Under the pieces are notes generated by a model that was not told where the DNA came from, ran no database searches, and worked only from the letters and a program-made list of their open reading frames with translations. Positions 1-64,000 of a DNA stretch of 64,000 nucleotides are shown piece by piece. The position numbers and the translations under genes were made by a program. Each line of letters opens with the position of its first letter. The stretch's first letter is position 1. Source of the DNA: Tabrizicola sp. (GTDB lineage Bacteria; Pseudomonadota; Alphaproteobacteria; Rhodobacterales; Rhodobacteraceae); contig NZ_JALHQD010000006.1 of NCBI RefSeq assembly GCF_022842145.1, positions 1 through 64,000 of the forward strand. Direction: 5' to 3'.

Positions 1-88
1 CGTCAAGCGCCTGATAATCCGTGCAATCGGCAACAAAGCCGCGCTCGAACATCACGCGCATGAAGTCAGATTTTGGATGGTAGTTCAT
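1..88 (-). CDS. tyrS: Tyrosyl-tRNA synthetase, N-terminal fragment
   Basis: Only the first 29 codons are inside the window; the gene runs off the left edge. The fragment starts [18 protein letters not shown], followed by [11 protein letters not shown]. This matches the start of alphaproteobacterial class I tyrosyl-tRNA synthetases, which charge tRNA-Tyr. It is divergent from anmK with 55 bp between the two starts; the tyrS/anmK neighbourhood is, from memory, common in Rhodobacterales. Identification rests on a short conserved N-terminus. Confidence 0.8.
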
Positions 89-143
89 GGCCGCCTCGGT
101 CTAGGATGCGCGCGGTATATCTGCGTGAAGGTTCCAAGGGAAG

Positions 144-1247
144 ATGCGGAAGGACGGGGCTTTGTGGGCGCTCGGCACCATGTCCGGCACTTCGCTGGAC
201 GGCGTCGATGCCGCCATGATCAAGACCGACGGCCATGCGGTCTTCGCCTTCGGTCCCGCCGCCTATCGGCCCTACACCGCCGAAGAACAGGAAACGCTCC
301 GCCGTGCCCTTGGCCAATGGCCCGGCGACCCTGATGTCGAACCCGCGGCAGAGCTGGTGGAAACCGCCCATGCCGAAGTCCTCGCCCGGTTCTCCGGGGC
401 CGAGGTTCTGGGCTTCCACGGCCAGACCCTCGCCCATGACCCCAAGGGGCGCGGCACCCACCAATGCGGCAACGGCGCGCTTCTGGCGCAGCTTCTGGGC
501 CTGCCCACCGTCTGGGATTTCCGGTCGTCCGACGTGACCATCGGCGGACACGGCGCGCCGCTGGCACCCTTCTACCACTACGCGCTCGCCCGCCACATCG
601 GCGCGACCGAGCCCTTGGCCTTCCTCAACCTCGGCGGCGTCGGCAACCTGACCTGGATCGACCCCACCGCCCCAGGACCGGAAAGCGCCGGCGCGCTTCT
701 CGCCTTCGACACCGGCCCGGCCAATGCGCCCATCAATGACCTGATGCGCGAACGGCTGGGCGAAAGCCATGACGCAGGCGGGGCGCTCGCCGCCAGCGGC
801 GAGGTCGATGAGGCCTTCGTCGCCTCGGTGCTGAAGGACTCGTGGTTCGATGCGCTGCCGCCGAAGTCGCTGGACCGCAACCATTTTGCAGGCCTTCTCG
901 ACCGGACCGAAATGCTGTCCGACGAAGATGCCGCCGCCACCCTCACCGCCGTGGCCGCCGCCGCGGTCGCTGCCGCGCAAATCCATTTCCCGGCCCCGGT
1001 GACCCGCATCCTGGTGACCGGCGGCGGGCGCAACAACCCGACGCTCATGGCCGAACTCCGCCGCCGCATCCCCGTCCAGATCGACCCGGTCGAGGCCGTG
1101 GGTCTGGACGGCGACATGCTGGAAGCCCAGGCCTTCGCCTTTCTTGCGGTGCGTGTGCTGCGGAAGATGGCGACCTCTGGTCCCGACACCACGGGCGCTC
1201 CGGCCCTTGTCGGGGGCGGCCAGATCAGCCGGCCAACAAGCCTTTAG
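144..1247 (+). CDS. anmK: Anhydro-N-acetylmuramic acid kinase
   Basis: AnmK phosphorylates and hydrolyses 1,6-anhydro-MurNAc to MurNAc-6-phosphate during recycling of peptidoglycan turnover products in the cytosol. The 367-residue protein has the ATP-binding [10 protein letters not shown] motif at residues 11-20, [11 protein letters not shown] and [15 protein letters not shown] in the middle, and [13 protein letters not shown] near the C-terminus, all family signatures. Length is normal. The ATG at 144 follows a purine-rich AAGGGAAG, although the spacing is short. The gene ends tail-to-tail with the rarD-like gene, overlapping it by 4 bp. Confidence 0.96.
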
Positions 1248-2167
1248 CCTTTTGCGCGAAGCCGCCCGGCCAGAAGCGGCAGCGAATAGATCACCAGAGC
1301 GGTCCAGATCAGGCTGAAGGCGATCAGCTTCACGCCGCTGAACGGCTCGCCGAAGATGAAGACCGCGGTCAGGAAGATCAGCGTCGGAGCGATGTACTGC
1401 ATGATCGCGATGGTCGACAGGGTCAGCCGCTTCGCGCCGTTGGCGTAGATCATCAGGGGCACCGCGGTCACGATCCCGCAGCCCAGCAGCAGCGCGTTGT
1501 CCCAGGTCACACCTTCCAGGAAATGCCCGGTCCCCTGCGCCTGCAACCAGCCGATATAGGCCACCGCCGGGATCAGCAGGATCAGCACCTCCAGCGTGAA
1601 GCCCTGGTTCGGCCCGATCGGCAGCCGCCGCTTCAGATAGGCGTAGAATCCCCAGGTCAGCGTCAGCCCCAATGCCACGACTGGCAGCCGCCCGGCCTCC
1701 CAGGTCAGGATACCCACCGCCACCACCGCCAGCGCAATCGCCGCCATCTGGGTCCGCCCCATCCGCTCGCCCAACAGGATCGCGCCCAGGAAGATGGAAA
1801 ACAACGGGTTGATGTAATAGCCCAGTGCGGCATCCAGCGCATGGCCCGAGCCGATGGCCCAGACATAGATCCCCCAGTTCACGCTGATCAGCGCGGCGGT
1901 CATCGCGCCCATCCCCAGCATGCGGGGCGATGACAGCGCGGCCTTCAGGTCCCCGGTTCGCCCCATCCAGACCAGCACCGCCAGTGCGATGGGCAAGGAC
2001 CAGACCACCCGATGCGCAATCACCTCGATCGGAGGGATATGCGCCAGGGCCTTCATGTACAAAGGCAGGAAGCCCCACAGCAGATAGGCGGTCAGCGCAT
2101 AGAGAAAGCCGGACAGACTGTCGCCGGTCGTGGCGCCGGGGCGGGGCAGGGCAGGGGTCTCACTCAT
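1244..2167 (-). CDS. rarD: RarD-type EamA-family permease
   Basis: This 307-residue protein of the drug/metabolite transporter superfamily has about ten hydrophobic segments arranged as two EamA halves. Early signatures such as [14 protein letters not shown] and [12 protein letters not shown] are typical of the RarD subgroup. Its substrate is not known; the chloramphenicol-sensitivity label of RarD is historical. It is the last gene of a leftward group that begins with the rluE-like gene, but 115 bp separate it from the preceding small gene, so it may have its own promoter. Confidence 0.88.
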
Positions 2168-2282
2168 GCCCCACCCCTATCCAAAGCCCCCGCCAGCGGC
2201 CACCCTGATCTTGTGCCCCGCACAATGCGGACCTTTCGGAACGCGTTCGGTCTCCACCTCCCCCGCGGGGCGAGCACCCCGC

Positions 2283-2594
2283 TCATGGGCGCTGAGAATC
2301 GCTGCAGCGACAGTCAGGAGCCAGTCGATGCCGTGGTCCGCCAAACAGACTCTCTGACACCTCGACGCAAAGAACATCTCCAGTACCAGCGGTCTCGCTC
2401 GCGAAATCGACTTCAAGCCGCCCTTTTCGCCCACTCGGCAGTACCACTTCGGCAACCGTAGAAGGCCCGTTCACCTGCGCAACCATGTCCGCGCCGACAA
2501 CGGGCGCCCACTCTGCACCGACCGGGCGTGACCAGATTGCCAAAAGGACGCCGGCCGCGCCACCCATGGCGACCAACAGGCCAATCCGCCTCAC
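2283..2594 (-). CDS. Small exported protein of unknown function
   Basis: This 103-residue protein starts with a two-arginine N-terminus and a hydrophobic stretch (IGLLVAMGGAAGVLLAIW) ending near GAEWAP, which looks like a signal peptide or anchor. The rest is small and soluble, with Cys residues at CVEV and DCRCSDSQ. Its ATG overlaps the desaturase stop by 4 bp (ATGA), which is the main argument that it is real and translated together with the desaturase. I do not recognise the family and assign no function. Confidence 0.55.
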   Translation of the reverse strand: MRRIGLLVAMGGAAGVLLAIWSRPVGAEWAPVVGADMVAQVNGPSTVAEVVLPSGRKGRLEVDFASETAGTGDVLCVEVSESLFGGPRHRLAPDCRCSDSQRP

Positions 2595-3490
2595 CGCCGC
2601 CGCGCCAGATACTCCCGCGTGAACCCCGCGTAGCCGTTGGCCGTCACTTTCAGTTCGTCCTTCATCAACCCATGCACCTCGGGAAGCCGGTGAAACGGCA
2701 CCGTCGGCCAGACGTGATGTTCGACATGGTAGGGCATGTTCCAGGCCAACCAGCGAACCATCCGCGTCGAAAAAGTCGTGCGGGTGTTCTCGAACATGTT
2801 GACGACCTCCGGACAGTCACCATGCTCGGCCAGCAGATACAGCCGCAGGAACGGCTGACCCAGCAGCACCGGAACGATCCAGACCCACAGGAGTACATCC
2901 GTCCAGACCAGGCTTGCCGCCGCCGCAAGGTAGATCACCGCCATCGCCCGAGCCTCGGCTACCACCCGGCCCTTCGCGCCCTCGGCCACGAACCCGTCCG
3001 TCACCCGTCCCCGCACCAAAGCCCCCATCAGCCGCGCCTCGGCGATCCAGTAGGGCAGGCCGGACACCTGCCAGACCCAAGCCCGCAACGTCGCGGGCTT
3101 CGGCCCCGCCAGTTCCGGGTCCTTGCCCGGCAGGTTGGTCCAGCGGTGATGCGCCATGTGAAAGGCGCGGAACCACTCGAAGGGCAGGACCAAAAGCCCC
3201 CCGCACAGCCGCCCGACCCAATCGTTCAGCCAGACCGTCCGGAACGGAGTCCGATGCGTCGCCTCATGCTCCAGCGTGAAGAGGAAGATGATCAGCAAAC
3301 CCTGCACGGGCAACAGAAGCCACCAGCCCGGGACCGCTGCAACGATCAGCGCGCCCACAGCCCCGATCGCCGCCAGATGCCCCGCCAGATGCCAAAGCCC
3401 CGCCCGGTCGGACCGCTCGGTCAACCGGTCGCGCGTGGCAGGGTCGATGCTGGACAGAAAACTCCGGTGATCCATGCCCGGACCATGCAC
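2591..3490 (-). CDS. Membrane fatty-acid desaturase family protein
   Basis: This is an integral-membrane di-iron desaturase or hydroxylase acting on lipid acyl chains or a related substrate. All three histidine boxes are visible: HEATH (75-79), HMAHH (111-115) and HVEHH (255-259). Hydrophobic segments flank them at about 38-72 and 183-215. At 299 residues it is within the family range. Either the first Met or the second (MDHRS, codon 6) could be the start; neither has a strong ribosome site. It lies between the DUF985 cupin gene (146 bp upstream) and the small exported protein (4-bp overlap). The acyl substrate cannot be read from the sequence. Confidence 0.9.
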   Translation of the reverse strand: MHGPGMDHRSFLSSIDPATRDRLTERSDRAGLWHLAGHLAAIGAVGALIVAAVPGWWLLLPVQGLLIIFLFTLEHEATHRTPFRTVWLNDWVGRLCGGLLVLPFEWFRAFHMAHHRWTNLPGKDPELAGPKPATLRAWVWQVSGLPYWIAEARLMGALVRGRVTDGFVAEGAKGRVVAEARAMAVIYLAAAASLVWTDVLLWVWIVPVLLGQPFLRLYLLAEHGDCPEVVNMFENTRTTFSTRMVRWLAWNMPYHVEHHVWPTVPFHRLPEVHGLMKDELKVTANGYAGFTREYLARRR

Positions 3491-3636
3491 CCGGTCGGGC
3501 AGGTCGGCAAGACCGCCCCGGCCTGAGGTGCGTCACGTTCGCGGCCATCAGCACCTCAACCTGAGCCCCCCCTGCGCAATCCCGCCGCCGGCCGTCATCG
3601 GAACAGGCGACCCCTCCGGAACCTTGCTCCCACCCT

Positions 3637-4053
3637 TCAGCCTGCAGGCAGATCCCAACCCGGCGGCGCAAGTTCGAACCCCTCGAACCGAAATCCCGGC
3701 GAGACGGTGCACGAGACCAGCGTCCAGTCGCCCGTCGACCGGGCCGCCTGCCACCAGCCTGCGGGAACCACCGCCTGCACCACCTCGGCGCCCAGCACAT
3801 CCGGCCCCAGCCGCAGATCCCGCGTAGCCTCCAAGCCCAGCGACAGCACCAGCGGAGCCCCCGCGTGCCACAGCCAGATCTCGTCGGCGTCCACCCGGTG
3901 CCAGTGGCTCCGCTCGCCTGCCTGAAGCAGGAACAGGATCGCCGTCCCGCTCGCCCGGCCCTCGACCAAGGGCCCGGCCCAGGTCTGCCGGTACCACCCG
4001 CCCTCGGGGTGTGGCTGCAACTCCAGCCTGCGAATGACCTCTGCCGCGCTCAT
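3637..4053 (-). CDS. DUF985-type cupin protein
   Basis: This 138-residue protein begins [19 protein letters not shown] and shows the cupin core of the DUF985 family: [19 protein letters not shown], then DEIWLWHAG, then [10 protein letters not shown] and [12 protein letters not shown]. The fold is a single beta-barrel; the reaction is not established for the family. The start was chosen because its ATG overlaps the upstream stop by 4 bp (ATGA), implying coupling to the rluE-like gene. A start four codons earlier (MEAG) is possible. Confidence 0.87.
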
Positions 4054-4580
4054 GCCTGCCTCCATTCGCCCGAGGCCAACCCGTCCAAGGTCCAGTCCCC
4101 CACCCGCCAGCGGATCAGCCGCAGACAGGGCAACCCCACCGCCGCGCACATCCGCCGCACCTGCCGGTTCCGCCCCTCGCGCAGCGTGACCTCGATCCAC
4201 CCGTCCGGCACCGATTTCCGCACCCGGATCGGCGGGAAGCGAGGCCAAAGCCACTCCGGTTCCGCCACCGCCTGCGCCCCGGCGCGCAAGGTAGGGCCGT
4301 CGTTCAGCACCACCCCGGCCCGCAACCGCGCCAGCGCATCCTCGGTCACCACCCCCTCGACCTGCGCGAGATAGGTCTTCTCCAGCTTGAACCGTGGGTC
4401 CGCAATCCGCGCCTGCAGCTTGCCGTCGTCGGTCAGCACCACCAGCCCCTCCGAATCCCGGTCCAGCCGCCCGGCAGGGTAAACCCCCGGCACCGGCACG
4501 AAATCCGCCAGCACCGCCCGCTCCCCCTCTCGCGAGAACTGACAGAGCACGTCGTAGGGCTTGTTCAACAGGATCAGCAT
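4050..4580 (-). CDS. rluE: RluE-like rRNA pseudouridine synthase
   Basis: This RsuA/RluB/RluE-family enzyme isomerises a uridine in rRNA to pseudouridine. The 176 residues open directly with [15 protein letters not shown] and lack an N-terminal S4 domain, as in RluE (target U2457 of 23S rRNA in E. coli). The catalytic Asp lies in GRLDRDSEG (37-45, Asp40), and [18 protein letters not shown] is the conserved C-terminal RNA-binding strand. It is the first gene of a leftward group, coupled to the cupin gene by ATGA. The exact target base is inferred from family membership only. Confidence 0.88.
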
Positions 4581-4643
4581 TCCCCAGACCTAGCCGCCGC
4601 ACAGCCCGTTGCCAAGACGCACGCCCCATGCCAGCCTTGGGCC

Positions 4644-5702
4644 ATGACCCGGACCCTGATCATCGGCGCCGGCATCACCGGCGCGGCGCTCGCCTTCCAG
4701 CTGTCCCGCCGGGGAGAGGCCGTGACCATCGTCTCGACTCACGCCGAAGGTGGCCTCGCGTCGGCGGCAAGCTTCGGCTGGCTCAATGCGTCCTTCTTCC
4801 TGTCGCATCCCCACTTCCACCTGCGGCATGAGGGCCTTGCCGCCCACCGTCGCCTCATGGACCAGCTTCCGGGCCTGCCGACCACCTGGCCCGGCTGCCT
4901 GTGGTATGAAGCGACCGGCGAGGCGCAGGCGGAAACGGCGGCGGACCTGCGCGAACTCGGCTACAGCGTCGAAACCCTGACGCGCGCCCAGATTGCCGCG
5001 AAGCTCCCCGCCCTCGGCCCCGTGCCGGAAACCGCGCTCTTCTTCGCCGAGGAGGGTGTCGCCGACCCCGCCACCCTTGCCCGCGCGTTGATCGCAGCCT
5101 CTGGCGCGCAGGTGGTTCGCGCCACCGTGCAAGCCCTGACCTTGGACGCGGGCAGGGCGACCGGCGTGCTGACCGACATTGGCCCCCTTTCGGCGGACCG
5201 GGTGATCCTTGCCACCGGGACCGGCACCCCTGCGCTGCTTCAGCCTTTCGGGTATTCCCTGCCGATGCTGAAGCGCCCCGGCCTGATGCTGACGACGAAT
5301 ACCCTGCCACCGATCTGTCCCGTGGTCCTAGCCACCCCCGATCAGGAGGTGCGCCAGGACGAAAAGGGCCACCTGCACGTCCCGGCCTCTGCCGGGCATC
5401 ATGGCGACCACGCCGAAAGCCTGGGGGCGTTTCCGGTGGTGATAAATGCCACTATACAACGGCTTCGCGCCCTCTTTCCCGGGCAGGAAATCCACTTTGC
5501 GCATCAGGCCATGGCGATGCGTCCGGTGCCGGGTGACGGCCTGCCTGTCGTGGGTCAGGGGCCGGTTGCGGGCCTCTGGCTGGCGGTCATGCATTCCGGC
5601 GCGACCCTTGCACCTGTGGTGGCCGAGCTTCTGGCCGCCGAGATCACGGGTGGACCGGAAAGCCCGCTTCTGGCCGAGTTTCGACCTGCACGCTTTCAAT
5701 AG
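4644..5702 (+). CDS. FAD-dependent oxidoreductase, DadA/glycine-oxidase type
   Basis: This 352-residue flavoprotein of the DAO superfamily has the dinucleotide-binding GAGITGAALAFQLSRRG at 8-24, the ASFGWLNASF segment and a C-terminal GDGLPVVGQGPVAGLWLAVMHSG. These resemble D-amino-acid dehydrogenases and glycine oxidases, which oxidise amine substrates to imines. The substrate cannot be fixed. It stands alone between the leftward rluE group and the convergent enolase gene and is followed by its own terminator. The ATG at 4644 puts the Rossmann motif at residue 8, as expected. Confidence 0.85.
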   Translation: MTRTLIIGAGITGAALAFQLSRRGEAVTIVSTHAEGGLASAASFGWLNASFFLSHPHFHLRHEGLAAHRRLMDQLPGLPTTWPGCLWYEATGEAQAETAADLRELGYSVETLTRAQIAAKLPALGPVPETALFFAEEGVADPATLARALIAASGAQVVRATVQALTLDAGRATGVLTDIGPLSADRVILATGTGTPALLQPFGYSLPMLKRPGLMLTTNTLPPICPVVLATPDQEVRQDEKGHLHVPASAGHHGDHAESLGAFPVVINATIQRLRALFPGQEIHFAHQAMAMRPVPGDGLPVVGQGPVAGLWLAVMHSGATLAPVVAELLAAEITGGPESPLLAEFRPARFQ

Positions 5703-5704
5703 GA

Positions 5705-5739
5705 ACGGGCGCCCCGGTCGGGACGCCCGTCGATTTCTT
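5705..5739 (+). terminator. Rho-independent terminator after the FAD oxidoreductase
   Basis: ACGGGCG (5705-5711) pairs with CGCCCGT (5724-5730), and CCC/GGG pairs further inside. A T-rich CGATTTCTT follows. It sits 2 bp past the oxidoreductase stop. Confidence 0.7.
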
Positions 5740-5741
5740 CA

Positions 5742-5774
5742 AATAAATCGGTCCGGAGTTTTCGAAAACTCCGG
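5742..5774 (-). terminator. Terminator of enolase, perfect palindrome
   Basis: An 11-bp perfect inverted repeat with no spacer (half-site CCGGAGTTTTC, 5753-5774) lies 8 bp beyond the enolase stop. Reading leftward it is followed by a T-rich GATTTATTT. It can also act on transcripts coming from the left. Confidence 0.7.
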
Positions 5775-5782
5775 CTCCGACG

Positions 5783-7069
<1,287 letters not shown>

Positions 7070-7111
7070 TCAAGGCCGAATTGGATGCTCTCCCGGCCCC
7101 TTTACCCCGGC

Positions 7112-8014
7112 TCAGGCCATAGGGGAAGCGCGTTTCCTCGCACGCTCCCGACCGAAGGCGTAAAGCCCCGAGCCCACCACCAGCGCCGCTCCCAGAAGCG
7201 TCGAGGCTTCGGGGCGCTCGCCCAGAAAGATCATCGCGATCACCATCGCAAAGACCAGTCGCGTGTAGCGGAAAGGTGCGACGACCGAGACTTCTCCCAG
7301 CCGCATCGCCGCGACCACCGCGTAATATCCAAAGAGCCCGGCCACCAAGGCACCGCCCAGCCCCGCCCACTGACCGGGCGTCGGCACCACAAAGCTTTGC
7401 CCCATCCCCGCCATCAAGGCCGTGCCTGCCGGCACCAGTCCCAGATAGGCCCAGGTCGCCACCTGGAACGTCCCGATCCGCGCCGGCATCACCCGGGTCG
7501 CGAGGTCGCGCGCAGCCAGGAGAACCACGCAAGCCACGGTCAGAAGCCCCGTCGGATCAAAGTCCGCATCCCAGGGCTTCAGGATCACCAGCACGCCGAG
7601 AAACCCGACCAGGATCGAGGCCCACCGCCGCCAGCCGACCTTTTCGCCCAGAAACAGCGCCGCCCCCGCCACCACCACCAGCGGCGAGGCCTGCAGGAGT
7701 GCCGACGTCATGGTCAGGGGTGCCAGCGCCAGCGCCACGATGTACAGCATGGCCGCCCCGGCCTCTGCCAGGGTCCGGACCAGCGCCATCCCGCGCAGCG
7801 CGTCCCTCGACACCACGGATTGCCGCTGCCCCGCCGCCAGCGCCCAGAAGACGCAGGCCCCGGCCGCCCCGGTCAGTGCCAGCACCTGACCCGGTGGCAA
7901 AGCCTCGGCCGAGCGTTTCAGGAACAGGTCCTCGACGGCGAAGAACGCCATCGATCCCACCATCAGCAGGGCCGCGCGGGAATTGTCGGCGGCGTCGGTC
8001 GCGCGGGGTGGCAT
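7112..8014 (-). CDS. EamA-family (DMT) transporter
   Basis: This 300-residue polytopic inner-membrane protein has two EamA repeats, about ten transmembrane segments and a short hydrophilic N-terminus (MPPRATDAADNSRAALLM). Motifs such as ALTGAAGACVFWALAAGQ and YTRLVFAMVIAMIFLGERP are typical of the superfamily. The substrate is unknown. It precedes eno in the same direction and follows the TerB-domain gene by 54 bp. Confidence 0.85.
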   Translation of the reverse strand: MPPRATDAADNSRAALLMVGSMAFFAVEDLFLKRSAEALPPGQVLALTGAAGACVFWALAAGQRQSVVSRDALRGMALVRTLAEAGAAMLYIVALALAPLTMTSALLQASPLVVVAGAALFLGEKVGWRRWASILVGFLGVLVILKPWDADFDPTGLLTVACVVLLAARDLATRVMPARIGTFQVATWAYLGLVPAGTALMAGMGQSFVVPTPGQWAGLGGALVAGLFGYYAVVAAMRLGEVSVVAPFRYTRLVFAMVIAMIFLGERPEASTLLGAALVVGSGLYAFGRERARKRASPMA

Positions 8015-8068
8015 GGGCGTTCTCCACTTCGGATGCGTGCCTACACCGCCGCCGGACCGAAGGAAACC

Positions 8069-8923
8069 TCAGCGATAAAGCCGTGGCGCCCCCGCCTTGT
8101 CGTGCATCGCGTTGACGTCATCCGGCGACAGGTCCAGCGCGCTGGCCAGCTGGTGCAGATAATCCGCCTCGGCCCGCTGGTCGAGGTCGATCGCCATCAG
8201 CGAGGCCATGTAGACCTGCGGCTCCAACCCCGCCGGGACCGCCCGCGCCAGGCCCTCCACATCCACCGGGCGCTGCAATTCCGTCTTTACCGCCTGCACC
8301 TCGCGCGGCGTCGCGTCGCCCATCGCCTGCGTCAGCCGCTCGCGTTCCGCATCATCCAGATCGCCGTCGCACTTCACCGCCTGGATCACCGCCCGCAGCA
8401 TCAGCGCCGCGGACAACTCCTCCTCCCGGTCCGGCTCTGGCAGGGTCAAGGGGCCGCCGTTCCGCCCGCCTGGCTTGTCCGCCAGCACCTGATCCAGAAG
8501 GTCCCCGACCCCGCCACCGGAATTGCGCCCGACCGATGCCTCCCGCGGCGACGCCCAGCCACGTCCGGTCAACTGGCCGAAAAGGTCATCCAGTCCGCCC
8601 TTCGGTGCCGTCGTCCGTGGCGAGGACCGCTTCTGTCCCGAAAGCTGGTCCAGCAGGTCACCAAGACCGCCCCCCGACCCTGCATCCGACTGCCCGCCCG
8701 ATTGGCCCGTCGTCCGGGTCGCCCGGCCCGAGGACCGCCCGCTGCCCAGGATGTCGCCCATCATGTCCCCAAGCCCGCCCTTCGACCGCGTGTCGATCCG
8801 CGTGCCGCGCCCCGCGCTGGTCGTGCCGGTGGACCCACCGGCAAACCCCTTCGTCACGCTTGAGACGCCTTTCGCAACCAGCATCCCGATTGCCACCTTC
8901 AACAATGTCTTGCCGATACTCAT
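8069..8923 (-). CDS. TerB/DUF533-domain protein with four Gly-rich repeats
   Basis: The 284-residue protein starts MSIGKTLLKVAIGMLVAKGV, a hydrophobic N-terminus that may anchor it. Residues about 30-160 are a Gly/Ser/Arg-rich linker carrying four copies of a 12-residue motif: GGLGDMMGDILG (49-60), GGLGDLLDQLSG (85-96), GGLDDLFGQLTG (109-120) and GGVGDLLDQVLA (137-148). Residues about 168-284 form an all-helical TerB/DUF533-like domain (SAALMLRAVIQAVKCDGDLDDAERERL). The ATG at 8923 was preferred over upstream in-frame Mets because the preceding residues are low-complexity and the family starts here. Function is unknown. Confidence 0.8.
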   Translation of the reverse strand: MSIGKTLLKVAIGMLVAKGVSSVTKGFAGGSTGTTSAGRGTRIDTRSKGGLGDMMGDILGSGRSSGRATRTTGQSGGQSDAGSGGGLGDLLDQLSGQKRSSPRTTAPKGGLDDLFGQLTGRGWASPREASVGRNSGGGVGDLLDQVLADKPGGRNGGPLTLPEPDREEELSAALMLRAVIQAVKCDGDLDDAERERLTQAMGDATPREVQAVKTELQRPVDVEGLARAVPAGLEPQVYMASLMAIDLDQRAEADYLHQLASALDLSPDDVNAMHDKAGAPRLYR

Positions 8924-9012
8924 CACGCCCCTCACTGTCCAAACCTGATGGACAGCCTTCCTTGCCGCCGCGCGCCGGTCAATGCAAAAGGCAGGACGGG
9001 CTGGGGGGAATG

Positions 9013-9903
9013 ATGCGCAAGACAAAGCTGGACGGGGCAGGGGTTGCCATGCTCCTGGGGGTGCAGGGCCTGCTTGCGGTCAATCAGATCATCATCAAGC
9101 TGGTGAATGTCGGCCTTCAGCCCGTGTTCTTCGCCGGCCTCCGCTCGCTTCTTGCCATCGGCTTCGTCTGGGCCTGGCTCGTCTGGAAGGGCCGCCCGCC
9201 CAGACTGCGGCGCGAGGCCTGGGGGTCGGGCCTGCTGATCGGCGCGCTTTTCGCAGCCGAGTTCCTGTTCCTGTTCCTTGCCATCGACCTGACCTCCGTG
9301 GGCCGCTCCGCGATCATCATGTATTCGATGCCCGTCTGGTTCGCGATCCTCGCGCATTTCGGCCTGGGCGAGCGGATCACCGGCCCCCGCGCCGCAGGTC
9401 TGGCGCTTGCCTTCTCGGGTTGCGCCGTGGCGATCCTGTCGCGGCCCGATACGGGCGAGGCCAGCCTCGTCGGTGATCTCTGCGCGCTTGGCGCCGCCTG
9501 GGGCTGGGCGCTGACCGCCTATGTCGCGCGACGTCCGGTCATGCGGGCGGAAGGCCCCGAGATGCAGCTCTTCTGGATGGTCCTCGTCTCGGCCCCGATC
9601 CTTCTGCTGGCGGCACCCCTCTTCGGTCCGCTGCTACGCGATCTGCAACCGCTACATATAGTAGGTCTGGTCTTCCAGTCCTCGGTCGTCGTGGCGGGCG
9701 GTTTCATCGCCTGGCTCTGGCTTCTGTCGGTCTACCCGTCCTCGACGGTGGCGTCGTTTTCCTTCCTGACCCCGATCCTCGCGCTTCTCCTTGGGGCGCT
9801 GCTTTTCCAGGAAACGCTTGGACTGCCGATTCTATTCGCCGCCGCTCTCGTCGCCGTCGGGATCGTGCTGATGAACCGGCCGGTGGCGGCACCCAAGCCA
9901 TAG
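9013..9903 (+). CDS. EamA-family (DMT) transporter
   Basis: This 296-residue transporter has about ten transmembrane segments in two EamA halves, for example MLLGVQGLLAVNQIIIKLVN and SFSFLTPILALLLGALLFQE. Two adjacent ATGs (9010 and 9013) follow GGGGGGAA; the second has the better spacing. It is divergent from the TerB-domain gene, 89 bp away, and has no operon partner. The substrate is not known. It shows no close similarity to the other EamA gene in the window beyond the fold. Confidence 0.85.
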   Translation: MRKTKLDGAGVAMLLGVQGLLAVNQIIIKLVNVGLQPVFFAGLRSLLAIGFVWAWLVWKGRPPRLRREAWGSGLLIGALFAAEFLFLFLAIDLTSVGRSAIIMYSMPVWFAILAHFGLGERITGPRAAGLALAFSGCAVAILSRPDTGEASLVGDLCALGAAWGWALTAYVARRPVMRAEGPEMQLFWMVLVSAPILLLAAPLFGPLLRDLQPLHIVGLVFQSSVVVAGGFIAWLWLLSVYPSSTVASFSFLTPILALLLGALLFQETLGLPILFAAALVAVGIVLMNRPVAAPKP

Positions 9904-10368
9904 CGGCCGGGAATCGCCGGACCCCGGTCGTCGCGCGGTCCTGTGGGTAGCTCAAGTGCGCCACCCAAGCAGGCCAATCGCCTAGGAAATCCGGCACTCT
10001 TCACAAACTGCGCGAAGACTGTCCCCAAAGCTGTCCACAACCCCCGCGTGACGGGGCCTGCCGCCGCGCTCTGTGGCGGAAAAAACGTCAAGTTGAAAAT
10101 CTGTCGTGAAGCGAAATTTTCCCGTTGATCGGGGGTGCGTATTACGACACTTTGACAAAGCGGCAGGGGACACCACTAAATCTAGTGCCTCCGCAAACAG
10201 GCAAGACGACCCACACAAAGTGCATCCAAATCGGGATGCGACCCTCTTGACGGCGCTCACCGTCAGGACGTGTGACGTGTTGCTTGTCGGTTCGGCGCGC
10301 AGGCGGGTCCCTTGCGATTTGACAAAACCAACGGCTGTTTTTCAGCCGCAAAAAAGGAGATCAGGGGC
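9904..10368. other. Intergenic region upstream of nrdJ
   Basis: These 465 bp contain no credible gene. They hold the candidate NrdR box (10173-10188) and a possible promoter: TTGACA at 10152-10157 with CTAAAT at 10176-10181 overlapping the box. There is also a short inverted repeat (GACGG/CCGTC near 10249-10264) and a small hairpin, CGGCTG-TTTTT-CAGCCG at 10332-10348. The hairpin lies just 5' of the nrdJ Shine-Dalgarno AAGGAG (10354-10359). I found no cobalamin-riboswitch core. Confidence 0.5.
10173..10188 (+). promoter_or_regulatory. Candidate NrdR box
   Basis: A near-perfect inverted repeat reads CACTAAATCTAGTG at 10174-10187. Against the NrdR consensus acaCwAtATaTwGtgt it matches eight of ten core positions, including C-w-A, A-T, T-w-G. 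It overlaps the -10 element of the proposed promoter, as expected for repression of ribonucleotide reductase genes by NrdR-ATP/dATP. Only one box is clear, whereas pairs are common. Confidence 0.55.
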
Positions 10369-13300
10369 ATGAAGATCGAGCGGAAGTTCACCACCGAAGC
10401 CACCGGCGCCTACGGGGCCATGAGCTTTGCCATCACCGTTTCCGAAATCCGCAATCCGGACGGCACCGTCGTCTTCCGCAACGACGCGGTTGAAGTTCCC
10501 GAGGGCTGGAGTCAGGTCGCCTCCGACGTGCTCGCCCAGAAGTATTTCCGCAAGGCAGGCGTTCCGGCCGTGCTGAAGAAGGTCAAGGAAAAGGGCGTGC
10601 CCGAGTTCCTGTGGCGCTCCGTCCCCGACGAAGAGGCGCTGGCCCAGCTTCCTGCCGATCAACGTATAGTGGGTGAGACTTCGGCCAAGCAGGTCTTCGA
10701 CCGTCTCGCCGGCGCCTGGGCCTATTGGGGCTGGAAGGGCGGCTACTTCACCACCGAAGCCGACGCCTCCGCCTATTACGACGAGATGCGCTTCATGCTG
10801 GCCCGCCAGATGGCCGCGCCGAACTCGCCGCAGTGGTTCAACACCGGCCTGCATTGGGCCTACGGCATCGACGGCCCGTCGCAGGGCCACTTCTACGTCG
10901 ACCACAAGACCGGCGTCCTGACCAAGTCCACCAGCGCCTACGAACACCCGCAGCCCCACGCCTGCTTCATCCAGTCGGTCAAGGATGACCTCGTTGGCGA
11001 CGGCGGCATCATGGACCTCTGGGTCCGCGAAGCCCGCCTCTTCAAATACGGCTCCGGCACCGGCACCAACTTCTCCTCGCTCCGGGGCGAAGGCGAGAAA
11101 CTGTCGGGCGGCGGCAAGTCCTCCGGCCTGATGGGCTTCCTCAAGATTGGTGACCGCGCTGCGGGCGCCATCAAGTCGGGCGGCACCACCCGCCGTGCGG
11201 CCAAGATGGTCATCATCGACATGGACCACCCCGATGTCGAAGACTTCATCAACTGGAAGGTTATCGAGGAACAGAAGGTCGCCAGCCTGGTGGCCGGTTC
11301 CAAGGTCCACTCCGCCCGCCTGAACGACATCTTCGCCGCGATCAAATCCTTCGACGGCTCGATGGACGGTGCCACCGACCCGGTCGCCAACCCGGCCCTC
11401 AAAGCCGCGATCAAGGCCGCCAAGAAGGCGATGATCCCCGACACCTACACCAACCGCATCCTGCAATACGCGCGTCAGGGCTTCACCTCGATCGAATTCC
11501 CGACCTATGACACCGACTGGGATTCCGAGGCCTACATCTCCGTCTCCGGCCAGAACTCCAACAACTCGGTCCGCGTCACCGACGCCTTCCTCAAGGCCGT
11601 CAAGAATGACCAGCCCTGGGAGCTGATCCGCCGTACCGACGGCAAGGTCGCCAAGACCGTCTCGGCCCGCGACCTCTGGGACCAGATCGGCCACGCCGCC
11701 TGGGCCTGCGCCGACCCCGGCATCCAGTTCCACGACACCGTCAACGCCTGGCACACCTGCCCCGAAGACGGTGCGATCCGTGGTTCCAATCCCTGCTCGG
11801 AGTACATGTTCCTCGACGACACCGCCTGCAACCTGGCGTCGATGAACCTTCTGACTTTCCAGCATAACGGCAAGTTCGACGCCGAGGCCTACGTCCACGC
11901 CTCGCGCCTCTGGACCGTGACCCTGGAAATCTCGGTGATGATGGCGCAGTTCCCCTCGAAGGAAATCGCCCAGCTTAGCTACGACTTCCGCACCCTCGGC
12001 CTCGGCTACGCCAACATCGGCGGGCTTTTGATGAACATGGGCCTTGGCTACGACTCGGACGAAGGCCGCGCCCTCTGCGGCGCCCTGACCGCGATCATGA
12101 CCGGCGTCTCCTATGCCACCTCCGCCGAGATGGCCAAGGAACTGGGGCCCTTCTCCGGCTACCAGCGCAACAAGCACCACATGCTTCGAGTCATCCGCAA
12201 CCATCGCGCGGCCGCCCACGGCACCGCCTACGAAGGCCTGAACGTTCCGGCCGTCGCCCTTGACCACGCGAACGTCCCCGACCAAAGCCTTGTCGCCCTT
12301 GCGAAATCCGCCTGGGACGAGGCCCTGCGCCTTGGCGAAGCCCACGGCTACCGCAACGCCCAGACCACCGTGATCGCCCCCACCGGCACCATCGGTCTGG
12401 TGATGGACTGCGACACCACCGGGATCGAGCCCGACTTCGCCCTCGTCAAGTTCAAGAAACTGGCCGGCGGCGGCTACTTCAAGATCATCAACCAGTCGGT
12501 CCCCGCAGCCCTTGAAACCCTCGGCTACTCCACCGCCCAGGCCGCCGAGATCGTCGCCCATGCCGTCGGCCACGGCTCCTTGGGCCAGGCCCCGGCGATC
12601 AACCACACCTCGCTCATCGGCCACGGCTTTGGCCCGCGCGAGATCGAGAAGATCGAGGCGGCTCTCCCCTCGGCCTTCGACATCAAGTTCGTCTTCAACC
12701 AGTGGACCCTGGGCGTCGACTTCTGCAAAGGCACCCTCGGCATCCCCGAGGACAAGCTGAACGACCCGACCTTCGACCTTTTGCGCCACCTCGGCTTCAC
12801 CAAGGCCCAGATCGACGCCGCCAACGACCACGTCTGCGGCACGATGACCCTGGAGAACGCACCCCACCTGAAGCCCGAACACTACTCGGTCTTCGACTGC
12901 GCCAACCCCTGCGGCAAGACCGGCAAGCGGTTCCTATCGGTCAACAGCCACATCACCATGATGGCCGCCGCGCAGTCCTTCATCTCGGGCGCGATCTCGA
13001 AGACGATCAACATGCCGAACAACGCCACCATCGCGGAAACGCTGGCGGCCTATGAACTTTCCCACTCGCTCGGCATCAAGGCCAACGCGCTCTACCGTGA
13101 CGGCTCCAAGCTTTCGCAACCCCTCGCTTCGGCGCTGATCGAGGATGACGAGGAAGCCGAAGAGATCCTGACCAACGGCTCCACGATGGAAAAGGCCACG
13201 GTGATCGCCGAGAAGATCATCGAAAAGGTCATCATCAAGGAAATCGTCCGCAGCAATCGCGAAAAGCTGCCCGAGCGGCGCAAGGGCTATACCCAGAAGG

Positions 13301-14046
13301 CCATCGTCGGCGGCCACAAGGTCTATCTCCGCACCGGCGAATACGCCGATGGCCAGCTGGGCGAGATCTTCATCGACATGCACAAGGAAGGTGCCGGCTT
13401 CCGCGCGATGATGAACAACTTCGCCATCGCGATCTCGGTCGGCCTGCAATACGGCGTGCCGCTGGAGGAATTCGTCGAAGCCTTCACCTTCACCCGCTTC
13501 GAACCGGCGGGCATGGTCCAGGGGAACGAGACGATCAAGAACGCGACCTCGATCCTCGACTACATCTTCCGCGAACTGGCCGTCAGCTACCTCGACCGCA
13601 CCGACCTCGCCCATGTCGCCCCGAAAGGGGCTGCCTTCGACGACCTCGGCCGCGGTGAGGAAGAGGGCAAGCGCAACATCTCGGAAGTGACCGAGACCGC
13701 CGCTTCCAAATCGCTGGAGGTCCTGCGTCAGGTCGCCTCGACCGGCTACATGCGCAAACGCCTGCCGCAGGAGTTCACCGTCCTGCAAGGTGGGGTAGGG
13801 GCCACAGCTCTCGCCACCGGCACCGATGCCCTGTCGATGCTGATGCCCGACGCCCGCGTGACCGGCTTCTCGGAAACGACCAGCACCTACGCCATGAGCG
13901 CCGTCACCTCCACCGACGCGCGGTCCAAGGCCAAGCTGCAAGGCTACACCGGGGACAGCTGCTCCGAATGCGGCAACTACACGATGGTCCGCAACGGCTC
14001 CTGCCTGAAGTGCAACTCTTGCGGCGGGACGACCGGGTGCAGCTGA
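10369..14046 (+). CDS. nrdJ: Vitamin B12-dependent (class II) ribonucleotide reductase
   Basis: NrdJ reduces ribonucleotides to deoxyribonucleotides using adenosylcobalamin as radical generator and needs no oxygen. The 1225-residue protein begins [20 protein letters not shown]. It shows the reductase barrel motifs [37 protein letters not shown] and [20 protein letters not shown]. The C-terminus is Cys-rich ([31 protein letters not shown], written here as one zinc-ribbon-like region at the last 31 residues). The ATG at 10369 follows AAGGAG with 9-nt spacing, favouring it over the upstream in-frame start at 10312. A candidate NrdR site lies about 180 bp upstream. Confidence 0.97.
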
Positions 14047-14061
14047 TGAGGGAGGTCGGAC

Positions 14062-14667
14062 ATGAAGCAGGACCTGACCCTAACCACTAAACGAGCGGTC
14101 ACGATCTTCGAGGAAATGGTTTCTTGTCGGCGCAACTACTGCGCCGACGACGAGTTCTTCAAAATGAGCGACGTCTGGGAATATCTGTGCGACGGTGGCA
14201 ACGAGTGGAAGATTAAGTCCTTCCATCAGCTTCCCGATCAAGCGCTCAGACCCAAAGCGGCAGTCACCGAGTTCGACCACATTGTGCGCTTGATCGTCGA
14301 GTCAGGGCTGTGGTCACGCGCGCAACAAGGGGACAAGCTGTCCAATTTCGTGCTCGCGCACGAAGCTGGGCATTTGCAGCTTCGGCACAACTCTCGGACG
14401 GCGGTGCGCCATTTCATGATGGTGGCCGGCGAAAAGGGAAACTCTGTCATCCCGCAAGACTACTTTGAACTTGAGGCAAACTTCGCCGCTGTCGTCTTCC
14501 AGAGTGGAGTGGCGCTCTTGGATGTGAGCCTAAGTTCAAATGAACTGGCGCGGCGAGCGTTCTCTGATGTCGCTCAGGTCAAGAAAGTGCAGGCAATGGT
14601 TCGCACGGAAGTCTTCATGCGCGAACTTAATCGGCCGCGTCCGTCTTACCCGAGGGCGGTGCTCTAG
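14062..14667 (+). CDS. ImmA/IrrE-type zinc metallopeptidase, stand-alone
   Basis: The 201-residue protein has HEAGH (100-104) within LAHEAGHLQLRH, and a downstream ELEANFAA (136-143) whose Glu can supply the third zinc ligand, as in ImmA/IrrE peptidases. There is no helix-turn-helix domain. Residues 1-90 (with CRRNYC and WEYLCDGG) resemble nothing I recognise. The gene starts 15 bp after nrdJ behind GAGGGAGG, yet its base composition is clearly more AT-rich than its neighbours, suggesting acquisition. Family members cleave repressors of mobile elements or act in toxin-antitoxin-like modules. No partner repressor is visible here, so its target is unknown. Confidence 0.72.
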   Translation: MKQDLTLTTKRAVTIFEEMVSCRRNYCADDEFFKMSDVWEYLCDGGNEWKIKSFHQLPDQALRPKAAVTEFDHIVRLIVESGLWSRAQQGDKLSNFVLAHEAGHLQLRHNSRTAVRHFMMVAGEKGNSVIPQDYFELEANFAAVVFQSGVALLDVSLSSNELARRAFSDVAQVKKVQAMVRTEVFMRELNRPRPSYPRAVL

Positions 14668-14700
14668 GCACTGGGAGCGGAAGAAGGCTCCGAGTGCTTT
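14668..14700 (+). terminator. Terminator after the metallopeptidase gene
   Basis: GCACT-G-GGAGC (14668-14678) pairs with GCTCC-G-AGTGC (14687-14697) with one G.G mismatch, followed by TTTAAAT. It begins directly after the stop codon. Confidence 0.65.
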
Positions 14701-14773
14701 AAATCCCCAAGTATCCCACGGGGATCCGGGGGTGTGAAACATCCGGATGCCAAAACAAATGAGCGCTATGTCT

Positions 14774-14807
14774 GCTGCCCGATTTGTCCGTCGACAAATC
14801 GGGCAGC
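14774..14807. repeat. Perfect 15-bp stem-loop with 4-nt loop
   Basis: GCTGCCCGATTTGTC (14774-14788) is exactly complementary to the 15 bases at 14793-14807, separated by the loop CGTC. No T-tract follows on either strand. It lies between two convergent genes. It could be a transcription barrier, a processing site or the remnant of a mobile element end. Confidence 0.75.
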
Positions 14808-14860
14808 GCCTGCCTGCCTAAGCCACTTTTATGTAGTGGTCACACGCCGTGATTGACGGC

Positions 14861-15244
14861 TCAGACGTCGCTCGGCGCGGACTCTTCCGGTGCGGGCTCT
14901 GTCGGCGCGGGCTCTTCCGGCGCGGGCTCTTCCGGCGCGGGCTCTTCCGGCGCGGGTTCTTCCGGCGCGGGTTCTTCCGGTGCGGGTTCTTCCGGTGCGG
15001 GCTCTTCCGGCGGTGCGGGCTCGTCCGGCAGTACGGGCTCTTCCGGAACAGGCTCCTCGATCACGACCGGCTTGGTGCCGCCCGCATTACCGTTCAGCTT
15101 TCCGTTCTTGCCTTGGTTTCCGGCACCAGGTGCCACCCAGCCGGCTTCGGCTTTGTCCAACAGCGAGGTGCCCAGATTGCGGGCCTCCGCGGCACCGGCC
15201 ATAAGAATTGCAACGCTGCAAAGAGCGAGCGGGTTCATAGACAT
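14861..15244 (-). CDS. Exported Pro/Glu-repeat protein
   Basis: The 127-residue protein starts MSMNPLALCSVAILMAGAAEA, a signal peptide with likely cleavage after AEA. A short Gly/Asn/Lys segment follows (GNQGKNGKLNGNAGG). The C-terminal half is almost pure EEPAP repeats, ending PAPEESAPSDV. The ATG at 15244 was chosen because AAAGGA stands 5 nt upstream; a GTG five codons earlier is possible. Acidic proline-rich tails of this kind form extended periplasmic spacers, but no partner is visible. Function is unknown. Confidence 0.75.
   Translation of the reverse strand: MSMNPLALCSVAILMAGAAEARNLGTSLLDKAEAGWVAPGAGNQGKNGKLNGNAGGTKPVVIEEPVPEEPVLPDEPAPPEEPAPEEPAPEEPAPEEPAPEEPAPEEPAPEEPAPTEPAPEESAPSDV
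14882..15001 (-). repeat. Tandem 15-bp repeat, eight units
   Basis: Eight consecutive 15-bp units (plus-strand form CTCTTCCGGCGCGGG with one- or two-base variants) encode EEPAP in the minus-strand gene. A ninth, altered unit with a 3-bp insertion follows. Near-identity of adjacent units suggests recent slippage expansion. Confidence 0.9.
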
Positions 15245-15593
15245 TTTTTTTCCTTTCACGGGAGGATGACTTGCCCGCGCAAATAGTTATAGCCAGATGG
15301 AGACACGTTCGTAGTAACGCAAAGGTTGATCCACGCGCGCATTCGTTAGCACGACCACAACTTTCGGTAGGCTTGGCTCGCTCTCGCACCTGCCACACTA
15401 TCCACTGGTATCCGCTGGCCTGAGGCGTCGGACAACACCAGGGAACGGACTGCTCCTTGACCCGCGCTGGGAAGGTCGGGGAGCCGAAGGCGCGATGTAG
15501 CGCACCCTGCGCTGCGTTCGGGCGGCGGTCCCCACGATGCCCCTTCCCCCCGCCGCCCCCAATGATTACCTCTGCACCGAACGGAGATCCGCG
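15245..15593. other. Intergenic region between divergent genes
   Basis: About 350 bp separate the Pro/Glu-repeat gene (leftward) and the luciferase-like gene (rightward). It should hold both promoters. A leftward -10-like TATAAC lies near 15286-15291. I see no RNA gene or convincing operator. Confidence 0.35.
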
Positions 15594-16592
15594 ATGCAGC
15601 ACTATTCCTACCTCGACCTGGCCTCGATTCCCGAAGGCCAGACCGCGGCCGACGCCTTTGCGGCGACCGTCGATCTGGCCCGCGCGGCGGAACGGGCGGG
15701 CTTTCACCGCTACTGGCTGGCCGAACATCACAACATGCCCGGCATCGCCAGCGCCGCGACCGCCGTCCTGATCGGACATGTCGCGGGCCAGACCCGCACG
15801 ATGCGGATTGGCGCGGGCGGCATCATGCTGCCGAACCACTCCCCCCTTACCGTGGCCGAGCAGTTTGGCACACTCGCGACCCTTTATCCGAACCGCATCG
15901 ACCTCGGCCTCGGCCGCGCGCCCGGCACCGACATGGTCACGGCCCGCGCTCTCCGCCGCCACATGGAACCCGAGGATACCTTCCCGCAGGACGTGCAAGA
16001 GCTGATCGGCTATTTCGGCGACGCCGCCGGCCCCGTGCAGGCGATCCCCGGCACCGGAACCCATGTGCCCGTCTGGATTCTCGGCTCCAGCCTCTTCGGC
16101 GCGCAGCTCGCGGCCTGGTTGGGCCTGCCTTACGCCTTCGCCTCGCATTTCGCGCCCACGCATCTGGACGAGGCGCTGGAAGTCTACCGCCGCAGCTTCC
16201 GCCCCTCGGACCGGCTGGCAAAGCCGCATGTGATGATCGCGGTCGGCGTCTGTGCGGCCGCCACCGACGCGGAGGCGACCTACCTCCGCTCCTCGCAACT
16301 CCTCGCCTTCGCGCGGCTCAGGACCGGACAGCCGGGCAAGCTGCCGCGCCCGACGCATGATCTGGACGGCATCCCCGCCCCGATCCTGGCCCAGGCCAAG
16401 TATGCGCTCTCCTGTTCCGCCGTCGGCTCGCCCGCCACCGTGCGCCATGAGCTTGCCGCCCTGATGGCCCGCTACCGCCCGGACGAGATCATGATCACCG
16501 GCATGATGCACGACCACGCAGCGCGCGTCCGCTCTCTGGAGATTGCGGCCGACGTCTTGGCAGACCTGGTGACGCCCGCCGCGGCGGCCTGA
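15594..16592 (+). CDS. LLM-class flavin-dependent oxidoreductase
   Basis: This 332-residue luciferase-like monooxygenase-fold protein belongs to the single-component group: [18 protein letters not shown], then [52 protein letters not shown] and a C-terminal [13 protein letters not shown]. Such proteins bind FMN or F420; the substrate is unknown. The ATG at 15594 follows CGGAGA and gives the normal family length; an upstream in-frame start at 15537 adds unconserved residues. It is not in an operon with the Fur-family gene, which starts 160 bp later. Confidence 0.88.
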
Positions 16593-16632
16593 CGTAAGCC
16601 TGCACCGCCGCGGAAACTGCCCGTAATGTTAA

Positions 16633-16642
16633 GTGTTAACAC
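16633..16642. promoter_or_regulatory. 10-bp palindrome in the fur-family upstream region
   Basis: GTGTTAACAC is a perfect palindrome in an AT-rich stretch about 110 bp upstream of the Fur-family start. It may be a regulator site; no footprint-level consensus match can be claimed. Confidence 0.2.
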
Positions 16643-16752
16643 CACCCTAACGCCCACAGCTAACCCCTTGGAATCCTTTGCGGCCCCCACCGCCCCGCGC
16701 GCGGGCACCCCAAGCGTTTGACCGGACCCCAACCCCCCGCTACCATCGGCCC

Positions 16753-17160
16753 ATGAAAGCGAACCCCACCCAGGCCCTCCGCGACACCGGAGTCCGCGTG
16801 ACCCGCCAGCGGGAGACGCTCCTCAAGGTCCTCACGGAAGCCGAAGACCATCCCGACGCCGCCGAACTGCACCGCCGGGCGCGGACCCTCGACGACAGCC
16901 TCTCCCTCGCCACCGTCTACCGCACCCTCTCGGTTCTGGAACGCGAAGGCGTCGTCCTGCGGCTTGCCCTGGAAAACGGCGGCGCGCGGTACGAGGTCGC
17001 CGACGCCCCCCACCACGACCACATCGTCGACCTCGACACCGGCCAGATCACCGAGTTCCGGTCCGAAAAGATCGAACAGCTCCAGCGCGAAATCGCAGCC
17101 GAGCTTGGCTACGATATCGTCCATCACCGGATGGAACTCTACTGCCGGAAGAAGCTTTAG
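16753..17160 (+). CDS. fur: Fur-family metal-responsive regulator (Fur/Mur type)
   Basis: The 135-residue protein has a winged-helix N-terminus (GVRVTRQRETLLKVL; LSLATVYRTLSVLEREGVV) and the dimerisation/metal domain beginning APHHDHIVDLDTGQITEF. The usual structural-zinc CxxC is absent: the family position LDCG reads LDTG. Only one Cys remains, near the C-terminus. This pattern is typical of alphaproteobacterial Fur/Mur proteins, which sense manganese or iron. The ATG at 16753 gives standard length. It is tail-to-tail with the TMADH-type gene. Confidence 0.9.
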   Translation: MKANPTQALRDTGVRVTRQRETLLKVLTEAEDHPDAAELHRRARTLDDSLSLATVYRTLSVLEREGVVLRLALENGGARYEVADAPHHDHIVDLDTGQITEFRSEKIEQLQREIAAELGYDIVHHRMELYCRKKL

Positions 17161-17169
17161 CCCCGACCC

Positions 17170-19194
17170 TCAGACCGTCCTCACCAACCGCAGCGCATCA
17201 TAGATCGCCGCATGCGTGTTCCTCGCCTCGACCGCGTCGCCGATCCGGAAGAGCTGGAACCCCTCCACCGCAGGCTGCGCCAGCCCCTCGATCAGCGCGT
17301 CGTAGTCCACCGCGCCCTTGTTGCCCGACTGCGGCTTCAAGTGGAAGTAGAGGTCCGCCAGCGGCTGCGTCCCGCCGTTCACCACCACCTGGTCAAAGAC
17401 CGCAGTCCGGTCGAGCTTCATGTAATCCGACCCGATCACCGCCTCCAGCTGGTTCCCCGCCCGGCGCACCGCGTCCAGCTTGTAGGTCACCGTGAAGGTC
17501 ACCGCCTTGTCCTGCAACGCGCGCATGTAGGGGACCAGATTCATCCCCATCACCTCGGGCGAGAAGCTGCGGTCGCGGGTCATGACCTCGACCTTCGCGC
17601 CGGACTCCGCGATGATCTGCGCCGCCTGCAAGGCCGCATGGTCGCCCGCGTCGTCATAGATCAGCACGTTCGTTCCCGGCTTTGCATCGCCCGACAGGAT
17701 GTCCCAGGCCGAGACGACAAGGTCGTTCCCCTCGGCCAGCAGACCGGTCGTCGGAAGGCCCCCTGTCGCGATCACGACCACGTCGGGCTTTTCGGCCATC
17801 ACGTCCTCCGCCTCGGCCCAGGTGTTGAAGCGGAACTCCACCCCTTTCGCCGTGCATTGCGCATGCCGCCAGTCGATGATTCCGATCATCTCGGCGCGCC
17901 GTTTCAGCTGCGAGGTCAGCCGCACCTGCCCACCTGGTCGATCTGCAACCTCGAAGACCACCACTGAATGCCCCCGCTCGGCAGCCACCCGCGCGGCCTC
18001 AAGCCCCGCCGGGCCGGCACCGACCACCACGACCTTCTTCCGCACCTCGGCCTTCGCGATCTCGTGCGGCTGGGTCGCTTCGCGCCCGGTTGAGGGGTTG
18101 TGGATGCAAAGCGCCATGCCTCCCTGGTAGATCCGGTCCAGGCAGTAGGTTGCGCCAACGCAAGGCCGGATGTCGTTCTCGCGGCCTTCGACGATCTTGC
18201 GGACGATGTGAGGGTCCGCCATGTGGGCCCGCGTCATTCCCACCATGTCGACCTGGCCCGTCGCCACCGCGTGACGCGCTGTCGCCACGTCGGGGATGCG
18301 GGCGGCGTGCAGCGTCGGCATGCCGACCTCGGCCTTGATGCGGCCCGCGAAATCCAGGTGCGGCGCCGATCGCATTCCCTGGACCGGGATCAGATCGGTC
18401 ATCGCCGGATCGGTATGGATCCGGCTGCGGTTGACGTTCAGGTAGTCCACCAGACCCGAGTCGCGGAAGATCTTGCCGATCGCAACGCCTTCCTCGATGT
18501 CGATCCCACCCGGCTCCATCTCGTCGACGCCGTACCGCATGCCGATGATGATCTTGTTGCCGACCCGCTTGCGGATCGCGGCGAGGATTTCCATCGTCAG
18601 GCGTGCGCGGTTTTCCAAACTGCCGCCGTACGGCGCGTCAAGGGTGTTGGTCAGGGGCGACATGAACTGGTCAAGCAGGTGGCCGTGGCACATGATCTCG
18701 ATTCCGTCGAGACCCGCCGCCTGCATCCGTTCGGCGGCATCGACATAGTCGCGGATGATGCGCGCGATGTCCCAGTCCTCGGCCGGTTTCGGCGTGGCGC
18801 GGTGGGCCGGTTCGCGTTCGTGGGTAGAGGAGACCACGGGCAGCCAGTCGCCCTTGTCCCAGCGCGTCCGGCGGCCAAGATGCGACAGCTGGATCATCAC
18901 CGCCGCGCCCGCCTCGTGGCAGTCGTCGGCCAGCTGCTTCATCCACGGCACGATCTCGTCCTTCCAGACGAGGAGGTTGGAGAAAACCGGCGGGCTGTCG
19001 CGGCTGGTGCTGGCCGAACCCGCGGTCATCACCATCGAGACCCCGGCCTTCGCCCGCTCCAGATGGTAAAGCCGATAGCGATCCTTTGGCATCCCGTCGT
19101 CGCCATAGGCCGGCTCGTGGCTGGTCGTCATGATCCGGTTGCGCAGCGTCAGGTGTTTCAACTGGTAGGGCTGGAGGAGCGGATCGTTCGACAT
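17170..19194 (-). CDS. TMADH/dienoyl-CoA-reductase-type FMN-FAD oxidoreductase
   Basis: The 674-residue protein has two parts: an Old-Yellow-Enzyme-like FMN barrel (1-370) and a pyridine-nucleotide-disulfide-type domain (about 385-674, GAGPAGLEAARVAAERGH from 392). They are joined by an iron-sulfur segment. In trimethylamine dehydrogenase the cluster ligands are Cys345, 348, 351 and 364. Here the segment CVGATYCLDRIYQGGMALC supplies Cys345, 351 and 363, with Ala at 348. Relatives include N-demethylases of the dimethylglycine (DgcA) and N-methylproline/stachydrine type, so an N-methylated amine is a reasonable guess. It is divergent from a TetR regulator across a palindromic operator. Confidence 0.85.
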   Translation of the reverse strand: MSNDPLLQPYQLKHLTLRNRIMTTSHEPAYGDDGMPKDRYRLYHLERAKAGVSMVMTAGSASTSRDSPPVFSNLLVWKDEIVPWMKQLADDCHEAGAAVMIQLSHLGRRTRWDKGDWLPVVSSTHEREPAHRATPKPAEDWDIARIIRDYVDAAERMQAAGLDGIEIMCHGHLLDQFMSPLTNTLDAPYGGSLENRARLTMEILAAIRKRVGNKIIIGMRYGVDEMEPGGIDIEEGVAIGKIFRDSGLVDYLNVNRSRIHTDPAMTDLIPVQGMRSAPHLDFAGRIKAEVGMPTLHAARIPDVATARHAVATGQVDMVGMTRAHMADPHIVRKIVEGRENDIRPCVGATYCLDRIYQGGMALCIHNPSTGREATQPHEIAKAEVRKKVVVVGAGPAGLEAARVAAERGHSVVVFEVADRPGGQVRLTSQLKRRAEMIGIIDWRHAQCTAKGVEFRFNTWAEAEDVMAEKPDVVVIATGGLPTTGLLAEGNDLVVSAWDILSGDAKPGTNVLIYDDAGDHAALQAAQIIAESGAKVEVMTRDRSFSPEVMGMNLVPYMRALQDKAVTFTVTYKLDAVRRAGNQLEAVIGSDYMKLDRTAVFDQVVVNGGTQPLADLYFHLKPQSGNKGAVDYDALIEGLAQPAVEGFQLFRIGDAVEARNTHAAIYDALRLVRTV

Positions 19195-19242
19195 GAGACC
19201 GGCCTGTGTGATGGGGAATCGGGATCTGCGGCGACTATCGCA

Positions 19243-19266
19243 AAACTTGACACATGTGTCGAGTTT
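19243..19266. promoter_or_regulatory. 24-bp palindromic operator between TMADH-type gene and tetR
   Basis: A 24-bp palindrome is centred at 19254/19255 (core GACACATGTGTC); only one base pair deviates from perfect symmetry. It overlaps TTGACA (19247-19252) for the rightward tetR gene. It also overlaps a leftward TCGACA with a -10-like GATAGT 17 bp away. This is the expected position for autoregulation and control of the divergent enzyme by the TetR protein. Confidence 0.75.
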
Positions 19267-19315
19267 GTTCTGATCCGCCTTGTGCGGTGCGATCCGGAAT
19301 GGTTAGGTCAGCGGT

Positions 19316-19960
19316 ATGAACACGCAAAAGACCGAACGCGGCTGGCGTGGAACGCCGGATCTCTGGCTGGAGGCGGCCTATGACCTTCTGGTCGAGGGTG
19401 GGGTCGAAGCGGTCAAGGTGATGCCCCTTGCCGAACGGCTGGGCCTGTCGCGCACCAGCTTTTACTGGCACTTTCCCGACCGCGAGGCGCTGCTGACTGG
19501 CCTGGTCGAGCGTTGGCGGGCGAAGAATACCGGCAATCTCGTCGCGCAGTGCGAAGCGCCGGCTGCGACGATTGCAGAAGCGATGCTGAACCTTGTGGAT
19601 TGCTGGATCGACCCCCAGTTGTTCGACAGCAGGCTGGAATTCGCGATGCGGACCTGGGCTCTGACCGATCGAGCGGTCGAGCAGGCGATGACCGAGGCCG
19701 ATACGGTGCGGATTGCCGCGATTACCGTGCTGTTCCGCCGCTTCGGATATGATGACACTCAAGCCGACACCCGCGCGCGGGCGCTGTATCTCACTCAGGT
19801 GGGCTATATTGCCCTGCGGTCGCAGGAAAGCTTTGACGTCCGGATGGGGCGCATCCCGGCTTATGTGCTGACCTTCTCGGGTGTTGCGCCGACCCAGGAA
19901 GAGGTGGCGGCCTTCCAGGCACGGCACGCCGTCAGGTCAGGCGCATCAGCAGGTCCTTGA
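19316..19960 (+). CDS. TetR-family regulator
   Basis: The 214-residue protein has a TetR-type HTH near residues 12-60 (LWLEAAYDLLVEGGVEAVKV; LAERLGLSRTSFYWHFPDREALL) and a helical ligand-binding part with MRTWALTDRAVEQAM. It probably controls the divergent TMADH-type enzyme through the palindrome between them. Its 3' end overlaps the convergent MarR gene by 29 bp. The inducer is unknown. Confidence 0.9.
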   Translation: MNTQKTERGWRGTPDLWLEAAYDLLVEGGVEAVKVMPLAERLGLSRTSFYWHFPDREALLTGLVERWRAKNTGNLVAQCEAPAATIAEAMLNLVDCWIDPQLFDSRLEFAMRTWALTDRAVEQAMTEADTVRIAAITVLFRRFGYDDTQADTRARALYLTQVGYIALRSQESFDVRMGRIPAYVLTFSGVAPTQEEVAAFQARHAVRSGASAGP

Positions 19961-20351
19961 GAAGCCGGGCCTCGTCTTGCGTCAAAGGCGAAACCGTGTC
20001 CGCCGAAACGCTGAGGGCGGTGGGCACCCGATCGGCGAAAAGCCGTTCGCCTGCTTCGGTCAGGCTGACGGTCAGGCGCCGGCGGTCGGCGGGGTCGGCA
20101 TTGGTCGCGACAAGGCCCAGCTTGGCCAACCGGTCCACGACACCCTTGATGGTCGCCGCGTCCATTGCCGTCTCGCGCCCAAGGTGGTTCTGCGACTGCG
20201 GGCCGATCTCGGCCAGCCGTGCGAGCACGGCGAACTGGGTCGTCGTCACTTCGGGGATTGCGGCGGCGAAGATCGCGAGATGTCGCTGCGTCACCCGGCG
20301 CAGGACATAGCCGATCTGGTCGTCGAGGCGATAGGATTTGGCATCGGTCAT
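19932..20351 (-). CDS. MarR-family regulator of the heterocycle cluster
   Basis: The 139-residue winged-helix protein begins MTDAKSYRLDDQIGYVLRRV. It has the DNA-binding segment TTQFAVLARLAEIGPQSQNHLGRETAM and wing DPADRRRLTVSLTEAG. MarR proteins dissociate from DNA when they bind aromatic or other small ligands. The start at 20351 was chosen because residues upstream of it in the same frame are unconserved. It is divergent from the molybdenum-hydroxylase genes by 97 bp, which makes it the likely regulator of the catabolic cluster. Confidence 0.9.
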   Translation of the reverse strand: MTDAKSYRLDDQIGYVLRRVTQRHLAIFAAAIPEVTTTQFAVLARLAEIGPQSQNHLGRETAMDAATIKGVVDRLAKLGLVATNADPADRRRLTVSLTEAGERLFADRVPTALSVSADTVSPLTQDEARLLKDLLMRLT

Positions 20352-20365
20352 GCTTCGCGATACGA

Positions 20366-20386
20366 CTTGCGGTTGATTGGCGCAAG
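20366..20386. promoter_or_regulatory. Candidate MarR operator
   Basis: The inverted repeat CTTGCG-N9-CGCAAG lies between the MarR start and the first catabolic gene, 5 bp upstream of TTGACA (20391-20396), a likely -35 for the rightward operon. Spacing and size suit a MarR dimer. Confidence 0.45.
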
Positions 20387-20448
20387 GACGTTGACAGAAT
20401 CCCGCCGAGACCACAGTCTGTTGTTACACAAATGAATTCGGGGCTCCC

Positions 20449-21276
20449 GTGCCGGACTATGCCCGACCACAGACGCTGACCGATGCGCTTCGGCTGATGG
20501 GCCGGGGCAGGGTGTCTGTCCTTGCCGGGGGGACCGACCTTTATCCGGGGGCGGGCGCTGCATTGGCAGGGGCGGTCGTCGACCTGACGGGCGTTCCCGA
20601 GCTTTGCGGACTGCAGACGGGTCACGGCCTGCGGATCGGTGCTGCGACCTCCTGGACCGCGATCGCAGAGGCGGACCTGCCGCCAGCCCTGCGCGCCCTG
20701 CAACAGGCCGCGTGGCAGATCGGAGGCCGCCAGATCCAGAACGCGGGGACCATCGGTGGCAATCTCTGCAACGCCTCTCCCGCGGCGGATGGCGTGCCGC
20801 CCCTGATGGCCTTGGGCGCAAAGGTGGAGTTGGCCTCGGCTCAGGGGACGCGGCGGCTGGCGCTGGAGGCGTTCCTGCAAGGTCCGCGGCGCACGGCGCT
20901 AAGCCCCGGCGAGGTCGTGACCGCGATCCTGATCCCGGAAAGCGGACTGCAGGGCCGGTCGGCCTTCGTCAAGCTTGGGGCGCGGTCACATCTGGTGATC
21001 TCGATCGCCATGGTCGCGGCGCGGGTGGTGGTGCAAGCCGGTCGGGTGGTCGATGCGACCGTGGCGGTCGGGGCCTGTTCCCCGGTGGCGGTCCGGCTTC
21101 CTGCGGTCGAGGCGGCGCTGCGGGGTGCCACCGTGGCCGAGGCCTTGGACCGGGTTCAGGCGGCGGACGTGACGGTGGCGCTGGCCCCCATAGACGATGT
21201 GCGGGCAACGGCCGCCTATCGGCTTGCGGCGGCGACCGAGCTTGTGCGTCGGGCTGTGGCCGGGGCCTTGGCATGA
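20449..21276 (+). CDS. FAD-binding subunit of a molybdenum hydroxylase
   Basis: This CoxM/xanthine-dehydrogenase-type FAD subunit passes electrons from the Mo/Fe-S subunit to an acceptor. The 275 residues carry SVLAGGTDLYPGAG (about 22-35) and GGRQIQNAGTIGGNLCNASPAADG (around 100), the two FAD-binding motifs. The start is GTG at 20449; no in-frame ATG lies upstream. The stop overlaps the next ATG (ATGA). It is the first gene of the cluster, divergent from MarR. Confidence 0.92.
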   Translation: MPDYARPQTLTDALRLMGRGRVSVLAGGTDLYPGAGAALAGAVVDLTGVPELCGLQTGHGLRIGAATSWTAIAEADLPPALRALQQAAWQIGGRQIQNAGTIGGNLCNASPAADGVPPLMALGAKVELASAQGTRRLALEAFLQGPRRTALSPGEVVTAILIPESGLQGRSAFVKLGARSHLVISIAMVAARVVVQAGRVVDATVAVGACSPVAVRLPAVEAALRGATVAEALDRVQAADVTVALAPIDDVRATAAYRLAAATELVRRAVAGALA

Positions 21277-23990
21277 TCCGCTTTTCCCTGAATGGCGCGC
21301 AGGTCGAAGTGGAGGCTCCACCGACGGAGCGTTTGTCCGACACCCTGCGCGAGAGACTGGGCAAGGTCGGCACGAAGGTCGGCTGCGACGCTGGCGATTG
21401 CGGGGCCTGCACCGTCCTTCTGGACGGCGCAGCGGTCTGCGCCTGTCTTACGCCCGCCGCGCGGGTCACTGGCCGAGCCGTCACCACCGTCGAGGGTGAG
21501 ACGCCCGAGTTGACCCGCCTGCGCGCCAGTTTCCTGGCTCACGGGGCGGCGCAATGCGGCATCTGCACGCCTGGGATGCTTCTGACCGCCGCCGATCTGC
21601 TGACGCGCAACGACCGGCCCTCGGAGGCCGAGGTTGAGCAGGCGCTTGGCGGCGTCCTTTGCCGCTGCACCGGCTACCGCAGCATCATCGCGGCGGTGGT
21701 GGCGGCGGGGGCAGCGGTGGAGGCCCAGCCGCCGGAGGCACCGGCGGGCGGCATCGGAACCAGTGTCCGCCGTCTGGACGGAGCGGCCAAGGTCGCGGGC
21801 GACAGCTTCGGGGCGGACGAATGGCCGGACGGGGCCTTGATCGTAAAGGCCATCCGTTCGCCCCATCCGCATGCCGAATTCGCGATTGGCGACCTTGCAA
21901 CCTTCCGCGCCCGGCCCGGCGTGGCTGCGGTATTCACCGCATCGGACATCCCCGGCCGCAATGCCTTTTCCGTCATCCCGCCCTATGCCGACCAACCCGC
22001 CATCGCCGCCTCGCCCGCCCGCTTCCGGGGGGAATGCGTGGCCCTGGTGGCGTTTGATCCGGGTGTCGACCCGGACCTTTCCGCGTTTCCGATCAGCTGG
22101 GTGCCGCTGGCCCCACTGGACCGAACCGAAGCGGCTGAGGTTGGCCCTCCGATCCACCTGAGCCGACCCGGTAACCTTCTGGTCGAAGGCAGGGTGCAAA
22201 AGGGGGACGCTGCTGCCGCCCTTACCGCCAGCGCGCATGTTGTCGAAGGCCGCATGACCACCGCCTTCGTCGAACACGCCTACATCGAACCTGAGGCGGG
22301 CGCTGCCTGGATGGACGACGACACCCTCGTCATCCGCGCCTGCACCCAGGCCCCCGGCATGGACCGCGAAGATACCGCCGCGATCCTGGGGCTTCCGCTG
22401 GAGCGGGTTCGGATCATCCCCTCGGCCACCGGCGGGGGCTTCGGATCGAAGCTCGACATCTCCTTGCAGCCGCTGATCGGGCTGGTCACGCTCAAGACCG
22501 GGCGGCCCTGCCGGATGGTCTACAGCCGCCAGGAAAGCATGACCTCCACCACCAAGCGCCACCCGGCCGAGATGTGGGGCCGGATCGGCTGCGACGCGGA
22601 AGGCCGGATCACGGGGGTGGAGTTCGAGGGTCGTTTCAACACCGGTGCCTATTCCAGTTGGGGGCCGACCGTGGCGAACCGGGTGCCGGTCCACGTCTCG
22701 GGGCCGTACCTGACGCCCGCGATCACCGCCAAGGCCCGCGCCATCCATACCCACGGTCCGGTCTCCGGCGCATTCCGCGGCTTTGGCGTGCCGCAAGGCG
22801 CGCTGTGGCAAGAGACGCTCTTCGACCGTCTCGCCGACGCGGCGGGCATCGACCGGCTGGAGTTCCGCTTGCGAAACGCTTTGCGGGACGGTGATGCCTC
22901 GGCAACGGGGCAGGTGCTGCGCGCTGTTGGCATCCACGACTGCCTGATTGCGCTCAAACCCCACTGGGCCCGTGCCCTGGCCGAGGCGGCGGGCAGAAAG
23001 GGCCGGGGCGTCGGCGTCGCCTCCTGCTGGTACGGCTGCGGCAATACCGCGCTGCCGAACCCCTCGACCATCCGCATTGGGCTGTCGCCCGATGGTCTTG
23101 TTGTCCTGCACCAGGGCGCGACCGACATCGGCCAGGGATCGAACACCGTCATTGCCCAGATCGCGGCCGAAGCACTTGGCGTGCCGGTGACCGCTTTCCG
23201 CCTTGTCGGACCGGACACGGCGCTGACCCCGGACGCCGGCAAGACCTCTGCCAGCCGGCAGACCTACGTCACGGGCCGCGCGGCCAAAGCCGCGGCCGAA
23301 GGTCTGCGCACGGAAATCCTGCGCCGTGCCAATGCGGGAGAGGGAGCGACTCTGGCGCTGGACGCCACGACGCTGACCGTCCGGGACCGGGGGACCACGG
23401 CCCGGATCGACCTGGCCACCCTCCTGCCCAACGCCCTGGGTTACGTGCTGAGCGCCGAGGCGACCTACGACCCGCCGACCTCTCCTCTGGACAAGAACGG
23501 GCAGGGCGCGCCCTATGCGGTCTACGGCTACGGCGCGCAGATGGTGGAACTGGAGGTGGACCCGGCGCTTGGCACCATCCGCCTGCTGAAGATCACGGCT
23601 GCGCATGACGTGGGACGCGCGATCAACCCGATGCTGGTCCGGGGTCAGATCGAGGGCGGTATCGCACAAGGCATCGGCATGGCGCTGATGGAGGAATACC
23701 TCCCCGCCCGGACCGAAAACCTGCACGACTACCTGATCCCGACCTTCGGCGATGCGCCGCCCATCGAAAGCCTGCTGATCGAGGTCCCTGATCCCGAAGG
23801 TCCCTTCGGTGCCAAGGGATTGGGCGAGCACGTCCTGATCCCGACCGCCCCCGCCATCCTGAACGCGATCCGCCACGCCATCGGGGCCGAGATCACCCGC
23901 GTCCCCGCGCTTCCGCACCGGGTGCTGGAGGCGACGCAGGATCTTTCTCCTGGGGCTGCTTCCGACGCCGGCAAGGGGCGTTTCCGATGA
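21273..23990 (+). CDS. Fused 2Fe-2S and molybdopterin subunit of a Mo hydroxylase
   Basis: This 905-residue catalytic subunit joins two parts usually encoded separately. The N-terminal part (1-160) has a plant-type 2Fe-2S site (Cys38, 43, 46 and 58, in CDAGDCGACTVL) and a second cluster (CGICTPGM and CRCTGYR). From about residue 175 a xanthine-dehydrogenase-type Mo domain follows, with ATGGGFGSKLDI, SGAFRGFGVPQ and, near the C-terminus, PFGAKGLGEHV, whose Glu is the usual catalytic base. Such enzymes hydroxylate electron-poor ring carbons using water. The substrate is inferred to be an N-heterocycle from the next gene. It is translationally coupled on both sides. Confidence 0.92.
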   Translation: MIRFSLNGAQVEVEAPPTERLSDTLRERLGKVGTKVGCDAGDCGACTVLLDGAAVCACLTPAARVTGRAVTTVEGETPELTRLRASFLAHGAAQCGICTPGMLLTAADLLTRNDRPSEAEVEQALGGVLCRCTGYRSIIAAVVAAGAAVEAQPPEAPAGGIGTSVRRLDGAAKVAGDSFGADEWPDGALIVKAIRSPHPHAEFAIGDLATFRARPGVAAVFTASDIPGRNAFSVIPPYADQPAIAASPARFRGECVALVAFDPGVDPDLSAFPISWVPLAPLDRTEAAEVGPPIHLSRPGNLLVEGRVQKGDAAAALTASAHVVEGRMTTAFVEHAYIEPEAGAAWMDDDTLVIRACTQAPGMDREDTAAILGLPLERVRIIPSATGGGFGSKLDISLQPLIGLVTLKTGRPCRMVYSRQESMTSTTKRHPAEMWGRIGCDAEGRITGVEFEGRFNTGAYSSWGPTVANRVPVHVSGPYLTPAITAKARAIHTHGPVSGAFRGFGVPQGALWQETLFDRLADAAGIDRLEFRLRNALRDGDASATGQVLRAVGIHDCLIALKPHWARALAEAAGRKGRGVGVASCWYGCGNTALPNPSTIRIGLSPDGLVVLHQGATDIGQGSNTVIAQIAAEALGVPVTAFRLVGPDTALTPDAGKTSASRQTYVTGRAAKAAAEGLRTEILRRANAGEGATLALDATTLTVRDRGTTARIDLATLLPNALGYVLSAEATYDPPTSPLDKNGQGAPYAVYGYGAQMVELEVDPALGTIRLLKITAAHDVGRAINPMLVRGQIEGGIAQGIGMALMEEYLPARTENLHDYLIPTFGDAPPIESLLIEVPDPEGPFGAKGLGEHVLIPTAPAILNAIRHAIGAEITRVPALPHRVLEATQDLSPGAASDAGKGRFR

Positions 23991-25417
23991 CCGACGCGCC
24001 CGAAAAGATCCGCTGCGATGCCTGCCCGGTGATGTGCTACATCGCGCCGGGGCAGACCGGGGCCTGTGATCGCTATGCCAACGAGGCAGGCCGGATCGTG
24101 CGGACCGACCCCGTGGTGATGCTGTCGCATACGGTCGAAGCCGGAGGCCGCGTCGTGCCCTTTGCGGCGCGCGACTGGGACGGAAGCCCGGTTCCGGCGG
24201 ACGCTTTCGTCACCGGAATCGGCACCGGGACGACCTACCCCGACTACAAGCCCGCGCCCTTCATCGTCTCGTCCCTGGTCGAGGGCGCCGACATGGTCAC
24301 CGTCGTGACCGAGGCGATCTTCTCCTATTGCGGGGTCAAGGTGAAGATCGACACCGACCGGTTCCTTGGCCCCGAGGGCGCTGTAGTGCGGGTCGAGGGC
24401 GAACCGGTTGGCCATGTCACGACCGCCGAATACGGCAGCCAGATGCTGAGCCTTGGCGGGGTGCATCACCTGACCGGCGGCAGCAAGGCCGAGGGCCGGG
24501 TGACCTGCGCGGCGATGCTGGCGCTTTGCAACGCCGAGGCCGTGGAAATGACCGTCGACGGGGGGTCCACCGTCGTGGTGCAGGCAGGGGAAGCCCCGGT
24601 CGTGGACGGGACCCGAGAGCGTCGGATGCGGGTCGGCTGCGGCTCTGCCACCATCGGGATGTTTGCGGTCCAGTGGCAGGGGCTGGTGGACGAGGTGGTG
24701 GTGGTCGACGACCATATCACCGGCGTCGTCAGCGAGCATCAGGCAGGCAAGGTGATCGGCTGGCCGCCGTCGGGTATCCGGATCAAGGGCCACCGCTCGA
24801 CGCCGGGGCGCTATTTCAAGGTCTCCGAACCGGGGCAAGGCTGGGGCGGAACCCGCCTGACCGACCCGCTGGAGATATTGGGCGAGTGGGACCCCAAGAA
24901 GGGCGCGCGGCCGGGCCTGCGGCTCTTGATGGTTTCCACCACGGGCGAGCAGTACGCCTATTACGTCCTGGACCAGAACCTGCGGCCCGTCGCGCAGGAG
25001 TTGCCGCAGAACCTGAGGAAGACCGTCGAACTGATTGACGAGAATTGCGAACCGTCGCTCTGCACCGTGCTGTTCGTCGGCGGAGCGGGCGGGTCGCTGC
25101 GCGCCGGGGTGGCGAAGAACCCGGTGGGACTTACGCGGTCGGTCCAGGCCGGCGTCACCCGGCTGACCAGCGGCGGGGCCCAGACCTGGGTCTGGCCCGG
25201 CGGCGGGATCACCTTCATGGTCGACGTCACGCGTCTGCCCAAGGGCGCCTTCGGCTATGTGCCCACCCCCGCACTGGTCGCACCTCTGGAATTCACGCTT
25301 CCACGTATGGAATATCTTGCGATGGGCGGGCATGAGGAGAGCATCCGCACCCTCGACCAGTCGCTCGCCGAGGGTGGTGAGTATCCGACTTCGGCTAGGG
25401 TGCAGCCATGGCCGTAA
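23987..25417 (+). CDS. 6-hydroxynicotinate reductase-like iron-sulfur protein
   Basis: The 476-residue protein starts MTDAPEKIRCDACPVMCYIA; Cys10, 13, 17 and 27 form a C-x2-C-x3-C-x9-C site suitable for a 4Fe-4S cluster. Homologues are annotated as 6-hydroxynicotinate reductase after the Eubacterium barkeri enzyme, which reduces the pyridone ring to 6-oxo-tetrahydronicotinate. Other conserved-looking parts are GIGTGTTYPDYKPAPF and GGAGGSLRAGVAKNPVGLTR. The gene is coupled to the Mo hydroxylase by ATGA and overlaps the UPF0280 gene by 10 bp. Ring reduction is a fair inference; nicotinate as substrate is not proven. Confidence 0.78.
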   Translation: MTDAPEKIRCDACPVMCYIAPGQTGACDRYANEAGRIVRTDPVVMLSHTVEAGGRVVPFAARDWDGSPVPADAFVTGIGTGTTYPDYKPAPFIVSSLVEGADMVTVVTEAIFSYCGVKVKIDTDRFLGPEGAVVRVEGEPVGHVTTAEYGSQMLSLGGVHHLTGGSKAEGRVTCAAMLALCNAEAVEMTVDGGSTVVVQAGEAPVVDGTRERRMRVGCGSATIGMFAVQWQGLVDEVVVVDDHITGVVSEHQAGKVIGWPPSGIRIKGHRSTPGRYFKVSEPGQGWGGTRLTDPLEILGEWDPKKGARPGLRLLMVSTTGEQYAYYVLDQNLRPVAQELPQNLRKTVELIDENCEPSLCTVLFVGGAGGSLRAGVAKNPVGLTRSVQAGVTRLTSGGAQTWVWPGGGITFMVDVTRLPKGAFGYVPTPALVAPLEFTLPRMEYLAMGGHEESIRTLDQSLAEGGEYPTSARVQPWP

Positions 25418-26262
25418 GAGCAACCCGCGTCCAAGGTGCCGTCGCTGCTCTGCTGCCGGGGGGGCGGCTTCATCTTCAGCATGGCCCCATCGACATCATC
25501 GCCGAGGCTTTTGGGGAACCCCCCGCAGTTCGCGCCGCCTATGCCCGCGCGGCCAGCCGCTTTTCGACCGTGCTTGAAGACCTGGTTGCCGAGTTGCCCG
25601 ACCTGCGCGCCGAAGACGCCCCGGTCTCTGGACGGATCGCGCGCCGCATGGCCCTGGCGGTCGCGCCCTTCCGCCCGGTTTTCATCACTCCGATGGCCGC
25701 GGTCGCGGGGGCGGTGGCCGACGAGATCGTCATGGCTCTGACCGGGCCGGGGATACGCCGCGCCTATGCCAATAACGGCGGCGACATCGCGTTGTGGCTG
25801 GCTTCCGGCGAAAGGCTGACCTGCGCTCTGGCGGCGACGGGTGGGCTGGACCAGGTGACGGTCGGGGCCAGCGACCCGGTCCGTGGAATTGCCACCTCCG
25901 GCTGGCGAGGGCGCAGCTTCTCGCTTGGGATCGCGGATGCGGTGACGGTGGTGGCGCGGACGGCGGCCGAGGCGGACGCGGCGGCGACGATGGTGGCCAA
26001 TGCGGTGAACCTGGACCATCCCGGCATCCTCCGGCGTGCAGCGCGTGAGGTGCAGTGCGACAGCGATCTTGGCGACCGCTTGGTCACGGCCGCGGTGCCG
26101 GTTTTGACGCCAGCAGAACGGGCCGCGGCCCTGAGGGCCGGCCTGCAGGCTGCGGAAGACTTCCGGGCGCGCGGATTGATTGAAGGGGCGGCGCTTTTCC
26201 TGCAGGGTGAGTGCGGGATGACGGGCGCGCTGGCGCTTGAGAAAGGGAACGCAAGTGGCTGA
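25408..26262 (+). CDS. UPF0280 family protein (ApbE-like fold)
   Basis: The 284-residue protein matches UPF0280, a family related in fold to ApbE flavin transferases. Segments include FRPVFITPMAAVAGAVADEI, YANNGGDIALWLASGE and GIATSGWRGRSFSLGIADAV, matching the GGDI/D and A-T-S-G-style motifs of ApbE-like proteins. No biochemical role is established. It overlaps both neighbours (10 and 8 bp), so it is made with the reductase and the DUF1185 protein. It might insert or bind a flavin for the reductase; that is inference. Confidence 0.8.
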   Translation: MAVRATRVQGAVAALLPGGRLHLQHGPIDIIAEAFGEPPAVRAAYARAASRFSTVLEDLVAELPDLRAEDAPVSGRIARRMALAVAPFRPVFITPMAAVAGAVADEIVMALTGPGIRRAYANNGGDIALWLASGERLTCALAATGGLDQVTVGASDPVRGIATSGWRGRSFSLGIADAVTVVARTAAEADAAATMVANAVNLDHPGILRRAAREVQCDSDLGDRLVTAAVPVLTPAERAAALRAGLQAAEDFRARGLIEGAALFLQGECGMTGALALEKGNASG

Positions 26263-26836
26263 CTTTGCAGTCCGGAAGATCGTCATGCAGCTGGAGGAGA
26301 TCCGGCACGAGGGCGGGCCCCTGGTGACCCCCCCGCCAGTGCGGGGCGCGATCTATGCGATCTGTGCCAACCCCTTTGCCGGACGCTACGTTCCGGATCT
26401 CCAGCCCGCGATGGAGGACCTCAAGCCGTTGGCGCTGGACCTGACCGACCGGCTTGTAGCCCTTCTTGGCGGGCGCGAAGGAATCGACGCCTATGGCAAG
26501 GGGGCCATCGTGGGCGAAGGCGGCGAAAGCGAACATGGCGCGCTCTGGCATGTCGCGGGCGGCTATGGGATGCGCGAACGGCTGGGCGAATGCCGCGCCA
26601 TCGTTCCCAGCGTGATGAAGGTGGGGGGCATGGGCAGCCCGCTGGACCTGCCGCTTGGACATCTGAATGCGGCCTATGTCCGTTCACGCTTCGATGCCAT
26701 CACGCTGGCCTGCCCGGACGGGCCGCGGGCGAACGAGGTCCTTTTCGCGCTTGGCATGGCGCGCGGGGGCCGGGTCCACAGCCGGATGGGCGGGCTGGAG
26801 ATCGACCAGGTCAAGGGGGAGGACGGTCTGAGGTGA
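26255..26836 (+). CDS. DUF1185 'amino acid synthesis' family protein
   Basis: The 193-residue protein (start VADFAVRKIVMQLEEIRHEG) belongs to the AA_synth/DUF1185 family, a small alpha/beta protein of unknown reaction despite its name. Characteristic parts are GAIYAICANPFAGRYVPDL, AYGKGAIVGEGGESEHGALWH and VMKVGGMGSPLDLPLGH. The GTG at 26255 follows AAAGGGA and overlaps the upstream stop; a TTG six codons earlier is less likely. Position between a ring reductase and an amide-opening enzyme pair suggests a step on a reduced or opened ring. Confidence 0.8.
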   Translation: MADFAVRKIVMQLEEIRHEGGPLVTPPPVRGAIYAICANPFAGRYVPDLQPAMEDLKPLALDLTDRLVALLGGREGIDAYGKGAIVGEGGESEHGALWHVAGGYGMRERLGECRAIVPSVMKVGGMGSPLDLPLGHLNAAYVRSRFDAITLACPDGPRANEVLFALGMARGGRVHSRMGGLEIDQVKGEDGLR

Positions 26837-28233
26837 CACGCGCACCAAGATCCTTCGACGGATTTTGTACCAGGGTCTGGAAAGCTTTGGGGGCAGGCGG
26901 TCTTGCCTTTCTGCTGGCCCCCGGCCTTGCCTTCGCCTGCGCACTGCCGCCTTCGGTTATCCTGACATTGCCGACCGGCCACTACATCACCGCCGCTGCA
27001 CTGACCGTCGCGCTGACCGCGATCATGGGCGTCGCCGTCCACCGCCTGCCGGTCATGGCACCGCGCCAGGTCTGGGAGCGGCGCGTCCTGCTGCCTCTGT
27101 CGCTGACCTCTTACCTGTCGTTCCTGGCGTTCCTAGGTCTTGTCTTCATCGGCCTTTATGGCGACCGCGACCCGATGCACAATCTGATGACGCTGGTCTT
27201 CTGGACCGGGGTCTGGATCGCGGTCCCGCTTGGGTCGATGCTGCTGGGCAACCTCTGGCGGTCGCTCAGTCCCTGGACCGGCCCGGTCCGCATCGCGCGC
27301 ACGCTGCTTGGCCGCACGGGCAGCATCGGCCTTGCCCGCCTTGGCCACTGGCCCGCGGTCGCCGGTTATGCGGGCTTCGTCTGGTTCCAGATGGTCTCGC
27401 TTTATCCCGATGATCCAGCCGTCCTGGCGAAGGTGGCGCTGACCTATTGGGCAGTCATCTTCCTTCTCGCCGTGCTGGAGGGTGAAGACTGGCTGGAAAC
27501 CGGCGAGTTCCTGACCGTCCTGTTCTCGTTCATCGCCAAGGTCGCACCGCTTTGGCACGTGACCGAGGGACCCAGGACCCGGCTCATGCGCGGCTGGCCG
27601 GGGTCCCAGGTCCTGGCCATGCCGCCGCTCTCGGCCTCGGCCGTGGTCTTCGTAAGTCTGGCCCTTGCCGCGCTGACCTTCGACGGGCTGGCCGAGACCT
27701 TCTGGTGGCAGGCGCTGATCGGTGAGAACCCGCTGGAGCCGACGGGTCGCAGCGCCGTGATGTGGGTAAACACCGCTGGGCTTCTGGCGATCTGGGTGCT
27801 GACGCTGGGCCTGATCCTTGGGGCGATCCTGCTGGGGCGCCGCATTGGTGGCGGCTTCGCCACCGGGCCGGTGATGCTGTCCTTCCTTGCCATCGCGGCG
27901 GGCTATCACGCGGCCCACTACCTCGTGATGCTGCTGACCGCCGGGCAGTATACGCTGGCCGCGCTGAACGATCCCCTGATGACCGGGGACAGCTGGCTGG
28001 GCCTGCCGCCCTTCTTCGTCTCATTCGGGTTCCTCACGGACCCGCGGGTGATGCCGGTGATCTACGGCCTCCAGTTCGCCGCGATCCTGGGGGCGCATCT
28101 CCTGGCAGTGCTGCTGGGACTGAAACTTGCGGGGCAGGGGGCACGTCCCCTTGCCCATCTGCCGATGACGGTCCTCATGGTGGGGTATACCGTCCTGGGT
28201 CTATGGCTGCTGTCCACGGCCAGAACCGGATGA
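26833..28233 (+). CDS. Polytopic membrane protein of unknown function
   Basis: The 466-residue protein has about 11-12 hydrophobic segments from residue 18 onward (AGGLAFLLAPGLAFAC, then HYITAAALTVALTAIMGVAV, and so on to the C-terminus). Between them lie conserved-looking polar loops such as GNLWRSLSPWTGPVR, LEGEDWLETGEF and AAGYHAAHYLVM. I do not recognise the family with confidence. The GTG start overlaps the DUF1185 stop (GTGA), tying it to the cluster. It could be an exporter, a second uptake route or a membrane enzyme; the His in AAGYHAAHY and acidic loop residues make an enzymatic role conceivable. Confidence 0.7.
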   Translation: MTRAPRSFDGFCTRVWKALGAGGLAFLLAPGLAFACALPPSVILTLPTGHYITAAALTVALTAIMGVAVHRLPVMAPRQVWERRVLLPLSLTSYLSFLAFLGLVFIGLYGDRDPMHNLMTLVFWTGVWIAVPLGSMLLGNLWRSLSPWTGPVRIARTLLGRTGSIGLARLGHWPAVAGYAGFVWFQMVSLYPDDPAVLAKVALTYWAVIFLLAVLEGEDWLETGEFLTVLFSFIAKVAPLWHVTEGPRTRLMRGWPGSQVLAMPPLSASAVVFVSLALAALTFDGLAETFWWQALIGENPLEPTGRSAVMWVNTAGLLAIWVLTLGLILGAILLGRRIGGGFATGPVMLSFLAIAAGYHAAHYLVMLLTAGQYTLAALNDPLMTGDSWLGLPPFFVSFGFLTDPRVMPVIYGLQFAAILGAHLLAVLLGLKLAGQGARPLAHLPMTVLMVGYTVLGLWLLSTARTG

Positions 28234-28247
28234 CCAGAACCGGATGA
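28220..28247 (+). repeat. 14-bp tandem duplication at a stop codon
   Basis: CCAGAACCGGATGA occurs twice in direct succession (28220-28233 and 28234-28247). The first copy contains the stop of the membrane-protein gene. This is a slippage-type duplication with no predicted product change. Confidence 0.95.
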
Positions 28248-28329
28248 AACGACTGGACAATCCCGGGGACGTGGCGCCCCAATGACAACCAATGGCCCGA
28301 CCAGAGGCCGCAACAGTGGAGAGACGGAC

Positions 28330-29604
28330 ATGACGAACGGATTGCTTCATCCTACCCGCCGCGGTCTTCTGATGGCCGGGGGCGCAGGGCTTCTGACCGC
28401 CGCACTGCCGGGCTATGTCGCGGCGCAGGCAGCGCCCGTCAAGATCGGCTTCCAACTGCATCGGACCGGCATCGGTGCCGCCTATGGCCGCTGGTACGAG
28501 CGGACCGCCCAGGCCGCGCTGAAAGCGATCAACGATGCGGGTGGCATCGCTGGTCGCCCGGTGGAGATCCTGTTCGAGGACGATGCCACCGACCCCAAGC
28601 GCGGATCGGAAGTGGTGGACAAGCTTACCCAGTCCGATGGCTGCGATCTGGTGATGGGGACGCTGTTCAGCCATGTTGTCATGGGGTCCGCGCCCCGCGC
28701 CGGTGAGCTGAAGGTGCCCTACCTCGTCTGTTCCGAGGGCTACCACGTCGCCTCCGGCGCGTTGAACCGCTGGACGCTGCAGCCCGGCATCACCGACGTG
28801 CGCGCGCAGATCTCGACGATGGCACCCTGGGTGGCGGCCAACCTTGGCAAGAAGGTGACGATGGTCTTCCCGGACTACGCCTTCGGCCACGACCACCGCG
28901 ACTTCTTCACCGCCGCGATCCAGGCCCAGGGCGGCGAGGTCGTCGCCCAGATCGCGGTGCCGCCGACGGAAACCAGCTTCACCCGCTACTTCCCGCAGAT
29001 CCCGGCGGAAACCGAGGTGCTTTATCACGTCATGGTCGGCCCGGCCGTCCTGACCTTCGTCAAGGAACTGGGCGAGTTTTACGGGACCGGCGCAAAGCCA
29101 GCGCTCTTCGGCTTCATCGACAGCCTGGAGGCCGTGGACACCGCGACGCCGGGCCTGGAGTTTCTGGAAGGCAGTCACTTCTGGGAGGCCCATCCGCGCG
29201 TGAAGGCCGCCGACGCCGGTGAGCACGAGGGCCACTACCGCGCCGCCGTGGGGGTGGACGACAACGGCGCTTCGGTCAGCGATGCGGCGGATGTGTCGAC
29301 CTACAGCCACATGTTCTCGACCTGGGAGACGCTCTACTTCATCAAGCAGGCGATGGAGGCCTCGGGCTACACCGGCCCGGCTGACCGGCAGAAACTGGTC
29401 GAGGCGATGGAGGCGATCACCGATCTGCCCTACGGCATCGAACGGCCGCAGGGTGCCAAGCGCTTCAACGGGAAGACCCACCAGGTCTTCGGGGCGCAGC
29501 ACATCAGCCAGGTGCAAGGCGGCAAGCTGGTCAAGGTCCATACCACGACCATTGACGAGGGGATGTACGAGGACGCGGTCGACTACACGACGATGTACTT
29601 CTGA
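28330..29604 (+). CDS. Branched-chain/amide-type ABC substrate-binding protein (Tat)
   Basis: The 424-residue periplasmic binding protein of the LivK/AmiC/UrtA class has a twin-arginine signal (HPTRRGLLMAGGAGLLTAAL, then VAAQA). The mature part begins APVKIGFQLHRTGIGAAYG and contains INDAGGIAGRPVEILFEDD, typical of the family. The ATG at 28330 follows GGAGAG. It is followed by matching permeases and ATPases, so it probably delivers the heterocycle or a related amide. A Tat signal would suit cofactor-free folding before export. Confidence 0.9.
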   Translation: MTNGLLHPTRRGLLMAGGAGLLTAALPGYVAAQAAPVKIGFQLHRTGIGAAYGRWYERTAQAALKAINDAGGIAGRPVEILFEDDATDPKRGSEVVDKLTQSDGCDLVMGTLFSHVVMGSAPRAGELKVPYLVCSEGYHVASGALNRWTLQPGITDVRAQISTMAPWVAANLGKKVTMVFPDYAFGHDHRDFFTAAIQAQGGEVVAQIAVPPTETSFTRYFPQIPAETEVLYHVMVGPAVLTFVKELGEFYGTGAKPALFGFIDSLEAVDTATPGLEFLEGSHFWEAHPRVKAADAGEHEGHYRAAVGVDDNGASVSDAADVSTYSHMFSTWETLYFIKQAMEASGYTGPADRQKLVEAMEAITDLPYGIERPQGAKRFNGKTHQVFGAQHISQVQGGKLVKVHTTTIDEGMYEDAVDYTTMYF

Positions 29605-29626
29605 CGATCGCCTTCTGACAATCCCG

Positions 29627-29685
29627 GGGTGGGCGCATCGCCCACCCTACTTTGCCGCCAGCGCAGGGTGGGCAGTCCGCCCACC
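29627..29685. repeat. Two GGGTGGGC palindromic repeat units
   Basis: GGGTGGGCG-CAT-CGCCCACCC (29627-29647) is a perfect hairpin. A second unit, GGTGGGC-AGTCC-GCCCACC, spans 29667-29685. They lie between the binding-protein and permease genes. Related half-sites occur near 62786-62829. This looks like a REP-type intergenic element, which may trim or stabilise mRNA so that the binding protein is made in excess. Confidence 0.75.
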
Positions 29686-29705
29686 TTCCCCATCCACGGA
29701 CAAGC

Positions 29706-30584
29706 ATGGCCTTCGGACCCTTCCTGCTCCTTGCCCTGATGGAGGGCCTTGTAACTGCCGCCGTGCTGGCGCTGGCAGCCGCCGGGCTAAGCCTGGTCTT
29801 CGGCGTCATGCGGGTCGTCAACGTGGCGCATGGCGAGTTCTACATGCTGGGAGCAGTCCTTGCCTGGGCCGTGACCACCATGATCCCCGGCCCGCCTGCG
29901 CTGGCCTTCCTCGCCGCCGTCATCATCGCCCCGCTCCTGGTGGCCGCGCTCGCCGCTGCCGCAGATGGGTTGATCCTGAAGCGGCTGAACTACGACCCCG
30001 AGGCGACCATCGTGGCCACCATCGGCCTGCTCTACATCCTCCAGCAGGCTGCGCTCTCGCTTTACGGACCCAATGCCAACCCTGTCACCGCCCCCTTCGA
30101 GTGGCGCATCCAGCTGCCCTGGTTCGGGTATTCGGGCTACAAGCTGTTCGTCGTCTTCGCGGCCGGAATGGTGCTTCTGGCGCTATGGCTTTTCATGAAC
30201 CGCACTAAGGCGGGCCTCGTGATGCGCGCCACGCAAGTGGACCGCACCACGGCGCAGGCTTTTGGGATCAACGTCGACCGTGTCTACATGGGCACCTTCG
30301 CGCTTGGCGCAGGGCTTGCCGCACTGGCGGGCGTCTTGGTCGTCCCGATCCAGCAGGCGCAATACCTGATGGGTCATGACCCGCTGCTGCTTTCGTTCAT
30401 CGTGGTGATCATCGGTGGCCTTGGCTCTTTGCGCGGCACGTTGATCGCCGCCCTTGTGATCGGCCTTTCCGACGGCGTGATCTCGATGTTCTTCACGCCG
30501 ACGCTTGCCAAGATCCTTGCCACGCTTCTGGTCGCGATGGTCCTCGTCTTCCGCCCTCAGGGCCTGTTCGGAGCGAAGGCGTGA
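29706..30584 (+). CDS. Branched-chain-type ABC permease (LivH family)
   Basis: The 292-residue inner-membrane permease (MAFGPFLLLALMEGLVTAAV) has about eight hydrophobic segments and the LivH signatures AAAGLSLVFGVMRVVNVAHGEFYMLG and IGGLGSLRGTLIAAL. It forms the importer channel with the LivM-type protein. The start at 29706 excludes repeat-derived residues from an in-frame upstream extension. Its stop overlaps the next GTG start. Confidence 0.93.
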   Translation: MAFGPFLLLALMEGLVTAAVLALAAAGLSLVFGVMRVVNVAHGEFYMLGAVLAWAVTTMIPGPPALAFLAAVIIAPLLVAALAAAADGLILKRLNYDPEATIVATIGLLYILQQAALSLYGPNANPVTAPFEWRIQLPWFGYSGYKLFVVFAAGMVLLALWLFMNRTKAGLVMRATQVDRTTAQAFGINVDRVYMGTFALGAGLAALAGVLVVPIQQAQYLMGHDPLLLSFIVVIIGGLGSLRGTLIAALVIGLSDGVISMFFTPTLAKILATLLVAMVLVFRPQGLFGAKA

Positions 30585-31528
30585 CGGGGAACAGCAGCAA
30601 GGTCTGGATGCTGCACCTGGCACTGCTGGCGGTGTTGTTCTCCGCGCAGTACTGGCTGTCGCCCTACAACGTGACAAACCTGTCCCGGATCATGGTGCTG
30701 GCGGTCTTCGCGATGGGCTACAACCTTGCCTTTGGCTACACCGGCCTCCTAAGCCTTGGTCATGCCCTCCTTCTCGGCGCCGGGATGTATGCCGCGGGCC
30801 TGCCGGCCCAGCTTTGGGGCTGGAGCGCCGGTCCCGCCTTCATCGCGGGCATCGCCGGAGGCGGCCTTGTTGCCGCAGCGCTCGGCCTTCTGGCGCTGCG
30901 CACGGCGGGTGTCAGCTTCATGATCGTCACCCTGATGTTCGCCCAGGCCGGATATCTGACACTGCTCTACTTCGCCCCGGTCACCGGCGGGGATGACGGC
31001 TTTGCCGTGGTCGCCACCAGCCGCACCCTCATGGGCTTCGACCTTTCCACCGACACGCCCCGGTTCCTTGCCGCGCTGATGATCTTCGCCGTGGGTCTTC
31101 TTGCCAGCCTTGCCCTGGTTCGTTCGCCCTTCGGCAGAACGATGGTCGCCATGCGCGAGAACGAAGAGCGGTCCCGGATGCTTGGTTACAACCCCTTCAC
31201 CGTGAAGCTTGCTGCGCTTACCATTTCTGGCCTGTACGCCGGGGCCGCGGGGGCCGCCTACGCGATCCTCTTCGGCTATGTCGGTGCCAGCTTCGCCACG
31301 ATCCAGTATTCCATCCTGCCCATGCTCTACGTGCTTCTGGGCGGGGCGGGGACAACCCTCGGACCCTTCCTGGGCGCGCTTTTGATGTTCGCGCTGATCG
31401 AGGCCGCGACGGGCATCACCACCGCGCACCAGTTCATCGTCGGGGCGGCGCTGGTCGTTCTTGTCCTTTTCGCGCCGAAGGGCATCCTGGGCACGATCCG
31501 CGAAAGGTGGGTCAGATGGCTGCCCTGA
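30581..31528 (+). CDS. Branched-chain-type ABC permease (LivM family)
   Basis: The 315-residue second permease subunit has LivM-type features: GYNLAFGYTGLLSLGHALLLGAG, a polar MRENEERSRMLGYN loop and GGAGTTLGPFLGALL. The GTG start overlaps the LivH-type stop by 4 bp. Together with the other four proteins it completes a five-component uptake system; the substrate is inferred from cluster context only. Confidence 0.92.
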   Translation: MTGNSSKVWMLHLALLAVLFSAQYWLSPYNVTNLSRIMVLAVFAMGYNLAFGYTGLLSLGHALLLGAGMYAAGLPAQLWGWSAGPAFIAGIAGGGLVAAALGLLALRTAGVSFMIVTLMFAQAGYLTLLYFAPVTGGDDGFAVVATSRTLMGFDLSTDTPRFLAALMIFAVGLLASLALVRSPFGRTMVAMRENEERSRMLGYNPFTVKLAALTISGLYAGAAGAAYAILFGYVGASFATIQYSILPMLYVLLGGAGTTLGPFLGALLMFALIEAATGITTAHQFIVGAALVVLVLFAPKGILGTIRERWVRWLP

Positions 31529-32220
31529 TCGAAAGCCGGAACCTTGCGCTGCACTTCGGTGGCCTCAAGGCTGTGGACGGGGTCGACTTCACCCTGCAGC
31601 CCGGGGAAATCCACGGTCTCATCGGCCCGAACGGCGCTGGCAAGACGACCTTCGTCAGCCTTCTTTCCGGTCGCCGTCTGCCGCAGTCGGGAACCATCCA
31701 TCTGGCAGGAGAGGACATCACCCGACTTCCCGCCCACCTCCGGGTCCGCAGGGGCATTGCCTATACCTTCCAGATCACCTCGATCTTCCCGCGCCTTTCG
31801 GTCTTCGACAACGTGGCATTGGCCGTCCAGTCGCAGGGCGTATCGGACCTGTCCGGGAAGACCCTCGCCGCCCTGGCGCGCGTGGGGCTTGAGGGGCTGG
31901 AGGAGCAGGAGGCACAGACCCTGTCTTACGGCCACCAGCGGCTTCTGGAACTGGCGATGGGGCTGGCCCTGAACCCGAAGCTTCTGATCCTGGACGAGCC
32001 GACCCAGGGCCTGGCCGCCAGCGAGATCCAAGGCTTCAAGGACCTGGTCCGCAGCCTGGTCCCCGCGACCACCGTCCTTCTGATCGAACACAACATGGAG
32101 GTGGTGATGGACCTCGCCACCCGGATCACGGTGCTGACCTTTGGCCGCGTTCTCGCCTCGGGGACCCCTGCCGAGATTCGGGCCAACCCGTCTGTCCAGG
32201 AGGCCTATCTTGGCGCTTGA
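31516..32220 (+). CDS. Branched-chain-type ABC ATPase (LivG family)
   Basis: The 234-residue ATP-binding subunit has Walker A GPNGAGKTTF, the ABC signature here SYGHQ, and Walker B LLILDEPTQGL; it ends NPSVQEAYLGA as LivG proteins do. The ATG at 31516 follows GAAAGG at 8 nt and overlaps LivM by 13 bp; a GTG three codons earlier is a weaker option. It energises import from the cytoplasmic face. Confidence 0.94.
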   Translation: MAALIESRNLALHFGGLKAVDGVDFTLQPGEIHGLIGPNGAGKTTFVSLLSGRRLPQSGTIHLAGEDITRLPAHLRVRRGIAYTFQITSIFPRLSVFDNVALAVQSQGVSDLSGKTLAALARVGLEGLEEQEAQTLSYGHQRLLELAMGLALNPKLLILDEPTQGLAASEIQGFKDLVRSLVPATTVLLIEHNMEVVMDLATRITVLTFGRVLASGTPAEIRANPSVQEAYLGA

Positions 32221-32908
32221 CGTTCAGGGTCTGACCGCAGGCTACGGGCCGGTCACCGTACTTCGCGGGGTCGATTTCCGGGCCGAGCCGGGGCGGATCA
32301 CCTGCCTGATGGGTCGGAACGGCGTGGGAAAATCCACGTTCCTCAAAGCCTTGATGGGACTTCTTCCAGCGACGGCCGGGACCATCTCCCTTAACGGCCA
32401 GCCGCTGCACGGCCTGCCCGCACATCAGGTGCCAAGGTGCGGCTTGGCGTTCGTTCCGCAGGGCCGCCGCCTGTTCGGCCCACTTACCGTGGCCGAGAAC
32501 CTTGCCGTCGGTGGCCTGGTCCGTCGCAACGACCCCGCGCGGCTGGACGAGGTGCTGACTCTGTTTCCCCGGCTCCGCGACCGCCTTGGCCAGGTCGCTG
32601 GCACCCTGTCGGGTGGTGAACAGCAGATGCTCGCCATTGCCCGCGCGCTGTGCCTTGAGCCCAAGGTCCTGCTTCTGGATGAGCCGACCGAGGGGCTGCA
32701 ACCTTCGATCATCGCCCTCATTCAGGACGCGATTGTCACGCTGAAGGGCCAGGGCGTGGCGGTCGTACTGGTGGAGCAGCGCGTGGATTCAGTGCTGAAA
32801 CTGGCAGATCGGGTGGCGTTCATGGTCGCGGGCCGGATCGCCGAGACGCGGGATGCGGCGGGACTTGTGGCCGGCGATCCAGCGTTCCGGACCTATGTGG
32901 GGGTGTGA
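32210..32908 (+). CDS. Branched-chain-type ABC ATPase (LivF family)
   Basis: The 232-residue second ATPase has Walker A GRNGVGKSTF, signature LSGGEQQMLAIARAL and Walker B VLLLDEPTEGL. I chose the TTG at 32210 because CAGGAGG stands 6 nt upstream and the protein then begins LALDVQGLTAGYG, as LivF proteins do. It overlaps LivG by 11 bp. No in-frame ATG is near. Confidence 0.92.
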   Translation: MALDVQGLTAGYGPVTVLRGVDFRAEPGRITCLMGRNGVGKSTFLKALMGLLPATAGTISLNGQPLHGLPAHQVPRCGLAFVPQGRRLFGPLTVAENLAVGGLVRRNDPARLDEVLTLFPRLRDRLGQVAGTLSGGEQQMLAIARALCLEPKVLLLDEPTEGLQPSIIALIQDAIVTLKGQGVAVVLVEQRVDSVLKLADRVAFMVAGRIAETRDAAGLVAGDPAFRTYVGV

Positions 32909-32940
32909 ATGACGCGTAAAGCTGACCGCCGGGGGCGCGC

Positions 32941-34962
32941 ATGACGGGCCTTGTCGCAGGTGTCGACGTGGGCGGCACCTTCACGGACCTTGCGATCTTC
33001 GATCCGTCGACCGGGGAGGTCCGGCTGGCCAAGGTCCCGACCACGTTGCCGAACCAGTCGGGCGGCGTGCTGGCGGCCTTCGATGCGGCGGGGACCGATG
33101 ATCTCTCGCAGGTCGACCTGATCGTCCACGGCACGACCACCACGACCAACGCGGTGCTGGAGCGTCAGCTTGCGAACACCGGTCTCATCACCACGGCCGG
33201 ATTCCGCGACGTGCTGGAGCTTGGCCGCCGCACCCGTCCGCAGGCCTACGGGATGCACGGCCACTTCACGCCGGTGATCCCGCGCGACCTGCGGCTGGAA
33301 GTCCCCGAGCGGATGGATGCCCGTGGCCGCGTCCTGACGCCGCTGGACGAGGCCGCCCTGCGCACTGCCGTCACGCAATTGCGGGATCAGGGCTGCGAGG
33401 CGCTGGTGATCCATTTTCTCCACGCCTATGCCAACCCCGCGCACGAGCTACGGTCGGCCGAGATTGCGCGTCAGATATGGGCCAATGATTACATCACCTT
33501 GGGCCATGCTCTGCTGTCCGAATCCCGCGAGTACGAACGTGGCGTGACCGCGGCCGTCAACGCCTCGGTCCAGCCGCTGCTGGAACGCTACGTGGCGCGC
33601 CTGGCTGAAGAGTTGGCCGCGAAGGGCTACCGGCGCGACCTTCTGGTGATGAACGGCAATGGCGGGATGGTGGCCGCAAAGGACGTGGCGAAGGAAGCGG
33701 TCAAGACCGTGATGTCCGGTCCCGCCTCGGGCGTGATGGCGGCGGTTGCGACGGGCCGCAGGGCGGGGATGGCGAACCTCCTGACCTATGACATGGGCGG
33801 CACCAGCACCGATGTGGCGATGATCCGGAATGGCATTGCGCCCGTCTCGAACGAGATCGAGGTCGAATATGCCATGCCGATCCATGTGCCGATGGTGGAT
33901 GTGCGCACCGTCGGGGCCGGGGGCGGTTCCATCGCCAGGATCGATGCGGGCGGCATGCTGCGGGTGGGGCCGGAAAGCGCGGGATCGACGCCAGGCCCGG
34001 TCTGCTATGGCCGTGGGGGGACTCGGGTCACGATTTCGGACGCGAACCTGATCCTCGGTCGCTTGCCCGCCGACCGCTTCGGCCAGGCGGTCGAGGCGGC
34101 GCATCGCGCGATGCGGGACCAGATTGCCGCGCCGCTGGGGCTGTCGGTGGAAGAGGCCGCGGAAGCGGTGGTCCGCATCGCCAACACCCACATGGCCGGG
34201 GCGATCCGGATGGTTTCGATCTCGCTCGGGGCCGATCCGCGCGACTTTGCCCTTTTTGCCTTCGGAGGGGCGGGGCCGCTGCATGCCGTGGCACTGGCCA
34301 GGGAGTTGAACGTTCCCAAGGTGTTGATCCCCGCCCGGCCCGGTATCACCAACGCCCTCGGCTGCGTGGTGGCCGACCTGCGCCACGACTTCGTCCGCAC
34401 CCTGAACCGCCCGCTTGACGTGGTGGACATGGGCGACGTCCACGGGGTCCTTGCCACGCAGGAGGCCGAGGGGCGGCGTCTGATCGGGCTGGAGAAGATC
34501 GCGCTGACCACGGTGCGCGCCGAGTATTCCGCAGACATGCAGTTCGTGGGCCAGACGCATCTTCTGCGGGTGCGGCTGCCCTCAGGAAACCCGTCGCGCG
34601 ACCAATTGCAGCGCCTGTTTGAGGCGGCCTATCACACCCGCTTCCGCGTGGACCTGCCGACGATCCGGGCAAACCTGGTGAACCTGAACGTGTCGGTCAT
34701 CGGAGAGCGTCCGGCACTGGACCTGTCGCGGCTGATCGATCCGGCGGGGCGGCGGGAAAGGGCCCGGCCAGCCAGCACCCGGAAGGTCTGGTTCGGTGGC
34801 TGGCATGACACGCCCATTTACTGGCGGGACCACCTCCCGTTGAAGATCACCCTGCAAGGCCCGGCGATCATTGAGCAAATGGATACGACCATCGTGATGG
34901 ATCCCGGATCGACGGCAACACAGGACGCGGATGGCAACCTGATCGTCGAGGTAGGCACATGA
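32941..34962 (+). CDS. hyuA: Hydantoinase/oxoprolinase subunit A (HyuA type)
   Basis: The 673-residue ATP-binding subunit belongs to the hydantoinase/5-oxoprolinase family, which opens lactam or cyclic amide rings using ATP. Motifs are AGVDVGGTFTDLAIFD at the start, the phosphate loop HGTTTTTNAVLER, SGPASGVMAA and MGGTSTDVAMI. It is coupled to subunit B by a 4-bp overlap. In this cluster it is the best candidate for opening the lactam produced by ring hydroxylation and reduction. The substrate could be a piperidone, pyrrolidone or hydantoin; sequence does not tell. Confidence 0.9.
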   Translation: MTGLVAGVDVGGTFTDLAIFDPSTGEVRLAKVPTTLPNQSGGVLAAFDAAGTDDLSQVDLIVHGTTTTTNAVLERQLANTGLITTAGFRDVLELGRRTRPQAYGMHGHFTPVIPRDLRLEVPERMDARGRVLTPLDEAALRTAVTQLRDQGCEALVIHFLHAYANPAHELRSAEIARQIWANDYITLGHALLSESREYERGVTAAVNASVQPLLERYVARLAEELAAKGYRRDLLVMNGNGGMVAAKDVAKEAVKTVMSGPASGVMAAVATGRRAGMANLLTYDMGGTSTDVAMIRNGIAPVSNEIEVEYAMPIHVPMVDVRTVGAGGGSIARIDAGGMLRVGPESAGSTPGPVCYGRGGTRVTISDANLILGRLPADRFGQAVEAAHRAMRDQIAAPLGLSVEEAAEAVVRIANTHMAGAIRMVSISLGADPRDFALFAFGGAGPLHAVALARELNVPKVLIPARPGITNALGCVVADLRHDFVRTLNRPLDVVDMGDVHGVLATQEAEGRRLIGLEKIALTTVRAEYSADMQFVGQTHLLRVRLPSGNPSRDQLQRLFEAAYHTRFRVDLPTIRANLVNLNVSVIGERPALDLSRLIDPAGRRERARPASTRKVWFGGWHDTPIYWRDHLPLKITLQGPAIIEQMDTTIVMDPGSTATQDADGNLIVEVGT

Positions 34963-36653
34963 TCGATCCCGTCACGCTTGCCGTCATCCAGGCAGGGCTT
35001 CAGCAGGTCTGTGACGAGATGGACCTGACGTTTTCGCGGGCAGCCTTCTCTCCGGTGATTGCGGAGGCGGACGACCGGTCCGACGGGATCTATTCGGCAA
35101 GCGACGGAAGCCTTATTGCCCAAGGTTCCAAAGGGTTGCCGGTCTTTGTTGGAGTGATGCAGTTCTCGACCGCGACGATTTTGGAGCGCATCCGTTCCGG
35201 CATCACGGCGGCACCGCAGCCGGGTGACATCTACATCGTCAACGACCCCTATCTGGGTGGCACGCATCTGATGGACGTGCGCTTTGCCATGCCGGTCTGG
35301 CGGGCGGGGGAAATCTACTGCTGGCTGTCGAACACCGGCCACTGGCCCGACACCGGCGGGGCGGTTCCGGGCGGGTTCAGCGCCAGCGCGATCAGTGCCG
35401 AGCAGGAAGGACTGCGCCTGCCCCCGGTGAAGCTGTTCAAACAGGGAATGCTGGACCAGGAAATCTACCAGATCATCTGTTCCAACATCCGGGTGTCCGA
35501 GCAGCGGATCGGCGATGTGAAGGCTCAGGCCTCGGCATTGCTGGTCGGGGCAGAGCGGCTGGGGGCGCTGCTGGACCGGTATGGCGACGCGACGGTGACT
35601 GACGCGATTGCCGAGATGCGCAGGCTGGCGGCCAAGCAGATGCGGGCGATGATCGGGCTGATCCCGGAGGGTGTCTATCGGGCCACCGCCATCGTGGACA
35701 GCGACGGGGTGGTGAACGAACCCCTGACGATCGCGCTGGCGGTGACGAAGGCGGGCGACCAGCTGACCTTCGATTTCGCGGGGTCGTCGAAACCCTGCAT
35801 GGGGCCGATGAACTCGGTCCGGGCGACGACGCTGTCGGCAGTCTACCTGGCGATGCGGCATATCTTTCCGGATGTGCCGATCAGCGCGGGCGCCTTCGAG
35901 CCGCTGGAGGTTGTTGGTATTGAAGGGACTTTTCTGGATGCGCACTATCCGCGCCCGGTTTCCGGCTGTGCGGCCGAGGTCAGCCAGCGCATCGCCGAAG
36001 CGGTCTTTGCGGCGCTTGTGCAAGCCGTCCCCGGCTCTGTCACCGCGGCCCCGGCGGGAACCTCGGGCAACTTCGGGCTGGGTGGGCATGACCCGGAAAA
36101 GGGCCGGGATTATGTGATGTACCAGATCTCGGGCGGGGGCTATGGCGGTTTTGCGGGAGGCGACGGGATCGCCAACGGCTGTTCGACCATCGGCATTTCC
36201 AAGGCCCCGCCGGTCGAGATCATGGAGCAGACCTACCCCGTCCTGTACCGCCGCTATGCGCTGCACGAAGGGTCGGGCGGGGCGGGGCAGCACCGGGGCG
36301 GCTTTGGCGTGGACTACGAGATCGAACTGCTGCGCGGTGAGGCCCGGGCGTCGTTTGTCATGGACCACGGGCGGGTCGGGCCGCAGGGGGCCCTGGGGGG
36401 CCAGGACGGTGCGGTGAACCGGGTGGAGGTGATCCGGGATGGCGTGGTCATGGTGCCGGAGCATCTGTCGAAGGCGCAGGACATCGCCTTGAAACCGGGC
36501 GACCGGGTGCGGGTCAGGACGCCGGGGGGCGGGGGCTACGGCCCACCGGAAAAGCGTGATCCGGCGCTGGTGGCCGAGGATGTCCGGCTGGGGCGCTACA
36601 CGGCGGAGGAGGCTGCGCGGCACTGGCCGGGATGGTCCGACGGAGGCGTCTGA
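34959..36653 (+). CDS. hyuB: Hydantoinase/oxoprolinase subunit B (HyuB type)
   Basis: The 564-residue partner starts MIDPVTLAVIQAGLQQVCDE and has typical HyuB stretches: EADDRSDGIYSASDG, GDIYIVNDPYLGGTHLMDV, VSGCAAEVSQRIAEAV and a C-terminal RVRTPGGGGYGPPEKRD. It completes the ATP-dependent cyclic-amide hydrolase with the preceding subunit. It is the last gene of the cluster. Downstream, 215 bp hold only a small CTTGG/CCAAG hairpin (36654-36667) before the convergent efflux operon. Confidence 0.91.
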   Translation: MIDPVTLAVIQAGLQQVCDEMDLTFSRAAFSPVIAEADDRSDGIYSASDGSLIAQGSKGLPVFVGVMQFSTATILERIRSGITAAPQPGDIYIVNDPYLGGTHLMDVRFAMPVWRAGEIYCWLSNTGHWPDTGGAVPGGFSASAISAEQEGLRLPPVKLFKQGMLDQEIYQIICSNIRVSEQRIGDVKAQASALLVGAERLGALLDRYGDATVTDAIAEMRRLAAKQMRAMIGLIPEGVYRATAIVDSDGVVNEPLTIALAVTKAGDQLTFDFAGSSKPCMGPMNSVRATTLSAVYLAMRHIFPDVPISAGAFEPLEVVGIEGTFLDAHYPRPVSGCAAEVSQRIAEAVFAALVQAVPGSVTAAPAGTSGNFGLGGHDPEKGRDYVMYQISGGGYGGFAGGDGIANGCSTIGISKAPPVEIMEQTYPVLYRRYALHEGSGGAGQHRGGFGVDYEIELLRGEARASFVMDHGRVGPQGALGGQDGAVNRVEVIRDGVVMVPEHLSKAQDIALKPGDRVRVRTPGGGGYGPPEKRDPALVAEDVRLGRYTAEEAARHWPGWSDGGV

Positions 36654-36868
36654 CTTGGTCGGCCAAGCCGTTGAGAACGCTGTTTTAATGACGCCAGGCG
36701 CTGCAAATCCGGCGATCTGCAGTGCGTCTACAGGGCGTATTCATTCCATGCATACGCACGTGCATCCCATAAGCCGTTAACCACCCTGCGAGGCAGGACG
36801 CGCCGACCCCCCGCCCTGGCCCGCTTGCGTGCGGGGAAAGGCGAGGGATCGTGCTGGCACTGCGCGGC

Positions 36869-39800
36869 TTATTCGGCGGCGTGGGGCCCGGCCTTCCTGC
36901 GTGACAGTGCCTCTTCCAAGAGCGAGATCCGGCCCTGCAAGAGCGCCACGTCGACCTGGTTGCGCGCAAGATTGTCGGCCATGACCAGCGGGTCGGGGGC
37001 CACGGGTTCGACATCCTTCTTGCCGAGGAAGCGGCCAAGGACCCAGGAGAAGAAGCGTGAGAGGTCGTCCATCGCGAGATACATCGACGGCACCACGACC
37101 AGGCTGAGCACGGTCGAGACGATGATGCCGCCCATCACGGCGATGGCCATCGGGGCGCGGAAAGCACCCCCTTCGCCGACGCCAAGGGCCGAGGGCAGCA
37201 TCCCGGCGGACATCGCGATGGAGGTCATGACGATGGGACGGGCGCGTTTGTGGCCAGCCTCGATCACCGCCTCGATCCGGTCCATGCCGCGGACCCGCAT
37301 CTCGATGGCGAAGTCGATCAGCAGGATCGCATTCTTCGCCACGATCCCCATCAGCATCAGGATACCGATCAGCACGGGCATCGACAGCGGGTTCTGCGTG
37401 ATGATCAACGCCGCGGCCACCCCGCCCACCGACAGCAGGAGCGAGAAGATGATGGTGATCGGCTGCAGGACCGAGTGGAACAGAAGGATCAGCACGAACA
37501 TCATCAGTAGGACACCCAGGATCATCGCACCCTGGAAGCTGCCCAGAAGCTCGGCCTGGACCTCGGCGTCGCCCGAGGGCGTGACCTGGACGGTCGCGGG
37601 CAGGCCCAGCGACGGCAGCAGTTCCTGGAAGCGGGCGGTGGCTTGGTCCAGCACATAGCCGGGAGCGATGTCGGCACCCAGGGTGGCGACGCGCAGGCGG
37701 TTCAGGCGCTTGACCACCGAGGGGCCTTCGGCGACCTCGACGGTGGCGACGGCAGCCAAGGGGACGGGGCCGTTCGACGACATCACCTTCAGCGCCGAGA
37801 TGCGCGCGAGGTTGTCGCGGGAGGCTTCGTCCAGCTGCACCCGGATCGGGATCAGCCGGTTGTCGATGGACAGCTTGCCAAGCGCCGCCGAGACATCGCC
37901 GATGGTGGCGACCCGGACGACCGAGGCGATCTGCTGGACGGTGACGCCCAGACGGGCGGCCTCGTCGGCTTTCGGCGTGATCTGGATTTCCGGACGCGGC
38001 AGCGCAGCCTCGGTCGAGGTGTTGAGGAACATCGGCTCTTGCCGCAGCGCCTCTTCGATCTTCTGGATCGCGAGGTTCAGGTCGTCTTCGTCATCCGACA
38101 GGATGTCGTACGAGAAGGGACGCGCGCCGCCGCCCATGGTCGCGGCCTTGAAGGCGCGGACGTCGGGGATCGTCTTCAGCGCCTCGAAAACCTCGGTCTC
38201 GATTGCGCTTTGCGGGTGGATGCGGCCTTCGGAGGGGATTTCGGGGATCAGCGCGTTGATTCCGGGCAGAGCCTCGCCCAGTTCGATCAGCTTGCGCTGC
38301 AACCCGTTGTCCAGACGGTCGAGGATGATGGTGAAGGTGGCGCGGCGGGTGTCGCGTTCGCCAAGCGGGGTCGAGCCGCCAATCACAAGCACGGACTTCA
38401 CCCCCTCAATGTCCTGCACGATGTCGCGCATCGCATCGGTGGTGGCGGCGGTGTCGTCGAGCGTGGAGCCGGGCGGCAGTTCGACCGAAACCACGATGCG
38501 GCTTTCGTCTTCGGGCGGGAAGAGGCTGCCGGGGACCTGCAGCATGGCGATGACCGAGAAGATCACCACGATCACCGCGACGACGAGGGTGATGTAGTAG
38601 GTCGGCAGCGCGAGCCAGCGACGCTTGGACGAGCGGCGGACCTTGGTCGTGTTGCGGACAAGCCAGATATAGCCGCGCATGATCGCGCCGTCCTTCTGGT
38701 CCTCGTGGCCCTGGGCGTCCTTGGTGCGCATCAGGTAGGCGGCCATCATCGGCGTGATCAGGCGCGCAACCAGAAGCGAGAAGAGGACGGCAATGGCGAC
38801 AGTCAGGCCGAATTGTCGGAAGTACTGGCCGGGGATGCCGGGCATGAAGCTGACCGGGACGAAGACCGCGACGATGGTGAAGGTGGTGGCGATGACGGCA
38901 AGGCCGATCTCGTCCGCGGCCTCGATCGCGGCGCGGTAGGGGGTTTTGCCCATGCGGATGTGTCGGGCTATGTTCTCGATTTCCACGATGGCGTCGTCGA
39001 CGAGGATGCCGGTCGCCAGCGTCAGCGCGAGGAAGCTGACCAGGTTCAGCGAGAAGCCCAGCATGTCCATCAGCAAGAACGTGGGGACGGCAGACAGCGG
39101 CAGGGCAATGGCCGAGATCAGCGTGGCGCGCCAGTTCCTGAGGAAGGCCAGCACGACGAGGATGGCAAGAAGGCCGCCTTCCAGAAGCGTGTGGATGGCG
39201 CTGGTGTAGTTGCCGTAGGTGTAGAAGACGGAATCGTCGACCATCGTGATGCCGACGTTCGGATGCTGCTGGGCCAGGTCCGCGACCACTTCGTTGGTGA
39301 TCTCGGCCACCGAAACCTCGGACGCGCCCTTGGAGCGGAAGACCAGGAAGGTCACGCCCGGCTCGCCGTTGATGCGGCTGAAGCTTTTCAGTTCCTCGTA
39401 GCTGTCGACCACCTGGCCGAGGTCGGACAGTTTGACGAACCGGCCCGACGGGAGGGCGATGGGCGTATTGGCAAGGCTTTCCACGGTGCCCTGGTCGCCC
39501 AGGGTGCGGATCACCTGTTCACCCTCGCCAAGGTTCACCTTGCCGGCACCGAGGTTGGCGTTGGTCTGGGCGATCTGGGCGCTGATGGCCTGGGCGGTGA
39601 CGCCGTAGCTGTCCAGCCGCACGGGGTCGAGTTCGACCCTGATCTCACGGTCGGCCCCGCCGATGCGGGTGACGCGGCCGATGCCGGGTTTGCCCTGCAA
39701 CGCGCGGGTCACGGTGTTGTCGACGAACCAGGAGATTTCCTCCATCGTCAGGTCGGGGGCGGTGACCGAGAAGGTCATGATCGCCTGGCCTTCGACGTCG

Positions 39801-40192
39801 ATGCGGGTGACGATGGGGGCCTCGATCCCGCCGGGCAGGTCGCCGCGGATCTGGTCCACGGCGTCCTTGACGTCCTGGACGGCCTTGTCGGTCGGCACTT
39901 CCATGCGGAATTCGATGACGGTGGTGGAAATCCCGTCCGTCACGGTCGATGTCACGCGCTTGGCGCCGGTCAGGCCAGCAACGGCGTCCTCGATCTCCTT
40001 GGTGACCTGGCTTTCCATTTCCGCCGGGGCCGCGCCGGACTGGCCGACCGAGACGGCGACGAGAGGGACGTCGATGTTCGGGAAGCGGGTGATCGGCAGC
40101 GCATTGAAACTTTGCCAGCCGAGGACCATCAGCAGGAAGAAGGCGAGAAGGGGGGCGACCGGATTGCGGATCGACCAGGCGGAGAAGTTCAT
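36869..40192 (-). CDS. RND efflux permease (AcrB/HAE family)
   Basis: The 1107-residue proton-driven inner-membrane pump starts MNFSAWSIRNPVAPLLAFFL and has two duplicated halves, with large periplasmic loops after the first and seventh transmembrane segments. The proton relay GILVDDAIVEIENI lies in TM4. The C-terminus ends with a coiled-coil-like tail (NLARNQVDVALLQGRISLLEEAL). It works with the adaptor encoded 11 bp upstream; an outer-membrane channel gene is not present here and must come from elsewhere. The TetR gene upstream should control it. Confidence 0.95.
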   Translation of the reverse strand: MNFSAWSIRNPVAPLLAFFLLMVLGWQSFNALPITRFPNIDVPLVAVSVGQSGAAPAEMESQVTKEIEDAVAGLTGAKRVTSTVTDGISTTVIEFRMEVPTDKAVQDVKDAVDQIRGDLPGGIEAPIVTRIDVEGQAIMTFSVTAPDLTMEEISWFVDNTVTRALQGKPGIGRVTRIGGADREIRVELDPVRLDSYGVTAQAISAQIAQTNANLGAGKVNLGEGEQVIRTLGDQGTVESLANTPIALPSGRFVKLSDLGQVVDSYEELKSFSRINGEPGVTFLVFRSKGASEVSVAEITNEVVADLAQQHPNVGITMVDDSVFYTYGNYTSAIHTLLEGGLLAILVVLAFLRNWRATLISAIALPLSAVPTFLLMDMLGFSLNLVSFLALTLATGILVDDAIVEIENIARHIRMGKTPYRAAIEAADEIGLAVIATTFTIVAVFVPVSFMPGIPGQYFRQFGLTVAIAVLFSLLVARLITPMMAAYLMRTKDAQGHEDQKDGAIMRGYIWLVRNTTKVRRSSKRRWLALPTYYITLVVAVIVVIFSVIAMLQVPGSLFPPEDESRIVVSVELPPGSTLDDTAATTDAMRDIVQDIEGVKSVLVIGGSTPLGERDTRRATFTIILDRLDNGLQRKLIELGEALPGINALIPEIPSEGRIHPQSAIETEVFEALKTIPDVRAFKAATMGGGARPFSYDILSDDEDDLNLAIQKIEEALRQEPMFLNTSTEAALPRPEIQITPKADEAARLGVTVQQIASVVRVATIGDVSAALGKLSIDNRLIPIRVQLDEASRDNLARISALKVMSSNGPVPLAAVATVEVAEGPSVVKRLNRLRVATLGADIAPGYVLDQATARFQELLPSLGLPATVQVTPSGDAEVQAELLGSFQGAMILGVLLMMFVLILLFHSVLQPITIIFSLLLSVGGVAAALIITQNPLSMPVLIGILMLMGIVAKNAILLIDFAIEMRVRGMDRIEAVIEAGHKRARPIVMTSIAMSAGMLPSALGVGEGGAFRAPMAIAVMGGIIVSTVLSLVVVPSMYLAMDDLSRFFSWVLGRFLGKKDVEPVAPDPLVMADNLARNQVDVALLQGRISLLEEALSRRKAGPHAAE

Positions 40193-40203
40193 GGCGCGGT
40201 CCC

Positions 40204-41391
40204 TCAGTTCACGGCAGCGGGGGCGGGGACCGGGTTGATCCGGTCGCCGGGACGGACGAAGGCGCCGGCCTTGGTCACCACCACATCGCCCTGGTTCAGG
40301 CCTTCGGTGATCTCGACCAGCCCGCCGTCGCGGATGCCGGTTTTGACGGCAATGCGCTCGACCACGCCGTCGACAACCCGCATCACGGTGGCCCCTTCCG
40401 AAGAGGAGCCGACGGCGGTGACGGGCACGGCCAGAGCCTGGGTTTCGGCCGCGAGGATCTCGGCTTCGACGAACATGCCGGTCCGAAGCGACTCGTTCGA
40501 GCTGTCGACCGTGATCCGGGCGCGGCCGAGGCGGGTGACCGGGTCGATCGAGGGTTCGACCAGGCGGACGGTGCCTTCCAGCACGCCGCCCATGCCGACG
40601 GCGCGTAGATGCGCCTTCTGGCCGGGGGCAAGGCGCAGAAGGTCGGTCTCGGCCACATCGGCGCGCAGTTCCAGGGCCGCGTCACGGGTGATGACGAACA
40701 TCGGCTGACCCGCCGACGTGGCGATGGCACCGATCTTGGCGTTGCGCTGGACGATCTTGCCGGCGACGGGGGCTTTCACCTCGGTGCGGCTGAGGAGGAG
40801 GGCGACGTTTTCCAGCCGCGCTTCGGCAAGGGCAAGCTGTGCGCGGGCGGATTCCAACCCTTGCGTGGCCACCATCACCCGGGCGTTGGCAGAAAGCGCA
40901 TTCGCCCGCGCCGTGTCGGCCTGAGCCTGGGGTGCGGTTCCCTGTTCGCGCAGCTTCGTCGTGCGGTCGGCCACACGCTGGGCCTCGTCGCGCGTCGTCT
41001 GCGACTCGACAAGTTGCGCCTCGGCCTGGGCGATGGCGGACTTCGCGGCCGCCAGCGAGGCAGCGGCTTCGGTCTTCTGCAGGTCCAGCGTGGTCTTGGA
41101 CAGGACGGCAAGGACCTGGCCCTCGGTCACCATGTCGCCCACATCGACCAGAAGCTGGTCCAGCGGCTGGCCTTCGACGAGGGGTGCGACCTGAACCTCT
41201 TCTACAGCTGCGATCAGGCCCGAAGCGATGATCCGGTCGGACAACTGCGACAGCCCCACGGTACTGACGGTGATGGCGGGCAGGACCGGGGCCACTTCGG
41301 GCATGTTTTCCGCGGCGACCGCCTCTTGTGCCTGGGCGGGCAGGACCGGCGCGATGGCGAGGAGAACGGCTAGGATCAAGGTCGGGCGCAT
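40204..41391 (-). CDS. RND periplasmic adaptor (HlyD/MFP family)
   Basis: The 395-residue adaptor has a signal peptide (MRPTLILAVLLAIAPVLPAQA), a lipoyl half-motif VAPLVEGQPLDQLLVDVGDMV, an alpha-hairpin rich in Ala/Gln and the return lipoyl half VKAPVAGKIVQRNAKIG. It bridges the RND pump and an outer-membrane channel. The start at 41391 follows GAAGG at 8 nt. An ATG eight codons upstream would overlap the TetR gene and spoil the signal peptide. Confidence 0.92.
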   Translation of the reverse strand: MRPTLILAVLLAIAPVLPAQAQEAVAAENMPEVAPVLPAITVSTVGLSQLSDRIIASGLIAAVEEVQVAPLVEGQPLDQLLVDVGDMVTEGQVLAVLSKTTLDLQKTEAAASLAAAKSAIAQAEAQLVESQTTRDEAQRVADRTTKLREQGTAPQAQADTARANALSANARVMVATQGLESARAQLALAEARLENVALLLSRTEVKAPVAGKIVQRNAKIGAIATSAGQPMFVITRDAALELRADVAETDLLRLAPGQKAHLRAVGMGGVLEGTVRLVEPSIDPVTRLGRARITVDSSNESLRTGMFVEAEILAAETQALAVPVTAVGSSSEGATVMRVVDGVVERIAVKTGIRDGGLVEITEGLNQGDVVVTKAGAFVRPGDRINPVPAPAAVN

Positions 41392-41395
41392 GGGC

Positions 41396-42013
41396 TTAGC
41401 CTTCAGCTGTGTCATTGGAGATATGGGCAAGGATGCCGTCGATCACGGCGACGACCTGGGCGGCAAGGGCGGGACTGGCGGGGCCGCACTGTGCGGTGCG
41501 GGTCGCCATCGCCTTCACCAGCATGACCAGCATCTGGCACTGGCCTGCATAGCGCACCCGCGCTTCTTCCATCGGGCGGCGCGTGGTATGGGCGAAGATC
41601 GCGGCCAGGAGGGACACGATGGTGTCCTCCATCTGCCGCGCCGCCTCGCCGATTTCCGGCTTGCGGATGGCGGCGGCGGTGATCTCGGCCCAGAGCTGAC
41701 CGTCCTTCATCGACTCTTCCGAGAAGTGGTTCAGGATGCGTTCGCGCAGGAAGAGCATCGGCTTGTCCGAGGTCTGGATCTCGGCGAACTCGCCCTGAAT
41801 TTCAGCCAGGTCATAGCCGCACATCGCCTGGACGATGGCGGCTTTGGAGGGGAAATAGCGGTAGAAGTTGCCGACGCTCATCCCTGCGGCGCGGGCAAGG
41901 TCCTGCATCGACGCGCCGTCGAAGCCCTTTTCGGCGAAGGCCTGACGGATCGAAGCCAGAATCTCATGGCTGCGCGCGTCGGCCGCGGGGATGGGGTGGG
42001 GCAGCGGGGGCAT
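41396..42013 (-). CDS. TetR-family repressor of the RND operon
   Basis: The 205-residue protein has a TetR HTH (ILASIRQAFAEKGFDGASMQ; LARAAGMSVGNFYRYFPSK). It is the first gene of the efflux operon, 4 bp before the adaptor. The ATG at 42013 was preferred; a GTG at 42046 would lie inside the operator palindrome just upstream. It probably represses its own operon until a pump substrate binds. Confidence 0.9.
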   Translation of the reverse strand: MPPLPHPIPAADARSHEILASIRQAFAEKGFDGASMQDLARAAGMSVGNFYRYFPSKAAIVQAMCGYDLAEIQGEFAEIQTSDKPMLFLRERILNHFSEESMKDGQLWAEITAAAIRKPEIGEAARQMEDTIVSLLAAIFAHTTRRPMEEARVRYAGQCQMLVMLVKAMATRTAQCGPASPALAAQVVAVIDGILAHISNDTAEG

Positions 42014-42028
42014 GGTCAGGAAGCCTGG

Positions 42029-42044
42029 GAATGAACGTTCATTC
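42029..42044. promoter_or_regulatory. Perfect 16-bp TetR operator
   Basis: GAATGAACGTTCATTC is a perfect palindrome 15 bp upstream of the TetR start, of the type used by AcrR/TetR repressors of efflux operons. Confidence 0.75.
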
Positions 42045-42169
42045 ACTGCAGATAGCGAAGCTTACGCAGAGGTCAAGTGTCTTTACGGCAGAAGGCCCGC
42101 GCTGGATGTGTTGTGCTTCACTTTTCACCGGATTTGGCCCAAAGGAGCGGCAGCACAAGGACGAATGGC

Positions 42170-43300
42170 ATGGCGACGGGCATCAGTTTCAACGTGGCGG
42201 CGACGGATGGCGCGGCGCGGACCGGGGTGATCTCGACCCCGAGGGGGCAGATTCGCACCCCGGCCTTCATGCCGGTGGGGACGGCCGCGACGGTGAAGGC
42301 GATGCTGCCGGAAAGCGTGGCGGCGACCGGGGCGGACATCCTTCTGGGCAACACCTACCACCTGATGCTCCGCCCGACGGCGGAACGGGTGGCGGCGCTG
42401 GGCGGGCTGCACACCTTCATGAACTGGTCGAAACCGATCCTGACCGACAGCGGCGGGTTTCAGGTGATGTCGCTGGGTCCCTTGCGGAAGCTGACCGAAG
42501 AGGGGGTGAAGTTTTCGTCCCACCTTGACGGGTCCAAGCACATGCTGACGCCGGAACGCAGCATGGAGATCCAGAAGCTTCTGGGGTCGGACATCGTGAT
42601 GTGTTTCGACGAATGTCCCGCGCTGCCCGCCGATGAGGCGACGGTGGCCAAGTCGATGCGGATGTCGATGCGCTGGGCACAGCGGTCGCGCGATGCCTTC
42701 GGCGACCGGCCGGGACATGCGCTGTTCGGGATCATGCAGGGCGGTGTGACGCGGGAGCTGCGCGAGGAAAGTGCCGAGGCGCTGAAGGGCATCGGTTTCG
42801 ATGGTTACGCCGTGGGCGGCCTGGCGGTGGGGGAGGGGCAGGAGGCGATGTTCTCCGTCCTCGACTACGCGCCGGGCTTCCTGCCGGAGGACAAGCCGCG
42901 TTACCTGATGGGTGTGGGCAAGCCCGACGACATCGTGGGCGCGGTCGAACGCGGCATCGACATGATGGATTGCGTGCTGCCCTCACGGTCAGGGCGGACC
43001 GGGCAGGCCTGGACGGCGCGAGGGCAGGTGAACCTGCGCAACGCCCGCCACAAGGACGACCCGCGTCCCCTGGAGGATGGCTGCCAGTGCCCCGCCTGCC
43101 GCAGCTATTCCCGCGCCTATCTGCACCATGTGGTGCGGTCGGATGAGATCATCGGCTCGATGCTGCTGACCTGGCACAACCTGCATTACTACCAGCTTTT
43201 GATGCAGGGCCTGCGGGAGGCGATTGCGGCGGGGGGGATGGCGGCCTTCGTGGCGACGTTCCACGCGCGGCGCGCCGAAGGTGATGTCGAACCGGTCTGA
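42170..43300 (+). CDS. tgt: Queuine tRNA-ribosyltransferase
   Basis: Tgt exchanges guanine-34 of GUN-anticodon tRNAs for the queuosine precursor preQ1. The 376 residues match the bacterial norm. Visible are [14 protein letters not shown] with the active-site Asp, [19 protein letters not shown], and the zinc site [17 protein letters not shown] with a later [10 protein letters not shown]. The ATG at 42170 follows AAGGA by 8 nt; upstream in-frame codons are unconserved. It is divergent from the TetR-RND operon. Confidence 0.97.
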
Positions 43301-43424
43301 CAAGCTGCCCGCGCGAACCCGGCCTGTGCGCCAATGCATAGCGGTATCCCGCTCTGCGCTGGTTGTGGCTGGCACCGCAGCCCCTAGGTTTGCACCAAGA
43401 CCTTGCAAACAAAGGAACGTCGCG

Positions 43425-44519
43425 ATGACCGAAGCTCTGTTCACCCCTTATACCCTTGGCGATATCGCGGTGAAGAACCGCATCCTCATGGCGCCCCTGA
43501 CCCGCAACCGGGCGCGGCCCGAGGATGATACGCCGTTCGATCTGCACGCCGAATACTATGCCCAGCGGGCCGGGGCGGGGCTGATCATCACCGAGGGCAC
43601 CCAGATTTCCCCGGAAGGGAAGGGCTATGCCTGGACGCCCGGCATCTATTCGGAGGCGCAGGTGGCCGGGTGGAAGACCGTGACCGATGCGGTGCATGCC
43701 AAGGGCGGCAAGATCGCCGCGCAGCTGTGGCATGTGGGCCGGATCAGCCACGTCTCGCTGCAGGAAGGCGGGGCGGCACCTGTTGCGCCGTCGGCCATCG
43801 GCGCGGGGTCCAGGACCTTTGACGGCACGGGGTTCGTCGAAACCTCGGCCGCGCGCGCGCTGGACCTGGCCGAGATTCCGCGGGTGATCGAGGACTATCG
43901 CCGCGCCGCCCGCAATGCCGACGCGGCAGGCTTCGACGGGGTCGAGATCCACGCGGCCAACGGCTATCTGATCGACCAGTTCCTGCGCGACACCGCGAAC
44001 ATCCGCACCGACGGATATGGCGGGTCGGTCGCCAACCGCGTCCGCTTCCTGGCCGAGGTGGTGACGGCTGTCACTGAAATCCTTGGGCCCGGCCGGGTGG
44101 GCGTCCGCCTCAGCCCGTTCTCGAACGCCAACAACGTCGGCATCGACAGCGATACTCTGGCGACCTTCAGTGCTGCAATCGATGTGCTGAACGATGCAGG
44201 CATTGCTTTCCTGCACATGGTCGAAGGCCAGACCGGCGGCCCGCGCGACTGGCCGGAAGGTGCACTGGAGACGCTGCGCGACCGGTTCAACGGGGCCTAT
44301 GTAGCCAACAATGGCTATGTCCGTGACACGGCCGTTGCCGCCGTCGCGTCGGGCAAGGTCGATCTGGTGGCTTTCGGCAAGCTTTACATCTCGAACCCCG
44401 ACCTGGCCGAGCGTCTGGCCCTGGATGCGCCACTGAACCCGATGCCGACCGAAGGGCTGTATGGCGGGGGAAGCAAGGGTTACACCGACTATCCCACGCT
44501 GGAGAAATCGGCTGCGTGA
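43425..44519 (+). CDS. Old Yellow Enzyme family alkene reductase
   Basis: The 364-residue FMN enzyme uses NAD(P)H to reduce activated alkenes or nitro compounds. It starts MTEALFTPYTLGDIAVKNRI and has APLTRNRA, AAQLWHVGRISH, FDGVEIHAANGYLIDQFL and YGGSVANRVRFL, all NemA/OYE signatures. It has no C-terminal FAD domain, unlike the TMADH-type gene in this window. The ATG follows AAAGGA. It stands alone after tgt. Confidence 0.93.
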   Translation: MTEALFTPYTLGDIAVKNRILMAPLTRNRARPEDDTPFDLHAEYYAQRAGAGLIITEGTQISPEGKGYAWTPGIYSEAQVAGWKTVTDAVHAKGGKIAAQLWHVGRISHVSLQEGGAAPVAPSAIGAGSRTFDGTGFVETSAARALDLAEIPRVIEDYRRAARNADAAGFDGVEIHAANGYLIDQFLRDTANIRTDGYGGSVANRVRFLAEVVTAVTEILGPGRVGVRLSPFSNANNVGIDSDTLATFSAAIDVLNDAGIAFLHMVEGQTGGPRDWPEGALETLRDRFNGAYVANNGYVRDTAVAAVASGKVDLVAFGKLYISNPDLAERLALDAPLNPMPTEGLYGGGSKGYTDYPTLEKSAA

Positions 44520-44614
44520 CCGTGTGACGGAAAGTGCGGGCAAGGCAACTCGCCCGCGCTTTCCCACCTTGCACCCGTTCACGCAGAGGTTCATTCTGTC
44601 GAACCAAAGCAGAA

Positions 44615-44640
44615 CTTGAATCCCCCGCCCACGGACCACA
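44615..44640 (+). promoter_or_regulatory. Possible heat-shock (RpoH) promoter of lon
   Basis: CTTGAA (44615-44620) with a C-rich spacer and CCACA (44636-44640) lies about 80 bp upstream of lon. CTTGAA fits an RpoH -35 element; the -10 match is poor. Confidence 0.2.
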
Positions 44641-44721
44641 AGTTAACAATTCTGAAGGCGGAGCGGGCAGGGTTGCCGATGGTCGGGACCCCGCAGCGCT
44701 GCCGCGAACGAAGGTAGTCAC

Positions 44722-47121
44722 ATGAGCACCCAAAGCTATCCGGTCCTGCCCCTGCGCGACATCGTGGTGTTTCCCCACATGATCGTGCCGCTCTTCGTCG
44801 GACGCGAGAAATCGGTCCGCGCGCTGGAAGAGGTGATGCAGGACGACAAGCAGATCCTTCTGTCCTCGCAGAAGGACCCGACGGCGGATGATCCGGCCTC
44901 GGACGGCATCTTCCGGGTTGGCGTCCTGGCCAACGTGCTGCAGTTGCTGAAGCTGCCCGACGGGACCGTGAAGGTTCTGGTCGAGGGCAAGTCGCGCGTG
45001 AAGATCACTGGTTTCGTCGAGAACCCGGCGTTCTTCGAAGCCACCGCCGAGGCCCTGCCCGAGACCGACGGTGATTCCACGGCCGTCGAGGCGCTGGTCC
45101 GCGCGGTCGGCGAAGAGTTTGAGCGTTACACCAAGGTCAAGAAGAACATTCCCGAAGAGGCGCTTGCCGCCGTTTCGGACACCCGCGAACCTGCGCGCCT
45201 GGCTGACCTTGTCGCCGGTCACCTTGGCGTGGACGTGGGTCAGAAGCAGGCGATCCTGGAAACGCTGGACGTCGCCGAGCGGCTGGAGAAGGTCTACGGC
45301 CACATGCAGGGCGAGCTTTCGGTCCTGCAGGTCGAGAAGAAGATCAAGTCTCGCGTCAAGACGCAGATGGAGAAGACCCAGCGCGAGTACTATCTGAACG
45401 AGCAGATGAAGGCCATTCAGAAGGAACTCGGCGACGGCGAGGACGGCCAGAACGAGGTCGCCGAGCTGGAGGCCCGCATCGCCAAGACCGAGCTTTCCAA
45501 GGAAGCCCGCGAGAAGGCCGACGCCGAGCTGAAGAAGCTGAAATCGATGTCGCCGATGTCGGCGGAAGCCACAGTCGTGCGCAACTACCTTGACTGGCTG
45601 CTGGGCGTGCCGTGGGGTGTGAAGTCCCGCGTCAAGAAGGACCTCGGTGCCGCGCAGAAGGTGCTGGATACCGACCACTTCGGCCTGGACAAGGTCAAGG
45701 AGCGGATCGTTGAGTATCTGGCGGTGCAGGCGCGGTCGACCAAGCTGAAGGGTCCGATCCTGTGCCTTGTCGGCCCTCCGGGCGTCGGCAAGACCTCGCT
45801 GGGTCGTTCGGTCGCCAAGGCCACGGGGCGTGAGTTCATCCGCATCTCGCTGGGCGGCGTGCGCGACGAATCGGAAATCCGCGGTCACCGGCGGACCTAT
45901 ATCGGGTCGATGCCCGGCAAGATCATCCAGTCGCTGAAGAAGGCCAAGACCACCAATCCGCTGATCCTCCTGGATGAAATCGACAAGATGGGCCAGGATT
46001 TCCGGGGCGACCCGGCGTCCGCGCTGCTGGAGGTTCTGGATCCCGAACAGAACAACACCTTCGTCGATCACTACCTGGAGGTGGAGTACGATCTGTCCAA
46101 CGTGATGTTCATCACAACGTCGAACAGCTACAACATGCCGGGTCCCTTGCTTGACCGGATGGAGATCATTCCGCTGGCCGGCTACACCGAGGACGAAAAG
46201 CGCGAGATTGCGCGGGGGCACCTTCTGCCCAAGCAGATCGCCGCGAACGGCCTCAAGAAGGGCGAATTCAGCGTCAGCGATGCAGCGCTGACCCATGTCA
46301 TCCGCTACTACACCCGCGAAGCGGGCGTGCGGAACCTGGAGCGCGAGATCGCCAAGCTGGCCCGGAAAGCGGTGACCGACATCCTGAAGGGCAAGACCAA
46401 GAAGGTGGACGTCGATCCGACGAAGGTCGAGGAATACCTGGGCGTCCAGCGCCACCGCTATGGCCTGGCCGAGAAGGAAGATCAGGTTGGTGTGGTCACC
46501 GGTCTGGCATGGACCAGCGTCGGCGGCGATCTTCTGCAGATCGAAGCGCTGAAGCTGCCGGGCAAGGGCCGGATGAAGACGACCGGGAAACTGGGCGACG
46601 TGATGAAGGAATCGATCGACGCGGCCGCCTCTTACGTCCGCTCGATCAGTCCGAAGATCGGGGTGAAGCCGCCGAAGTTCGAGACGATGGACATCCACGT
46701 CCACGTGCCGGACGGGGCGACCCCGAAGGACGGGCCCTCGGCGGGTCTGGCGATGGTGACCTCCATCGTCTCGGTCCTGACGGGGATTCCGGTTCGCAAG
46801 GACATCGCCATGACCGGCGAGGTCTCGTTGCGCGGCAACGCGATGCCGATCGGCGGGCTGAAAGAGAAGCTGCTCGCCGCGCTGCGGGGCGGGATCAAGA
46901 CGGTCTTCATCCCGGAGGAGAACGCCAAGGACCTGGCGGAGATTCCGGCGAATGTGAAGGAAGGCCTGACGATCATCCCCGTGACCCACGTCCGCGAGGT
47001 TCTGGCCCAGGCGCTGGTGCGCCAGCCCGAGCCGGTGGAATGGGACGAGGCGGCGGAAGAAGCGGCGGCAGCCGCGCGGGCTGCGGGCGGTGTGGTGCCG
47101 CCGGTTCAGACCGCGCACTGA
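44722..47121 (+). CDS. lon: ATP-dependent protease Lon
   Basis: Lon degrades damaged and regulatory proteins in the cytosol. The 799 residues have an N-terminal substrate domain ([20 protein letters not shown]), an AAA+ module with Walker [12 protein letters not shown] and Walker [10 protein letters not shown], and a C-terminal protease with catalytic Ser in [10 protein letters not shown] and Lys in [10 protein letters not shown]. Length is normal. It is monocistronic, ending in a strong terminator 21 bp past the stop. Confidence 0.98.
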
Positions 47122-47142
47122 TCGACCGACCACCAGAACCAG

Positions 47143-47172
47143 ACGGGCGCGCCAGACCGGCGCGCCCGTTTT
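47143..47172 (+). terminator. Strong terminator of lon
   Basis: ACGGGCGCGCC (47143-47153) pairs perfectly with GGCGCGCCCGT (47159-47169) around AGACC, and the T-run starts within the stem (TTTT, 47169-47172). Confidence 0.9.
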
Positions 47173-47283
47173 GCGTTGTGGAGGGCGGGCCCGCGTGCGG
47201 GGAACACGATGCGACTTCCCTCTGGCCGGCTCGCGCAAGGCTGCGTAGTGTCGCCGGGACACAGATAACCGGAAGAAGGCAAC

Positions 47284-47691
47284 ATGGCCCCGCGCACGCC
47301 CAAGGACTCTGATACGAAGCCCGAGAAGGCAACCAAAGCGCCAAGGTCGGCCAAGGTGGCGGCGGGGGTGGATGCCGCCGCAACGCCCGCAGCGGCCGTG
47401 GTCGGTTCAGACGCTCCCGCCGCCCGCGCGGACACGGTCAAGCTGAAGGACCTGATCGAAAGCGTTGCCAGTGCCACCGGGGGCAAGAAGGCCGACGTGA
47501 AGGCCACGGTCGAGGCGACTCTGGCCGCACTGGGCGAGGCGCTTGCCACCGGCAAGTCGCTGGCGGTCCCGCCCCTTGGCAAGCTGCGGGTTGTGAAGAA
47601 CAAAGGTCCGGCGCTGACTTTGAAGCTGCGCCTGGCCGATGGTGCGAAGGCCGCCGGATTGGCCCTTGCAGACGAGGGAGAGGACGACTAA
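47284..47691 (+). CDS. HU-family DNA-binding protein with N-terminal tail
   Basis: The 135-residue protein has a basic, Ala/Pro/Lys-rich tail (1-50, MAPRTPKDSDTKPEKATKAP) before an HU-like domain (LKDLIESVASATGGKKADVK; ALATGKSLAVPPLGKLRVVK). The domain looks shorter than classical HU: the DNA-binding arm sequence (GRNP) is absent and the end reads LKLRLADGAKAAGLALADEGEDD. A nucleoid role is likely but the DNA contact mode may differ. It follows the lon terminator and precedes tRNA-Val by 13 bp. Confidence 0.8.
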   Translation: MAPRTPKDSDTKPEKATKAPRSAKVAAGVDAAATPAAAVVGSDAPAARADTVKLKDLIESVASATGGKKADVKATVEATLAALGEALATGKSLAVPPLGKLRVVKNKGPALTLKLRLADGAKAAGLALADEGEDD

Positions 47692-47704
47692 AAGCCCCCC
47701 CATC

Positions 47705-47779
47705 GGGCGATTAGCTCAGCGGTAGAGCGCTTCGTTCACATCGAAGATGTCAGCGGTTCAAATCCGTTATCGCCCACCA
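47705..47779 (+). tRNA. tRNA-Val (anticodon CAC)
   Basis: The 75-nt cloverleaf includes an encoded CCA: acceptor GGGCGAT pairs with ATCGCCC, the anticodon stem is CTTCG/CGAAG with loop TTCACAT, and the T-loop is TTCAAAT. The CAC anticodon reads GUG valine codons. Confidence 0.95.
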
Positions 47780-47788
47780 TTCTTCCCC

Positions 47789-47815
47789 AAGGCGCGCCCG
47801 AACCGGCGCGTCTTT
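47789..47815 (+). terminator. Terminator between the two tRNA-Val genes
   Basis: AAGGCGCGCC (47789-47798) pairs with GGCGCGTCTT (47805-47814) with one G-U pair, followed by TTT. Confidence 0.6.
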
Positions 47816-47866
47816 GGCATTCCAGGGCTTGCCAGATTCGGGCGGTCGCGGTAGGCACCGGGGTGG

Positions 47867-47942
47867 GGGCGGTTAGCTCAGTTGGTAGAGCGTCTCGTTT
47901 ACACCGAGAATGTCGGGGGTTCGAGTCCCTCACCGCCCACCA
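47867..47942 (+). tRNA. tRNA-Val (anticodon TAC)
   Basis: The 76-nt cloverleaf includes CCA: GGGCGGT pairs with ACCGCCC, the anticodon stem is TCTCG/CGAGA with loop TTTACAC, and the T-loop is TTCGAGT. The TAC anticodon reads GUA and, by wobble, other valine codons. Confidence 0.95.
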
Positions 47943-48034
47943 GTCCCCCCGAACCTGAGTCTCTGCCCCGATTGACGCGGATCAAGGCCCGGGCTTGCCT
48001 TGCGCGTTAGGTTGGTGGCCCGAAAGGTTCCATC

Positions 48035-48751
48035 ATGTCCGACGCCAGCAACATCGTCTTCCGTGCGACCGGTCTGACCAAGGTCTACCGCAACGGCGCG
48101 CTTGAGGTGCACGCCTTGCGCGGGATCGACTTTCAGGCGCGGAAAGGGGAGTTCATCGTCATCCTTGGGCCCTCGGGGTCGGGGAAGTCGACGTTTCTGA
48201 ACATTGTCGGCGGGCTGGACCGCGCTTCGGGCGGAGAGGTCTGGTTCGAAGAGCACCAGCTGACCGCGCTGGACGAGGCTCAGCTGACCCAGTACCGCCG
48301 CGACCACGTGGGTTTTGTCTTCCAGTTCTACAACCTGGTTCCCAGTCTGACTGCCCGCGAGAATGTCCAGCTGGTGACCGAGATCGCCCGCCGCCCGATG
48401 CGGGCCGACGACGCGTTGGCGCTGGTGGGACTGCAGGACCGGGCCAACCACTTCCCCGCGCAGCTGTCCGGGGGGGAACAGCAGCGGGTCGCCATTGCGC
48501 GGGCCATCGCGAAGAACCCCGAAGTGCTTTTGTGCGATGAACCCACGGGAGCCCTGGACAGTGCGACGGGCATCAAGGTGCTGGAGGCGCTGACCCAGGT
48601 GAACCGGGCGGTGGGGGCCACGACACTGGTCATCACCCACAACGCCGCGATCCGCGATATCGCCGACCGGGTGATCCGCTTTGCCGATGGACGGATCATC
48701 GAAGAAACGGTCAACGCCACCAAAAAGCAGCCCTCGGAGGTGGCATGGTGA
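48035..48751 (+). CDS. MacB/LolD-type ABC ATPase
   Basis: The 238-residue ATPase of the MacB/LolD/FtsE group has Walker [31 protein letters not shown], signature [14 protein letters not shown] and Walker [13 protein letters not shown]. It pairs with the FtsX-type permease whose start it overlaps by 7 bp. It works on export or extrusion rather than import. Confidence 0.93.
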
Positions 48752-51105
48752 TCTCGCCCCTCCGCCGCAAGGTCCTGCGTGACCTCGCGCGACTGTGGGC
48801 GCAGGTGCTGGCCATCGCGCTGGTGCTGGCGGCGGGGGTGGCGACGCTGATCCTGGGGAACGGGGCTTACGCCTCGCTGTTCGAAACGAGGGCGCGCTAT
48901 TACGAGGAGAACCGCTTCGCCGATGTCTTCGCCGACGTGACCCGCGCGCCAAGGGCGCTTCTGGGTGAGGTCCAGGACATCGAGGGCGTGCTGGATGCCG
49001 AGGCGCGGATCGTGAAGCTGGGTCTTCTGGATCTGCCGGGGATGGTCGAGCCGGGGTCGGTCCTGTTCGTCTCGCTGCCGGACACGGGCGGGTTGAACCG
49101 GCTTTATCTGCGGCTTGGCCGTCTGCCCGAGCCGTTGTCGGCCGAAGAGATCGTCATCAGTGACGGGTTCGCCGCTGCGCATCGGCTGGGGCCGGGCGAC
49201 CGGCTTCCGGTCCTGATGAACGGCAAGCGGCGCGAGTTGCTCATTACCGGCGTGGCACTGTCACCCGAGTTCATCTATGCCTTGGGCCCCGGCCAGATGA
49301 TGCCCGACCCCCGCCGCTTTGGCGTCGTCTGGGCGCCCCGCGCCGGTCTGGAAGCCGCCTATGACCTTGACGGAGCGTTTTCGAACCTGGTCTTGAAGCT
49401 TGCCCCCGGTGCCAGCACGGACCGGGTGATCGAGGCGCTTGACCGGCTGACCGAACGCTATGGCGGGGCAGGGGCCAGGGGGCGAACCGACCAGATCAGC
49501 CACGCCTTCCTGGACGCGGAACTGAAGCAGCTTTGGGCGATGGTGCGGGTGCTGCCGCCGATCTTCCTCTTGGTCGCGGCGATGCTGGTCAACATGACGC
49601 TGTCGCGCCTGATCACCCTGGAACGCGAGCAGATCGGGCTTTTGAAGGCCATCGGCTATACCTCGCGCGCGGTGGCGCAGCATTACGTGGAGTTCGTGGC
49701 CCTGATCGCGGTGGTGGGCATCGCGATCGGCTTTGCCGGTGGGGCCTGGCTGGGGGTGGGGCTGGCGCAGATGTATGCGCGGTTCTTCACCTTTCCCTAC
49801 CTTGTCTTCACCCGCGACCCGCAGCTTTACGGTCTGGCCGCCATGATCACCTTGGCGGCGGCCATTGCCGGTGCGCTTTACGCCGTCCGGTCGGTGGTCA
49901 AATTGCCCCCGGCCGTCGCGATGGCGCCCCCGTCGCCTGCTGTGTACCGGGAGCGCGCCACCTGGCTGCGCCGCCTGCTGAACCTGCCCCAGACCGGGGT
50001 GATGGTCGCCCGCCACCTGCTGCGCTGGCCGCTGCGCACCGCAAGCTCCACCCTTGGCGTGGCGATGGCGGTGGCGATCCTGGTCGCCTCGCTGTGGTCC
50101 TTCGGCTCCATCGACCGGATGATCGACATCACCTTCTTCCGGTCCGAACGCCACGATGCCCAGATCGTCTTTGGCACGCCCGAACCGCTTGGCGCAGCCT
50201 TTGCTGCACGCAACATGCCCGGCGTGATGGTGGCCGAGCCCTTCCGTCAGGTGGCCGCCAAGATCAGCCACCTGGGACACGAGAAGACCCTGGCCATCAT
50301 GGGCCGACCGGCCGAGCCGCACCTGTCGCGCGTGCTTGACCCCGTCTTGCGGCCGATGCCGATGCCCGAGGCGGGCCTGATCCTGTCCGAGGCGCTGGCC
50401 GACGCCCTGCAAGTCCGCCCCGGAGACCGGGTCACTGTCGCGCTGCAGGAGGGTCGCCGCGCCACTGTCACCCTGCCGGTAAGCGGCTTGTCGGTCGGCT
50501 ATGTCGGGCTGGGCGCGGCGATGGAGATCGGCGCGCTGAACCGGTTGATGGGTGAGGGGGCGCTGATTTCGGGCGTCAGCCTGATGATCGACGACGCCCG
50601 CACTGCCGAGTTCTACGCCGCCGCCAAGATCACCCCCAAGACCGAGATGATCAGCGTCACCACCCTGATGCTGACCCGCTTTCGCGAGACCCTGGCCGAA
50701 AACATCACCGTGATGGTCACCGTCTATGTCGTGCTGGCGGGCATCATCGCCGTGGGCGTGGTGTACAACTTTTCGCGCATTGCATTGTCCGAACAGGGCC
50801 GCGAACTGGCCAGCCTCCGCGTCCTGGGCTTCACCAACCGCGAGGTTTCCGGCGTGCTTTTCGGCGAGCTTGCCACCGTGGTCCTGTTGGCGCAGCCTTT
50901 GGGCTGGCTGATCGGCTACGGCATCGCATCGGCGATGGCGGCAGCGTTTTCCTCGGACCTTTACCGCGTGCCCTTCGTCGTCCAGCGCGACGTCTATGCC
51001 ACCGCAACCCTGGTGGTCTGCGCCGCCGCCCTGGCCTCGGCCTGGGCGATCCGGGGGCGGATCAACAATCTCGACATGATCGAAGTCCTGAAGACACGGG
51101 AGTAG
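48745..51105 (+). CDS. FtsX-like ABC permease, duplicated
   Basis: The 786-residue permease contains two FtsX cores: [30 protein letters not shown] in the first half (about 275-305) and [27 protein letters not shown] near the C-terminus, each with periplasmic MacB-type loops. Such fused permeases function with one ATPase and an HlyD-type adaptor in extruding lipids, peptides or drugs. Its neighbours supply both. Confidence 0.92.
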
Positions 51106-51109
51106 CCCC

Positions 51110-52294
51110 ATGCGCCGCCTGATCCCCATTGCCGCTGCCCTGGCCGTGCTGGCCTTCCTGGTCTGGGCCTTCATGCCGCGCTCGGTCGAGGTCGAACTGG
51201 GCGAGGTTGCGCTGCGCCCGCTGGAGGTCGCGGTCGAGGAGGAAGGCGAGGCGAAGATCCGCGAGGTCTTCACCGTCTCGGCGACCATTACCGGCAAGCT
51301 GCAGCGGATCGGCCTGCATGCCGGCGACGAGGTGACGGAAGGCCAGCCGGTCGCCAGCATCGGTCCGGCGGCTCCGGTTCTTCTGGACAGCCGGGCGCGC
51401 GCGGTGGCCGAGGCGACGGCTGCGGCGGCGCGGGCGGCGACCGAACTGGCCCGCGCCCAGCTTGCCCAGGCCGAAGCCACCCGCGACTTCATGGCCGGAG
51501 AGGCGAGCCGGGCGGTCGCTCTCTTTCAGAAAGGGGCCATGTCCCAGCGCGCCTACGACATCGCGGTCCGCGAGCAGAAGACGGCCGAGGCGGCGGTTTC
51601 CAGCGCGGTGGCGAACCTTGCGGTGCGCGAGAAAGAGCTGGAAAGCGCGCTTGCCGTCCTGAGCCTGGACGGGGCGGGCAGCGGGGCGTCCTGCTGCGTG
51701 GAGATCCTCGCGCCGGTATCGGGAAAGGTCCTGCGGGTGCTTACCGAAAGCGAGCAGGTGGTGCAGACGGGCACGCCGATCCTGGAACTGGGCGATCCCG
51801 GCAATCTGGAAATCGTGGTGGACCTTCTGTCTCGCGATGCAGTGCGGGTGACGGAAGGTGCCGTGGCGATGGTCAGTGGCTGGGGCGGCGCGCCCACGGC
51901 TGCAAAGGTGGAGCGGATCGAACCCGCGGCGGTGACGCGGGTCTCGGCCCTTGGGATCGAAGAGCAGCGGGTGACAGTGATCCTGCGCCTGACCGGTGCC
52001 CGGAGCGACTGGCAAGGGCTGGGCCACGGCTTCCGGGTGATCGCGCGCATCGCCCTTTGGCGCGAGGAGGAGGTGCTGACGATTCCGGTGGGCGCGCTTT
52101 TTCGGGATGGTCCGGACTGGGCGACCTATGCCGAGGCCGACGGCCGCGCCGTCCTGCGCCGGATCACGCTGGGCGAGCGGAACGAGGATTTCGCGCAGGT
52201 GCTGGAAGGGCTGCAGCCGGGCGACCGGGTGATCCTGCATCCGTCCGATCAGGTGGCCGACGGCGTGGGCATCGTGGCGCTGGAGCCGTCCTAG
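51110..52294 (+). CDS. HlyD-family adaptor of the ABC exporter
   Basis: The 394-residue adaptor has an N-terminal membrane anchor (LIPIAAALAVLAFLVWAF), a barrel-sandwich beginning ALRPLEVAVEEEGEAKIREV, an Ala-rich coiled-coil hairpin (about 105-185) and the return segment VEILAPVSGKVLRVL. It starts 4 bp after the permease. Its stop shares the palindrome CTAG with the convergent kinase gene stop. Confidence 0.9.
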   Translation: MRRLIPIAAALAVLAFLVWAFMPRSVEVELGEVALRPLEVAVEEEGEAKIREVFTVSATITGKLQRIGLHAGDEVTEGQPVASIGPAAPVLLDSRARAVAEATAAAARAATELARAQLAQAEATRDFMAGEASRAVALFQKGAMSQRAYDIAVREQKTAEAAVSSAVANLAVREKELESALAVLSLDGAGSGASCCVEILAPVSGKVLRVLTESEQVVQTGTPILELGDPGNLEIVVDLLSRDAVRVTEGAVAMVSGWGGAPTAAKVERIEPAAVTRVSALGIEEQRVTVILRLTGARSDWQGLGHGFRVIARIALWREEEVLTIPVGALFRDGPDWATYAEADGRAVLRRITLGERNEDFAQVLEGLQPGDRVILHPSDQVADGVGIVALEPS

Positions 52295-53490
52295 GTCAGG
52301 ACCGTCCAAAGCGCGGCAAGGCCGGCGGCGACAAAGACTGCGCCTGCGCCGATCACATAGCCGAGGTAGTCCTGCAGAAACCCGCCCTTTGCGGGCGGGA
52401 TGTGGTGGGTCACCGGCCGGGATTGCGGTTTCGGCGCCTCCTCCGTCAGGGCGGCGGGCAGGGGGCCGCCCTCTTCGGCGATGCGGATCCAGTCCAGCCA
52501 GTCCCCGGCCGACTGGATCCGGTCGCGTGGCATGACGCGGACGGCCTTGTCGATGGCCTGCAGGAACCCGTCCGGATAGCCCTGGAACCGGCCGGCCAGC
52601 GGCACATATGGATCAGGCTCGCCCTCGGCCACGCGGGCCAGGCGGCGCTGGCTTTCCGGCGGCGGGCTGCCGGTGATGACATGGTAGAAGGTCGCGCCCA
52701 ACGAATAGAGGTCGCTGGACGGGCTTTGCTCTGCCCCGGTCAGGTAGAATTCCTGCGGCGAGTAGCCTTCCTTGATGACCCGCCGTCCAGTCAGGACCCG
52801 GGTGGCCCGCACCACCTGTTCGCTGGCCGCGCCGAAGTCGATCAGGATCGGGTTGTTGGTCTTGTCGACCAGGATGTTGTCCGGCGAGATGTCGCGGTGC
52901 AGGATGCCGACCTGATGGATGAACTCCACCGCGCCCAGCATCCGCTTCAGCATCAGGACCACCTGCTCGGGCGTGAAAGCCTGGTCGGTTGAATCCAGGA
53001 TGTCGTGCAGGTCGCGGCCTTCGATGTAGTCGATCGCCATATAGGCGGTGTCGTTGTCTTCGAACACCTGATGGACCCCGACGATGTTCGGATGCACGAG
53101 GCGCGCCAGGCTTTTCGCCTCGGCCAGGAAGCTGTCGACGAACCCGCGGAAGTCATCCTGGTGCTTGCGGGACCGGGCGCGCACAAAGCCGGTCGAGCGG
53201 CGGCAAAGCGTGTTCGGAAAACACTCCTTGATGACGACGGTGCGGTCGAGGCTGTCTTTGGCCAGATAGGTGATCCCGAACCCGCCGCTGTTGAGAAAGC
53301 CGATGATGGTGTAGTGCCCGCCCAGCAGCTGGGTGCCCGGCTTCAGATCATCGGCAAAGGCGTCGGGATCGACGCGGCCCAACTCGGCCTCGAGCTGATT
53401 GCTGATCTGTGTCCGCCCCTGCGCCACGTTCATCCTACCGGTCTGATCACTCGCCAACATGACGGTTTCTGCAGGGTCCTGCAGCGCCAT
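52291..53490 (-). CDS. Membrane-anchored Hanks-type Ser/Thr protein kinase
   Basis: The 399 residues include a kinase domain from about residue 55: glycine loop NSGGFGITY, Lys88 in VVIKE, the catalytic loop HRDISPDN (198-205, Asp200) and DFG at 218-220. A proline-containing linker follows. The C-terminal 25 residues (GYVIGAGAVFVAAGLAALWTVL) form a membrane anchor with almost nothing outside. No PASTA or other sensor domain is present. The start is uncertain: Mets at 1, 11 and 20 all precede the domain. It has no obvious phosphatase or substrate gene next to it. Confidence 0.92.
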   Translation of the reverse strand: MALQDPAETVMLASDQTGRMNVAQGRTQISNQLEAELGRVDPDAFADDLKPGTQLLGGHYTIIGFLNSGGFGITYLAKDSLDRTVVIKECFPNTLCRRSTGFVRARSRKHQDDFRGFVDSFLAEAKSLARLVHPNIVGVHQVFEDNDTAYMAIDYIEGRDLHDILDSTDQAFTPEQVVLMLKRMLGAVEFIHQVGILHRDISPDNILVDKTNNPILIDFGAASEQVVRATRVLTGRRVIKEGYSPQEFYLTGAEQSPSSDLYSLGATFYHVITGSPPPESQRRLARVAEGEPDPYVPLAGRFQGYPDGFLQAIDKAVRVMPRDRIQSAGDWLDWIRIAEEGGPLPAALTEEAPKPQSRPVTHHIPPAKGGFLQDYLGYVIGAGAVFVAAGLAALWTVLT

Positions 53491-53896
53491 CGTCTTAGAA
53501 CTAGGTTTACACCGGGTAAAAGCCGCACGGGCCCGGGCCCGCTCCTTGTGGATATTCTACGCAGTCGAGGGCCAGGCGCGCAAACCTGCTGCAAGAGGAT
53601 CGGTGTGCCCGGTCGGCGGTGCACCACCCACACGGATGCCCGGACTTGGGCAAAGCGGGTGGGATGGCACCCTAACAAATTGATTTCAAATGCGTTGCAG
53701 TCAAGTTGCGCAAAATTGCACAGACTTGGCGGTCCGTGGGCACTGTGACAAAAACACCAGCGATCCCAGTGGGATGCGCCGTTATCTCGCCTTAATTCAC
53801 CCGGCTCCTCATCCGCCAGAGGCGTAGGTCGAAGGCTTAACAACCAGAGGTAGAATCCGTCAGTGCGCCAAATATCACCGGACCGATTCGGTTTTG
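53491..53896. other. Intergenic region upstream of the kinase
   Basis: About 400 bp with no convincing gene, noticeably more AT-rich around 53680-53760 and 53840-53890. It contains the 13-bp palindrome ATCCCA-G-TGGGAT (53763-53775) and should hold the kinase promoter. A small RNA is possible but unsupported. Confidence 0.35.
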
Positions 53897-55474
53897 TCAG
53901 TCGCCAGGCCATTCCTTTGCGGTTTGCCCCGGCCGAAGGATCTGAAAGCTGCGGGCGGGCAGGGTCAGCCAGTCGTCCGCCGTCCCGTCGGGCCAGATGA
54001 CCCGCAATTCCACCGTTTCAGCTGCACCAAGGCCGAAGTGGAGCCAGCCGACCGACCCCGAGACGTGACCACCGCCCGACACGATCTCGTGCCGTTCCAC
54101 CTTGTCGCCGCGCCTGATCTCGACCACCGATCCGATGGCATCGCGGTTGACGTTGTCCTGCTGCAGGCGGACCTGCACCCAGCCACCGGCAAGCGCCCCG
54201 GTCTGCCGCCAAAGCTGTGCCGGCTCCCAGCGGTTCACGACGACGAGGTCCAAGAGCCCGTCCAGGTTGAAGTCCACCACCTGCGCGCCACGCGCGATGC
54301 CGAAACTTGCCACCCCCGCGCGGTCGCCGGCTTCGACGAAGGTGCCATCCCCTTGCCCCAGCAGTAGGTTGTTGGGGTCCTTTGCCGCGAAGTCGGGCAT
54401 CTGTGCCACGTTGCCCTTGGCCACGAACAGATCCAGGAGGCCGTCGTTGTTCACATCGGCGAACTGAGGATGCCAGGCGGTCGAAGGGTTTAGGTCGCCC
54501 CCGGTATAGGGCCGGTGCGCCGTGATCCCGGACTTGAAGGCGATGTCGGCAAAGTCGGGCTTGCCCGAGGCGGGGTCCTTCAGCACCTGCAGCTTGTTGT
54601 CGGCCATCGAAGTCAGGTAATAGTCCGGATAGCCGTCCAGGTTCACGTCGGCCGAGGCGATCCCCATTCCCCAGATCCGCAGGCGTTTCCAGCCGTCATC
54701 CTTCTCGGTGTAAAGCCGCGGCGGCTGGCCCGGCTCCAGATGCCACATCTGTTCCTGCCCGCCCTTGTAGTATTCGCGGTCGTTCGACACCCGCAGGGAG
54801 GGATGGCCGGACCGGTTCCAGTCGGTGAAAAGCATCGAAAGCGCGCAGTGCGACGGGGTGAGGGCCAGCGGCGCGGCGAAGCGGTTCGCCTCGGACCCGA
54901 CACCCGGGCGGTGCAGCCAGTTGTCGGTGCACGAGCCCCAGGGGAAGGCCTCTTCCTTGCGGTCGACGTAGTTGCCGACAGCCAGAGTGGGCCAGGTCTG
55001 CCCTTTCTCCCAGATCGCGGCAAAGGCGGTGGACCAGGCGTCGCCACCGTCAAAGCCCCAAGCCTGCGTCGCATCCTCGAACCGGCAGTCGCCAAGGCCG
55101 CGCAACAGGCGGTTTTCGCCCAGCCGCAGGACCACCAGGTCCATTACCCCGTCGCTGTCGATGTCCAGGGGATAGGCACCCAGCACGGCGTCCAGCGACA
55201 CGGCCCCGGTCTTCTCGAAGGCCAGCGCCCCGCCTTTCGGGCTACGGTTGAGATACAGCGCCGAAGGCCCGGCACCGCCGGACAGGAACAGCTCGGGAAA
55301 GCCGTCGCCGGAACAGTCGAAAGTGGCGACACCGCCGCCGACCATGTATTCCCAGTCCCCCTCGAACGGGGTGGTGATGCCGGCGCTGGCGGTTTCCTCG
55401 GTAAAGGTCGGCAGGGCCGGTTCGGCCAGGACTGGGCCCGCAAGGGCAAGGATCAGAAGGCCGGCGCGCATCAT
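53897..55474 (-). CDS. FG-GAP/VCBS-repeat exported protein (CRTAC1-like)
   Basis: The 525-residue protein has a signal peptide (MMRAGLLILALAGPVLA). FG-GAP/VCBS beta-propeller repeats with Ca-binding-like Asp motifs follow (ATFDCSGDGFPELFL; DIDSDGVMDLVVL; DVNLDGYPDYYL; DVNNDGLLDLFV; DFNLDGLLDLVV). It ends in an ASPIC/UnbV domain (DNVNRDAIGSVVEIRRGD). Its ATG overlaps the stop of the haloperoxidase-like gene by 4 bp, so both are made together. Function is unknown; such proteins are periplasmic or secreted. Confidence 0.88.
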   Translation of the reverse strand: MMRAGLLILALAGPVLAEPALPTFTEETASAGITTPFEGDWEYMVGGGVATFDCSGDGFPELFLSGGAGPSALYLNRSPKGGALAFEKTGAVSLDAVLGAYPLDIDSDGVMDLVVLRLGENRLLRGLGDCRFEDATQAWGFDGGDAWSTAFAAIWEKGQTWPTLAVGNYVDRKEEAFPWGSCTDNWLHRPGVGSEANRFAAPLALTPSHCALSMLFTDWNRSGHPSLRVSNDREYYKGGQEQMWHLEPGQPPRLYTEKDDGWKRLRIWGMGIASADVNLDGYPDYYLTSMADNKLQVLKDPASGKPDFADIAFKSGITAHRPYTGGDLNPSTAWHPQFADVNNDGLLDLFVAKGNVAQMPDFAAKDPNNLLLGQGDGTFVEAGDRAGVASFGIARGAQVVDFNLDGLLDLVVVNRWEPAQLWRQTGALAGGWVQVRLQQDNVNRDAIGSVVEIRRGDKVERHEIVSGGGHVSGSVGWLHFGLGAAETVELRVIWPDGTADDWLTLPARSFQILRPGQTAKEWPGD

Positions 55475-56790
55475 GCTTCAGTCCGGAGGGCTGCGGCGAA
55501 GGCCCCGACGGCCCGACCCTGCACAAGACCGGCCTCGTTGCCGAAGCGGAAGTGTATCCCGCCGTAAAGCCGTGACATAGCCGCTTCTTCGGCAGCGGCT
55601 TCGAAGGACGCAAAGCTGCGGACAGGCAGGCCTTCGTCCTCGTGCGTCGCGTCGTCGAAGGCGAAGCTGTCGCCGAAGATCGACGTCAGCACGGTCGAGG
55701 CCGCACCGGACTGGGTGGAATGGCCCGAGGTGTATTCCGGGAAGGGCGGCGTGATCAACAGCGGTTCCCAGGCCGGATCGATGTGGCGCTTGATGTAGGT
55801 GACCGGGCGCAGCAGGTTGTACCTGAACTTCGTCGACCAGCAGGAAATGAAGGCGTCCGCCTGCGCCACGCCCAGCTTGGCCAGGGTCGAGGAGATGACC
55901 TCGACCGGCAGCGCGTCCCGGTCGGCGATCTGCATCACGATCGAGATCCAGTGCCCCGCCGGGGTCGGGGTCAGCATCGCGTCGTCGGACCAGAAACGGG
56001 CGATCAGCTTCTGCTCGTCGGTCAAGGCCTTTGCGGTCTCGACGACCTCAGCGGCAAAGCCGTGGAAGGCCGATCCGGCAGCCTCGTCATAAGCCGGTGG
56101 CGGGGGGGCATCCAGCGCCGCCATGTCGGGCACGGCGAAAGGCCGGTTTCCGCCCCAGGCGGGCAGCAGCGGGGCTTGCTGCAGCCGGATGGCACTGGTC
56201 GGAGCCCAGTCCTGCGGGTTGGTGCCGGGCGTGTAGTCGTGCGGAAAGCCCATGTTCTCGACCACCGCGCCACCATCGGTCGCGGCCCAGGCCAGGATAT
56301 GCGCCGCAATCGCCTGACCATGCGCCACACTGCGGTCGACGACGTCGGTAGCCATCCCGTCGCGCGCGGTGCGGCCCATGATTTCGCCCATCTTCTCCAT
56401 CGCGCGCTGGCCGGTGGGACCCGTGTTGGCGAACAGCTCCAGCACCGCTGCGTTCAGAGCGGCGTGCAGCACGCAAGGCTCGTCGAATGCGCCCTCGCCG
56501 CGGGTGGGCAGCGGGGAAAGGTCGGTCAGCTGTCCGGCAAGGCTGTGCAGCGCGGGGTTGCCCGAGGCCAGCGCCTCATGCGCGGTGACGCCGATATAGG
56601 CGAAGCCACGGGCGGCGACGGGCGGCATGTAGGTTGCCGTGTGCCGCACAAGCTCCAGGATCAGCTTGTGCCAGGTCAGCAGCACCTCGCGCGAGACATC
56701 GGCACGGGCGGCTGCAAGTGCGGGCTTGAGGTGCAGGGCGAACGGCGCGGAAAGGGTAAGCCCAAGAAACTGGCGGCGGCGAAATGGCAT
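55471..56790 (-). CDS. Vanadium-dependent haloperoxidase/PAP2-family protein
   Basis: The 439-residue exported protein has an RR-type signal (MPFRRRQFLGLTLSAPFAL). The vanadate/phosphate-binding motifs are KFRYNLLRP (321-329), TSGH (354-357) and SRLYGGIHF (Ser-Arg 406-407, His413). This set fits both vanadium haloperoxidases and related acid phosphatases. The ATG at 56790 follows GGGAGGA. It is coupled to the CRTAC1-like gene; the pair recurs, from memory, in other bacteria. Halide use cannot be decided from sequence. Confidence 0.88.
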   Translation of the reverse strand: MPFRRRQFLGLTLSAPFALHLKPALAAARADVSREVLLTWHKLILELVRHTATYMPPVAARGFAYIGVTAHEALASGNPALHSLAGQLTDLSPLPTRGEGAFDEPCVLHAALNAAVLELFANTGPTGQRAMEKMGEIMGRTARDGMATDVVDRSVAHGQAIAAHILAWAATDGGAVVENMGFPHDYTPGTNPQDWAPTSAIRLQQAPLLPAWGGNRPFAVPDMAALDAPPPPAYDEAAGSAFHGFAAEVVETAKALTDEQKLIARFWSDDAMLTPTPAGHWISIVMQIADRDALPVEVISSTLAKLGVAQADAFISCWSTKFRYNLLRPVTYIKRHIDPAWEPLLITPPFPEYTSGHSTQSGAASTVLTSIFGDSFAFDDATHEDEGLPVRSFASFEAAAEEAAMSRLYGGIHFRFGNEAGLVQGRAVGAFAAALRTEA

Positions 56791-56847
56791 GGTGTCCTCC
56801 CGGATGCCCGCGTTTCTGTCACGCGCCAGAAGACGTGGCAAACCCTT

Positions 56848-58221
56848 TCAATGCCGTCCCGTCAGCCAGTTCCCGACTGCCGCCAGCTGCGACGGCCCTG
56901 CATCTGGCCGGTCCTCGCGCCGGTCGGCGGCGTTCAGAAGCGCATACATTCCGTGGACGCCCAGCCAGCGGACCGGCTCCGGCTCCCAGTCCTTGACCCG
57001 GCGGTTGACCCAAGGAAGTTGGGCAAGGTCGGTGTCGCGCCCGAGCGCCAGGTCAGCCAGCGTCCGCCCCGCCAGGTTCGACGTGGAGACACCCACACCC
57101 ACATAGCCCCCGGCCCAACCAAGCCCCGTCACAGGGTCCAGCCCCACGGTCGCGCACCAGTCGCGCGGCACTCCCAGGACGCCGCACCAGGCGTGGTCGA
57201 TCTTCGCCTGCCGGACCGCCGGGAAATGCCGGTGCAGGATCGCCGTCAGCCGCTTGATCGTTTCGGGGTCCGGCGCGCCATTCGTGTCGAGGTTTGAGCC
57301 ATAGCGGTAGGGCACCCCCCGGGCACCCACGGTGATCCGGCCCTCGCGGGTGCGCTGGCAATAGCAGTAGGCATTCGCGAAATCCCCAATAATTTCATGG
57401 CCCTGCCAGCCGATCTGGTCCCATACCTCTGGCGGCAGGGGTTCCGTGGCGATCTGGGCCGAGTTCATCGGCAGCCACTCGCGCTTGCGGCCCGGCAGGC
57501 CTGCGGTGAAGCCTTCCGTGCAGCGCAGGATGACCGGGGCCTGCACCGTCCCGCGGTCGGTTGTCACCAGGCCAGGTTCGTAGCCCGTGACCGTCGTGCC
57601 CTCGACGATCCGCACCCCCAGCCGTTCGACCGCCTTCGCCAGCCCCCGCACCAGCTTGGCCGGCTGCACTCGGGCGACGTTGGTCACCACCATCGCGCCA
57701 AGCGCGCCGGGAATGCGGATGCGGTCCGCAAGATCGCGGGCGTTCATCTCGAACACCCGCCCCTCCTCGCCCCAGTGCCGCCGATGCGCGACCTCGGCCT
57801 GCATCCGTCCGACCTGCGCGGGCTTGGTCGCCACCATCAGCTCGTCGGTGCGCTGGATGTCGGCGTCGATCCCGCAGGCTTCAGCCACGCGGATCACCTC
57901 GTCCACCGTGCCGCTCATCGCCTCGACCATTGCGCGGACGGCGTGTTCGGACGAGGTTTCCAGATACCGCGCATGGTTCCAGGCGAAGCCGCCCGTAAGC
58001 CAGCCGCCGTTCCGCCCCGAGGCGCCGAAGCCCGCGAAGTCCTTTTCGATCACCAGGACATCCAGTGCGGGATCAGCCTTCTTCAGGTAGTAGGCGGTCC
58101 AAAGCCCGGTATACCCCGCCCCGATGATCGCCACATCGGCTGTCCGGTCGCCCGCAAGTGCCGCGCGGCGGAAGGGCAGGCCGATGTCGGCATACCAGAA
58201 CGAAACATCGCCGATCCGCAT
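56848..58221 (-). CDS. FAD-dependent oxidoreductase, PuuB-like
   Basis: The 457-residue DAO-superfamily flavoprotein has an N-terminal FAD site (DVAIIGAGYTGLWTAYYLKK, about 29-48) and KDFAGFGASGRNGGWLTGGF, the segment typical of gamma-glutamylputrescine oxidase relatives. The C-terminus carries GWAGGYVGVGVSTSNLAGR. It likely oxidises an amine; the substrate is unknown. The ATG at 58221 gives the family length. It may lead an operon with the haloperoxidase-like gene, 57 bp downstream, and is divergent from the DMFase-like gene. Confidence 0.87.
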   Translation of the reverse strand: MRIGDVSFWYADIGLPFRRAALAGDRTADVAIIGAGYTGLWTAYYLKKADPALDVLVIEKDFAGFGASGRNGGWLTGGFAWNHARYLETSSEHAVRAMVEAMSGTVDEVIRVAEACGIDADIQRTDELMVATKPAQVGRMQAEVAHRRHWGEEGRVFEMNARDLADRIRIPGALGAMVVTNVARVQPAKLVRGLAKAVERLGVRIVEGTTVTGYEPGLVTTDRGTVQAPVILRCTEGFTAGLPGRKREWLPMNSAQIATEPLPPEVWDQIGWQGHEIIGDFANAYCYCQRTREGRITVGARGVPYRYGSNLDTNGAPDPETIKRLTAILHRHFPAVRQAKIDHAWCGVLGVPRDWCATVGLDPVTGLGWAGGYVGVGVSTSNLAGRTLADLALGRDTDLAQLPWVNRRVKDWEPEPVRWLGVHGMYALLNAADRREDRPDAGPSQLAAVGNWLTGRH

Positions 58222-58308
58222 GGAACCCCCTGTTTTGGGCGTCAGAGGGCCACAGGCCCAACCACATTTCAAGCCGAATGGACGTTGCCTTCGACCCTTC
58301 TGCCGCCG

Positions 58309-59916
58309 ATGCTGCCGGAAAACCACGCGGGGCACGCCATGCAGGGCTTCTTCGTCACCGGGCCATACGACGACGGCGATCCGGTCACCGGGCATTACTA
58401 CGAGGTGGCGTCGAACGACCCGGCGCGCCCGCAGGTCTGGGGGTACACCTCTGCGCTGTCCTACCGGCCGGGCGAGGCTTTGCATCTGCACGCCATGTCC
58501 ACGGCGCGCGACGTCCGGCTGACCATCGCCCGCGACGGGCTGACCCCCGCAATCGTCCTTCAGACGACCATTCCCACGACGTTTGCGCCGACCCCCGGCG
58601 ACTGCTCGGTCAAGGGCTGCGGCTGGCCGGTGGCCTTCGAGACCGTGATCCCCGAGGATTGGCCGACCGGTGTCTACGTCCTGACGCTGGAGGTTGCGGG
58701 ACATAGCTCCCGGGCGATGTTCGTCCTGAAACCCGCCCAACCCGTCGCAAAGCTGGCGCTGATCCTGGCCACCGGCACCTGGTGCGCCTACAACGACTGG
58801 GGCGGGTCGAACCATTATCAGGGGCTCACCGGTCCCGGCGGAGGAGACTTCGCCGCCGAGGTCAGCCTGCTACGCCCCTGGGCCACGGGGTTCGTCCGCT
58901 GGCCCGACGATGCCCCGCGCATCCCCCATGCCTCGCCGCTTCTGACTCGCCCGCGTTATCCGCACATGGATTATGCCCGCGCAAACGGCATTTCGAAGAA
59001 ATACGCCTCGTCGGGCTGGGCGGCCTTCGAGCGGCCCTTCGCCTTGTGGGCGGAAGAGCAGGGGATCGCGCTGGATTACCTCACCCAGCACGACCTCCAC
59101 GCCGACACCCACCTTCTGGACGGCTACGCCCGCGCCGTGATCGTCGGTCACGACGAATACTGGACCTGGGAGATGCGCGACCACCTGGACGCCTGGGTAG
59201 ATCGCGGTGGCCAGCTGGCGCGCTTCGGCGGCAACTTCTTTTGGCAAACGCGGCTGTCGCCCGACCTTCTGACCCAGACCTGCCACAAGTCCCGGGCTAT
59301 GGCCGAGGACCCCCTTGCTGCCACCGACCGGATCACCAGCTACTGGGACCATCCCCGGACCCGCCGCCCCGCCGTGGCCACGATGGGACTGACCGGATCG
59401 ATGGGCGTCTACGCCGGGTGGAGCCGCTGTGCCGCCCACGGCTCGGGCGGCTTCACCCTTTACCGCCCGGACCACTGGTCGATGGCTGGGACCGGGCTGG
59501 GCTACGGCGATGTCCTGGGCGCTGCGTCCAGGATCTTCGGCTACGAGGTGGACGGAATCGACCATGAGATCCGCAAGGGACTGCCCTATCCGGCCGAGGG
59601 CACCGGGCTGGAGGGCGAACTGACCATCGTCGCCCTCTCGCCCGCGACGACGCTGGCCCACCACACCGGGCGGCATGACATGGACTATTTCATCGGCACA
59701 CTGGACGCAGAAGAGGTCGCCCAGACCATCTACGGTGCGATCACGCCCGAAACCCTGGGTCTCGCCAGCCGCGGCAATGGGTGCATGGCGGAATACCGGC
59801 GGGGCAGGGGGATGGTCTTCAACGCCGGCAGTTGCGAATGGGTGGCCGGGCTGATCGCCCGCGAGTGGCCGGTCGAGGTGGTGACACGGAACATCCTTCT
59901 GGGACAGTGGGGTTGA
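58309..59916 (+). CDS. N,N-dimethylformamidase large-subunit-like protein
   Basis: The 535-residue protein resembles the C-terminal region of DMFase large subunits: WGYTSALSYRPGEALHLHAM, KLALILATGTWCAYNDWGG, ALDYLTQHDLHADTHLLDGY, VIVGHDEYWTWEMRDHL and GGQLARFGGNFFWQTRL. True DMFase large subunits are longer (about 760 residues) and pair with a small subunit, which I do not find here. An amide or amine-related hydrolase is plausible. The start is uncertain (58309 or the Met at 58339). Divergent partner: PuuB-like oxidase. Confidence 0.75.
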   Translation: MLPENHAGHAMQGFFVTGPYDDGDPVTGHYYEVASNDPARPQVWGYTSALSYRPGEALHLHAMSTARDVRLTIARDGLTPAIVLQTTIPTTFAPTPGDCSVKGCGWPVAFETVIPEDWPTGVYVLTLEVAGHSSRAMFVLKPAQPVAKLALILATGTWCAYNDWGGSNHYQGLTGPGGGDFAAEVSLLRPWATGFVRWPDDAPRIPHASPLLTRPRYPHMDYARANGISKKYASSGWAAFERPFALWAEEQGIALDYLTQHDLHADTHLLDGYARAVIVGHDEYWTWEMRDHLDAWVDRGGQLARFGGNFFWQTRLSPDLLTQTCHKSRAMAEDPLAATDRITSYWDHPRTRRPAVATMGLTGSMGVYAGWSRCAAHGSGGFTLYRPDHWSMAGTGLGYGDVLGAASRIFGYEVDGIDHEIRKGLPYPAEGTGLEGELTIVALSPATTLAHHTGRHDMDYFIGTLDAEEVAQTIYGAITPETLGLASRGNGCMAEYRRGRGMVFNAGSCEWVAGLIAREWPVEVVTRNILLGQWG

Positions 59917-59961
59917 GCAATCCCCTTCCCCCGCGCGCGGCCTTAGGCTAGGCCTTCGCCC

Positions 59962-60576
59962 ATGTTGAGCCTGTCGAACCTCGCGGTGGCCCGGGGCGGC
60001 GTCACGGTCCTGCGCGGCCTGACGCTGGCGGTCGCGCCCGGCCAGGCGCTGATCCTGCGCGGGCCGAACGGGTCGGGCAAGACCACTCTGCTGCGGACGC
60101 TCGCGGGCCTGCAACCGCCCGCCGAGGGGACCTTCGACCTGCCCCCCGACAGCGTCGCCTATGCCGCCCATGCCGACGGGCTGAAATCGACCCTGACGGT
60201 GGACGAAAACCTGAGCTTCTGGTCGCGCATCTATGGTGGCCCGGCGACCGACCACGCGGTTGCGGCGCTGAACCTGACCCAACTGACCCGCCGCCGCGCG
60301 GGAGAGCTTTCCGCCGGCCAGAAACGCCGCCTTGGCCTCGCGCGGCTTCTGGTCACCGGCCGCCCGGTCTGGCTGCTGGACGAGCCGACGGTCAGCCTTG
60401 ACGTGGCCTCGGTTGCGCTTTTCGCCGATGTGGTGCGCGACCACCTGGGCAAGGGCGGCCTTGCCGTCATCGCCACCCATGTCGACCTGGGCCTGCCCGA
60501 GGCGACGATCCTTGACCTCGACTCCTACCGCGCCCGGGTGATCCAGAGCAGCGGCTTCGACGAGGCCTTCGCATGA
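59962..60576 (+). CDS. ccmA: Heme exporter ATPase CcmA
   Basis: The 204-residue ATP-binding subunit of the CcmABCD complex releases holo-CcmE during cytochrome c maturation. It has Walker A GPNGSGKTTL, signature LSAGQKRRLGLARL and Walker B VWLLDEPTVSLD. Normal length. It opens the operon and overlaps ccmB by 4 bp. Rhodobacter name: helA. Confidence 0.95.
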   Translation: MLSLSNLAVARGGVTVLRGLTLAVAPGQALILRGPNGSGKTTLLRTLAGLQPPAEGTFDLPPDSVAYAAHADGLKSTLTVDENLSFWSRIYGGPATDHAVAALNLTQLTRRRAGELSAGQKRRLGLARLLVTGRPVWLLDEPTVSLDVASVALFADVVRDHLGKGGLAVIATHVDLGLPEATILDLDSYRARVIQSSGFDEAFA

Positions 60577-61229
60577 AGGCGCTTCTGTTGCGTGACCTGC
60601 GGCTGGCCTTCCGCTCGGGCGGCGGGTTCGGGCTGGGACTGGCCTTCTTCTTCCTTCTCTCCATTCTCGTTCCCCTGGGCGTCGGGCCCGAGGGCGGCAC
60701 CCTCGGCCGCATCGCCCCCGGAATCCTGTGGGTCGGTGCGCTTCTCGCCTGCCTTCTGTCACTGGACCGCATCTTCGCGCTGGACCATGAGGATGGCTCG
60801 CTGGACCTTCTGGCCACCGCGCCGATCCCGCTTGAGGCTGTCGTGGCCATCAAGGCGCTTGCGCATTGGCTGGTGACGGGTCTGCCGCTGACCCTGATCG
60901 CGCCGGGGCTTGCGGTGTTCCTGAACCTGCCCGTCGGCGGCTACCCCTGGCTGGTCGCCAGCCTGATCCTCGGCACGCCGGCGCTGTCGGTGATCGGCGC
61001 CTTCGGGGCAGCGATCACCGTGGGGCTGCGGCGGGGCGGGCTGCTTCTCAGCCTTCTGGTGCTGCCCTTGTATGTGCCGACCCTGATCTTCGGGGCCGAG
61101 GTGGTACGGCGCGGCGCAGAGGGCATGGCCTTGGCGACCCCGCTGGCCCTGCTGGCGGCAATCAGCCTTGGGGCCTCGGCCCTTCTTCCCTTTGCGGCCG
61201 CAAGTGCGATCCGCGTCAATTTGCGCTAA
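60573..61229 (+). CDS. ccmB: Heme exporter membrane protein CcmB
   Basis: The 218-residue six-segment membrane protein begins MKALLLRDLRLAFRSGGGFG and has the CcmB-typical RIFALDHEDGSLDLLATAPIP and LGTPALSVIGAFGAAITVGL. It forms the channel-like subunit with CcmA and CcmC (helB). Confidence 0.95.
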   Translation: MKALLLRDLRLAFRSGGGFGLGLAFFFLLSILVPLGVGPEGGTLGRIAPGILWVGALLACLLSLDRIFALDHEDGSLDLLATAPIPLEAVVAIKALAHWLVTGLPLTLIAPGLAVFLNLPVGGYPWLVASLILGTPALSVIGAFGAAITVGLRRGGLLLSLLVLPLYVPTLIFGAEVVRRGAEGMALATPLALLAAISLGASALLPFAAASAIRVNLR

Positions 61230-61284
61230 GGCTCTCGCGCGATGGTGTGTTGAGCGGGTAACGGGAACAGGATAGCGAAACCTC

Positions 61285-62013
61285 ATGTCTGTCTGGGAAT
61301 ATGCCAACCCGAAGAAATTCATGCAGACCTCGGCCTGGGCCTTGCCCTGGGTGGTGGGGCTGACAGTGCTGCTGCTGGTGACGGGCCTCGTCTGGGGCTT
61401 CTTCTTCACCCCGGATGACTACAAGCAGGGGTCCACGGTCAAGATCATCTATCTCCACGTGCCTGCGGCCATGATGGCGATCAATGCCTGGGTGATGATG
61501 CTGGTGACCTCGCTGATCTGGATCGTCCGGCGCCACCATGTGTCGGCGCTGGCCGCAAAGGCCGCCGCACCCGTGGGCCTGACCTTCACCCTGATCGCGC
61601 TGGTCACGGGTGCGCTTTGGGGCCAGCCGATGTGGGGCACCTGGTGGGCCTGGGACCCGCGGCTGACCTCGTTCCTGATCCTGACCCTGTTCTACTTCGG
61701 CTACATCGCGCTTTGGGCCGCGATCGAGGACCCGGACACGGCGGCGGACCTGACCTCGATCCTGTGCCTTGTCGGATCGGTCTTCGCACTGCTGTCGCGC
61801 TATGCGGTGAATTTCTGGAACCAGGGGCTGCACCAGGGGGCGTCGCTGTCGCTGGACAAGGAAGAGAACGTCTCGGACGTCTTCTGGGTGCCGCTTCTGG
61901 TCTGCATCGCAGGCTTCGTGCTTCTGTTTCTGACGATGGTCCTGATGCGCACCCGGACCGAGATCCGCGCGCGGCGGCTGAAGGCGCTGCTGGCGCGGGA
62001 AAGGGGGACGTGA
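61285..62013 (+). CDS. ccmC: Heme transfer protein CcmC
   Basis: The 242-residue six-segment membrane protein has the tryptophan-rich heme-handling motif WGTWWAWDPRLTS and conserved periplasmic histidines (HVPAAMMAIN; NQGLHQGAS). It passes heme to CcmE. Its TGA overlaps the ccmD ATG by one base. Rhodobacter name: helC. Confidence 0.96.
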   Translation: MSVWEYANPKKFMQTSAWALPWVVGLTVLLLVTGLVWGFFFTPDDYKQGSTVKIIYLHVPAAMMAINAWVMMLVTSLIWIVRRHHVSALAAKAAAPVGLTFTLIALVTGALWGQPMWGTWWAWDPRLTSFLILTLFYFGYIALWAAIEDPDTAADLTSILCLVGSVFALLSRYAVNFWNQGLHQGASLSLDKEENVSDVFWVPLLVCIAGFVLLFLTMVLMRTRTEIRARRLKALLARERGT

Positions 62014-62171
62014 TGCCGGATCTGGGGAAATACGCGGTTTCGGTGCTGGGGTCCTATGCGGCCACGGCGGTGCTGATCGCCGCACTGGTGGGGCTGACGC
62101 TGTGGCAGTCGGCCCGGATGAAGCGCGCGCTGGCCGAGGTCGAGGCGCGGCAGGGGAAATCCGATGGCTAG
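62013..62171 (+). CDS. ccmD: Heme exporter protein CcmD
   Basis: This 52-residue single-span membrane protein (MPDLGKYAVSVLGSYAATAV) has the usual charged tail (ARMKRALAEVEARQ). It stabilises CcmC-CcmE interaction. It overlaps ccmG by 8 bp. The length equals the 52-codon ORF described in the Rhodobacter hel operon. Confidence 0.93.
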   Translation: MPDLGKYAVSVLGSYAATAVLIAALVGLTLWQSARMKRALAEVEARQGKSDG

Positions 62172-62703
62172 ATGGCTGATGGTGCTGCCCCCGGTCCTGT
62201 TTGCGGGGCTGGCGGGGCTGTTTTACGCGGGCATGTACCGCGACAATCCGGGAGAACTGCAGTCGGTCTTCGTCGGCCGGACGGCTCCGGTGCTGCCGAC
62301 GACGGTGCTGCCGGGCATTCCCGGCGTGACCGACGCCGACCTGCGGACCGGCGAGGTGACGGTCGTCAACTTCTGGGCCACCTGGTGCCCGCCGTGCCGG
62401 GCCGAGCATCCGCAGTTGCTGGAGATGGCAGCGCGGGGCGTCCGCGTCGCCGGGGTCAACATCATGGATGACGACGAAAAGGCGGTCGCCTATCTGGCCG
62501 AGGAAGGCAATCCCTTCATCGGCGTAGCGACCGATCCGAACGGGCGGAACCGGGTGGAATGGGGGGTCACGGCCCCGCCCGAGACGTTCATCGTCGGGGG
62601 CGACGGGACGGTGCTGTTTCGTTTCGTGGGTCCCTTGATCGGGACCGATTACGAGGTGCGGTTCCTGCCGGAATTGGAGAAGGCGCTGGCCGGCGAGGGG
62701 TGA
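62164..62703 (+). CDS. ccmG: Thiol:disulfide oxidoreductase CcmG/DsbE
   Basis: The 179-residue membrane-anchored periplasmic thioredoxin has an N-terminal anchor (WLMVLPPVLFAGLAGLFYAG), the active site WCPPC in VVNFWATWCPPCRAEHP, and GVTAPPETFIVGGDG with the cis-proline region. It keeps apocytochrome c thiols reduced for heme ligation. Rhodobacter name: helX. Confidence 0.95.
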   Translation: MARWLMVLPPVLFAGLAGLFYAGMYRDNPGELQSVFVGRTAPVLPTTVLPGIPGVTDADLRTGEVTVVNFWATWCPPCRAEHPQLLEMAARGVRVAGVNIMDDDEKAVAYLAEEGNPFIGVATDPNGRNRVEWGVTAPPETFIVGGDGTVLFRFVGPLIGTDYEVRFLPELEKALAGEG

Positions 62704-62785
62704 GCGCCACGGTGACGGTTTCGGCGCTTCCGGCCCTTTCAACGCCCTGTGCGCGGACGTTAGGGGTTTCTCAACCCGGCTGGAA

Positions 62786-62829
62786 GGTGGGCCAACCCGC
62801 GCCAGAGGGGCGCGGAACGGCCCACCCTA
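62786..62829. repeat. GGTGGGCC palindromic repeat between convergent genes
   Basis: GGTGGGCC (62786-62793) pairs with GGCCCACC (62819-62826), and the right half continues CTA, which is the stop of the HxlR gene. An inner GCGCC/GGCGC arm pairs as well. It is related to the units near 29627 and probably serves as a bidirectional terminator. Confidence 0.65.
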
Positions 62830-63585
62830 CGCCCGCGCTGCAATCCTGCGTGGCTGGGTCGACGGACCCGGATTGCGCCGGACGACGGGCAGTTGCGCGA
62901 TGCCCTCGAACCGGGCGTAATCGCCGCGTTTCAGCCAGTGCGGCATCGTCCGCGCCAGCACGGGATCGCCGCTGAGATAAAGTTGACCATTCGCAAGTTC
63001 GCCCGCGACCGTCGCCCGACCCAAGAGCATGCCATGCAGCGAGACCCGGTTCGTCTCGACATAAAGGTCGATGTCGAAGCCGGGGATCGAGGTGCAGATC
63101 TCGGCCTCTGCGCCCGGCTGGAGGATCGCCCAGTAGGTCGAATACTCCAGGTCCGGGTCGGCAAAGCGGAACTGCATCACCAGGCGGCGGCGGGGTAGGG
63201 CATCGGCCACGAACTGCCTGCGCATGCTCCACATCAGGTTCGACACGGTGGCGGTGCACAGCGCCACTTCGGCGTCGATGGAGCATTGTGCCCATTGCGC
63301 CAGGGCGTTGAGGGCGGGCTCCAGCGCGATAGCCGTTTCGGTCCTTAGATAGTCGACCGAGCCGGTCGCAGGGTCTGCGATGCGTTCGATCAGCCCGATC
63401 TCCTCCAGCTCTTTCAGCCGGCGCGACAGAAGCGCGGGCGAGATGCTGCCGATCTCGCGCCGCAGGTCGTTGAAACGGGTCGCCCCGGCCCAGAGCCCGA
63501 CAAGGATCGGGATTGTCCAGCGCGGTTCCAGAATGTCGCAGGCGCGGGTGATCGGACAGATCATTCCGTAAGGTTTCTGGGGCAT
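62827..63585 (-). CDS. HxlR-family regulator with C-terminal extension
   Basis: The 252-residue protein has an HxlR winged-helix at 1-105 (MICPITRACDILEPRWTIPI; RFNDLRREIGSISPALLSRR). The effector-like C-terminal domain of about 140 residues is not present in minimal HxlR proteins. The start at 63585 follows GGAGGG; a longer in-frame start is unsupported. It is divergent from the truncated gene at the window end, its probable target. Confidence 0.87.
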   Translation of the reverse strand: MPQKPYGMICPITRACDILEPRWTIPILVGLWAGATRFNDLRREIGSISPALLSRRLKELEEIGLIERIADPATGSVDYLRTETAIALEPALNALAQWAQCSIDAEVALCTATVSNLMWSMRRQFVADALPRRRLVMQFRFADPDLEYSTYWAILQPGAEAEICTSIPGFDIDLYVETNRVSLHGMLLGRATVAGELANGQLYLSGDPVLARTMPHWLKRGDYARFEGIAQLPVVRRNPGPSTQPRRIAARA

Positions 63586-63735
63586 GGCAGGCCCTCCCTC
63601 CGAACTGACTTTACGCCCCTGTCTGGTGTCCGGCCAGTTCACGCTCTGTAGCAGGTCCGCTTCAGTTTCCGCACTCAACTTTCTGGCGGCACCGGGCCGA
63701 TGCTGAGGCGATCAAACCCCGTGATGGAGATCGCA

Positions 63736-64000
63736 ATGACCCCCCTGTCCACACCCACATCCCGCGACACCGATCCGATCAATGGCGGCTGGCTGGTTTT
63801 CGGCAACCTGCTGGCCGAAAGCCTTGCCCCCGCGAGGCGCCCGGTCCGCTTGCACCCGAAAGAGGCGCGCGCGCTGTGGCGCCTGGGGCGCCTGCGCGGC
63901 CTGCTGAACTGGTGGTTCCGCCCCTTGCCCGGATCCCGTGGCATCAGCGCCACCGATGCGGCCACCCGGTTGGAGATCCTGACCCGCGGCGGATTTCCCC
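63736..64000 (+). CDS. Unknown protein, 3' end outside the window
   Basis: An open frame from the ATG at 63736 (behind GGAGA) reaches the right edge: MTPLSTPTSRDTDPINGGWL, then VFGNLLAESLAPARRPVRL and a Trp/Arg-rich stretch (ALWRLGRLRGLLNWWFRPLP). An in-frame ATG at 63724 is possible. I do not recognise it. Divergent from the HxlR regulator gene by 150 bp. Confidence 0.6.
   Translation, partial: MTPLSTPTSRDTDPINGGWLVFGNLLAESLAPARRPVRLHPKEARALWRLGRLRGLLNWWFRPLPGSRGISATDAATRLEILTRGGFP

Follow-up and report, generated by a model that had tools for sequence, protein, structure and literature searches.

A catabolic operon of Tabrizicola sp. as a probable variant of the reductive nicotinate pathway, with HyuAB in place of enamidase

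The 6-hydroxynicotinate reductase (HNR) of Eubacterium barkeri has a covalent flavin, and enamidase has an Fe-Zn site. The accessible portion of one source describes a route through 1,4,5,6-tetrahydro-6-oxonicotinate (THON) for two bacteria, E. barkeri and A. caulinodans, and a bifunctional enamidase for the former (PMC9304392). In Azorhizobium and Bradyrhizobiaceae, a cluster with HNR has already been published as the one for nicotinate (PMC3511419), and the available part of that paper gives the HNR of a Bradyrhizobiaceae strain, not the protein studied here, as 42% identical to that of E. barkeri. For ApbE, an Asp-Ser-His triad and the target motif D-x-x-[ST]-G-A-[ST] are given in the accessible text of PMC12052999, and in that of PMC7913881 the authors state that a stimulating effect of the DUF1185 protein of coumarin breakdown was not seen. 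In the literature searched, with most subscription papers outside it, we found no report on UPF0280 and none of a role of HyuAB in nicotinate breakdown.

We analyzed a window of 64,000 nucleotides from Tabrizicola sp. (assembly GCF_022842145.1, contig NZ_JALHQD010000006.1, positions 1 to 64,000). Open reading frames and family scans identified a single-direction run on the + strand encoding a molybdenum hydroxylase, HNR, UPF0280, DUF1185, a membrane protein, an ABC importer, and HyuA/HyuB, the gene set and order that the first-pass annotation had described. Internal stops were absent from all + strand operon genes, and only the gene of a MarR-family regulator (19932-20414; PF12802/PF01047 above cut-off), with homologs in many sister loci, was located divergently on the - strand. 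Overlaps of 4-26 bases join the first six operon genes, and gaps of 96 (28233/28330), 101 (29604/29706), and 32 bases (32908/32941) follow the overlap block. The hydroxylase, a putative nicotinate hydroxylase whose family is certain from Pfam profiles, comprises an FAD subunit (20449-21276, +; PF00941, PF03450) and a fused [2Fe-2S] and molybdopterin subunit (21273-23990, +; PF00111, PF01799, PF01315, PF02738, PF20256). The HNR-like protein (23987-25417, +) was identified through 26 plasmid records with which it shares 60-83% identity; in 17 of these the gene is annotated as 6-hydroxynicotinate reductase. By homology, it is the putative 6-hydroxynicotinate reductase of the THON pathway. It had 7 Cys invariant in 49 aligned rows. 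Pfam and NCBIfam gave no match, the PDB contained no convincing relative by sequence, and Foldseek found nothing at E<=0.001.

The UPF0280 protein (25408-26262, +) scored 359.5 bits with NF003322 (curated cut-off 290) and has an ApbE-like fold. The DUF1185 protein (26237-26836, +) scored 209.6 bits with PF06684 (cut-off 27) and matched PDB 3byq with an E value of 1.9e-47; its pocket residues E97, H100, and R183, invariant in 24 homologs, align with Glu90, His93, and Arg176 of the solved BB2672 pocket once a one-residue numbering offset is allowed. Its fold presumably resembles RidA/AtzD-type proteins, and we take this chorismate-mutase-like fold to be similar to that of ring-opening amidases. 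A second PF06684 copy, 35% identical to the window copy, was identified in a tgn-like cluster of the same genome. The first-pass annotation had counted three proteins as unassigned; with the ApbE-like fold of UPF0280 and the solved fold and invariant pocket of DUF1185, two of these are now partly assigned, and the description still fits the polytopic membrane protein (26833-28233, +; 11 hydrophobic segments in a simple scan), which had no Pfam or NCBIfam match and has homologs in part of the sister loci.

The ABC importer includes a periplasmic substrate-binding protein (28330-29604, +; PF13458), a LivH-like permease (29706-30584, +), called as an open reading frame whose counterpart in the syntenic locus L114 is annotated as an ABC permease, and a LivM-like permease (30581-31528, +), a LivG-like ATPase (31507-32220, +), and a LivF-like ATPase (32210-32908, +), called as open reading frames by synteny with the same locus; the LivF start at 32210 is a by-eye estimate from the sequence, and the mechanical open reading frame starts at 32141. 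HyuA (32941-34962, +), the ATP-binding half of a putative lactam-opening enzyme, and HyuB (34959-36653, +), its hydrolase half, carry their domains side by side, with PF05378/PF01968/PF19278 and PF02538 (514.5 bits) above cut-off. HyuA contains DVGGTFTD and DMGGTSTD, which we take to be motifs of the HyuA family, and HyuB matched the hydantoinase PDB 6yra (E 1.1e-74).

A single scan across bacterial and archaeal genomes found HNR to have at least 590 relatives; many of the top 80, which were analyzed further, repeat the gene order of Mo hydroxylase, HNR, UPF0280, and DUF1185. Plasmid and further genome loci brought the set to 117, or 114 once 3 duplicates (L120, L129, and L131) were removed. 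UPF0280 was called in 112 of the 114, every time on the strand of HNR, and the 2 loci without it nearby were L026, on a short contig, and L058, from Acidisphaera; because of this same-strand association and the recurring four-gene order, we regard the arrangement as far beyond chance. Typing of the 114 loci gave 41 of HyuAB type, 14 of enamidase type, and 59 with neither gene within reach, some of these ended by contig ends. The plasmid records of Fuscovulum, Neorhizobium, and Pleomorphomonas had the HyuAB design, and those of Sulfitobacter pontiacus and a Comamonadaceae strain had an amidohydrolase and no HyuAB. UPF0280 and DUF1185 thus do co-occur elsewhere with the Mo hydroxylase and HyuAB, the point on which the earlier reading had been staked.

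Enamidase was missing from the cluster, as had been claimed from the sequence at first, and nothing in the source genome as a whole matched it at E<=1e-60; we therefore call the cluster a variant and not a standard member of the THON pathway. The Sulfitobacter amidohydrolase, which served as the enamidase query, matched PDB 2vun (ENAMIDASE) over 383 residues, nearly its full length, with an E value of 1e-106. Among 398 evenly drawn Pseudomonadota genomes, the only unselected sample, HNR was identified in 32 and UPF0280 in exactly those 32. HyuB orthologs (at least 67% identity to that of the window, next paralogs at most 46%) were identified in 17 of the 398 genomes and enamidase orthologs (61-85% identity to the Sulfitobacter query, next matches at most 44%) also in 17, all of them HNR-positive, with orthology defined by this identity gap and not by a HyuB tree. 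Fifteen of the 32 HNR genomes had HyuB only, 15 had enamidase only, 2 had both (G123 and G194), and none had neither (Fisher p 2.4e-7 for the exclusion, kinship ignored), and neither gene was present at ortholog identity in any of the 366 HNR-negative genomes of the draw.

Beyond the draw, we analyzed 33 named genomes picked for having neither gene near HNR, one of which (L068) is the same genome as G194. HyuB was located elsewhere in 31 of them (30 at 75-79% identity and L058 at 58%), 6 of which also had enamidase at 60-63%, and the remaining 2 (L011 and L074) had enamidase. Just one of the 2 genes, never both or neither, was present in each of a further 11 genomes, picked among HyuAB-type loci, and in each of 6 plasmid records, and HyuAB and enamidase were never found together in one of the 117 loci. 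In seven matches the search flagged stops, all of them outside the aligned parts. In L159 and L160, the remote HyuAB has a ferredoxin-NADP reductase-like gene as its neighbor.

On these data, the locus is a real catabolic operon of ordinary appearance, and it probably represents a recurring form of a known pathway in which the central enzyme has been replaced. We consider it likely that its genes provide an aerobic, reductive route of nicotinate breakdown via 6-hydroxynicotinate and THON, with an ATP-dependent HyuAB replacing enamidase. The ABC transporter would import nicotinate, the Mo enzyme would hydroxylate it to 6-hydroxynicotinate, and HNR would reduce this to THON. HyuAB, which belongs to the hydantoinase/oxoprolinase family and is a putative ATP-dependent lactamase, would take over the step of enamidase and open the lactam of THON; the product would be 2-(aminomethylene)glutarate, or 2-formylglutarate once this is hydrolyzed. 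The probable function of DUF1185 is to act on this enamine or formyl acid, that of UPF0280, an ApbE-superfamily protein, is to load or attach the flavin of HNR, and MarR is probably the regulator. The earlier idea of a transport-hydroxylate-reduce-open route was in our judgment right, and its suggestion that the ring-opening chemistry or the substrate may be new holds in its first half: the ring-opening enzyme, not the ring, is what looks new here. A new substrate is not needed, because the HNR-UPF0280-DUF1185 block adjoins enamidase in other genomes, because such an HNR cluster has been published as a nicotinate cluster (PMC3511419, in its available part), and because nicotinamidase-like or NicAB-type genes occur in part of the sister loci. 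A nicotinamidase-like gene was identified in 43 of the 114 loci, with one representative above the NCBIfam cut-off (224.3 against 174 bits), and annotated NicA/NicB were present in Neorhizobium and NicR in Pleomorphomonas. We infer from these genes, together with the published HNR cluster and THON route, that nicotinate is the simplest substrate.

A different N-heterocycle, such as a substituted pyridine or a related compound, with HyuAB opening a lactam other than THON, seems unlikely to us, although several observations point that way. The Mo hydroxylase of the window type is not NicAB (near HNR, 16 of the 114 loci have NicB-type genes, and 92 of the remaining loci have the window-type hydroxylase), 71 of the 114 loci, some of them short, had no nicotinamidase-like gene, and one side of the HNR tree held 73 of the 79 HyuAB-type rows and only 2 enamidase rows. 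This tree started from 100 labelled rows, one for the window and 99 for loci, and kept 99 after L150 (G016), with HNR in two pieces, was dropped; it excluded loci that were too short for typing, and genomes with both genes were labelled HyuAB. However, nicotinamidase-like and NicAB-type genes were present in some HyuAB-type loci, and HyuAB and enamidase alternate on close-kin HNRs, with L115 and L116 of HyuAB type against L119 of enamidase type and with L056 differing from L074, which makes one substrate class the simpler explanation. The same tree bears on whether the co-occurrence mostly mirrors the shared ancestry of a few lineages, with HyuAB a passenger of alphaproteobacterial clusters. 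Two groups (f10/g34 and f8/g30) do weigh heavily in the 398-genome draw, and a kinship-aware test on 74 whole genomes with both genes measured (57 with HyuB, 24 with enamidase, 7 with both, 0 with neither) found 5 independent pairs with a median p of only 0.0625, or 6 pairs and a median p of 0.031 (range 0.031-0.063) once the 6 plasmid records were added. In these pairs, enamidase changed opposite to HyuB or not at all, and never in the same direction. The complementarity is thus strong as a pattern, and its kinship-corrected significance is modest. Yet the HyuAB/enamidase label needs 7 changes on the HNR tree, of which starred branches force 6 or more, the ortholog of HyuB is confined in the draw to HNR genomes, and in G071 HyuAB has been retained although located ~99 kb from HNR, all of which makes a passenger role very improbable in our view; the swap between HyuAB and enamidase apparently took place several times during evolution.

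The functions proposed for UPF0280 and DUF1185 within the nicotinate route have rivals of their own. We give somewhat less than an even chance to UPF0280 being not a flavin transferase but an FAD-binding chaperone or pyrophosphatase with another target. The canonical target motif of ApbE was identified in none of 49 HNRs, and the loop that bears the catalytic His of ApbE is apparently missing in UPF0280, judged by eye from the S164-D190 spacing against ApbE sequences; S164 and D190, placed by motif and spacing, are invariant in 51 and 45 rows, with no invariant His between them. No Pfam family, PF02424 (ApbE) included, matched the window protein at E<=0.001. For DUF1185, which is located near HNR in most typed loci and has the invariant Glu/His/Arg pocket, one might suppose that it opens the THON ring itself and that the substrate of HyuAB is a later product or a side product. 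We regard this as quite improbable, because every one of the 14 enamidase loci has a DUF1185 too, so that this protein fails to explain the loss of enamidase, which HyuAB does explain. The DUF1185 tree of 24 rows has two clades, with 14 rows in clade a (support 99/100), to which the window copy belongs; by blast type among typed loci, with the 59 untyped loci left out, the 41 HyuAB loci had clade a in 39 cases and clade b in 2, and the 14 enamidase loci had clade a in 8 cases and clade b in all 14. Rhodobacter amnigenus (L011/L155) had no DUF1185 match in its HNR operon and carried enamidase and both DUF1185 forms on another contig. A bolder form of the nicotinate reading, which we offer as possible but doubtful, is that HyuAB and DUF1185 act as a split ATP-driven "enamidase", with HyuAB opening the lactam and DUF1185 processing the enamine or formyl acid, swapped several times with the Fe-Zn enzyme, and that UPF0280 is a cytoplasmic flavin transferase acting at a non-canonical site of an HNR with an unseen fold.

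With this analysis, a HyuAB group that is annotated only as "hydantoinase" or the like acquires a proposed function that can be tested, and the data suggest that the ring-opening chemistry in vitamin B3 breakdown has been replaced repeatedly by an unrelated and probably energy-consuming one. Concrete candidate roles are provided for UPF0280 and DUF1185, whose relatives have structures solved without a function (2o34, 3byq, and 2qtp). Further, enamidase is a poor marker of the THON route, being absent in 15 of the 32 HNR genomes of the draw.

Compared with known systems, the window shares with E. barkeri nicotinate fermentation a Mo hydroxylase, ring reduction of the HNR type, and the hydrolytic opening of a partly saturated lactam that we propose, but it has HyuAB where that pathway has enamidase. 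The cluster of Azorhizobium caulinodans, Bradyrhizobium, and Rhodopseudomonas includes the genes of the first three steps, and so enamidase, according to the available part of PMC3511419, whereas the window replaces the third. TgnF/DUF1185 of trigonelline degradation, named in the accessible text of PMC7913881, has PF06684 in common with the window and belongs to a different pathway. The UPF0280 protein shares its fold with DVU1097/UPF0280 and the ApbE flavin transferases, along with ATSG and ADxxxT motifs recognized by eye, but differs from ApbE in having no PF02424 match and apparently no His loop, and it would be expected to work in the cytoplasm. Both Pfam architectures of the HyuA/HyuB hydrolases, including N-methylhydantoinase, 5-oxoprolinase, and caprolactamase, are found in the window, where HyuA and HyuB scored below the NCBIfam cut-offs of caprolactamase (488.6 of 1000 bits for CapA and 306.6 of 1000 for CapB). 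Unlike these 3 enzymes, HyuAB of the window type has HNR as its regular genetic partner.

Upstream, the cluster adjoins a TetR regulator gene (19316-19960, + strand), whose 3' end overlaps that of the cluster's MarR gene, and beyond it lies an OYE/FadH-type flavoenzyme gene (17170-19194, - strand), for which the nearest NCBIfam family was mycofactocin FadH/OYE 2, with a match below the cut-off. Both genes were retained in several close Rhodobacter-like loci. After the cluster, on the opposite strand, is a gene that we named by eye as an RND-type efflux pump (36869-40192, - strand); close relatives of this pump at 67-68% were identified near the gene for the 6-hydroxynicotinate reductase-like protein (HNR) in 3 loci among the best 80 of at least 590 HNR relatives.

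Enamidase and DUF1185 of clades a and b form a module able to sit apart from HNR, as identified in the genomes G123 and R. amnigenus (loci L158 and L155). In Acidisphaera sp. L21 (L058), a clade-b DUF1185 gene directly follows HNR, and neither UPF0280 nor the Mo hydroxylase was called within this 21-kb locus; the HyuB of this genome had an identity of just 58%. The HNR gene of L150 (G016:C1:2969823-2971252) gave 2 overlapping matches instead of 1 and may therefore be frameshifted in the G016 assembly.

The window's own genome harbors a second DUF1185 copy outside the window (L083, G000:C3:263000-282500), with genes for a flavin reductase, an LLM monooxygenase, an aldehyde dehydrogenase, and an enol-lactonase-like hydrolase as neighbors and an MttB-like methyltransferase gene close by. 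In its gene set, the cluster running from DUF1185 and the flavin reductase to the hydrolase is similar to the trigonelline (tgn) degradation cluster.
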